Source of the DNA: a virus
Direction: 5' to 3' (one strand)
Length of the DNA: 26,738 nt
Virus record (IMG/VR): IMGVR_UViG_3300006916_000313
Location: 1 to 26,738 of that record
Numbering within the stretch: the first letter of the stretch is position 1; every line of letters starts with the position of its first letter. Position numbers and translations under genes: made by a program. This document shows positions 1 to 26,738 of the stretch, piece by piece. The notes below the pieces were generated by a model, which did not search any database, was not told where the DNA came from, and saw only the letters and a program-made list of their open reading frames with translations.

Positions 1-81
1 CATGATGCTCAGGCTGACGCACACTGGCAAGCAGTATGCGTTCAGCAATTTTATCGTGATTATAAAGTATTACCTAGGTAA
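1..81 (+). CDS. 3' end of an unknown protein (partial)
   Basis: An open frame runs from the first base of the window to a TAA at 79-81 and encodes 26 residues ending in QFYRDYKVLPR. The start lies outside the window. The fragment is too short to assign a family. A weak AT-rich hairpin with a T tract follows at 115-141, which fits this being the last gene of a + strand transcript. Confidence 0.6.
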   Translation, partial: HDAQADAHWQAVCVQQFYRDYKVLPR

Positions 82-331
82 TAGATAATTTTACAACTTT
101 ATTAATCCTTCCTGATTTCATTAAATTATGAAATTTTTTAAAGTAAACCGATGCTAAACGATGAGTTTGACCGGCTACTATTCCTAAGGACTTCGCCATT
201 TTTTCTCCTATATGTGTATAACAAATTGCAAATGTTGAATAACTTTATCACTAGTGTGAACTGTTACATTAATACAACATTTATGTTACAATCATGTTAC
301 AAAACTATTTATCTTTTTACCCAAAAAAGGC
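82..331. other. Intergenic region before the first early promoter
   Basis: No convincing gene is visible in this AT-rich stretch. A 72-codon frame at 151-369 has no ribosome binding site, is rich in F, L and I as expected of chance AT-rich frames, and runs straight through the promoter at 332-359, so I do not call it. Apart from the weak hairpin at 115-141 I see nothing in this segment. Confidence 0.5.
115..141 (+). terminator. Possible weak AT-rich terminator hairpin
   Basis: ATTTCAT (115-121) pairs perfectly with ATGAAAT (128-134) around a six-base loop, and a run of six T follows. The geometry is that of an intrinsic terminator, but the stem is almost entirely A/T and therefore weak. It lies downstream of the partial gene ending at 81. 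Confidence 0.35.
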
Positions 332-359
332 TTGACATATCTGAGTTTGGTGTTATACT
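332..359 (+). promoter_or_regulatory. Sigma70-type promoter with extended -10 (early promoter cassette 1)
   Basis: Consensus TTGACA (332-337), a 16-bp spacer, then TATACT (354-359) preceded by TGT, which is an extended -10. The leader contains TTTAAATAA and an AGGTAGGAGT ribosome binding site before the ATG at 395. The distance from the -35 to the ATG is 63 bp, exactly as in the second cassette at 925. It probably recruits unmodified host RNA polymerase early in infection. Confidence 0.85.
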
Positions 360-394
360 ATTTGTATAGTTTAAATAATTAGGTAGGAGTAAAT

Positions 395-907
395 ATGCAA
401 ACTTTAGTAATAAACACTCAATATAGAGAGAACTATGCGGCTCATAACGAAGGTTATGAACATGGTGTAGATGAAGCACATTGGAAATTTAAGGGTGGTA
501 GCACTTATTTTGTTACTGACTTAACTGAAGCCAATGTCAACAGCATTGTTGCTAATGGCATTCCTGTATTAACCAAACTTATAGAAAGCAAAAACGCGGC
601 TTTCGAAGAGTATATCATCGACTGGGAGATACGTGATCTTGGTAAAAATGGCGACGGTAAAGGACCAATTTGTGAGAGTTGGGAAATTGCTACTCAGTTC
701 TATTATGAGGACAAGCAGTGGAAATGTCGTACCCATCACACCCCAGGCGATGAATCTTATTGGAACCCTGCTATTATTAGCAGAGCGGAACAATGGATAC
801 CTGGTGAGGGTGGTACTAGAAATGACTACCAATGTCAATACAAAGTTGCTAATGGTTGGTTCGATGCTAAAGATCCTCAACTTAAAAAAGAAGTTGAGGC
901 GGCTTAA
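395..907 (+). CDS. Conserved-type phage protein of unknown function (early)
   Basis: The product is 170 residues, soluble, rich in W, Y, N and E, with no signal peptide or membrane segment. I do not recognise a domain. The start is fixed by a strong AGGAG (385-389) five bases before the ATG and by the promoter at 332-359. It is transcribed alone: a second promoter follows immediately, before the next gene. Its position behind a consensus host-type promoter suggests early expression and perhaps a role in host takeover, but that is inference from position only. Antisense and frame-shifted open frames over this gene (569-919 and 633-962) look like shadows. Confidence 0.8.
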   Translation: MQTLVINTQYRENYAAHNEGYEHGVDEAHWKFKGGSTYFVTDLTEANVNSIVANGIPVLTKLIESKNAAFEEYIIDWEIRDLGKNGDGKGPICESWEIATQFYYEDKQWKCRTHHTPGDESYWNPAIISRAEQWIPGEGGTRNDYQCQYKVANGWFDAKDPQLKKEVEAA

Positions 908-924
908 AAAAGTTGTCAAAAGGC

Positions 925-952
925 TTGACAGATCACAGAAATTTGTTATAAT
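925..952 (+). promoter_or_regulatory. Sigma70-type promoter with perfect extended -10 (early promoter cassette 2)
   Basis: TTGACA (925-930), a 16-bp spacer, then TGTTATAAT with TATAAT at 947-952. This is a perfect match to both hexamers plus the extended -10. The leader repeats TTTAAATAA and AGGTAGGAGT before the ATG at 988, with the same 63-bp distance from -35 to start codon as cassette 1. It should drive the overlapping gene chain from 988 to 3724. Confidence 0.88.
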
Positions 953-987
953 ATATACATAATTTAAATAAAAAGGTAGGAGTTTTT

Positions 988-1359
988 ATGTCAATATACA
1001 CACAAAATCAAAGCAAAGATAAAATTACATCTGTAGATGGATTTATTATTAATACAGTTAGTTGTTCAAATAACAATGGTGAACCTGGAGTTACTATTCA
1101 ACTTACAAGTTTAGAATCCATGTGGTACAATCACGAAGAGAATGTTAATCATCCAGAAGGCTCAGAATACCCTGTAAATATTAATGTTCCTTTTATGAAG
1201 TTGATGAGAGAAAGAATTGCTAATAGTGTATTAGCAAGAACTGGATATGACATTAGAGATTTTGATAATGTTATCCATGCTTCAATATCACCTGGTAGAA
1301 ATCCTGATGGTAGTTTTATTGATAATGGTTTTGATGATCATGTTGTGAGGAACGTATAA
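988..1359 (+). CDS. Unknown small phage protein upstream of DNA ligase
   Basis: The product is 123 residues, soluble, with no motif I can assign. It starts behind AGGTAGGAGT and ends in TAATG, so its stop overlaps the ligase start by one base and the two are probably translationally coupled. It is the first gene of a chain in which every junction down to 3724 overlaps. Coupling to ligase suggests a DNA metabolism role, but nothing in the protein itself shows this. Confidence 0.8.
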   Translation: MSIYTQNQSKDKITSVDGFIINTVSCSNNNGEPGVTIQLTSLESMWYNHEENVNHPEGSEYPVNINVPFMKLMRERIANSVLARTGYDIRDFDNVIHASISPGRNPDGSFIDNGFDDHVVRNV

Positions 1360-2627
1360 TGAATCCTTGGAACATAATCCAAAAGTTAGAATCAGATAAC
1401 AGCAGACTTTTTAAAGAGTCTGTTGTTGCTGATTATATTGCTGAAGCAGATTTTAGACATGGATTACAATGGGCACTTAATCCTTTAGTTACATTTGGTG
1501 TGCAACAAGTTCCTGTTAGTGAGACAGATGGTAAAGGCATTACTGATGCGGACTTTTATAAACTTGCTGAAGGTTTGCATGAAAGAGAATTAACTGGACA
1601 TGCGGCTCGTGATGCGATTCAAGATTTATGTGATCAAGCAACTAATGAGCAATGGAACGATTGGTATAGAAGAATACTAATTAAAGACCTCAGATGTGGT
1701 GTTAGTGTAAAAACAGTTAATGGTGTTGCACCAGGAACTGTGCCTGTATTTGGTTGTATGTTGGCACATGACGGAGCAAAACATCCTAAAAAGATTAAAG
1801 GACAATGTATAGTAGAATACAAATATGATGGTGTAAGAGTTATTGCTATTGTGCAAAATGGTAGTGCTACTTTATACTCGCGTAATGGAAAGTTACTCAG
1901 TAACTTCCCTCACATTGAAGAGGCTCTGAGTAAGCCAGAATACAACGATACTGTATTTGATGGTGAGGTTATGAGTGATGACTTCCAAACATTAATGAAG
2001 CAAGTTCATAGAAAAGAAGGTGCTCAAACACAAGACGCCTACTTGGCACTATTTGATGTGCTGTCGTTAGATGAGTTTCAGGAAGGAGAGACTAGTGCCA
2101 ACACATTGGAAAGAAAATTACAACTAGAAGAATACAGAGACAAAGAAGACTGTATTAAGGTTGTAGATTACTGGCAAATGGACATGGACACAGAGCAAGG
2201 ACAGGAGTTATTTGCTGATCTAAACAAAATTGCTTTAGACAAAGGATACGAAGGTCTTATGATAAAACCAATACACGAAGTATATAAGTGTAAGAGAAGT
2301 CATGCTTGGTTAAAAATAAAGCCTTTTATTGAAGTTACACTTAAAGTTATTGCATTAGAAGAAGGCACAGGCAAAAACGAAGGCATGTTAGGTGCTCTTG
2401 TAGTTGAAGGTGAAGACGATGGTAAGTTTTTCCATGTTAATGTGGGTAGTGGTTTAACTGATGAAAACAGAGAGCAGATTTGGGCTAACCAAAATGCTGT
2501 TATTGGACAATTAGTTGAAATTAGAGCAGATGCGGCCACACAATCACAAGACGCAGAAGACACTTGGAGTTTAAGGTTCCCACGATTTAAAACATTTAGA
2601 GGGTTTGAACTAGGAGAAAAATTATAA
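1359..2627 (+). CDS. ATP-dependent DNA ligase
   Basis: This enzyme seals nicks in phage DNA through an enzyme-AMP intermediate. Motif I is KYDGVR with the adenylated lysine at K155. Motif III follows as VFDGE, motif IV as EGLMIK and motif V as LKIK, in the family order, and the C-terminal third is a plausible OB domain. At 422 residues it is shorter than T4 gp30 (487) and longer than T7 ligase (359). The N-terminal ~150 residues form the helical extension seen in larger phage ligases. The start overlaps the preceding stop (TAATG), and its own stop overlaps the next small gene in the same way. Early expression is expected from the promoter at 925-952. Confidence 0.95.
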   Translation: MNPWNIIQKLESDNSRLFKESVVADYIAEADFRHGLQWALNPLVTFGVQQVPVSETDGKGITDADFYKLAEGLHERELTGHAARDAIQDLCDQATNEQWNDWYRRILIKDLRCGVSVKTVNGVAPGTVPVFGCMLAHDGAKHPKKIKGQCIVEYKYDGVRVIAIVQNGSATLYSRNGKLLSNFPHIEEALSKPEYNDTVFDGEVMSDDFQTLMKQVHRKEGAQTQDAYLALFDVLSLDEFQEGETSANTLERKLQLEEYRDKEDCIKVVDYWQMDMDTEQGQELFADLNKIALDKGYEGLMIKPIHEVYKCKRSHAWLKIKPFIEVTLKVIALEEGTGKNEGMLGALVVEGEDDGKFFHVNVGSGLTDENREQIWANQNAVIGQLVEIRADAATQSQDAEDTWSLRFPRFKTFRGFELGEKL

Positions 2628-2797
2628 TGACAGGTTATATACTATTTGTAGCAGTATTTGTATGGATAGTTTCGTATGTAAGACTGCCCAAATGGACCTT
2701 TCCACAGGTCAATGTAGTACAAAGAAGTAATTTTGCTACTCTTAATAGTATATTTGTTATAGTAGTTTATATAATGTTTATGTTGGCTAACGGATGA
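2627..2797 (+). CDS. Small membrane protein with two predicted TM helices
   Basis: This 56-residue gene starts with the A of the ligase stop (TAATG) and has TAGGAG at 2611-2616 as its ribosome binding site inside the end of ligase. The product has two hydrophobic stretches, one at about residues 4-18 (ILFVAVFVWIV) and one at about 41-54 (SIFVIVVYIMFML), separated by a short polar loop. That pattern suggests a hairpin inner-membrane protein. No family is recognised. Its conserved-style coupling and good ribosome binding site make it a real gene rather than chance. Confidence 0.7.
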   Translation: MTGYILFVAVFVWIVSYVRLPKWTFPQVNVVQRSNFATLNSIFVIVVYIMFMLANG

Positions 2798-2883
2798 TAG
2801 AGTTTATGCAAACATTATTTGTAAGTTCTTTGTTTTTAACAATAACACGTTTTGGTGTTAGGGACGGATTTTATCATGATTAA
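2794..2883 (+). CDS. Possible 29-residue micro-gene
   Basis: The ATG overlaps the previous stop in an ATGA junction and the frame runs 29 codons to a TAA at 2881-2883. The product contains a hydrophobic stretch (LFVSSLFLTI). There is no clear ribosome binding site, so translation would depend on coupling. It fills an otherwise empty gap in a chain where all neighbours overlap. It may equally be chance. Confidence 0.35.
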   Translation: MIEFMQTLFVSSLFLTITRFGVRDGFYHD

Positions 2884-2941
2884 TTGGGTATTTGGTTGGA
2901 TAAGCATAGATTATCTCAAACATAAAGGAGTAATAAAATGA
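2876..2941 (+). CDS. Possible 21-residue micro-gene
   Basis: The ATG at 2876 lies inside the end of the preceding micro-frame, and the frame ends in an ATGA that overlaps the next start at 2938. The product is 21 residues, with an aromatic hydrophobic N-terminus and a lysine-rich end. AGGGA about 11 bases upstream is a weak ribosome binding site. It could act only as a coupling leader for the gene at 2938. Support is limited to its position in the overlap chain. Confidence 0.3.
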   Translation: MINWVFGWISIDYLKHKGVIK

Positions 2942-3198
2942 GAGAATTTTTAGTAGAGTCAAACGATAAGGTAAACGGCGGAATCCAGAAGATATATAAA
3001 TTCCCTAATGGATATGGTGCCAGTATTATAAAAGGTCCTTACACTTATGGTGGCAAGGATGGAAAATGGGAACTGGCTGTATTAAAAGGAGAAGAGCTGT
3101 GTTATGACACTGATATCACATCAGATGTTATAGGACATTTAAATGATCCTGAAATAGACGCCGTACTCAGACAGATAGAGAGGTTACCTAATGCCTAA
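2938..3198 (+). CDS. Small conserved-type phage protein, unknown function
   Basis: The product is 86 residues and soluble, with a strand-rich N-terminal half (IYKFPNGYGASIIKGPYTYGG) that resembles a small beta domain, and a helical end. A strong AAAGGAG (2924-2930) precedes the ATG. The 3' end overlaps the next gene by 8 bases. I do not recognise the family by name. Confidence 0.75.
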   Translation: MREFLVESNDKVNGGIQKIYKFPNGYGASIIKGPYTYGGKDGKWELAVLKGEELCYDTDITSDVIGHLNDPEIDAVLRQIERLPNA

Positions 3199-3724
3199 TT
3201 GGTGTGCTAATCATATTGAAATTACAGGTCCTGAAGACAAGATCAATAAACTTTACATGGACGCTCAGGAAGGTTTTTTAGAGACTTTAGCACCACTAGG
3301 TAAATGGGACTATAATGATGCAGTTTCACAATGGGGTACTAAATGGGAAGTTGATATAAATGATCTAGCAGTAGATGTTTCAATGGCGAAGCACAATGGT
3401 ACAGCCACACTAAGTGGCTATTTTGAAAGTGCCTGGAGTCCTCCAATGGAAGCATTACAAACATATTTAGATAATAATCCAGATTGTGAAGGTGAATTAT
3501 ATTACTACGAGCCTGCCATGGATTTTTGTGGTAATATGAATAACAATATAACTATCTCAGATGTAGATAAAGATTTCTTTGCTAATGATCCAGTAGGGCA
3601 AGAACTAGATGGACACTTTGCTGTTATAGATTACATGGAAGAATATGAAGAAGAAATACAGGAAGAAGCATTGGCAACTCCTCCTGATGTCATAGAGTCG
3701 CCAGAGCAAATACCAGATTTGTAA
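3191..3724 (+). CDS. Api92-like protein with ferredoxin-like fold (DUF1281 type)
   Basis: The N-terminus MPNWCANHIEITG and the later FESAWSPPMEAL are the hallmark segments of the phage and plasmid Api92-like family, whose N-terminal domain has a ferredoxin-like fold but no bound iron-sulfur cluster. The molecular role of this family is not known to me. The product is 177 residues, with a long acidic C-terminal tail (about residues 140-177) rich in E, D and P. The ribosome binding site AGAGAGG lies within the end of the preceding gene. It is the last gene of the early overlapping chain. Confidence 0.8.
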   Translation: MPNWCANHIEITGPEDKINKLYMDAQEGFLETLAPLGKWDYNDAVSQWGTKWEVDINDLAVDVSMAKHNGTATLSGYFESAWSPPMEALQTYLDNNPDCEGELYYYEPAMDFCGNMNNNITISDVDKDFFANDPVGQELDGHFAVIDYMEEYEEEIQEEALATPPDVIESPEQIPDL

Positions 3725-3730
3725 ATAAAG

Positions 3731-3738
3731 TATAAATA
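3731..3738 (+). promoter_or_regulatory. T4-type late promoter, start codon at predicted +1
   Basis: A perfect TATAAATA octamer, followed by five bases (AAAAT) and then the ATG at 3744. In T4 the octamer spans -13 to -6, so transcription would begin on the A of this ATG. No ribosome binding site is present upstream. Confidence 0.75.
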
Positions 3739-3743
3739 AAAAT

Positions 3744-4043
3744 ATGGGACAGTATTCAGACAGAGTTGAAAGACAGAGACTTTTACTAGAAGCAGAAGAA
3801 TGGGCACAAGGCGTATCAGGTTTACATGCTCATAGTTTAAGTAGTATGTGGTATGATAACAGGCCACAAGATACTGCTGAAGGTAAAGGAGTAGTTGATA
3901 TACAATATAATAGTGGTCTCATAGAAAGAACCCTAGAAGATGGTTCAATGGTATATTTTGGTAAAAAACTAAAAGGCGATGAACTAATTCAAGAATATAC
4001 AAGAAAAACACAACCATCAGTCACTCAAACCTTTTTAAGATAA
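3744..4043 (+). CDS. Unknown late small protein, probably from a leaderless mRNA
   Basis: The product is 99 residues, charged and soluble, with no family recognised. The segment ending in GSMVYFGKKLKGDELIQ looks like a small beta unit followed by a helix. The start is set by the late octamer at 3731-3738 and the absence of any earlier ribosome binding site; the predicted transcript would begin at this ATG. It stands between the early chain and the tRNA cluster, and a separate host-type promoter begins just after its stop. Confidence 0.75.
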   Translation: MGQYSDRVERQRLLLEAEEWAQGVSGLHAHSLSSMWYDNRPQDTAEGKGVVDIQYNSGLIERTLEDGSMVYFGKKLKGDELIQEYTRKTQPSVTQTFLR

Positions 4044-4046
4044 TAC

Positions 4047-4074
4047 TTGACATGATAATAAAAGATGCTATACT
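4047..4074 (+). promoter_or_regulatory. Sigma70-type promoter with extended -10, abutting the next start codon
   Basis: TTGACA (4047-4052), a 16-bp spacer, TGC, then TATACT (4069-4074). The geometry matches the two early cassettes. The ATG of the next frame begins at 4075, directly after the -10, so transcripts from this promoter would start about 6 bases inside that frame. The promoter may mainly serve the tRNA cluster at 4398-4629. Confidence 0.75.
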
Positions 4075-4311
4075 ATGAAAAGTGAAAATATTGATTTAGT
4101 CGATATAAATTTAGTTTGTAAAAAACATGACTTAGACAGATTTTCACTAGTAGAGGTAAGTACTTTTATTGCTAGAAACAATGACATTACACCTGTAGAA
4201 GCTCTACAGAAAATGTTAGAAGTTGACGATTTAGAAACTTATCTCTCAGAACTAAAAAGTAAAATCCTTGACGCTGATTTAAGTAGGCGATTAAGGAAAA
4301 TGGATAAGTAG
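4075..4311 (+). CDS. Unknown small helical protein
   Basis: The product is 78 residues, mostly charged and predicted helical (for example TPVEALQKMLEVDDLETYL), with a lysine/arginine-rich end. No family is recognised. The start is uncertain: the ATG is immediately downstream of a strong -10 element and there is no ribosome binding site. It would be translated only from an upstream transcript such as the late one starting near 3744, or from an internal start. The stop overlaps the left arm of an inverted repeat at 4307. Confidence 0.55.
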   Translation: MKSENIDLVDINLVCKKHDLDRFSLVEVSTFIARNNDITPVEALQKMLEVDDLETYLSELKSKILDADLSRRLRKMDK

Positions 4312-4378
4312 GCCCGAGTGGTATTTCGTAAATTGGGTTAGATATAGTCTTATAAATTCCCTAGGTGTACTGCCTACT
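4307..4378 (+). repeat. tRNA-sized element with perfect 7-bp closing stem
   Basis: AGTAGGC (4307-4313) pairs perfectly with GCCTACT (4372-4378), closing a 72-base unit about the size of a tRNA. It contains CCGAGTGG, like the D-arm entry of class II tRNAs, and is followed by ATTCCA. I find no normal T-loop (TTCRA) and no clean anticodon arm, so I do not call it a tRNA. It lies just upstream of three real tRNAs and could be a decayed tRNA or a processing or termination structure. Confidence 0.35.
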
Positions 4379-4397
4379 ATTCCAACTTTTTAGATTT

Positions 4398-4472
4398 GCC
4401 GCATTCGTCTAGTGGTTAGGACACCGGGTTTTCATCTCGGCAACAGGAGTTCGATCCTCCTATGCGGTACCA
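4398..4472 (+). tRNA. tRNA-Glu (anticodon TTC), CCA encoded
   Basis: The acceptor GCCGCAT (4398-4404) pairs with ATGCGGT (4462-4468). The D-arm is GTC/GAC with a GTGGTT loop. The anticodon stem CCGGG/CTCGG (one mismatch) encloses TTTTCAT, giving anticodon TTC. The T-arm is GGAGT-TCGATCC-TCCT. The discriminator A and CCA are genomically encoded. It abuts the next tRNA with no spacer, so maturation needs processing between them. Confidence 0.95.
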
Positions 4473-4550
4473 GGTCTGGTAGTTCAGATTGGTTAGAACG
4501 CCGCCCTGTCACGGCGGAGGTCGAGGGTTCGAGTCCCTTCCAGATCGCCA
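4473..4550 (+). tRNA. tRNA-Asp (anticodon GTC), CCA encoded
   Basis: The acceptor GGTCTGG pairs with CCAGATC. The anticodon stem CCGCC/GGCGG encloses CTGTCAC, giving anticodon GTC. The T-arm is GAGGG-TTCGAGT-CCCTT. The discriminator is G, as expected for tRNA-Asp, followed by an encoded CCA. It begins on the base after the CCA of tRNA-Glu. Confidence 0.95.
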
Positions 4551-4552
4551 GT

Positions 4553-4629
4553 GGGTCTTTAGCTCAGTTGGTTAGAGCACCTCGTTTACACCGAGGGGGT
4601 CGCAAGTTCGAATCCTGCAAGACCCACCA
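4553..4629 (+). tRNA. tRNA-Val (anticodon TAC), CCA encoded
   Basis: The acceptor GGGTCTT pairs with AAGACCC. The D-arm is GCTC/GAGC. The anticodon stem CCTCG/CGAGG encloses TTTACAC, giving anticodon TAC. The T-arm is GCAAG-TTCGAAT-CCTGC, with discriminator A and an encoded CCA. It lies two bases after tRNA-Asp. Anticodons TTC and TAC read A-ending codons, which suit an AT-rich phage translated in a host with fewer such tRNAs. Confidence 0.95.
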
Positions 4630-4638
4630 TTTTTCTTT

Positions 4639-4646
4639 TATAAATA
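4639..4646 (+). promoter_or_regulatory. T4-type late promoter with short leader
   Basis: A perfect TATAAATA octamer between the tRNA cluster and the gene at 4662. The predicted +1 is 4652, giving a leader of about 10 bases that retains part of AGGAAAA as a ribosome binding site. It belongs to the non-leaderless class. Confidence 0.65.
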
Positions 4647-4661
4647 TATTAGGAAAATAAA

Positions 4662-5093
4662 ATGATCAGAGTTAATATTAAAGGCAGAATTGCTAAAAAG
4701 AAAAAAATTATAGAGTATATTGAAACAGCTCTAATAGGAATGATGCCCAGATTAAGACGAACTGTGGACATTGACTTAACAGTCTTAACAGAGTGTGATG
4801 AAAAAAATTATGCACTTTGTTGGGGCGATAAAAACGAAGTAGAAATTGAGTTAGCCAGACAAAGTGGCAGAAAAAAGTTTACATTAGACGAAATGATGTT
4901 AAACTTGGCTCATGAACTTGTTCATGCTAAACAATTTTTAAAAGGTGAACTTCATCCTACACTTAGTAAATGGAAGAAGTTTAAAAAAGATTATGCTAAC
5001 ACTCCCTATTTCAAACAACCCTGGGAGAAAGAAGCATATTTAATGGAAGATAACATTTTTAAAACATACTGGATAGATGGCAAAAATATATAA
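4662..5093 (+). CDS. Putative zinc metallopeptidase (HELVH, SprT-like)
   Basis: The product is 143 residues with the zincin motif HELVH at residues 84-88, in which two histidines would bind zinc and the glutamate would activate water. A downstream WEKEAY segment could supply the third ligand. This matches the small SprT-like metalloproteins common in phages. The substrate is unknown. The N-terminus is a basic helix, and there is no signal peptide, so action in the host cytoplasm is likely. The late octamer at 4639 and AGGA at 4651 support the start. The next small gene overlaps its last 17 bases. Confidence 0.7.
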   Translation: MIRVNIKGRIAKKKKIIEYIETALIGMMPRLRRTVDIDLTVLTECDEKNYALCWGDKNEVEIELARQSGRKKFTLDEMMLNLAHELVHAKQFLKGELHPTLSKWKKFKKDYANTPYFKQPWEKEAYLMEDNIFKTYWIDGKNI

Positions 5094-5232
5094 TAAAACA
5101 ACAATAACACCAACAAGAAAGGCTAGTTCTACTGGACAAGGCGGTAGAGGAAGAAGCACAAAGATTTCTTTATCTACAATGAACAAGCACAAAAAAAGGT
5201 CACATAAGAAATATAGAGGACAAGGTAGATAA
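5077..5232 (+). CDS. Small very basic protein (51 residues)
   Basis: An ATG at 5077 opens a 51-codon frame ending at TAA 5230-5232. The product carries TGQGGRGRSTKISLSTMNK and then HKKRSHKKYRGQGR, giving a strongly positive Gly/Arg/Lys-rich chain. I recall similar short proteins ending in KKYRGQG in marine T4-like phages, but not their role. The charge suggests nucleic acid binding. It overlaps the end of the metallopeptidase gene by 17 bases and is probably coupled to it. A stable hairpin follows. Confidence 0.7.
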   Translation: MAKIYNKTTITPTRKASSTGQGGRGRSTKISLSTMNKHKKRSHKKYRGQGR

Positions 5233-5280
5233 AAGTTTAAATTGGGCATGTTGTTCTCCTAATACTTCAATACCCAATCA

Positions 5281-5304
5281 CTCCGCAGTAGAAATACTGC
5301 GGAG
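5281..5304 (+). terminator. Perfect 10-bp hairpin with GAAA tetraloop
   Basis: CTCCGCAGTA (5281-5290) pairs perfectly with TACTGCGGAG (5295-5304) around GAAA, a stable GNRA tetraloop. No T tract follows (AACTTG), so it is a poor intrinsic terminator and may instead be a 3'-end protecting or processing structure for the preceding transcript. It ends 6 bases before the late promoter at 5310. Confidence 0.6.
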
Positions 5305-5309
5305 AACTT

Positions 5310-5317
5310 GATAAATA
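5310..5317 (+). promoter_or_regulatory. T4-type late promoter, start codon at predicted +1
   Basis: GATAAATA followed by five bases (TAGAT) and the ATG at 5323. By T4 geometry +1 falls on this ATG. There is no ribosome binding site; the only purine-rich sequence, GGAG, belongs to the hairpin 18 bases upstream. Confidence 0.72.
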
Positions 5318-5322
5318 TAGAT

Positions 5323-5913
5323 ATGAGTACTTATAATCCTTATAATAACTACATGACAACTGATGTAATTACTACATCACTCACAGAAGAATGGGTATGC
5401 GAGTTAGTAGAGCCCAAACATCAAGCACTTCATACTAGAGCAAATATTGATCCTTTTGGAACAGATATAGATTGGCAAGAAAAGGAAAAAGAAATGCTAC
5501 AACTGATGCATAATAAGTTTGGTATAGGTTTAGCCGCTCCACAGATAGGTTACAGTTATAATATGTTTGTTATGAATCATGAGCATTTAGGAGACATAGG
5601 TGTATATAGGCCTGAGATATTAGAGTACAGTGAAGAAACTTGTAGATATGAAGAAGGTTGTTTAAGTTTCCCTATGTTATATTTAGATGTAATCAGACCA
5701 GAAAAAATCAAAGTGAAATATTATAAATCAGATGGTGAAACACAGGTGGAGACCTGGATGGACGGCAGAGATGCCAGATGTTTCCAACATGAATTTGATC
5801 ATTTATATGGTGATTTATTTATAGACAAAGTGAGCGATTTAAAATTACAAAGAGCATTTAAAAAGAGAGAGAAGTTTTTTAAGAAATTAGAAAGACAAAT
5901 TAAAAATGCTTGA
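5323..5913 (+). CDS. def: Peptide deformylase
   Basis: This enzyme removes the N-formyl group from nascent proteins. All three family motifs are present: GIGLAAPQ (residues 67-74), EGCLS (111-115, metal ligand C113) and QHEFDH (155-160, ligands H156 and H160, catalytic E157). At 196 residues it is longer than most phage deformylases because of an N-terminal extension of about 25 residues. I set the start at 5323 because the late octamer at 5310-5317 predicts +1 there; a TTG at 5308 would lie before the transcript start. Marine phage deformylases are thought to sustain protein processing during infection. The next gene overlaps the last 8 bases. Confidence 0.93.
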   Translation: MSTYNPYNNYMTTDVITTSLTEEWVCELVEPKHQALHTRANIDPFGTDIDWQEKEKEMLQLMHNKFGIGLAAPQIGYSYNMFVMNHEHLGDIGVYRPEILEYSEETCRYEEGCLSFPMLYLDVIRPEKIKVKYYKSDGETQVETWMDGRDARCFQHEFDHLYGDLFIDKVSDLKLQRAFKKREKFFKKLERQIKNA

Positions 5914-6754
5914 TTATCCTTTTTGGGTAAATGATTTTGACAGAGTTAAAGATCACAGACTTACCCACCCAGAAGTAGCCAAAATATTTGAACAACCTGT
6001 AGCATTTTGGTATGGTGCTAAACGTAATAAAAATGCCTACGCAAAATTAAAAAAAAGCCTAAAAAGACTATTTAATCGTACAGCACCCAAACTACCTTAC
6101 TTTGTAATATACAACTTACCTAACAGAGACTTAGGGCATTACAGCAAAGGAGGAGCCTCTGACGCAACTGAATACTTATTGTTCTTACAAGAGTTTTGTG
6201 CTGGTATTAAAGGGCATAAACCAATAGTTATATTTGAACCAGATGCATTACCACATACTACTTTAATGGATAAAAAAGATGCTGAGTATCGTGTAAATCT
6301 TATTAAGGCAGGACTAGATATTATGGCAGAAGAGAGTGATGCTTATGTATATGTAGACATAGGTCACAGTAATTGGCTTAGTCCAGAACAAGCATCAGAG
6401 CTAATTTCTAGTGTATCTAACGCAGGTATAAGAGGGTTTAGTGTTAATGTAAGTAATTACAGAAGCACAGAAGAGAGCATGAAATGGGCTTTAAAGGTGT
6501 GTGAATACAACGAAGACTGGCATTTTATTATAGACACCAGCCGTAATGGCAATGGTCCACATGGTAATGACTGGTGCAATCCTCCTGGTAGACATGTAGG
6601 TAAAGTTCCTAGTTGCGATACAGGAGAGCCTAAATGCGATGCCTTTTTATGGGTAAAGATACCAGGTGAGTCTGACGGAAAAGGTAATGGTGGTCCTAGA
6701 GCTGGTAGGTTTTGGCCTGAAATGGGTGCAGAGTTAGTAAAAGATATTAACTAA
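5906..6754 (+). CDS. Glycoside hydrolase family 6 (cellulase-type) enzyme
   Basis: The order of conserved blocks is that of GH6 endoglucanases and cellobiohydrolases: YNLPNRD (compare YDLPDRD), VIFEPDAL, YVDIGHSNWL, GFSVNVSNY, FIIDTSRNG, NDWCNPPG and LWVKIPGESDG. The GH6 acidic residues appear as D75 (in RD), D113 (in EPD) and D257 (in ESDG), so inverting cleavage of beta-1,4-glucan-type linkages looks intact. The product is 282 residues, essentially one catalytic domain, with no signal peptide and no carbohydrate-binding module. Without export it would act in the cytoplasm, be released at lysis, or be carried on the virion. It is coupled to deformylase by an 8-base overlap and converges on the next gene, overlapping it by 8 bases. 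Confidence 0.85.
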   Translation: MLDYPFWVNDFDRVKDHRLTHPEVAKIFEQPVAFWYGAKRNKNAYAKLKKSLKRLFNRTAPKLPYFVIYNLPNRDLGHYSKGGASDATEYLLFLQEFCAGIKGHKPIVIFEPDALPHTTLMDKKDAEYRVNLIKAGLDIMAEESDAYVYVDIGHSNWLSPEQASELISSVSNAGIRGFSVNVSNYRSTEESMKWALKVCEYNEDWHFIIDTSRNGNGPHGNDWCNPPGRHVGKVPSCDTGEPKCDAFLWVKIPGESDGKGNGGPRAGRFWPEMGAELVKDIN

Positions 6755-7121
6755 CGCCACTAGGGTCGTCATTTGACATCATGTCGTCACTTGGAATAGG
6801 ATCTGATTCAGGTTCTTTAAGTTCTGCTTCTAGATAATTTTTAGCACCTTCCAAATACTCATGAGCTTTAACCACTTTGGCTTGCCACCAGTGTGGGAAA
6901 TCTGAGTCAGGCAAGTCTTTTAACATTTTGTGAAGTTCTATAGCATTTTTACCAATAAGGTATAATTCTTTAGATATCATGCCTCTTTCGTTATCTATAT
7001 GACCAACAGCAACTTTTTTAGTTTCGCCTTCACCGGTGTCTGATCTGTAATCTACTCCAGGCTCACCGTCACCTTCTGATACTATACCTGCTAATTGTTG
7101 TAATCTTGCTATTTCGTTCAT
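6747..7121 (-). CDS. Small acidic protein starting with an LAGI peptide
   Basis: The product is 124 residues and begins MNEIARLQQLAGIVSEG, the same kind of peptide found twice in the neighbouring 762-residue protein. The middle is helical (ELHKMLKDLPD, HEYLEGAKNYLEAEL) and the tail is acidic (about residues 105-124, rich in D, S and P). I chose the ATG at 7121, one base after the upstream stop, over an ATG at 7136 that would lie inside the upstream gene. No family is recognised. It is the last gene of the minus-strand late block and its stop overlaps the convergent GH6 gene. Confidence 0.7.
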   Translation of the reverse strand: MNEIARLQQLAGIVSEGDGEPGVDYRSDTGEGETKKVAVGHIDNERGMISKELYLIGKNAIELHKMLKDLPDSDFPHWWQAKVVKAHEYLEGAKNYLEAELKEPESDPIPSDDMMSNDDPSGVS

Positions 7122-7122
7122 C

Positions 7123-9411
7123 TTAACTACATCCACATCCTGAACATGCTTTAAGCACTATTCTTTCCTTTCCACACTTAGGGCAAGGCTCTGTTTGTTC
7201 TTTTTCTTTAATACCTGCTAGGTCTCGCATTCTTTGAATATCTTCGTCTACTTCAGGTTCACCATGGTCTTTCCAATCTGCATTGTCTACGGTATCTTCA
7301 GCATGTCTTTGAAGTATTTCATCTCTGTCATCATCCATGTGCAAGTTTAGGTCTCTGCTAATCTCACTCATTTCTTGATCAAGTTCTTCCATTGATAAAC
7401 CACATGCTTCTGCGTATGCTTCTTCGCCACCTTTTGCATAAGCATCCATTAATTCATTGTATGCCTCTTCTTCACGACTTTGTTCTGCATCAATGTCAAA
7501 ACTTTCATCATACTCTTTAGATGCCATTACAGGATTTTGTTGTCCCATTTCATTATCAAATTGTACCATAATTTGATGAAGTTTATCTGCATATTTTCTA
7601 TGGCTCATCATGTCTTTAACTTTAGTCATTAAAGGTTGCATTACTTTTTGTAAGTAAGGAGCCATATTGCTATCACCTGCGGCAGTATCTAATGCTTTTT
7701 GCATAATTGATGCGGCATCTTTACCACCAATGTCTTGTCTCATTCTGTTATAAACAGATTGGTCTACTTTAGCATCTTCTTCATCTTCAGGATCTAGCAT
7801 ACCAGTGATTCCAGTTTCGGCATCTCTTGGATCTTTAGGATCTTGCTCTGCTTCTGCTTCACTCATTTCATCTGCAGGCTCTGGAGCATTAGTTTCTGAA
7901 TCTATTTTGGCTTTCATTTTTTCTAAACCAAATTTTTCAATCATCTCTATGTAACTTTGAATAACATCATCGGCCATCATTTCATCAGCATCGTCTGTGA
8001 TATTTGTTTTCATGCCATTTAAAAGTTCCAAGCATTCTTTTTCATCATCACAATCCATTATACCTTGTTCAGCATCAGTCATTGCTATATCAAAAGCATT
8101 ACCGCCTTCTGCAATTTCTTTTTCGCCTAGTGTTTTAAGATATTTTCTATATGCATGTTCACTTGCTTCTTCGTCTTTCCAAGTATCGCCACCTTCTTTT
8201 TTATTTTCATGTCTCCAATCTGATAAACTTAGAGGTTCGCCATTATCATATACAATCATGCCTTTAGGACCTTTTTTAGTTCCTTCTTCAACGCCGTAGT
8301 CTGATTTTATATCTGATAAGTCTAAACTTTCTTTTTCAAAATCATCTTCTTCAGGTTCATATTTACTATCATCACCTGCTTCTAAATCCATATCTGATAT
8401 AGCCTTTTTAACAAGTTTTAAGGTAAATTGTTTGTCCTCATCCTTCATTCCTGCTAAACCATTTTCAGGCATTTTGTCTATCAATTTGTTTAATTTTTCA
8501 CTTATTGATAGCCCATTTTCGTCTGGCATTATTCTTTCATTAATTTCTGCTAGTAGGTTTGCAGGAGATTTAAGTAATGCTTGGACAAATTGTTCTTTTT
8601 TAACTTCAGGGTCATTTGCATCTGATCCTTCTGGGAATCTGTTTGCTATACTCATCGTTGCTGAGCTTTTTGTGACTGGAGCAAATTTAATATCCTTAAT
8701 ACTTAAAGGAGTATCAAACTCTACTGGAGCATCTTCGCGGATATCTAATCCTGCTAATTTTAAAATTGTGTTTAAATCTTCGTTCATTTTTTCACCTACT
8801 ATATTTTTATAAACTAATTCAAAAACAGATTCGTTATATTGTTTGAAGTATCTGTTAAATACTTTTTTAGCACTCTCTTTATCAGATGCGTCTAAAAACT
8901 GTTTTCTGAATGCACTAGCACTCAATATTTCGTTTTTTTCGTCGTCTCGTTCTGTTCCAACGACCTGTATGTATCCTCTGTCCATCATGGATTTTGGATT
9001 TGTTCTATATGTATTTATCTTCTGAAAGTAATATGGATCACCGTTTGGTTTAATACTTAGCCCAGTTTTCTTATCCATGTTATTAAACTTAAATCTGGGG
9101 TCATTTTCCATATCTTTTTCACCCACAGCAAAGAAAACTGCTGTATTATCTGGGTCTTCTATGTAAGGTGCTAAATCATCAGGGTGATAATTACGTCTTA
9201 CCTGTAACATTCTGTTTGGGTCTACACCCTGAGCGGTTGCAATCAGTTGTTTTTCTTTGAAGTTAAATGGTGATTTACCAGGTTCTGTTTTGTCTGATGA
9301 GGTTATATAAACATCAGCATCAGGATTATCTGCTACAAGTTTGTTAAAAACTGTGGCATGATGAGCCAGCATAGGCTGGAAACGTCCTGGATATATAATA
9401 ACCTTCTTCAT
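7123..9411 (-). CDS. Nucleotidyltransferase-domain fusion protein with LAG[IL] peptides and zinc ribbon
   Basis: Residues 1-200 form a cytidylyltransferase/NMN adenylyltransferase-type domain, with YPGRFQPM at 7-14 and SASAFR at 164-169 (compare ISSTxxR). The family HxGH is altered to LAHH (15-18): the second histidine remains, the first does not. After residue 208 the sequence restarts as MNEDLNTILKLAGL (209-222), like the start of the adjacent gene. A very long acidic helical region of over 500 residues follows, then DEDIQRMRDLAGI (722-734) and a zinc ribbon with C743, C746, C756, C759 and C761. The GATAAATA octamer lies 6 bases before the ATG with no ribosome binding site. Late expression suggests a structural or packaged role; nucleotide transfer is unproven. 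Confidence 0.75.
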   Translation of the reverse strand: MKKVIIYPGRFQPMLAHHATVFNKLVADNPDADVYITSSDKTEPGKSPFNFKEKQLIATAQGVDPNRMLQVRRNYHPDDLAPYIEDPDNTAVFFAVGEKDMENDPRFKFNNMDKKTGLSIKPNGDPYYFQKINTYRTNPKSMMDRGYIQVVGTERDDEKNEILSASAFRKQFLDASDKESAKKVFNRYFKQYNESVFELVYKNIVGEKMNEDLNTILKLAGLDIREDAPVEFDTPLSIKDIKFAPVTKSSATMSIANRFPEGSDANDPEVKKEQFVQALLKSPANLLAEINERIMPDENGLSISEKLNKLIDKMPENGLAGMKDEDKQFTLKLVKKAISDMDLEAGDDSKYEPEEDDFEKESLDLSDIKSDYGVEEGTKKGPKGMIVYDNGEPLSLSDWRHENKKEGGDTWKDEEASEHAYRKYLKTLGEKEIAEGGNAFDIAMTDAEQGIMDCDDEKECLELLNGMKTNITDDADEMMADDVIQSYIEMIEKFGLEKMKAKIDSETNAPEPADEMSEAEAEQDPKDPRDAETGITGMLDPEDEEDAKVDQSVYNRMRQDIGGKDAASIMQKALDTAAGDSNMAPYLQKVMQPLMTKVKDMMSHRKYADKLHQIMVQFDNEMGQQNPVMASKEYDESFDIDAEQSREEEAYNELMDAYAKGGEEAYAEACGLSMEELDQEMSEISRDLNLHMDDDRDEILQRHAEDTVDNADWKDHGEPEVDEDIQRMRDLAGIKEKEQTEPCPKCGKERIVLKACSGCGCS

Positions 9412-9417
9412 ATGTAC

Positions 9418-9425
9418 TATTTATC
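9418..9425 (-). promoter_or_regulatory. T4-type late promoter, near-leaderless start
   Basis: On the minus strand, GATAAATA (9425 to 9418) is followed by six bases (GTACAT) and the ATG at 9411, so +1 is predicted one base before the start codon. The octamer overlaps the TGA stop of the upstream dehydrogenase gene. No ribosome binding site is present. Confidence 0.72.
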
Positions 9426-9975
9426 AGAATGGAGTCCATATACTTAATTCTCCAATCTCTATATGTTGTGGCTGATCTACTGCCCACATAATATTCTTAG
9501 CACATTCATCTGCTGTGAGTTTATTTTTATTTTCTATATCAGGTATATCTGATATCATTTCAGTTTCAACGTAACCTGGATTAATGTTAATAATTCTACA
9601 TTTTTTATCGCTATATAGAAGTGCTCTGTTTACTTCGTCGTTTAATGCACGTTTTTCGCGAGTATAGTCTGGACTTCTTGTACCACCAACAGGATAGTAT
9701 TTTGTTCTACTGCCTATATTTACTATAGTTTTTTCACTGTTATCTTTCCATATATTAAATATAGATTTAAACATATTAATTTGGCCGCCAAAATCAAAAG
9801 CATTGTTTATAAATACGTCACACTTTTTGCTTTCCCTAGCAATTAGATTATAATGATCGTTTATATTAAATCCGTTAGATCTACTGTAACCAACACAGGT
9901 ATGGCCTTTGTCAACGCAATAATTAAATATTGCTTTGCCTATTCCTTTACTATGACCAGTAATTGCTATTTTCAT
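9424..9975 (-). CDS. Short-chain dehydrogenase/reductase
   Basis: This is an NAD(P)-dependent oxidoreductase of the classical SDR type. The cofactor loop is TGHSKGIG (residues 6-13), NNA is at 57-59, and the catalytic S89, Y104 and K108 follow in NIGSR and YTREK. The product is 183 residues, shorter than the usual ~250, because the C-terminal substrate region is reduced. The substrate is unknown. AGGAG lies nine bases before the ATG inside the upstream gene, which it overlaps by 26 bases. It is the last of three AT-rich genes with a sulfotransferase-like and an oxygenase-like protein, so a role in small-molecule or glycan modification is plausible. Confidence 0.85.
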   Translation of the reverse strand: MKIAITGHSKGIGKAIFNYCVDKGHTCVGYSRSNGFNINDHYNLIARESKKCDVFINNAFDFGGQINMFKSIFNIWKDNSEKTIVNIGSRTKYYPVGGTRSPDYTREKRALNDEVNRALLYSDKKCRIININPGYVETEMISDIPDIENKNKLTADECAKNIMWAVDQPQHIEIGELSIWTPF

Positions 9976-10498
9976 ATTTGACTCCTACTAGATGCCATCT
10001 GGGTTCTAAACCAAAATTTATTGCTGTATGATAACCTGATGTGTTTAATTCATAAACATTATCTGCCTGTAAATGATAAAACGTTGAACCATTACAATCG
10101 TTATCATCAAAAAACGTAAGATAACTTTGCTTATTTGTTTTTAATGGTATATGCAATCGTATGTTTAATAGGCTATCTGTATCGCTATCTTTGTGTATAG
10201 TATACGTTGATCGTGGTTCTACTTTCATTAAACGCCATCTATAAAACTTATTATACTTTTTAATTACATCTTCAACTGTAGAACCTTTAAAAAACTCTAA
10301 TACCTCAGAGTACATTCTTTCGCTGTATTTTAATTTTGCTTTTTTACCTATACTGCATTGCCAATCATTACTACCATCAGTATTTGTTATACTTAATTGG
10401 TGTTCTTCCCATAAATTATAAAATGATAGAAATTTATCAATAGGTTCCCATAACAGATTAGATTCAATTTTATCTATTTTTTTAATATGTTTGTTCAT
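9950..10498 (-). CDS. Aspartyl/asparaginyl beta-hydroxylase-like 2-oxoglutarate oxygenase
   Basis: The product is 182 residues with a double-stranded beta-helix iron site: H102-K-D104 in TIHKDSD, distal H157 in GYHTAINFG, and R167 ten residues later, suited to bind 2-oxoglutarate. This spacing and the NFG-x3-RWHLV block resemble the Asp/Asn beta-hydroxylase family, which hydroxylates protein side chains or small molecules. The substrate here is unknown. It overlaps the upstream sulfotransferase-like gene by 17 bases and the downstream dehydrogenase by 26, so the three probably form one translationally coupled unit. Confidence 0.72.
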   Translation of the reverse strand: MNKHIKKIDKIESNLLWEPIDKFLSFYNLWEEHQLSITNTDGSNDWQCSIGKKAKLKYSERMYSEVLEFFKGSTVEDVIKKYNKFYRWRLMKVEPRSTYTIHKDSDTDSLLNIRLHIPLKTNKQSYLTFFDDNDCNGSTFYHLQADNVYELNTSGYHTAINFGLEPRWHLVGVKYENSNYWS

Positions 10499-11177
10499 TT
10501 ATTAATGGAAATTTTTTAGGCAATACCCAATCGCCCTTATATATAAATTTATTAGGATATGGTTTTTGTTCTAACTGTTTTTCTAATGTAATAACTTCTC
10601 CAGGATATTGTGAATATAAGTTATTTAATATTCTATATTGTTTTATTAAAAGTTCGTATGCATTAGTTAATTCATCATCAGATAATTGTTTATCAAATGT
10701 GTCACGGTTTTCCATCCAGTCGCCACTTTTTCTTGCAACACTTAAACTAACTACTTGATCCATTAAATTTAGTCTTTGAGTATAGTAAATTTTATCTACA
10801 AGTTTTGCATATTTACATAAAAAACTAATACTTGCAGATTCATTTATATGTAATGAGTCTGCTATAATTTTAATTACATAGTTTTCTTGTCTTTCTAAAA
10901 CTTTTAACCAAAATTCTGCAACCAGCTCACTAAAAATATAATGATTTAATTTTTCTAAATATGTATCCTCTAGGCAGATTTTAGTATTAAATTTATTAAA
11001 ATAAATATCAAGCCAAATTTTAGTTTCTACATCATCTAAGGAACCATTTTTAAGTAATTTATTATGAGTAAAAGTATTTAATATCTCACCTAAATAGTAT
11101 AAGTTATGCTTTTTAGATAGTCTTTTTCCAAGATAGTGACCTCCAGTTCGCATTGAGCCAACAATTAAAATTTTCAT
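10482..11177 (-). CDS. Sulfotransferase-like protein
   Basis: The N-terminus VGSMRTGGHYLGKRL (residues 6-20) is a strand-loop-helix of the PAPS-binding type (compare RSGSTYL). A later segment, YYTQRLNLMDQVVSLSVAR, resembles the 3'-phosphate binding block with its conserved Arg and Ser. The rest is a helical 231-residue single domain, as in phage and bacterial Stf0-like proteins. The sulfate acceptor is unknown. It heads the AT-rich three-gene unit with the hydroxylase-like and dehydrogenase genes. No ribosome binding site or late octamer is clear before the ATG, so its expression signal is not resolved. Confidence 0.68.
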   Translation of the reverse strand: MKILIVGSMRTGGHYLGKRLSKKHNLYYLGEILNTFTHNKLLKNGSLDDVETKIWLDIYFNKFNTKICLEDTYLEKLNHYIFSELVAEFWLKVLERQENYVIKIIADSLHINESASISFLCKYAKLVDKIYYTQRLNLMDQVVSLSVARKSGDWMENRDTFDKQLSDDELTNAYELLIKQYRILNNLYSQYPGEVITLEKQLEQKPYPNKFIYKGDWVLPKKFPLINEQTY

Positions 11178-11208
11178 ACATATACTTATTTAATTTATGT
11201 TGTGATGA

Positions 11209-12924
11209 CTACCACTTTCGGCAAGACCAATAACGTGCTTTTGTCTTTGGTCCTGGATTATCGCAATTATGTCTTGCTCTGAAACTCTTTCTGGCTTTAG
11301 GATTGCTCTTTCTGATACGCATTGTTTTACGTTTTGCTGATGTTCCGCCATGCCCAAAGTTTACTTTTTTAACATTTCCTGTTTTAGGATCTTTTACATA
11401 CACTTTAAACTTTTTAACATCACCACGCATAGGCTTGTTTAGTTTTACTTTACGACCTTGATATTCTGCTTCAAATGTATTTTCTTCGTCTATGCTGTAG
11501 CCTAATATACCAAACTCTTCTGTAAAGTCTTGATCTTCATCTAATGTAATTTCTTCGTATGACTTAGTACCACCAAAGCCTGGATCTTTAGTATTTTCTG
11601 CAAGTCTTACATCATAAATCATCTTGGCAGTTAGTTTAATTACATCAGCAATTTCTGGTTTTTCACTTTCTAATTCAGCATAAAGTTCATGTGGTGTCAT
11701 TTCTGACCAACGATTTTCATCTCCCAATGCTTTGGCAAGCATTTTGGAAACCATTGCTTCATTACTGTCTTTATCTTTATCTTCAACAACACCATCTTTT
11801 GCTTCTATTTGTGATGTGTCTAATTGTGCCATAACATCATCTATAACACTACTGCTATCTATAACATCTAATACACTGCCACTAGCAAAGTCGCCTATAC
11901 GTTGACCACCGTGTACCATATTTGAGTTTACACAATCTTCAACATCTAATCTTTCTAATGCATTATAAATAGCAGTTTCCAAAGCATCTATGCTTTCAAA
12001 TTCGTCTTCACTATTTAAAAACATATCTAGTAGTTTTTCAACACAACCATTAGCGATAATACTTCTTTCTTCGCCTTCGTTTATGCTCTCACTTGTAAGT
12101 CCTGCTTTTTTCATACCTTTAGCAATTAGATCACTTCTTTGAGCAACACCCATAAATGGATAATCTGCTTTCATATACTGATACATTTGTCTGGGATCGT
12201 CCATTTGTTTAACAGCTCTAGAGATCTGATCAATTACTGCTTCATCACCAGGATAATTGTCTTGCGACTTCTGTTTTTCTGCTTTACGCTCGTCGTGTCT
12301 AATAATATCTACCCAACTAGCACCAACCATTTCACCTTCGTCACATCCGTACATTCCCCAACCATCACATTCGAAAGCAGAGTCTTCTATCTCTTCGCCA
12401 TCATCGTCATATTCTGGGTATTCGGCATCTTGATATCCTGTGCCTGAACAATTAGGACATACGCCTTGCATAACATCTGATTTTTCGTGACTAGCACGAC
12501 AATCGTCTAACGCATCAAGTAATTCATCGTGTGCTTCTTGTCTTTCTTCAGCATCATAAAAGTTGTCTGGAGAACCAATCATATCATCACTTACACTGAT
12601 GGCTTCTACCATTATACTTTCCACAATCTCAAAGTCACTGTCTGATGTACCACTGAACCTACTAGCACCAGCACTTGCTTTACCCTGACGGTATGCTAAG
12701 TGTCTTGCTTTGGTTTTAGCATCATTTTCGTGAGAGGCAAGTATTTTTTCCTTAAACCCTTTAGGGCCTTTGACTATGTAATACTTATATTCGTTTAATT
12801 TAGATTCTGATTTTTTGGCTTTGCCTTTTTTGATTTGTTTGCCTAAACAACCTGACTCACTAGGCTCTTGAAACCCTGAACCAGTTTTAGTATTAATGTT
12901 TTCAAAAAAGTTATTTAATTTCAT
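11209..12924 (-). CDS. Large late protein with DnaJ-like zinc motif and basic RARHNCDNPGPK tail
   Basis: The product is 571 residues from the ATG at 12924. I prefer this to an ATG at 12969 because the late octamer at 12930-12937 puts +1 on 12924. A lysine-rich N-terminus is followed by CPNCSGTGY (from about residue 156) and CDGWGMYGC, spaced like a DnaJ-type cysteine-rich zinc finger. The middle is acidic and helical. The C-terminal ~60 residues are very basic and end RARHNCDNPGPK...ARYWSCRKW, a tail I recall on otherwise different marine phage proteins. No enzymatic motif is visible. Late expression suggests a virion, assembly or packaged protein. Confidence 0.7.
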   Translation of the reverse strand: MKLNNFFENINTKTGSGFQEPSESGCLGKQIKKGKAKKSESKLNEYKYYIVKGPKGFKEKILASHENDAKTKARHLAYRQGKASAGASRFSGTSDSDFEIVESIMVEAISVSDDMIGSPDNFYDAEERQEAHDELLDALDDCRASHEKSDVMQGVCPNCSGTGYQDAEYPEYDDDGEEIEDSAFECDGWGMYGCDEGEMVGASWVDIIRHDERKAEKQKSQDNYPGDEAVIDQISRAVKQMDDPRQMYQYMKADYPFMGVAQRSDLIAKGMKKAGLTSESINEGEERSIIANGCVEKLLDMFLNSEDEFESIDALETAIYNALERLDVEDCVNSNMVHGGQRIGDFASGSVLDVIDSSSVIDDVMAQLDTSQIEAKDGVVEDKDKDSNEAMVSKMLAKALGDENRWSEMTPHELYAELESEKPEIADVIKLTAKMIYDVRLAENTKDPGFGGTKSYEEITLDEDQDFTEEFGILGYSIDEENTFEAEYQGRKVKLNKPMRGDVKKFKVYVKDPKTGNVKKVNFGHGGTSAKRKTMRIRKSNPKARKSFRARHNCDNPGPKTKARYWSCRKW

Positions 12925-12929
12925 ATAAC

Positions 12930-12937
12930 TATTTATC
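12930..12937 (-). promoter_or_regulatory. T4-type late promoter, start codon at predicted +1
   Basis: On the minus strand, GATAAATA is followed by five bases (GTTAT) and the ATG at 12924, which lands on +1 by T4 geometry. The upstream sequence CTAAATTT offers no ribosome binding site. Confidence 0.73.
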
Positions 12938-12941
12938 AAAT

Positions 12942-13151
12942 TTAGATATCTAGTTCTTTTTTCTTCCAAACAATTTCTATACCACGTCTTGTGAGTTCAT
13001 TTAAACATTTTTGTTTAACTTTAGGTTTTTGACCTTTGTTAATATATTCTATTAACTCTTCTTTAGGTGTATTTTTTATATAAAAATGATTTGTTACTTT
13101 ACCTTGGCCTTTAACCATAGTTATTTGGCTTGGTTTAAATTTTACTGGCAT
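12942..13151 (-). CDS. Small basic conserved phage protein, unknown function
   Basis: The product is 69 residues and lysine-rich, with MPVKFKPSQ at the start and a helical core NTPKEELIEYINKGQKPKVKQKCLNELTRRG. I recall similar sequences in T4-like cyanophages, but no function. TTAGGAG sits six bases before the ATG. The high positive charge and the helix-turn-helix-sized core leave nucleic acid binding possible. It lies between the lysis genes and the large late protein. Confidence 0.75.
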   Translation of the reverse strand: MPVKFKPSQITMVKGQGKVTNHFYIKNTPKEELIEYINKGQKPKVKQKCLNELTRRGIEIVWKKKELDI

Positions 13152-13197
13152 GTGTGTCTCCTAATTATTATGTGATTATTTAGTTAAAAACATGTTT

Positions 13198-13362
13198 TTA
13201 CTTGTATAACCAATCAATATAATTAAAAAAATCTTTTCGTTCACTGCACCAGAATTTTGCCCTGTATATAGGGTGTTTTAGTTTGTATAAGGCGAGATCT
13301 ATTTTACGTTCTCGAGTCTCGACATCAGTCTCTCTGCTCGATTTGTCACTTGTCTGTACCAT
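13198..13362 (-). CDS. Probable 54-residue protein overlapping the lysozyme 3' end
   Basis: An ATG at 13362, in another frame within the lysozyme gene, opens 54 codons ending in TAA at 13198. The part beyond the lysozyme stop reads KIDLALYKLKHPIYRAKF and then FFNYIDWLYK, a normal aromatic and basic protein composition that fills an otherwise empty gap of about 150 bases. The ribosome binding site is weak. No family is recognised. The region outside lysozyme stays open for 33 codons, which is modest support. Confidence 0.45.
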   Translation of the reverse strand: MVQTSDKSSRETDVETRERKIDLALYKLKHPIYRAKFWCSERKDFFNYIDWLYK

Positions 13363-13766
13363 TTGCTATCTCGGCCCTCAATGCCTGCTTTTTTCCAATC
13401 TTGGGCTTCTAATGCCTTCTTGAAATTTTTAAAACCTGAGAGCCTGGTTCGTCCCATGTTGAACATCATGTTCACAAGAATCTCTTGAACTTCCCCAGGC
13501 CAATCTTCAAATTGTGTATATAAAATTTTGCATTCGGAAATAGCAGTATCCAGGTCTTTTTCAAAACAGTCTTTAACTCTGTCTTCATCAACTGGAGTAC
13601 CCAAAGGTTTACCGTATTCAGGGTCAGATTCCAAAACTAAATGTCCAACACCAAATGTAGGAAGGCCTAAGTGATCATGGTAAACTTCATACACCACACC
13701 TTCGTCGATTTTTAATTGTTCATAAACTGATTCGCGATTTAATCCTTTATCTTTTCCAAAAAACAT
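13299..13766 (-). CDS. T4-type lysozyme (endolysin, GH24)
   Basis: This is a muramidase that cuts peptidoglycan between N-acetylmuramic acid and N-acetylglucosamine. Residues E22, D31 and T37 in DEGVVYEVYHDHLGLPTFGVGH have exactly the E-x8-D-x5-T spacing of T4 lysozyme (E11, D20, T26). The product is 155 residues, close to T4's 164, and includes the C-terminal helical lobe (NMMFNMGRTRL, then WYRQVTNRAERL). There is no signal peptide, so it needs a holin or similar for access to the wall. GAGG inside the end of the small membrane gene serves as its ribosome binding site, and only three bases separate the two genes. Confidence 0.93.
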   Translation of the reverse strand: MFFGKDKGLNRESVYEQLKIDEGVVYEVYHDHLGLPTFGVGHLVLESDPEYGKPLGTPVDEDRVKDCFEKDLDTAISECKILYTQFEDWPGEVQEILVNMMFNMGRTRLSGFKNFKKALEAQDWKKAGIEGRDSKWYRQVTNRAERLMSRLENVK

Positions 13767-13769
13767 ATA

Positions 13770-13925
13770 TTAGTCCTCTTTTTTCCAGATAGTCCATGCA
13801 CCGTAGGCAATCATGCCATATGCAATAAGATTTACAGGGGTAAGTATCATTAAGATACCGCCAACAATTAGGACACCACCGTCCCAACTGGTTCTTTCTT
13901 TTAGTCTTGCTTTTATAAAGTCCAT
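13770..13925 (-). CDS. Small membrane protein, holin candidate
   Basis: AGGAG (about 13932-13936) lies 6-7 bases before an ATG at 13925 that opens 51 codons. The product has a charged N-terminus (MDFIKARLKERTSW) and then a hydrophobic stretch of about 27 residues (GGVLIVGGILMILTPVNLI and AYGMIAYGAW), enough for one or two membrane helices. It ends with the charged KKED. It sits directly upstream of the lysozyme behind its own late octamer, the expected place for a holin, but size and position are the only evidence. A 72-residue cysteine-rich reading of the same DNA (13747-13965) lacks a ribosome binding site and is rejected. Confidence 0.68.
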   Translation of the reverse strand: MDFIKARLKERTSWDGGVLIVGGILMILTPVNLIAYGMIAYGAWTIWKKED

Positions 13926-13949
13926 AATATTCTCCTATTTTATATATTA

Positions 13950-13957
13950 TATTTATT
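13950..13957 (-). promoter_or_regulatory. T4-type late promoter (AATAAATA) for the lysis pair
   Basis: On the minus strand, AATAAATA (13957 to 13950) precedes the small membrane/lysozyme pair. The predicted +1 near 13944 leaves a 19-base leader carrying AGGAG. It overlaps the end of the upstream gene. The first base differs from the TATAAATA and GATAAATA forms, so confidence is lower. Confidence 0.5.
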
Positions 13958-14951
13958 AAGGACATACTCCTAGGGAAACATAACCTGATGAACCTGATAG
14001 ACTAGGATCATCTTGTTCTGGTGTATTGCCATCCTGGAATATGCTTCTGATAGTAGTAAGCGATGGCTTACTGATAACTGGTGCCATCCATGTGTTAAAA
14101 AATGCATAACCTAATGGATTATTTGTTTGAATGCCTGATGGTGTACGCATTGAATCACTCCATTCCGGAGAAAGGCTTCCACCGTCCCACAAACTGGAGT
14201 AGTCAAACATACAGAAGTTAAGCAAGAACAAATATTCTTTTGCGGCTACTTCAAATGCGTCTGAATCGGTTTTCCAAGTATTTCCACCATAGCCTGATGA
14301 ATCCCAATAGCCGTCATCGTATGCTTCTTCCATTGCCGCATACAAATCACCGCTGGCCCAATCACTTGCCAAGTAATTGTATAATTTAATATCGTCTGCA
14401 GGTAAACCGTGCATATGAATTGTGTGGAAGACGTGTTCAATGACTTCTTGTGCATCTGCATCGCCATCGCCATATCCATCGCCTGTTGAATTTAAATACC
14501 ACACCATATCGTTTTGAACGGTATTATCAAACAAGTCTGTCAGATTCCAAAACGTAATGCCCGAGTCAGTTAAGAAATTTGTACTGTAGTCTGAGCCGGC
14601 ACCTCTGGCTACTCTTTGTAGTGTAGGTAATCCTGCGTGATAGGTTCCTGTATCACCTCGTAATGTTTTAACCATTCTTCTCTGTTTTGTTTGATTTATG
14701 CCTGTGCCTTTTCGATCCATAAACAATTCAAACATACGAGCAACTTTTTCTAACCACGCATCTGGTACTGCTGTTTGGCCACCGACACCGCCGGCACCCA
14801 TTATTCTCACACCGTTAACGGTAACATCACGTTTAAAGAAGTCACTGCCGTCGCCACTGACATTACATATTGGGCCGTTGTTGTATTCTAAGAAAGCAGT
14901 TGATCTACGTCCTGCTGATAGTGATCCTGATGTTGAACTAACGAAAGGCAT
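13956..14951 (-). CDS. Late, probably virion-associated protein with a histidine cluster
   Basis: The product is 331 residues. The N-terminal ~60 residues are Ser/Gly-rich (SSTSGSLSAGRRST, MGAGGVGG), as in phage fibre or appendage proteins. Residues 172-182 read EHVFHTIHMHG, a dense Glu/His cluster suggestive of a metal site, followed by an acidic helical region. It is not a classical HExxH, so a peptidase role is only a guess. The rest is rich in W, Y, D and G. It starts by TAATG overlap with the preceding fibre-like gene and belongs to that operon, which supports a virion location. Confidence 0.65.
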   Translation of the reverse strand: MPFVSSTSGSLSAGRRSTAFLEYNNGPICNVSGDGSDFFKRDVTVNGVRIMGAGGVGGQTAVPDAWLEKVARMFELFMDRKGTGINQTKQRRMVKTLRGDTGTYHAGLPTLQRVARGAGSDYSTNFLTDSGITFWNLTDLFDNTVQNDMVWYLNSTGDGYGDGDADAQEVIEHVFHTIHMHGLPADDIKLYNYLASDWASGDLYAAMEEAYDDGYWDSSGYGGNTWKTDSDAFEVAAKEYLFLLNFCMFDYSSLWDGGSLSPEWSDSMRTPSGIQTNNPLGYAFFNTWMAPVISKPSLTTIRSIFQDGNTPEQDDPSLSGSSGYVSLGVCP

Positions 14952-15445
14952 TATGTAAAGTCAACCAGTTGTCCAAGTACCACATAGGTACCACTTACTC
15001 TGAGTATGGTAAATGAAACAGTATCTACGCCGTTAGCAGTTCCAGTTGGTGCTGAGCCTCCTTGCCAATTTATTGTTTGTGCCGAACCGGCTATTTGTAA
15101 AGCACTTGGAATATATGCTGTAGCACCTTGATTTAAAATCAATGTAAGGTTAGTGCTATAGTTATCGGAAAGCGATAAGTTTGTAAAATTAGCAGTAAAG
15201 TTAGTACTGATGCTAGTGTGATAAAATATATGTCCATTATCACAATCGTGTGCAACAACACCAGTAGCACCTGTAAGCGAACTATATCTTTCTTTTACAC
15301 CATCTTCTATTACTAATCCGTTTGTTACAGATGTTGTGACTTTTCCTTTTGCTGTCCATTTCTCACCATCATAACTGAATACTATATTGTTGAAAGTGTA
15401 TGTATCTCCGCCACTTGGACTATTTGGAAAATTTATATCTGGCAT
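14951..15445 (-). CDS. Tail-fibre-like structural protein
   Basis: The product is 164 residues, beta-rich with many S, T, N and G. It begins MPDINFPNSPSGGDTYTF and then a VFSYDGEKWTAKG strand unit, a pattern frequent at the N-terminus of marine phage fibre and appendage proteins. The centre is made of repeated short polar strands with no enzymatic motif. AGGAG lies seven bases upstream of the ATG. Its stop overlaps the next start (TAATG). A role in host recognition or virion decoration is inferred from composition and neighbours. Confidence 0.68.
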   Translation of the reverse strand: MPDINFPNSPSGGDTYTFNNIVFSYDGEKWTAKGKVTTSVTNGLVIEDGVKERYSSLTGATGVVAHDCDNGHIFYHTSISTNFTANFTNLSLSDNYSTNLTLILNQGATAYIPSALQIAGSAQTINWQGGSAPTGTANGVDTVSFTILRVSGTYVVLGQLVDFT

Positions 15446-15461
15446 TTGTTACTCCTATTAT

Positions 15462-16340
15462 TTAACTCTTGCGAGTAGTATTGCTAACGTTCTTAGCCTT
15501 ACCCTTTCTGTTTTTATTAGGGTCTTCACGTCTTTTCTTTCTTACTGCGGCCGCTATTGCTTTCTTACCACCTTTGGCTCTTAAACTTGCCGCTCTTGAT
15601 TTGCTTAAACATTTAGGTTTACCTTCACCTTTTTTGCTGTCACCACATTTACCAATTCTTTCACCTTTGGTATTATAACGGTCCCAGCCTCCGCCTCCAG
15701 CACCACCTTTTTTGCCTTTGCCAAACCAAGCTCTTAAATTTTCACCAACTAGTGGATTGAATGGCATATCCACTCCTGAGCCTCTTATATAATCATAAAC
15801 ATCTTTTTCTGTAGGAGTTTCAGATGAATCCATATCCATTGCAAGATCTATTTTTTGTATTACTTCTAATTTTCCTGCCATAGGTTTATCTGGATCCATC
15901 AAATAATTATGACACATACTAAATAATTCACTATCGCCAGTAGCAGTACCTCTTATTTGCCAGTCCCTAATTTTTTGCAATAACTTATCATTAGTTGGTG
16001 GTATTGGAAAGTTTTCGTCCATTTGATCTGGGTCTTTAGGCTCGTATCCTGTAGCACTATGACTGAATAATAGATCTTCTGGGTCTTCATACCCTTCAAA
16101 ATCTACAGGATTATATTTAGCATCAGTGAGGTACCAATAGTCTTCCTTAAAGTGTTGGCTGTCACCATCAGTGTTTTGACGTATGTAGTACAGTTGATTG
16201 TCGTTACCTATTATCTCAATATCTGTATCCACTGCGGCACCGTTTAACCATTCTTCATATGCTTTTTGACTTCTCTGTGGCGAGAACAAAGGCTTCTTTG
16301 AGGCACCAAAATTTCCTGTTGTGATTTCTTTGATAAGCAT
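15462..16340 (-). CDS. Late protein with Cys/Lys-rich C-terminal module
   Basis: The product is 292 residues. The first ~200 are acidic and mixed, with no recognised motif. From about residue 205 comes a glycine-rich linker (GKGKKGGAGGGGWDRYN), then KCGDSKKGEGKPKCLSKS and a lysine/arginine-rich end (KKAIAAAVRKKRREDPNKNR). I recall this terminal module as a domain of unknown function in marine phages. Two cysteine pairs and strong basic charge suggest nucleic acid or metal binding. It starts two bases after the preceding stop within one operon. Confidence 0.65.
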   Translation of the reverse strand: MLIKEITTGNFGASKKPLFSPQRSQKAYEEWLNGAAVDTDIEIIGNDNQLYYIRQNTDGDSQHFKEDYWYLTDAKYNPVDFEGYEDPEDLLFSHSATGYEPKDPDQMDENFPIPPTNDKLLQKIRDWQIRGTATGDSELFSMCHNYLMDPDKPMAGKLEVIQKIDLAMDMDSSETPTEKDVYDYIRGSGVDMPFNPLVGENLRAWFGKGKKGGAGGGGWDRYNTKGERIGKCGDSKKGEGKPKCLSKSRAASLRAKGGKKAIAAAVRKKRREDPNKNRKGKAKNVSNTTRKS

Positions 16341-16342
16341 AT

Positions 16343-17260
16343 TTACTTACCCTTGCTTTTGCCCCAATTCTTAGCACCTACTTTACGGCACTTGACTAAG
16401 GCTCCACTGGCGTAGGCACTGGGCCATACTTTGTATCTGGATTTTACTTTGTGATAACAGGCATCCTGTTTTTCATTGAGTTGTGATTCGTGTACTATGT
16501 CACCACCACATTTGGGACATTTGTTAAATGGAATAGGACTTTCTAATGCTAATTTACCATTATCTCTTTTATAAATCCTTTTGCCTACTAATTGTGCAAG
16601 TTTTTTTAAAAACTTTATTCCGTCCTCGTCCTGTGCTTTGTCTTCTATTTCATCTATTACTGCTTTTAGCAATGTTATCTTATCTGCAGAATATGGTGCC
16701 TCATCTATTTTGGATTCATTTTTTATTTTTTTAAGGCCTGGAAATCTTTTAGGATCTGATAAAAATGTATTTACATCTTCTCTATTAGCATCGTCGATAT
16801 ATGCAATTTTTAAATTTTGTATTGTTCTCATCATATCTTGATCAGCATACAAATCTAAATTTTCTAAATGATATGCGGCAACCATATCTCCTTGTTGAGC
16901 CGCCATTGCTAGTTCTTTACCTAATTCTGATTGTTTAAAACTTGTAGCATCCATGGCCTTGCCAACACCAAATGCTAAACCACCCATTAATCCTAAAATG
17001 GTTAAAAACTTTCTAATGTCGCCTGGTGCTTCTTTTATTATTTGTAATTCTTCTTCTGTTAAATTTACACTAGTATCATTTGCAAATTTAAAAAATAATT
17101 CTCTAAGTTGATTATTTTCACCTACCATTTTACCCTGCATAGGGTGTGGTGACTCATGACCTGTGTTAGGCTTGATAAGTTTAGGCGCCTTGTCAGACGC
17201 CTTAACCTGTTTAGATTTCTTTCTAGATTTCTTTTCTGTGATAATACTGTCTATCTTCAT
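16343..17260 (-). CDS. Late protein with zinc knuckle and CYHKVKSRYK C-terminal module
   Basis: The product is 305 residues from the ATG at 17260. I choose this over an ATG at 17293, which would sit inside the preceding gene, because ATAGG lies just upstream. A lysine-rich N-terminus leads to GHESPHPMQGKMVGE, then a possible membrane-embedded or buried helix (FLTILGLMGGLAFGVG) and a helical region. CPKCGG follows as a zinc knuckle, and the end is CYHKVKSRYKVWPSAYASG plus CRKVGAKNWG. I recall this last module on many marine T4-like phage proteins with unrelated front ends. Function is unknown; late operon context suggests a virion or assembly role. Confidence 0.65.
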   Translation of the reverse strand: MKIDSIITEKKSRKKSKQVKASDKAPKLIKPNTGHESPHPMQGKMVGENNQLRELFFKFANDTSVNLTEEELQIIKEAPGDIRKFLTILGLMGGLAFGVGKAMDATSFKQSELGKELAMAAQQGDMVAAYHLENLDLYADQDMMRTIQNLKIAYIDDANREDVNTFLSDPKRFPGLKKIKNESKIDEAPYSADKITLLKAVIDEIEDKAQDEDGIKFLKKLAQLVGKRIYKRDNGKLALESPIPFNKCPKCGGDIVHESQLNEKQDACYHKVKSRYKVWPSAYASGALVKCRKVGAKNWGKSKGK

Positions 17261-17268
17261 AATACCTA

Positions 17269-17805
17269 TTATGCTATTTCGCCTGAGTACCAAATTCTTA
17301 CTGTGGCACTTCCGGCACTTGCTCCACCCTGTGTAACATAAATTACAATTCCAGTGGTACTGGTATAGTTATGCTTGGGTTCAATTTTAACTTGACTTCC
17401 TGACGGATCAAATCCTGCAAAAAGTCTGTCAACTTCACCTGAGTCACCCACAGTAATTTCTGTGGATGAATCATAATCTGTCCAATTACCTGCGTCTTTT
17501 TCAACAACCACACTATGTATCCATGTGTTTGATGAACTAGTTCCTACTGAAACATTACCACTGTTATAACTAACTGTGGTATCAACGTATTGTATTTTAG
17601 GGTCAACTATTCCGTCAAATTGACTTTTAGTTGCGGCATGGGTGGCATCAGTTCCGTCAGCAAGATTAACATTTACTAATTGATCACTTGAGTTTGTAAA
17701 ACTGATCTGATCACTATTGCTACCAACAATAGTTACACCACTTTTACCAAGTTGAACGTTAGCACCTACTCCTGCTATACCGTAGTTTTTTACTGAGTCT
17801 ACCAT
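17269..17805 (-). CDS. Fibre-like structural protein, paralogue 2
   Basis: The product is 178 residues, strand-rich and Ser/Thr/Gly-rich. Its N-terminus (KNYGIAGVGANVQLGKSG) and the later ATKSQFDG, YNSGNVSVG and GGASAGSATVRI match the gene immediately upstream block by block, so the two are tandem paralogues. The ATKxQxDG unit resembles the chain-connecting segment of trimeric phage fibres. AGGAG precedes the ATG. It lacks the Ser/Asn-rich C-terminal tail of its partner. Confidence 0.72.
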   Translation of the reverse strand: MVDSVKNYGIAGVGANVQLGKSGVTIVGSNSDQISFTNSSDQLVNVNLADGTDATHAATKSQFDGIVDPKIQYVDTTVSYNSGNVSVGTSSSNTWIHSVVVEKDAGNWTDYDSSTEITVGDSGEVDRLFAGFDPSGSQVKIEPKHNYTSTTGIVIYVTQGGASAGSATVRIWYSGEIA

Positions 17806-17817
17806 GTTATACTCCTA

Positions 17818-18420
17818 TTAACTGATGTTACCAAGATCACTGTTACTATTTTGTGATTGACTAATTGTACCGTAATCTGTTACTGTAACACTATCACTTG
17901 CTAATACTATACTAATGGTGGCATTACCGGCACTTGCGGCACCGTTAACCACATTGTAACTTAATACACCGTCTGAAGTATATTCATATTGATATTGTGA
18001 ATGATATTGAGCCGCTTTAGTTACATCAACGTCACCAGATCTTATAAATCTGCTAGAGTTTCCTGAGTCTCCAACTTCCACATAATCACCTGCACCACCA
18101 CTTGACCAAGGACTAGGAACATCAACTGTGACACTCACTATCCTTGAACCTGATGTAATACTGGCAATGTTGGCAGAACCTGAATTATAGTCAACATCTA
18201 CTGTAACGTGTTGTAATAAGTTTGCTTCAGCACCATCTAACTGAGCTTTTGTAACGGCCTGTGTGCTAACTGTAGCATTTGCAACTGCTATCTTTTGTAA
18301 AGCATCACCGGACGTGTAAAAACCGATTGCACTGGCATTACCGGCAATGTATGAACCTTGTTTTCCAAGTTCCACATTGGCGCCAACACCTGCTAGATTA
18401 TATTTTTTAACTGTAGCCAT
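17818..18420 (-). CDS. Fibre-like structural protein, paralogue 1
   Basis: The product is 200 residues and is first in the minus-strand late operon. It shares KKYNLAGVGANVELGKQG, VTKAQLDG, YNSGSANI and GAASAGNATISI with the downstream paralogue, pointing to tandem duplication. The composition is that of a beta-rich fibre or appendage protein with no catalytic motif. The ATG has GGAGA five bases upstream and a late octamer at 18457-18464, giving a normal leader of about 30 bases. The last ~25 residues, rich in S, N and Q, are unique to this copy. Confidence 0.72.
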   Translation of the reverse strand: MATVKKYNLAGVGANVELGKQGSYIAGNASAIGFYTSGDALQKIAVANATVSTQAVTKAQLDGAEANLLQHVTVDVDYNSGSANIASITSGSRIVSVTVDVPSPWSSGGAGDYVEVGDSGNSSRFIRSGDVDVTKAAQYHSQYQYEYTSDGVLSYNVVNGAASAGNATISIVLASDSVTVTDYGTISQSQNSNSDLGNIS

Positions 18421-18456
18421 TTAAATCTCCAGAGATTAGATTGTAATTACAAATAG

Positions 18457-18464
18457 TATTTATC
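18457..18464 (-). promoter_or_regulatory. T4-type late promoter for the minus-strand structural operon
   Basis: On the minus strand, GATAAATA (18464 to 18457) gives a predicted +1 near 18451 and a 31-base leader with GGAGA. It probably drives the operon from 18420 down to the next late promoter. Its first base lies 6 bp from the -35 of the divergent host-type promoter at 18470. Confidence 0.75.
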
Positions 18465-18469
18465 TGTTC

Positions 18470-18497
18470 TTGACTATTTTGGCTTTTGTGTTATACT
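18470..18497 (+). promoter_or_regulatory. Sigma70-type promoter with extended -10, start codon at predicted +1
   Basis: TTGACT (18470-18475), a 16-bp spacer, TGT, then TATACT (18492-18497). The ATG at 18504 is seven bases after the -10, the normal position of +1, and no ribosome binding site is present between them. The transcript would therefore be leaderless or nearly so. Confidence 0.75.
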
Positions 18498-18503
18498 TCC
18501 AGT

Positions 18504-18764
18504 ATGGAAGAACAATTCAGAATCTTTAAGACAACCAATAAGGGCAAAGTACAGTACTCTGTACATAAAGTCTACATATCAGAAGATGGTATGACTATTG
18601 CAGATTGGGATAGGGAACCTGTGAAATTAGAGTTTGACAATTTGTTACAATTAAATTATACTATTATAAAGAGTTTGAATGCTTCTACACTTGATGTGAT
18701 GCAGGAAGAAACAGATTCAAACTCTTTGCAAAAAGCAATGGACATATTTAAAAACAATGTTTGA
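18504..18764 (+). CDS. Unknown small protein upstream of uvsE
   Basis: The product is 86 residues and soluble: a strand-rich first half (FRIFKTTNKGKVQYSVHKVYI) and a helical second half. No family is recognised. I start at the ATG at 18504 because the host-type promoter's +1 falls there; an earlier ATG at 18486 lies inside the promoter. It overlaps the UV endonuclease gene by 8 bases and may be made mainly to couple its translation, or the two may act together in repair. Confidence 0.65.
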   Translation: MEEQFRIFKTTNKGKVQYSVHKVYISEDGMTIADWDREPVKLEFDNLLQLNYTIIKSLNASTLDVMQEETDSNSLQKAMDIFKNNV

Positions 18765-19794
18765 TCAAAGTATAAATCGAATAGGCTTTTGCTGTAAGTA
18801 TCTGGAAGAAGATCAGACACAAAAACCTAAAATTCTCAAAGAAAAACAACAGATGTATACTGAAAAGTCTACTACAAGGCTGTGGTGTAATAATAATCCT
18901 GATAAAGCAGAACAGAAATTACTAGATTGTGTTGAACACAATATGCAAAGTGCCTACAACCTCGTAGAGTATGTGAGTACACTACCTGAAAATTTGCGTA
19001 TGGTTAGATTGGGTAGCAACCAAATACCCATGGCAACGGAGCCTACTTGGAGACATGTATTTGAAGACAAATCAGTAATTAAAGAACTAGAGAAAGGATT
19101 TAGTAAAGTAGGCGAACTAGCCAGAGCAAAAGATGTTCGTGTAAGTTTTCATCCTGGCCAATTTTGTGTATTAGCAAGTGATAAACCAGATGTTGTTGAA
19201 CGAAGTATAGATGAGTTTGAGTATCATGCTAACATGATACGTTGGATGGGTTTTGGTAAAGAGTTTATGGACTTTAAATGTAATGTACATATATCTGGTA
19301 AGCAAGGGTATCAGGGTATTATAGATATATTGCCTAAACTTTCTCCTGAAGCTCGTAACACTATTGCTATCGAGAATGATGAGATGTGTTGGGGACTAGA
19401 TGAAAGTCTCAAATTGGAAAAACATGTGGCACTTGTTCTTGATATACACCATCACTGGATACGTGACGAAGAATACATACAAGCAGATGATGATCGTGTG
19501 AAGCGAATCATAGATAGTTGGAGAGGTGTAAGGCCAACGTTACATTACAGTTACAGTCGTGATGAATGGATACCAGATGGATATGAACATGATAAACTTC
19601 ACAGCATTAATACACTAATAGAAAGTGGTGCTAAAAAACAAAAACTGAGGGCTCATTCAGACTTCTACCCTAATGCTATTGCAAATGAATGGGCCTTGAG
19701 CTTTTGGAATGACTTTGACATACAATGTGAAGCCAAGGCTAAAAACTTGGCAAGCCAACAATTATACAAACAAGCAATAGCAACTGGTAAATAG
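18757..19794 (+). CDS. uvsE: UV damage endonuclease (UvsE/UVDE family)
   Basis: This enzyme nicks DNA 5' of UV photoproducts and starts light-independent repair. The TIM-barrel metal-site segments of the family are present in order: RVSFHPGQF, CNVHISG, IAIENDE, LDIHHHW, LHYSYSR and RAHSDFYPN, supplying the His, Glu and Asp ligands. At 345 residues it is of usual length for a single-domain UVDE. It probably protects or repairs phage DNA in sunlit surface water. It is transcribed with the preceding small gene from the promoter at 18470-18497, which implies early expression. Confidence 0.92.
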   Translation: MFDQSINRIGFCCKYLEEDQTQKPKILKEKQQMYTEKSTTRLWCNNNPDKAEQKLLDCVEHNMQSAYNLVEYVSTLPENLRMVRLGSNQIPMATEPTWRHVFEDKSVIKELEKGFSKVGELARAKDVRVSFHPGQFCVLASDKPDVVERSIDEFEYHANMIRWMGFGKEFMDFKCNVHISGKQGYQGIIDILPKLSPEARNTIAIENDEMCWGLDESLKLEKHVALVLDIHHHWIRDEEYIQADDDRVKRIIDSWRGVRPTLHYSYSRDEWIPDGYEHDKLHSINTLIESGAKKQKLRAHSDFYPNAIANEWALSFWNDFDIQCEAKAKNLASQQLYKQAIATGK

Positions 19795-19798
19795 TTGC

Positions 19799-20725
19799 AT
19801 GAAAAACATATTGCTACTAGGCGGCATAGGTTATGTCGGTTCTAAATTCAACAAAGTCTTTAAAGACAAATACAATATAACTAATGTAGACATAAATTGG
19901 TTTGGAAATCCTATTGATGTAGAGTATGAATTTTTTGATTACAATGATGTCACAGACAGATATATCAAAACATTTGATGTAGTAATATTGTTAGCAGGTC
20001 ATAGTAGTGTCAAGATGTGTGACGATAAATTTGGCAGTTGGAATAACAATGTTAGAAACTTTGCTAACCTGCTTTCAAAATTAAATGGTACAAAATTTAT
20101 ATATGCCAGTAGCAGTAGTGTATATGGAAATACTACTGAAGATGAAATAGACGAAGAGTATTTGGACTTCTCTCCTATAAATTTTTATGATATGGCAAAA
20201 CTTCATATAGACCAATTAGCAAAATTAAGTGACACAGAATATTATGGATTAAGATTTGGTACAGTAAATGGTCCTGCTCCACACATAAGAACTGATGTAA
20301 TGATTAATGCGATGACTAATACAGCAAAAACAAAAGGCGAGATACATTTGTTTAATGCTGACACTAAAAGAAGTATTTTAGGCATCAATGATCTTATGAG
20401 AGCCTTTAAAGCAATAATAGAATCAGAACAGAACAACAAAGGAATTTTCAACTTGGCAAGTTTTACAAGTACATCAGGAGAGATTGCTGAAGTAGTAGGC
20501 AGAGTAACCAAAGTTAAAGTTATTAATAAAGATACACCAGAAGTTATCACAAACGAAAAATTAGAGAAAAAGAATTATAACTTTGGTGTAACTACAACAA
20601 AATTTGAAAAAACATTTAATTTTGAATTTAAAGACACACTAGAGTCCTTAGTACACGAAACTGTAGGTAAATTTGACGGTTGTGAATTAAAAACTAACAG
20701 ATCAGAACCTATAGAGTACGAATAA
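19799..20725 (+). CDS. NAD-dependent sugar epimerase/dehydratase (extended SDR)
   Basis: The product is 308 residues with a GGIGYVGS cofactor loop (residues 8-15), ASSSSVYG carrying the catalytic serine and YDMAK giving the Tyr/Lys pair. These are hallmarks of nucleotide-sugar epimerases, dehydratases and reductases. The exact reaction cannot be read from sequence. Beside an RfbH-like enzyme it could be the reductase that completes a CDP-3,6-dideoxyhexose, or a 4,6-dehydratase or epimerase. It follows uvsE by four bases without a clear ribosome binding site, so it may be expressed both early with uvsE and as the lead gene of the sugar cassette. Confidence 0.88.
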   Translation: MKNILLLGGIGYVGSKFNKVFKDKYNITNVDINWFGNPIDVEYEFFDYNDVTDRYIKTFDVVILLAGHSSVKMCDDKFGSWNNNVRNFANLLSKLNGTKFIYASSSSVYGNTTEDEIDEEYLDFSPINFYDMAKLHIDQLAKLSDTEYYGLRFGTVNGPAPHIRTDVMINAMTNTAKTKGEIHLFNADTKRSILGINDLMRAFKAIIESEQNNKGIFNLASFTSTSGEIAEVVGRVTKVKVINKDTPEVITNEKLEKKNYNFGVTTTKFEKTFNFEFKDTLESLVHETVGKFDGCELKTNRSEPIEYE

Positions 20726-20732
20726 AAAGGCA

Positions 20733-20740
20733 TATAAATA
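20733..20740 (+). promoter_or_regulatory. T4-type late promoter, start codon at predicted +1
   Basis: A perfect TATAAATA followed by five bases (TCAAC) and the ATG at 20746, exactly the T4 +1 position. The only purine-rich sequence upstream (AAGG) is 17 bases from the ATG and outside the predicted transcript. Confidence 0.75.
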
Positions 20741-20745
20741 TCAAC

Positions 20746-22089
20746 ATGGACGACAAACTCAATAATATTCTCGAGTCTATAAAAGAATACATAGACGAAA
20801 AACAAGCAAATAAAACCTGGGAGCCTGGCAAGGACTTTGTAAACTATGCTGGTCCTTTGTTTAGCAGTGATGAATATGTCAGTGCCGCAGAAACATTACT
20901 GGACGGTTGGTTAGTGATGGGAGATAAGAGTATTAAGTTTGAAAGAAAGTTTCCAAAGTATTACGGTAAAAAACACGGAGTACTTACAAATTCTGGTAGT
21001 AGTGCTAACTTATTGATGATGGCATCTTTAACCAGCAAAAGAGGACATAACTTTGGTAAAGGCACAAAAGTTTTAATGCCTATAGCAGGTTTCCCTACAA
21101 CACTAAATCCAACATTACAGGTAGGATTTGAACCTGTATTTGTAGACATAGAATTAGACACACTAAATTTAGATTTAGATCAATGCGAAGAGATATTAAA
21201 AAACAATCCTGACATAAAAGTAATTACATTTGCTCATGTATTAGGTAATCCACCAAACATGGACCAACTAATGGAATTAGTAGACAAATACAATTTAGTA
21301 TTACTGGAAGATTGTTGTGATGCTTTGGGTAGTACATACAAAGACAAACCATTAGGTAGTTTTGGAGAAATGGCTAGTTGTAGTTTTTATCCAGCACATC
21401 ATATGACAATGGGAGAGGGTGGTTTTGTTGCTTGTAATACATATGAGCAAGAAGTAATTACTAGAAGTTTTAGAGAATGGGGGAGAGGTTGTTATTGCGT
21501 AGGCCCAGAAGCAAATAAACTTAAAAACGGTACTTGTAAAAAACGTTTTAGTTGCTGGATACCCACAATGCCTGACCAAACATTTGATCATAAATTTGTT
21601 TATGACGAAATTGGTTACAATTTAAAACCAATAGATATCCAGAGTGCTATGGGCCTTGAGCAACTTAAGAAACTAGATGAGATACATGCTCTGAGAAGAA
21701 GAAACTATAAATTACTTTTTGAAATTTATGAGAAGTATGAGAAATATTTTATACTGCCTAGACCCAGAGAACATTCAGACCCAAGTTGGTTTGCTTTCCC
21801 ACTTACTATTAGAAAAGATGCGCCTTTTACTAGAACACAATATGTAGACTTTTTAGAAGATAATAAAATACAAACAAGACCTTATTTTGCTGGTAATATT
21901 ATGTTACAACCAGCATATAGTCATTTAATGGATCCACAACAAGCAAAAGATAATTTCCCTAATGCTACCTTTACACTAACAAATACTTTCTTCCATGGAG
22001 CAAGTGCTGTTATAACACCAGAGCAAATAGCATGGATTAAAAAGGTTGCCGATGATTTTTTATCACAATATGAAAACAGAATTGTATGA
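20746..22089 (+). CDS. rfbH: RfbH-like PLP/[2Fe-2S] sugar 3-dehydratase
   Basis: The product is 447 residues of the DegT/DnrJ/EryC1 fold, but the PLP lysine is replaced by histidine: SFYPAHHMTMGEGG has H218 where aminotransferases have Lys. This is the hallmark of RfbH/E1, which removes the C3 hydroxyl of CDP-4-keto-6-deoxyglucose, and of the related ColD. RfbH/E1 also has an iron-sulfur motif recalled as C-x57-C-x-C-x7-C. Here C191, C249 and C251 keep the x57 and x1 spacing, and C264 follows after x12. That favours RfbH over ColD. The E1 partner reductase and the CDP-glucose 4,6-dehydratase are not in the window. The late octamer at 20733 makes it a late gene. Confidence 0.88.
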   Translation: MDDKLNNILESIKEYIDEKQANKTWEPGKDFVNYAGPLFSSDEYVSAAETLLDGWLVMGDKSIKFERKFPKYYGKKHGVLTNSGSSANLLMMASLTSKRGHNFGKGTKVLMPIAGFPTTLNPTLQVGFEPVFVDIELDTLNLDLDQCEEILKNNPDIKVITFAHVLGNPPNMDQLMELVDKYNLVLLEDCCDALGSTYKDKPLGSFGEMASCSFYPAHHMTMGEGGFVACNTYEQEVITRSFREWGRGCYCVGPEANKLKNGTCKKRFSCWIPTMPDQTFDHKFVYDEIGYNLKPIDIQSAMGLEQLKKLDEIHALRRRNYKLLFEIYEKYEKYFILPRPREHSDPSWFAFPLTIRKDAPFTRTQYVDFLEDNKIQTRPYFAGNIMLQPAYSHLMDPQQAKDNFPNATFTLTNTFFHGASAVITPEQIAWIKKVADDFLSQYENRIV

Positions 22090-22814
22090 AGAACTATTTT
22101 ATCCAAACTTTATGTAAAGTAAAAAAAGAAGACTACGATCCCAACCAACAAGTACCTATTAATGAACCTGATACTTACCCAATGTATCAGGAATTACAAA
22201 ATTTATCCTATTCAACTTTCAAACATTTTATGGAAGGAGATTGGGAATATGTCTTGTTAGAGGAAGAAGTAACTCATGTGTTTGAAGTATTCCAACAAAA
22301 CTTCAGAAAGATATATGATTTATGGAACAAGGAACCTTGTAATATTTTGTTTACAGGTTTAGATACAACAATGATTCAACCTACAGAAGTTTTTGGAAAA
22401 TATGACAAATTTACTATGTTTAATCATAGTGATCCAAAAAATACTCCTAAATTTGAAAATAATTTTAACTGTGACGTAAGATACTACCCAGCCACAATGG
22501 ATAAGAAATGGATGGACTATACTATGGAAAAAATAGATAGCCTTAAAGTATGGTCAGATGAGCAGGATATCTACAATGATATGTTATGGGGGCAAGAGGT
22601 TAAATATACAGATGTAATAGATCCAAAAATGGCATATCAAGGACATATGATACCTAATTTGGAAACAAATATAGACAGAGGTAATCACTGGAACGGTATA
22701 GATATCAATGATGCTCACATTGTACATTGGCATAGCAGTAGAGGTATTGCTAATAGAGTAGAACTATTCAAACATATATGTGAATGGTTAGAGGTTCCGG
22801 TAGAAAATGAATAA
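22086..22814 (+). CDS. Probable glycosyltransferase (GT-A-like)
   Basis: The product is 242 residues. ILFTGLDTTMIQPTEVF (87-103) places a conserved Asp where GT-A enzymes bind nucleotide sugar and metal. SDEQDIYND (157-165) resembles the DQ-x-x-N acceptor-side block, and VHWHSSRG near the end resembles the HxH-type ligand. There is no classical DxD, so the assignment is by pattern only. It overlaps RfbH in an ATGA junction and the sulfotransferase in TAATG, so it probably transfers the sugar made by this cassette. The acceptor (phage virion protein or host surface glycan) is unknown. Confidence 0.6.
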   Translation: MKNYFIQTLCKVKKEDYDPNQQVPINEPDTYPMYQELQNLSYSTFKHFMEGDWEYVLLEEEVTHVFEVFQQNFRKIYDLWNKEPCNILFTGLDTTMIQPTEVFGKYDKFTMFNHSDPKNTPKFENNFNCDVRYYPATMDKKWMDYTMEKIDSLKVWSDEQDIYNDMLWGQEVKYTDVIDPKMAYQGHMIPNLETNIDRGNHWNGIDINDAHIVHWHSSRGIANRVELFKHICEWLEVPVENE

Positions 22815-23482
22815 TGATATATCTACACATACCAAAAACAGGTGGAACGTCACTTAGAAATGCCTTTATGTTGGCACAAACACCTGTGCCATTTGTAGTA
22901 GCACCCAGTCACGCAATCACTTTACTTAATATAGAAACATTTTGTATATTCAGTATTCGCGACCCTTTGGATAGATTTTGTAGTGGGTTTTGGGAAAGAG
23001 CAACAAATCACAAACGCAAACAGATCAATAAAGGTGTAAACATTTTATTTCAGGGAGGAGGCTATCAGGATTTAGCCAAAGGAGAACAAAACATATTCAG
23101 GGACTTTCCAACGCCCAATCATTTCTTAACAGCTCTTAGGCAAGGTACAGCAGATAGAGATGAACATGAGTTTGGAAAAACACCTCTTAATCTTTTATTA
23201 TCACCATTAACATATTGGGTAGGAAAATTACCAACATACAAAAAACATGAAGTAAAAGTAAAAAATGTTTATGAATTAAATTCACTGTCAAGGATAATGC
23301 ATGAGCAGGGTATTAATTTACCTCAAGATCCTTTTTTAAAAAGAAGCAGAAAGCAATTTCCAGAAATAAATCAAAGTTATAGTATTTCAAAAGAGAATAA
23401 AGAGTGGTTTGAACAAGAGCTCAGAATTGATGACTATAAACTTATAGAACACATAAGGAATCAGTCATACTACATTCCCTAA
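22814..23482 (+). CDS. Sulfotransferase (Sulfotransfer_2-type)
   Basis: The product is 222 residues. HIPKTGGTSLR (residues 5-15) is the 5'-phosphosulfate-binding loop of the carbohydrate sulfotransferase family, and SIRDPLDRFCSG (47-58) is the 3'-phosphate block with R49 and S57. It would transfer sulfate from PAPS, probably to a sugar given its coupling to a glycosyltransferase-like and an RfbH-like gene. There is no signal anchor, unlike the Golgi enzymes of eukaryotes, so it acts in the host cytoplasm. It is the last gene of the cassette and is distinct in sequence from the other sulfotransferase-like gene at 10482-11177. Confidence 0.85.
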   Translation: MIYLHIPKTGGTSLRNAFMLAQTPVPFVVAPSHAITLLNIETFCIFSIRDPLDRFCSGFWERATNHKRKQINKGVNILFQGGGYQDLAKGEQNIFRDFPTPNHFLTALRQGTADRDEHEFGKTPLNLLLSPLTYWVGKLPTYKKHEVKVKNVYELNSLSRIMHEQGINLPQDPFLKRSRKQFPEINQSYSISKENKEWFEQELRIDDYKLIEHIRNQSYYIP

Positions 23483-23640
23483 TAATGCTTGGTGGCCACC
23501 TTGCAAATATGTTGGAACAGTCATTTGCAGTTTCTCCTGCTATTCTAGGCTTTACTACGAGGGAGCCGATATTTTATTACTGTTAGACTGAAATCTATTC
23601 TGCCCAACACTTTTATTTAACAAATAATATAAAAATTATA
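23483..23640. other. Unexplained, possibly structured intergenic segment
   Basis: It contains a perfect 10-bp palindrome GGTGGCCACC (23491-23500), an inverted repeat TGCAAAT/ATTTGCA (23502-23508 and 23523-23529), and a small GGCT/AGCC stem (23548-23551 and 23564-23567) followed by T-rich sequence. GC content is higher than in the AT-rich sequence just after it. A 33-codon + frame (23485-23586) exists without a ribosome binding site. It could be a transcript end for the sugar cassette or a small RNA; I cannot decide. Confidence 0.35.
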
Positions 23641-23660
23641 GTTATATAGGTTGTTTTTCA

Positions 23661-23683
23661 AAGAAAAGGGCGGATAACCGCCC
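23661..23683 (-). terminator. Intrinsic terminator of the minus-strand membrane gene
   Basis: GGGCGG (23668-23673) pairs with CCGCCC (23678-23683) around a four-base loop. Read on the minus strand the hairpin is followed by TTTTCTT, a good intrinsic terminator 20 bases after the stop of the gene at 23704-23934. The + strand side lacks a T tract. Confidence 0.8.
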
Positions 23684-23703
23684 TAATCTATTGTAAATGT
23701 ATG

Positions 23704-23934
23704 TTACTTCTTATTGAAGATGTGGTATAGTATCCAAACACCTATTAATCCTAATAAGCCTTCGTTACTTAATCCTCCTAAGATAGCCATGATGTTATCA
23801 ACAACTTGGAAATCTCCGAGGAATGGTACTGCTCCACCAAATAATACTTCAAGTACTACTCCAAGAGCAATAACACTGATACCAACTTCTGTTAGTTGTT
23901 TGGCCCATCCGCCAACACTTTTAAGAATTTCCAT
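23704..23934 (-). CDS. Small hydrophobic membrane protein
   Basis: The product is 76 residues from the ATG at 23934, chosen because a near-perfect AAAGGAGG stands six bases upstream. Two or three hydrophobic helices are visible: about 16-34 (VGISVIALGVVLEVLF), a Gly-rich middle (NIMAILGGLSNEG) and about 58-72 (LLGLIGVWILYHIF), ending in KK. I recall similar short proteins in marine T4-like phages, without known role; a holin-like function is possible but unsupported. It is monocistronic, with its own terminator, on the strand opposite to its neighbours. The strong ribosome binding site suggests high expression. Confidence 0.75.
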   Translation of the reverse strand: MEILKSVGGWAKQLTEVGISVIALGVVLEVLFGGAVPFLGDFQVVDNIMAILGGLSNEGLLGLIGVWILYHIFNKK

Positions 23935-24062
23935 ATCAACCTCCTTTGAATTTACCAAAATTAGCAAATTCAGATAATATTTAAGTGCCAGTAATCACTT
24001 ACTTAACAACTCACTTAATGTTAAATACAGTTATTAATATAGAAAAACTAGAGATAAAACAC

Positions 24063-24356
24063 ATGTTATTAGATAAACCTATAAAGAAAAACGATATAAT
24101 TTCACTAAAATTGCTGACTGGCGAAGAAGTCATAGCACAATTTCAGGAAGAAAAAGATAATAATCTTATTGTATCCAAAGCAAGTATTGTGGCGGCAAAC
24201 CCTCAAGGTGGACTAGGATTAGTACCCTGGATGATGAGCTCTATGCCAGATAAAATCAGCATAAATAAAGATACAGTAGTTACATTTGGTCAAACAGCAG
24301 AAGCCATCGCAGACAAATTCATAGAAGCGACTACAAACATTACACTGGCAAAATAA
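24063..24356 (+). CDS. Sm/Hfq-like small phage protein
   Basis: The product is 97 residues. DIISLKLLTGEEVIAQFQEE followed by further strands (NLIVSKASIVAANPQ, and later ISINKDTVVTF) gives the strand order of the Sm-like small beta barrel, with a C-terminal helix. I recall equivalent Sm-like proteins in marine T4-like phages, but no demonstrated function; RNA binding is inferred from the fold. The start is uncertain: ATGs at 24018 and 24063 are both in frame and neither has a good ribosome binding site. I chose 24063 because KLLTGEE then falls near the N-terminus as usual. Confidence 0.6.
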   Translation: MLLDKPIKKNDIISLKLLTGEEVIAQFQEEKDNNLIVSKASIVAANPQGGLGLVPWMMSSMPDKISINKDTVVTFGQTAEAIADKFIEATTNITLAK

Positions 24357-24371
24357 CACACATTTCTTTAC

Positions 24372-24399
24372 TTGACAAAATATAGTATTTTGTTATAAT
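24372..24399 (+). promoter_or_regulatory. Sigma70-type promoter with perfect extended -10
   Basis: TTGACA (24372-24377), a 16-bp spacer, then TGTTATAAT with TATAAT at 24394-24399. The predicted +1 is near 24406, leaving a leader of about 13 bases before the cell-wall hydrolase gene. It has the same architecture as the promoters at 332 and 925. Confidence 0.85.
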
Positions 24400-24418
24400 A
24401 TATGGACATTTAGAGATT

Positions 24419-24973
24419 ATGATGTTAAAACGTGGAATATTTCTAACCTTATTTTCTGTTAGTTTACTATCAGAAGATGTTGATGCTAATATCCAAACAG
24501 TAGATTTATCTATGACAGATGATACTATGTGTTTAGCTCTTAACATGTACCATGAAGCCAGAAGTGAAAGCACAGCAGGTATGTGGGCAGTTAGTGACGT
24601 CGTAATTAACAGAGTAAAAAGCTCATCATTTCCAAATACTATCTGCGAAGTTATAAAACAAGGACCTACAAGAGAGAGTTGGAAGACTTCTAGATTCCCA
24701 GATTTACCAGACTCAGAAAGAATTTTTTATCCTATCAAAAGGCAATGTCAATTCAGTTGGTATTGTGATGGAATAAGTGATATGCCTACAGAACTTTTTA
24801 GTTGGTACAGAGCATTAGAACTTGCCACACTTATGTTAAAGTTTGACAGAGGTATAGGTATCACAGATGGTGCTGACCATTATCATGCAGATTATATTAA
24901 TCCAAAATGGAATAATAGTATGTTGCTCACAGCCCAAATAGATAACCACGTTTTTTATAAAGATATCAGATAA
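24419..24973 (+). CDS. SleB/CwlJ-type cell wall hydrolase with signal peptide
   Basis: The product is 184 residues. The N-terminus MMLKRGIFLTLFSVSLLSEDVDA is a plausible signal peptide with cleavage near residue 23. The Hydrolase_2 domain follows, with CLALNMYHEARSES carrying the presumed catalytic E46, then VVINRV, CQFSWYCDG and GADHYHADYINPKW, all family hallmarks. It should cleave peptidoglycan in the periplasm. The host-type promoter at 24372-24399 suggests expression well before lysis, so wall remodelling or superinfection control is as likely as lysis. The start could be the first or second Met. It is separate from the T4-type lysozyme at 13299-13766. Confidence 0.88.
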   Translation: MMLKRGIFLTLFSVSLLSEDVDANIQTVDLSMTDDTMCLALNMYHEARSESTAGMWAVSDVVINRVKSSSFPNTICEVIKQGPTRESWKTSRFPDLPDSERIFYPIKRQCQFSWYCDGISDMPTELFSWYRALELATLMLKFDRGIGITDGADHYHADYINPKWNNSMLLTAQIDNHVFYKDIR

Positions 24974-24990
24974 ATATATACTGTTATAAT
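24969..24990 (+). promoter_or_regulatory. Overlapping late octamer and extended -10 promoter
   Basis: GATAAATA (24969-24976) predicts a late +1 at 24982, and TGTTATAAT (-10 at 24985-24990) predicts a host-type +1 near 24997. The matching -35 is poor (ATATCA at 24963-24968). Both would give a leader containing TAGGAG (24999-25004) before the ATG at 25012. Dual early and late expression of the nuclease is possible. Confidence 0.55.
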
Positions 24991-25011
24991 ACACACATTA
25001 GGAGTAACAGT

Positions 25012-25485
25012 ATGTATGAATATAGATGTAAAGTCTTGAAAATAGTTGATGGTGACACAGTAGATGTTGATATCGATTTGGGATTTGGTATAGTGTTAAA
25101 AAGCGAACGTGTCAGAGTCATGGGCATAGATACACCTGAGTCAAGAACTAGGGACAAAGTAGAAAAACAATTTGGCTTAGCCGCAAAGAAAAGGCTAAAA
25201 GAAATGCTTGATAACAAATCAGGTCCAATCCTAAAGACACAGATCAATAAGAAAGGCGAGGACATGAAAGGTAAGTTTGGCCGTATATTAGGCGACTTTA
25301 CTGTTTATCATGCACCAACTGATTCTTGGAGAATGGTAACCGAGATTATGGTTGAGGAAGGTCATGCTGTGGCATACTTTGGTGGTAGCAAAGATGAAGT
25401 TCAAGCAAAACATATGGCAAACAGAAGTAAATTAATTCGTGAAGGATTAGTTAAAATGACTGAAGCAGAAGCAGGACTTGTCTAA
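25012..25485 (+). CDS. Staphylococcal-nuclease-like thermonuclease
   Basis: The product is 157 residues with the SNase fold signature: VDGDT with the calcium-binding Asp, VRVMGIDTPESR with the Asp/Glu and Arg active-site residues, and GKFGRILGDF with the second Arg. Calcium-dependent cleavage of DNA or RNA is expected. There is no signal peptide, unlike the secreted staphylococcal enzyme, so it acts in the host cytoplasm. Host DNA breakdown for nucleotide recycling is a plausible role. TAGGAG lies seven bases before the ATG. Confidence 0.9.
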   Translation: MYEYRCKVLKIVDGDTVDVDIDLGFGIVLKSERVRVMGIDTPESRTRDKVEKQFGLAAKKRLKEMLDNKSGPILKTQINKKGEDMKGKFGRILGDFTVYHAPTDSWRMVTEIMVEEGHAVAYFGGSKDEVQAKHMANRSKLIREGLVKMTEAEAGLV

Positions 25486-25502
25486 AAAACCAATAATTCT
25501 AC

Positions 25503-25530
25503 TTGACAATACCTAAATAGAGTATATAAT
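25503..25530 (+). promoter_or_regulatory. Sigma70-type promoter
   Basis: TTGACA (25503-25508), a 16-bp spacer and TATAAT (25525-25530). It has perfect hexamers and the same spacing as the other host-type promoters, but lacks the TGn extension (GTA instead). The leader carries GAGG before the ATG at 25557. Confidence 0.85.
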
Positions 25531-25556
25531 ATAACTTTATACATCGAGGTATTGTA

Positions 25557-26042
25557 ATGAAACGTTTTTATTCAGGTAAAACATATACCCACGCAACAGG
25601 TCATAGTTGTGCATTTAGACAATGGAGAGCAGATAGTCACTGTAATTTAATTCATGGCTATGCACTACAGTTTGAGTTTACATTTGGTTGTGATGAATTA
25701 GATGATCGCAACTGGGCTGTGGACTTTGGTGGTTTAAAAGAACTAAAACAATGGTTAAAAGAAATGTTTGACCATACTTATTTGGTAGCCGAGGACGATC
25801 CTGAGATGGATACAGTTCAATTGTTACAAGACAAAGGTCTTATTGACATGAGAGTTGTAAAAGCAACAGGGTGTGAACGGTTTGCCGAAATGGCCTTTGA
25901 CAAAGCAGATGAAATTGTTAAGGATATCAGCAATGGCAGATGCTGGGTACAAAAGGTCACTGTAAGAGAACATGAAGCCAATAGTGCAACATGCGAACTT
26001 GCAGACACTCAGAAGATTCGATTCGTAGATTCTGAGAAATAA
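25557..26042 (+). CDS. queD: QueD/6-pyruvoyl-tetrahydropterin synthase family protein
   Basis: The product is 161 residues. GHSCAFRQW carries H16, SHCNLIHGY carries the catalytic C29 and H33, and the later FDHTYL and VREHEANSATC supply the conserved Asp-His and Glu, as in 6-carboxytetrahydropterin synthase. In phages this enzyme feeds 7-deazaguanine synthesis for DNA modification or queuosine. Oddly, the zinc motif HGH reads HGY here (Y35), so one metal ligand of the family is replaced. No other 7-deazaguanine gene is in the window. It has its own promoter upstream and a hairpin terminator downstream, making it monocistronic. Confidence 0.85.
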   Translation: MKRFYSGKTYTHATGHSCAFRQWRADSHCNLIHGYALQFEFTFGCDELDDRNWAVDFGGLKELKQWLKEMFDHTYLVAEDDPEMDTVQLLQDKGLIDMRVVKATGCERFAEMAFDKADEIVKDISNGRCWVQKVTVREHEANSATCELADTQKIRFVDSEK

Positions 26043-26080
26043 CGAAGAACGATAAATGATGAACAAGAAGTTTAGAATGA

Positions 26081-26115
26081 GGGCAGTATAGATATCCTAC
26101 TGCCCTTCACTTTTA
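26081..26115 (+). terminator. Intrinsic terminator after queD
   Basis: GGGCAGTA (26081-26088) pairs perfectly with TACTGCCC (26098-26105) around a nine-base loop, followed by TTCACTTTT. It lies 39 bases after the queD-like stop and before the late promoter of the next gene. Confidence 0.8.
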
Positions 26116-26136
26116 AGAAATCCCACCTAAAATATA

Positions 26137-26144
26137 GATAAATA
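26137..26144 (+). promoter_or_regulatory. T4-type late promoter, near-leaderless start
   Basis: GATAAATA followed by seven bases (CTAGACT) and the ATG at 26152. The predicted +1 at 26150 leaves a two-base leader, and no ribosome binding site is present. Confidence 0.68.
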
Positions 26145-26151
26145 CTAGACT

Positions 26152-26738
26152 ATGTGGTTTGGTCTATTAACTTTAATAACCTCTATCGCTATAGCCGGCG
26201 TAGCCGCCTGGTTTAGTATAGCAGGACTTATGATATTCTTTGGTGGTATGCCATTGAGTATCGCCATTATGGCTGGAACATTAGAAGTAGGTAAACTACT
26301 AACAGCCAGTTGGTTATATCGTTATTGGAACGAAACTTCCCTCGCACTCAAATCATATCTTACCACTGCCGTAATTGTATTGATGTTAATTACATCTGCT
26401 GGTATCTACGGCTATCTTTCCAAAGCCGCTAGTGATGTGTCTAGTGATGGTGCTGTGGCATTTGCAGAAGTAGATAGACTAGACGGCCAAATTGCCAGAG
26501 AAGAAAACAAAATAGATATACTGGAAGACAGGATACTTAGTATAGGTGGAACTGTTGATGTAAGTGAAAGCATAACGCAACAGGAAACAATCAGAGATGG
26601 TGCATGGGCAAGAGTACAAGGCGATATAGATTATGCACAAGGACAAATAGACAGACTCAGAGACCAACTAGCAGTACTAGATAAAGCAGTAAACGATTTA
26701 AGAAACAAAGGTGTTGAAGTAGTTGTATTAGATGAAGG
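26152..26738 (+). CDS. Membrane/coiled-coil protein, 5' part (runs off the window)
   Basis: The frame is open from the ATG at 26152 to the last base (195 codons). Three hydrophobic stretches lie in the first ~95 residues: about 3-31 (LLTLITSIAIAGVAAWFSI onwards), 33-50 (PLSIAIMAGTLEVGKL) and 70-90 (LTTAVIVLMLITSAGIYGY). A charged helical region follows with heptad-like spacing (EVDRLDGQIAREENKIDILE, later QGQIDRLRDQLAVLDK), suggesting a coiled coil. I recall similar proteins in marine T4-like phages, but no function. The start is set by the late octamer at 26137. An antisense frame at 26479-26667 is a shadow. Confidence 0.78.
   Translation, partial: MWFGLLTLITSIAIAGVAAWFSIAGLMIFFGGMPLSIAIMAGTLEVGKLLTASWLYRYWNETSLALKSYLTTAVIVLMLITSAGIYGYLSKAASDVSSDGAVAFAEVDRLDGQIAREENKIDILEDRILSIGGTVDVSESITQQETIRDGAWARVQGDIDYAQGQIDRLRDQLAVLDKAVNDLRNKGVEVVVLDE

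Follow-up and report, generated by a model that had tools for sequence, protein, structure and literature searches.

Why do octamers of the T4 late-promoter type stand a few nucleotides before start codons that lack a Shine-Dalgarno (SD) motif? The question is raised by a 26,738-nt stretch of viral DNA (IMGVR_UViG_3300006916_000313, positions 1-26,738; hereinafter the window). A sequence-only reading had claimed six such octamers 5-7 nt from an ATG, and had attributed them to a class of leaderless late transcripts that coexists with an SD-led class. In the T4-type late promoter system, gp55, gp33 and gp45 act with the host RNA polymerase on the octamer TATAAATA, or NATAAATA in cyanophages.

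Six octamers directly precede start codons in the window

All six octamers were confirmed in place, with gaps between octamer and ATG (d, in nt) of 5, 5, 6, 5, 5 and 7:

3731..3746, + strand, late-type octamer: TATAAATA-AAAAT-ATG, octamer 3731-3738, 5-nt gap, 99-aa unknown protein (3744-4043)
5310..5325, + strand, late-type octamer: GATAAATA-TAGAT-ATG, octamer 5310-5317, 5-nt gap, peptide deformylase (5323-5913)
9409..9425, - strand, late-type octamer: GATAAATA-GTACAT-ATG, octamer 9418-9425, 6-nt gap, cytidyltransferase-like fusion protein (7123-9411)
12922..12937, - strand, late-type octamer: GATAAATA-GTTAT-ATG, octamer 12930-12937, 5-nt gap, 571-aa protein of unknown function (11209-12924)
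20733..20748, + strand, late-type octamer: TATAAATA-TCAAC-ATG, octamer 20733-20740, 5-nt gap, DegT/DnrJ/EryC1 aminotransferase, RfbH-like (20746-22089)
26137..26154, + strand, late-type octamer: GATAAATA-CTAGACT-ATG, octamer 26137-26144, 7-nt gap, membrane protein (26152 to window end)

The claim that the six genes lack an SD motif also held, none being present between the predicted +1 and the ATG. The claim that most other genes carry one holds as "most", not as "nearly all": an SD-like match of ≥4 nt precedes about 20 of 32 starts, a count that includes two coordinates that are not true gene starts. An AAGG near 20746 sits 5' of the octamer, not between the predicted +1 and the ATG. Four further octamers had been assigned longer leaders with ribosome binding sites, which was confirmed (d = 15, 24, 36 and 35):

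4639..4664, + strand, SD-led octamer: 15-nt gap, AGGA before ATG 4662
13923..13957, - strand, SD-led octamer: 24-nt gap, AGGAG before ATG 13925
18418..18464, - strand, SD-led octamer: 36-nt gap, GGAG before ATG 18420
24969..25014, + strand, SD-led octamer: 35-nt gap, AGGAG before ATG 25012

The total number of late-type octamers in the window is unremarkable (16, versus 12.3 by shuffling). Their placement is remarkable, with 6 of the 16 located 5-7 nt before an ORF start. Using ten anagram octamers as control and the ATG of ORFs ≥60 aa as targets, 0.19 octamers are expected at d = 5-9 (P ~6e-8). One alternative is chance in an A/T-rich genome combined with selection by the earlier reader. The chance-level total favours it, but the position-specific P values (that of the window alone, and 1e-9 in phage HTVC008M) and conservation in divergent homologues all but exclude it. 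Chance clustering was rejected by both the shuffles and the anagram controls.

Five of the six close octamers are conserved, in part or in full. Specifically, the peptide deformylase gene has 14 family members at d = 5, the RfbH-like gene has d = 5 in 8 of 8 distinct upstream sequences having a complete start, and the cytidyltransferase-like fusion gene has d = 6 also in L104, L105, L108 and L109. Of ~45 divergent homologues of the 26152 membrane protein gene, most retain the octamer at d = 5-9 with varying flanks. The 3744 case is not conserved, because its homologues mostly have an SD motif and no octamer; one (L177) has d = 5.

Related viral DNA has a sharp peak at 5 nt

A tally of octamer-to-ATG distances had been named as the decisive check, with the absence of a peak at 5-7 nt counting as refutation. 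Run on 3.8 Mb of related viral DNA (774 distinct KATAAATA contexts), it gave a very sharp peak at 5, with an ATG at d = 5 in 114 of the 774 contexts. The left edge is sharp, with almost nothing below 4 (0, 0, 1 and 3 at d = 0-3). Counted by protein family, d = 5 has 56 families, and other distances have about 2-14. At d = 5, the anagram octamers used as controls give 0-3, except ATAAATAK, a one-base shift of the motif itself. Across whole records, KATAAATA-N5-ATG has ~150 matches, versus 5 for the reversed pattern. A second, broad hump spans 18-40 nt and coincides with strong SD motifs.

The base preceding the ATG is T or C in 97% of cases at d = 5 versus 59% at d ≥15, which fits a +1 on the A of the ATG. 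An SD match of ≥4 nt is present in 20% at d = 5 versus 80% at d ≥20. With the same octamer, orthologues switch between d = 5-9 without an SD motif and d = 19-36, often with one. The position peak, its left edge, the pyrimidine, the missing SD motif and the switching within families are shown by sequence, and the claim that two late translation classes coexist is supported, namely a d = 5 class without SD motifs and an 18-40-nt class with strong ones. One family of 19 members is counter-evidence: its gap is 4 nt, and the usual +1 would fall on the T of the ATG.

Wrongly called start codons were rejected as the cause of the peak, since homologues agree on the N-terminal Met, and the depositors of HTVC008M annotated the same start in 12 cases. 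Start codons at d = 5 are ATG in 56 families, GTG in 4 and TTG in 2; the SD-led class has similar proportions, and a preference for ATG over GTG/TTG particular to the leaderless class was not seen.

The pattern is restricted to one branch of T4-like phages

At d = 5-9, octamers are enriched in HTVC008M (12 observed, 1.05 expected; P 1e-9), Mosig (7, 0.87) and the contigs G024 (25, 1.6) and G001 (7, 0.2), and weakly in the cultured phage Melnitz (3 versus 0.61 expected). The same per-genome tally gives 0 each for T4, KVP40, Syn9 and Cr30 and 1 each, the chance level, for S-PM2 and P-TIM40. In ~350 kb of SAR11 host DNA, 125 octamers have no distance peak, by which a general A/T-rich effect was rejected. 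The pattern is restricted by lineage.

G024 and G001 have genes in common with HTVC008M, Syn9 and T4 (in G024: terminase, sheath, UvsX, UvsW and NrdAB), and both encode a homologue of ribosomal protein bS21. The relatives of the window are pelagimyophage-type T4-like phages, with T4-like core genes that have relatives in HTVC008M. Beyond what had been claimed, the sequences show that the pattern is common to the whole phage group, including cultured pelagimyophages.

Early sigma-70-type promoters have an equivalent placement

A second finding beyond the earlier claims is that early promoters, too, are closely placed. The -10 hexamer of sigma-70-type early promoters in these phages peaks 6 nt from the ATG (26 families); in this class a pyrimidine precedes the ATG in 90%, and SD motifs are present in 10% versus 84%. 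Promoter geometry predicts that a 6-nt gap from the -10 hexamer places +1 on the A of the ATG. This putative leaderless class is newly found here and includes one gene of the window, with 14 family members at a sigma-70-type d = 6, for which the same geometry predicts a leaderless early transcript:

18470..18506, + strand, sigma-70-type promoter: TTGACT-16-TATACT then TCCAGT-ATG, gene 18504-18764

Proposed mechanism and alternative explanations

We propose to read the octamers as late promoters of the T4 type, dependent on gp55, in which the transcription start site and the start codon have become fused. The octamer would span -13 to -6, so a 5-nt gap would place +1 on the A of the ATG, and gaps of 6-9 nt would give leaders of ≤4 nt. 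Such leaderless mRNAs would be translated via recognition of the 5'-terminal AUG, not via SD pairing. These phages also keep another late-promoter class, located 18-40 nt from the ATG with strong SD motifs, and some host-sigma-type early promoters stand exactly 6 nt from the ATG, which would again put +1 on the A. Given two late classes plus these early promoters, leaderless expression would be a general mode in the marine pelagimyophage-type branch of T4-like phages. We regard this explanation as likely (probability ~0.86), inferred as it is from sequence without 5'-end RNA data. Leaderless transcripts fit the base composition at the predicted -1/+1, the loss of SD motifs, the abutting terminators and the absence of the pattern from T4, KVP40 and cyanophages. 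The claim of a leaderless late class is thus supported, while the actual RNA 5' end and the translation route remain inferred.

Stable hairpins occur within 50 nt upstream of 17% of leaderless versus 7% of long-leader octamers, and clear terminators touch the octamer in HTVC008M 6280, HTVC008M 75559 and Mosig gp2. Two hairpins are located in the window:

5281..5304, unstranded, hairpin: CTCCGCAGTA-GAAA-TACTGCGGAG, just 5' of the 5310 octamer; 53 nt fold at -18.9 kcal/mol
26081..26105, unstranded, hairpin: GGGCAGTA...TACTGCCC then a T-rich stretch, 31 nt 5' of the 26137 octamer; fold -15 kcal/mol

The first is present also in the homologous L004 and probably insulates the 5310 octamer from read-through. 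Because many such genes stand in head-to-tail clusters, additional read-through mRNAs with extended 5' ends are possible. A stronger form of this view holds that the late promoters are real but yield minor transcripts, that translation proceeds mainly from read-through mRNAs coupled to the upstream gene, and that the distance is a by-product of tight packing. Several genes do start 10-25 nt after the preceding stop codon. However, packing would not yield one exact distance and a pyrimidine before the ATG, hairpins or terminators insulate several octamers on the 5' side, and T4 and cyanophages are equally dense without the pattern. We consider this alternative very unlikely.

Equally improbable in our view is that the octamer is a translation signal, acting either as an initiation region that is A/T-rich and unstructured or as a site of weak ribosome contact, with the mRNA starting further upstream. 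In its favour, the octamer lies at -13 to -6 from the ATG, the usual SD position. A/T-rich, unstructured starts are known to aid SD-less translation. Against it, these octamers, with an identical preference at the first base, are also found before normal SD motifs at 18-40 nt from the ATG, anagrams of equal composition have no peak, and two promoter elements peak at two distances, each placing +1 on the A. Moreover, terminators end directly before some octamers, and the peak is absent from T4, cyanophages and the sampled SAR11 host DNA.

A third alternative retains the leaderless geometry but has the host main sigma factor, not a gp55-type sigma, read the octamers as -10 elements, so that timing would not be late. 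In its favour, TATAAATA looks like a -10 element, the true sigma-70 promoters of these phages are also predicted to be leaderless, and searches for gp55 in the window and in the long contigs nearest to it, G001 (57 kb) and G024 (130 kb), all of them fragments, did not reveal the gene. G001 and G024 are also without other replication genes. On the other hand, the first base of the octamer is G more often than T, GATAAATA outnumbering TATAAATA in the metagenomic set. Among 201 promoters at d = 5 no upstream consensus is present, and TTGAC or TGACA occurs in 3%, so there is no -35 element. Homologues of gp55 are encoded by HTVC008M, G021-G023 and L117-L120, all of which carry close octamers, and in HTVC008M and L117-L120 these are the same octamers. 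Host sigma recognition is therefore very unlikely, and gp55 recognition in the phage of the window is inferred.

Implications and the link to bS21

HTVC008M and its relatives encode bS21 (PMC6375957, PMC9723584). The protein is found in HTVC008M, Mosig, Melnitz and most contigs with the leaderless pattern, but tracks it imperfectly: G019 and G020 have bS21 without octamers at d = 5, and the fragment G021 is the reverse. The link is a correlation within one lineage, and a role of bS21 in mRNA choice is unknown. Phage bS21 enters E. coli ribosomes and lowers translation of a GFP reporter to about 5% (PMC6375957). A bolder reading, which we consider unlikely, is that these phages turn much of their gene expression leaderless and re-tool the host ribosome, with phage bS21 giving mRNAs that begin with a 5'-terminal AUG an advantage over the SD-led mRNAs of the host; the leaderless genes would be those for low-copy baseplate, connector and accessory proteins, and high-copy capsid, sheath and tube genes would keep strong SD motifs.

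The pattern indicates that leaders can be lost from a classic promoter system, and it provides a simple rule by which promoters, start codons and putative leaderless genes can be called in such genomes. A published attempt to predict late promoters in pelagimyophages by cyanophage methods was unsuccessful (PMC7029224); fusion of promoters to start codons is possibly one reason. Hosts of pelagimyophages and their kin are among the most numerous bacteria of the ocean, and the cultured phages of the group infect SAR11. The pattern offers a concrete hypothesis for why these phages carry bS21, and the long-standing question of how leaderless mRNAs compete in SD-using proteobacteria becomes testable in a cultured phage-host pair.

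Comparison with known systems

No leaderless late mRNAs of T4-like phages or pelagiphages were found in the literature searched, which did not cover most subscription papers; the claim that the arrangement is unreported in T4-like phages stands to that extent. Leaderless mRNA is already known elsewhere, and what is new is its inferred arrangement on T4-type late promoters. The octamers here share with those promoters the core or a one-base variant at the -10 position, the lack of a -35 element and of upstream conservation, and a preferred purine at the sixth base downstream (PMC2988020, PMC2984593). In T4, KVP40 and three cyanophages, however, the octamer lies ~10-40 nt from the ATG, mostly 20-38, and is not found at 5-9 nt beyond chance, whereas in the phage group here ~1/3 to 2/3 of gene-preceding octamers would put +1 on or ≤4 nt from the ATG.

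Reliance on leaderless mRNAs, predicted here, is known from Thermus phage phiYS40, where IF2 goes up and IF3 goes down (cited in PMC3594737), but the host of phiYS40 itself uses leaderless mRNAs, whereas the sampled SAR11 DNA has no such peak; to our knowledge, phiYS40 has no T4-type late octamer. In Deinococcus-Thermus, the "-10 region adjacent to ORF" arrangement, with a spacing of ~6-7 nt, gives leaderless mRNA alongside SD-led genes, which equals the early-promoter class predicted to be leaderless here (PMC12340547). That arrangement belongs to cellular bacteria and their main sigma factor, and here it belongs to phages and mostly to a phage-type late element. Lactococcus cremoris differs in being a Gram-positive host chromosome; its leaders are absent or longer than ~14 nt (PMC10986495), and the distance distribution here has a similar gap.

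Late octamers adjoin start codons in the window and in related phages

The window (26.7 kb) represents part of a marine phage genome, with a near-identical contig of 57 kb (G001) and a related contig of 130 kb (G024). Both contigs are divergent T4-like phages with relatives in the cultured Pelagibacter phage HTVC008M. The sequence-only reading had placed T4-type late octamers (KATAAATA type) 5 to 7 nt before six start codons, and all six were found with the claimed positions and distances.

Octamer-led genes of the window
ATG 3744, function unknown
ATG 5323, peptide deformylase
ATG 9411 (-), cytidyltransferase-like fusion (weak PHROG match)
ATG 12924 (-), function unknown
ATG 20746, DegT/DnrJ/EryC1 aminotransferase
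ATG 26152, membrane protein of unknown function

The octamer total in the window is ordinary, but the placement stands out: for 6 of the 16 an ORF begins 5-9 nt downstream, compared with 0.19 expected (P about 6e-8). Hairpins lie upstream of the octamers at 5310 and 26137. A tRNA-Glu, tRNA-Asp and tRNA-Val cluster (4398-4629) stands directly 5' of another late octamer, at 4639. A gene for a glycoside hydrolase family 6 protein (5906-6754; Pfam, E 1e-49), an unusual phage cargo, overlaps the last part of the peptide deformylase gene.

The earlier reading had also proposed a tally of octamer-to-ATG distances (d, nt between promoter element and start codon). Run on 3.8 Mb of related viral loci, from KATAAATA to the ATG of ORFs with 80 codons or more, it shows a sharp peak at d=5 (0, 0, 1, 3, 22, 114, 16, 7, 29 and 4 cases for d=0-9) and a second, broad hump at d=18-40. 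The only control octamer of equal composition to give a peak is the motif displaced by one base. The peak is not a single repeated gene, because d=5 spans 56 protein families after clustering. Since the loci were collected with the six window genes as bait, whole records and cultured genomes matter here. Specifically, 35 whole records contain about 150 matches to KATAAATAN5ATG versus 5 to the reversed pattern, and octamers at d=5-9 number 12 in HTVC008M (1.05 expected), 7 in Mosig (0.87) and 3 in Melnitz (0.61), all cultured phages. None was found at d=5-9 in T4, KVP40, Syn9 or Cr30, and one each in S-PM2 and P-TIM40.

The octamer, a probable promoter, is kept while its distance from ATG changes

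In the membrane-protein family of ATG 26152, GATAAATA is kept 5-9 nt from ATG amid diverged flanks in most of about 45 homologues; a few have CTAAATA or GTAAATA instead. In four related contigs (L223, L240, L243 and L244) the octamer of this family lies 26-35 nt upstream, mostly with a Shine-Dalgarno (SD) motif, and both architectures occur within 16 families. Such an element functions equally at 5 nt, where SD is lacking, and at 30 nt, where SD is present, which makes it a promoter rather than a ribosome signal.

Among the predicted leaderless genes of HTVC008M are those for gp2 (DNA end protector), gp25, a gp48-like baseplate protein, the tape measure, CsgF and gp13 (d=8). Its major capsid, sheath and tube genes, by contrast, lack a nearby octamer and carry strong SD motifs. 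These examples suggest a possible division between low-copy, leaderless and high-copy, SD-led products.

Promoter geometry predicts leaderless RNA

The best account, very likely in our estimate (about 0.86), is that promoters of the gp55 type (T4-type late sigma) are fused to start codons; the RNA 5' ends are predicted. The resulting leaderless mRNAs would be translated via recognition of the 5'-terminal AUG. T4 late promoters use the same element, which precedes the start site by about one helical turn and has no accompanying -35 element (PMC2988020). We adopted the octamer placement of the sequence-only reading, -13 to -6, which makes the sixth downstream base +1; this base is a purine in 73% of T4's own SD-led late promoters. 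Start sites usually have a pyrimidine at -1 and a purine at +1. At d=5 the base preceding ATG is T or C in 97% of 174 contexts (59% in the long-leader class), so that the A of ATG as +1 would fit this rule, an inference from sequence alone. The left edge of the distance distribution is sharp, as required if ATG must fall within the RNA. SD matches of 4 nt or more occur in 80% of the long-leader class and 20% at d=5. In several cases, such as HTVC008M 6280 and 75559, Mosig gp2 and two related contigs (L065 and L198), a strong intrinsic terminator ends directly 5' of the octamer, leaving scant or zero room for a leader. Without RNA data, the 5' ends remain predictions only.

HTVC008M and three related contigs (G021-G023) encode gp55 homologues, L117-L120 encode divergent ones, and close octamers are found in all of these too. 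The window, G001 and G024, all three incomplete, yielded no gp55. In L119 the short divergent gp55 (6601-7032, minus strand, 144 aa) is followed by a gp47-like gene, likewise in L117, L118 and L120; the C-terminal domain of the 12924 protein is common to these four contigs and the window.

Host-sigma-type early promoters show the same geometry

We scanned the same phages for early promoters (at least 5/6 matches to TTGACA, 15-18 nt spacer, TATAAT or TATACT). The gap from -10 hexamer to ATG peaks at 6 nt (26 families), with 9 families at 7 nt and 0-2 at 1-5 nt. At the peak, a pyrimidine precedes ATG in 90% and SD occurs in 10%, versus 84% at d>=19. Because the hexamer ends at -7 and the octamer at -6, gaps of 6 and 5 nt both place +1 on the A of ATG. 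This agreement of two different promoter elements is the strongest single argument for leaderless geometry. We infer, again with predicted 5' ends, that the 6-nt sigma-70-type promoters yield leaderless early transcripts in this phage group, which extends the first observation to promoters it had overlooked. The window has an example of such a promoter, and another promoter that abuts its ATG.

Early promoters of the window
18470-18506, TTGACT-16-TATACT-TCCAGT-ATG, gene 18504, -10 exactly 6 nt from ATG
4047-4077, strong promoter TTGACA-16-TATACT, ATG 4075 immediately after the -10 (d=0)

The 18504 arrangement is conserved in L077-L083, and early promoters at 6 nt also occur in L108 and others. 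The same scan of T4, KVP40 and cyanophages found none, and neither element peaks in 350 kb of sampled SAR11 host DNA.

Two groups do not fit the simple geometry. A GATAAATA-AGAG-ATG family (d=4, 19 members; MPTENT/MSNDTI proteins of L043, L045, L036 and related contigs) is one base short of leaderless spacing, and a few early promoters have the -10 abutting ATG, with d=0 in seven families. At ATG 4075 the usual +1 would fall within the ORF, for which we offer no explanation. Read-through mRNAs might contribute to expression of some genes.

Relation to known systems and bS21

Leaderless expression is established in Deinococcus-Thermus, with the -10 element 6-7 nt from the ORF (PMC12340547), and Thermus phage phiYS40 is reported to make leaderless mRNAs (cited in PMC3594737). 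The gap in leader length measured in Lactococcus, about 4 to 14 nt, resembles that seen here (PMC10986495). The earlier statement that no report was known for T4-like phages held: none was found for T4-like phages or pelagiphages in the literature searched. According to a survey of pelagimyophages, an attempt to predict late promoters did not succeed (PMC7029224).

Genes for ribosomal protein bS21 are present in HTVC008M, Mosig, Melnitz and most related contigs and absent from T4, KVP40 and the tested cyanophages.

bS21 genes of the contigs closest to the window
G001:31870-32025, slightly beyond the window, at about 29.4 kb on its numbering
G024:96626-96778

Ribosomes bearing HTVC008M bS21 gave about 5% of normal GFP in vitro (PMC6375957). 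That bS21 favours leaderless mRNAs is a possible idea, not a result. Salicola phage SCTP-2 (W12), a 440-kb jumbo phage without clear enrichment of d=5 octamers, has a bS21 gene at 192508-192666 and also encodes a homologue of the membrane protein of ATG 26152.

Follow-up and report, generated by a model that had tools for sequence, protein, structure and literature searches.

Glycoside hydrolase family 6 (GH6) enzymes of cellulose-degrading bacteria and fungi are secreted, disulphide-bonded proteins. The window analysed here is a 26,738-base stretch of a virus record, and it encodes a GH6 protein beside a peptide deformylase. Why would a phage carry such an enzyme, and where and when would the enzyme act? 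The answer depends on whether the gene encodes an intact member of the family, whether it belongs to phages or was borrowed from a host, and what its neighbours say about its expression. A preliminary description of the locus, made from the sequence, had proposed a late-expressed glucan-degrading enzyme or a depolymerase of the virion.

The open reading frame at 5906-6754 on the plus strand runs from an ATG to a TAA and encodes the compact 282-residue catalytic domain described earlier. The protein matches Pfam PF01341 (Glyco_hydro_6) with an E value of 9.7e-50 and 170.5 bits, well above the curated cut-off of 27 bits, over positions 15-298 of the 305 in the profile, and its assignment to the family is upheld. 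No PHROGs family matches the window protein, and the BFVD structure library returned no GH6 match, its top hit being an aldo/keto reductase at a TM score of 0.33. When solved structures were searched by sequence, GH6 endoglucanases ranked first, with 6fao at 8.6e-52 and T. fusca Cel6A (1tml) at 1.2e-48. An AlphaFold2 model based on 48 aligned sequences has a mean pLDDT of 89 and a pTM of 0.90, with residues 78-80 in an active-site loop below 50. VIA-align comparison after Foldseek gave Z scores of 33.3 with Mycobacterium tuberculosis Cel6 (1up0), 32.3 with 6fao and 31.7 with 1tml; the first and last of these share the whole-length fold with the phage protein at 32-33% identity. All 50 entries listed, with Z between 25.5 and 33.3, are GH6 enzymes or GH6-derived scaffolds, in agreement with the GH6 barrel expected from structure prediction.

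The same comparison bears on the type of enzyme. Bacterial endoglucanases reach Z scores of 31-33 as against 28.5 or less for cellobiohydrolases, and the phage domain has 282 residues compared with about 360 for cellobiohydrolase domains. Because the best structural matches are endoglucanases, the active-site tunnel anticipated in the preliminary description is unlikely, and an endo-type enzyme with an open cleft, a feature read from the matches and not from the model, is more likely. Window residues D75, D113 and D257 align to D79, D117 and D265 of T. fusca Cel6A, and Y69, D151, K251 and E255 align to its Y73, D156, K259 and E263, so that the two enzymes have their catalytic residues in common over the aligned T. 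fusca segment. The equivalents of all seven are kept in 46/46 viral rows of the residue alignment, and the motifs EPD, RD, DT[SA]RNG, WCNP and ESDG occur in all 80 loci examined (the best 80 of 126 IMG/VR relatives). The window gene is a complete GH6 domain with intact catalytic aspartates, as had been claimed, and it carries no cellulose-binding module.

Table 1. Features of the GH6 locus, in window coordinates.
Feature	Position	Strand	Evidence or conservation
Small metallopeptidase-like protein, upstream, same direction as GH6	4662..5093	+	Weak PF14891 match below cut-off; in 25/80 loci
Strong hairpin (stem of 10 bp, loop GAAA) immediately upstream of the promoter-like motif	5281..5304	+	Fold -18.9 kcal/mol, z -7.6
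GATAAATA, resembling a T4 late promoter, 13 nt ahead of the deformylase ATG	5310..5317	+	Position before start codon
Peptide deformylase, likely ATG 5323 (ORF listing gives TTG 5308)	5323..5913	+	PF01327, E 3.9e-35
GH6 catalytic domain (282 aa) lacking signal peptide and binding module	5906..6754	+	PF01341, AlphaFold2 model, residue alignment
Convergent neighbour, conserved	6747..7136	-	In 65/80 loci, at ≤2.5 kb in 47; no Pfam match
Large protein with cytidyltransferase-like N-terminus, conserved neighbour	7123..9411	-	phrog_395, E 4.2e-6; in 58/80 loci

Relatives of the window gene are found in many uncultivated viruses. A single-sequence scan of IMG/VR returned 33 relatives among 49 pattern matches, with identities of 59-100%, and an alignment scan returned 126 among 129. 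The best 80 of these 126 were retained, and all 80 loci encode compact proteins of 272-318 aa. Among 84,980 bacterial and archaeal genomes, 17 pattern matches yielded 5 relatives at 31-41% identity. The 50,697 INPHARED records gave three matches at 31-35%, namely Streptomyces phage Gilgamesh twice and one fecal scaffold, and none of the isolated T4-like phage records there has a GH6 of this branch. A viral scan with cellular-type GH6 recovered 3 relatives among 42 pattern matches. Maximum-likelihood analysis of 74 rows placed the 46 viral ones in a single group on one side of a branch with 100/100 support and a stem of 0.83, and the 26 cellular rows on the other side together with Gilgamesh and the fecal scaffold; the tree is unrooted and drew a program warning about long branches meeting. 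Before the tree and the residue counts, L101 and a single ORF from each of L117 and L122 were removed as duplicates, L103 and L105-L108 were removed as weak or cellobiohydrolase-type rows (E >1e-35), and L100 stood in for L082. The viral and cellular counts include neither Gilgamesh nor the fecal scaffold. Judged from its sequence, the window GH6 belongs to a coherent phage branch and is not a stray host gene.

This placement weighs on one reading of the gene, in which it is an auxiliary metabolic gene of recent origin from a cellulolytic host and feeds the cell with cellulose sugar. The accessible text of a study of Mariana Trench sediments reads viral GH6 as an aid in algal cellulose degradation (PMC8725595), and that of an Aral Sea basin study groups GH6 with polysaccharide breakdown (PMC9948696). 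A recent host origin would nest the viral sequences among those of hosts. Instead, the 46 viral rows stand apart, in a cellular sample from two phyla only, those of Kribbella (10/149 genomes positive) and of a Myxococcales assembly (5/140). The viral branch is long and single, its nearest cellular relatives are no more than 31-41% identical, the gene is syntenic in dozens of viruses, and a protein with no signal peptide would hardly gain access to cellulose outside the cell before lysis. We consider this reading very improbable. The earlier view that GH6 is unexpected in a marine T4-like phage needs qualifying: the family is not wholly new to viruses, given Gilgamesh and the viral GH6 listed in the portions of these two papers available. 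The viral gene is under strong purifying selection. Nei-Gojobori dN/dS is about 0.03-0.1 in the unsaturated viral pairs, which include the window and L002 (dN 0.048, dS 0.487), L003 and L004 (0.009, 0.364), L027 and L032 (0.049, 0.547), and L079 and L081 (0.039, 0.205); the remaining pairs are saturated or near-identical.

The viral branch has lost features that go with secretion. Cysteine occupies the T. fusca C80 position in 0/46 viral rows as against 28/28 cellular rows, and the C125 position in 0/46 as against 26/28; we take the C80-C125 pairing to be the first GH6 disulphide. In the second pair, the first cysteine is present in all 46 viral rows and its partner in 11, and the window protein lacks the partner. 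No viral GH6 has a hydrophobic N-terminus: the maximum over a 12-residue Kyte-Doolittle window is 1.22, compared with more than 2 in most cellular rows, and the earlier observation that an export signal is missing holds. Because the first disulphide is lost and the N-terminus is not hydrophobic, the viral enzymes should fold in the cytoplasm and should not use Sec export. The GH6 proteins of L008, L036 and L037 have an additional C-terminal tail of about 35 residues with CxxC-type cysteines.

Other substitutions lie closer to the substrate. A lysine (K81) stands at the T. fusca Ser85 position in 45/46 viral rows and in 1/28 cellular rows, the latter having mostly Ala, Gly or Ser. The serine at this position in GH6 enzymes has a role in holding the catalytic water, and the solved structures of other family members include mutants of the equivalent serine (entry titles D226A-S232A and D170N/S176). 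H117 is found in 41/46 viral rows, and both residues are branch-specific and located in active-site loops. A new cysteine at 244 is invariant in 24/24 rows of the first viral scan. Its invariance rests on these rows because the patterns of the second scan contained C244, together with C224, whereas those of the first had no C244; the cysteine losses and K81 were part of no scan pattern. Such changes could mark a phage-specific subfamily, present in at least two T4-like lineages and refitted to the cytoplasm, in which the K81/H117/C244 signature has shifted the substrate away from plain cellulose, for example to a host surface beta-glucan or an intracellular glycan. We hold this reading to be rather doubtful.

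The same residues could also suit an enzyme whose target during infection is a non-cellulose host or phage glycan in the cytoplasm. Such an internal role would agree with the lack of an export route, the lost first disulphide, the loop residues K81 and H117, and the replication genes that adjoin GH6 in one lineage (see below). The other substrate-site residues are nevertheless those of cellulases, and we know of no cytoplasmic beta-1,4-glucan that is a phage target, which makes an internal role unlikely.

The gene neighbourhood indicates when the enzyme may be made. The start of GH6 overlaps the end of the deformylase gene by 8 nt (5906-5913). Upstream of GH6, 59/80 loci have a deformylase homologue, always within 2.5 kb, and the gap between the two is -23 to +8 nt in 43 of those 59 (43/80 overall), which bears out the coupling noted earlier. 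In a scan with the deformylase, the first six loci listed (L208-L213, 47-62% identity) carry GH6 directly downstream, and the other 74 kept do not (0/74). This support is mostly not independent, because five of the six contigs had already been found through GH6.

The motif of the late-type promoter assigned to this gene pair was also recovered. NATAAATA followed by 5-6 nt and an ATG is found at the deformylase start in 23/58 loci (19 distinct sequences), compared with 1.2% of random 120-nt stretches, and is absent at that spacing, 13-14 nt before the ATG, in the other 35/58. Among 876 distinct ORFs from L001-L070, NATAAATA lies 13 nt before the first ATG in 95 genes and 14 nt before it in 20, and any other offset accounts for at most 9 genes each. 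The window sites are at 3731, 5310, 20733, 9425(-) and 12937(-). Only the position before start codons is unusual, since the plain TATAAATA count in the window, 6 against 4.6 expected, is not above chance. In T4, the late promoter motif spans -13 to -6 relative to the site where transcription begins. If NATAAATA sits as in T4, late mRNAs would start at the start codon and be leaderless. NATAAATA is the late promoter of cyanophage S-PM2 (PMC2984593), and a similar motif is described for jumbo phage CBB (PMC5259590), according to the accessible parts of both papers. The hairpin that precedes the motif is possibly the end of the upstream transcript, and CTGCGGAG pieces resembling the hairpin sequence precede the deformylase in L001, L002, L006 and L007.

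Several observations concern the wider surroundings. A short LxxLAG[IL]-like motif was seen by eye in several unrelated phage proteins, in most cases close to one end of the chain, including those of both minus-strand neighbours in Table 1 and of L087 and L092. The carriers include a scaffold-like protein adjoining the capsid gene, and the motif might be a tag that directs proteins to the head or binds them to the scaffold. At 19799-23482(+), genes for an epimerase, a DegT aminotransferase and a sulfotransferase are clustered, which suggests a phage-made sugar or surface modification; no homologues of this cluster were found in the 80 GH6 loci, in stretches of up to 8 kb from GH6. At 23704-24973, about 17 kb from GH6, a small hydrophobic protein judged holin-like by eye lies near a cell wall hydrolase (PF07486), a possible lysis pair.

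The identity of the carrier phages comes from the relatives of the window. Terminase PF03237 was found in 6/20 relatives' records and the gp23 capsid protein PF07068 in 2/20. The capsid protein of G003, a 339,794-base record, is 70% identical to that of PA5oct-type Pseudomonas jumbo phages. The terminase of G008 is 57% identical to that of the same phages, and its locus (L039) has full deformylase-GH6 synteny. Neither PF03237 nor gp23 was found among the listed ORFs of the window or in the record holding L001, whose GH6 is 100% identical to that of the window. As terminase and capsid are known from syntenic relatives and absent from the window, we infer by synteny that the window phage is a T4-like, PA5oct-like jumbo phage. 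The earlier assignment to a T4-like phage is thus borne out for the syntenic relatives, but these are jumbo phages of the PA5oct/Phosso kind and not ordinary marine T4-likes. An ordinary cyanophage was considered and set aside, as psbA (PF00124) occurs in 0/20 records, a weak indication in records that are fragments. GH6 was found in 0/16 terminase-relative records, chosen for length from 80 relatives, one of 250,519 bases and the other 15 being fragments of 29.7-89.4 kb.

A second T4-like lineage consists of eleven loci (L071-L081) at 42-44% identity. In L071 and L079, GH6 is immediately followed by genes for a gp32-like single-strand DNA-binding protein and for a UvsX-like recombinase, with a thymidylate-synthase-like protein and others upstream. 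No tail gene adjoining GH6 was recognised in these two loci; L079 also encodes a 1,074-residue protein with no PHROG match about 5 kb upstream of GH6.

These settings bear on the depolymerase reading, in which GH6 forms part of the virion and breaches a layer of surface glucan during entry. In Gilgamesh, the GH6 domain belongs to a minor-tail gene cluster and has a long N-terminal part, and the virion of a jumbo Bacillus phage holds a free glycoside hydrolase, GH25 (PMC4870245, accessible portion). Cytoplasmic folding and late expression are compatible with such a role, and the missing disulphides would also fit a virion component or a purely internal enzyme. Against it, all 80 viral proteins, at 272-318 aa, have no added tail domain, neither the deformylase nor the gp32/UvsX setting is a tail cluster, and the viral group is apart from Gilgamesh in the tree. 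With neither a virion-binding domain nor a tail-cluster location in the loci read, the virion role proposed in the preliminary description gains no positive support, and we regard it as improbable.

The reading that we favour, tentatively and at somewhat short of even confidence, is a late endo-acting beta-1,4-glucanase of a phage-only GH6 branch that is freed at lysis and clears a cellulose-like matrix, its activity, substrate, release, benefit and host all being putative. GH6 would be co-transcribed with the deformylase from the late-type promoter, as the motif implies, would fold without the customary first disulphide in the reducing environment of the host cytoplasm, and would accumulate there. 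Cell lysis would then set it free. In the matrix that surrounds the host cells, the freed enzyme may cut cellulose or a comparable beta-1,4-glucan, which could let progeny leave and reach new hosts. Release at burst is the simplest reading because a late, cytoplasm-folded soluble enzyme cannot reach an outer polymer before lysis, and action at the end of infection would fit the late motif. The setting in L071 and L079 counts against this reading, since it is one of replication with no obvious late or lysis module, as do the lack of a cellulose-binding module and the 35/58 relatives that have no late motif at the stated spacing.

Bacterial cellulose has been linked to phage infection in other systems. 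Erwinia amylovora phage S6 encodes two cellulases of other families that are used against bacterial cellulose, one of them verified on a model substrate; these proteins, gp094 and gp095, differ from the window enzyme in being multidomain GH48 and GH5 enzymes (PMC9544554, accessible text). A cellulose-linked gene affects infection of Vibrio alginolyticus by phage BX-1, and in the accessible text the authors report no direct proof that cellulose is the receptor (PMC11792527). Within GH6, T. fusca Cel6A retains the disulphide cysteines, whereas the phage enzyme lacks the first pair and has K81, H117 and C244. Gilgamesh gp72, annotated as a glycoside hydrolase, likewise contains a phage GH6 domain, at 30.8% identity to the window, but it falls on the cellular side of the tree. 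The open-access literature, as far as its text was accessible, held no account of a distinct phage GH6 branch, of its first-disulphide loss or of a deformylase pairing in jumbo phages, and no text on GH6 in jumbo phages, a marine jumbo-phage paper (PMC9123017) included. Within that literature, the phage branch, the disulphide loss and the deformylase pairing appear to be new here, and GH6 in viral contigs was already known.

The existence of this branch suggests that a beta-1,4-glucan envelops some environmental bacteria and is important to their phages. The GH6 branch may thereby help to point out which hosts these jumbo phages infect, and the window enzyme is a candidate cytoplasm-folding cellulase for practical use.
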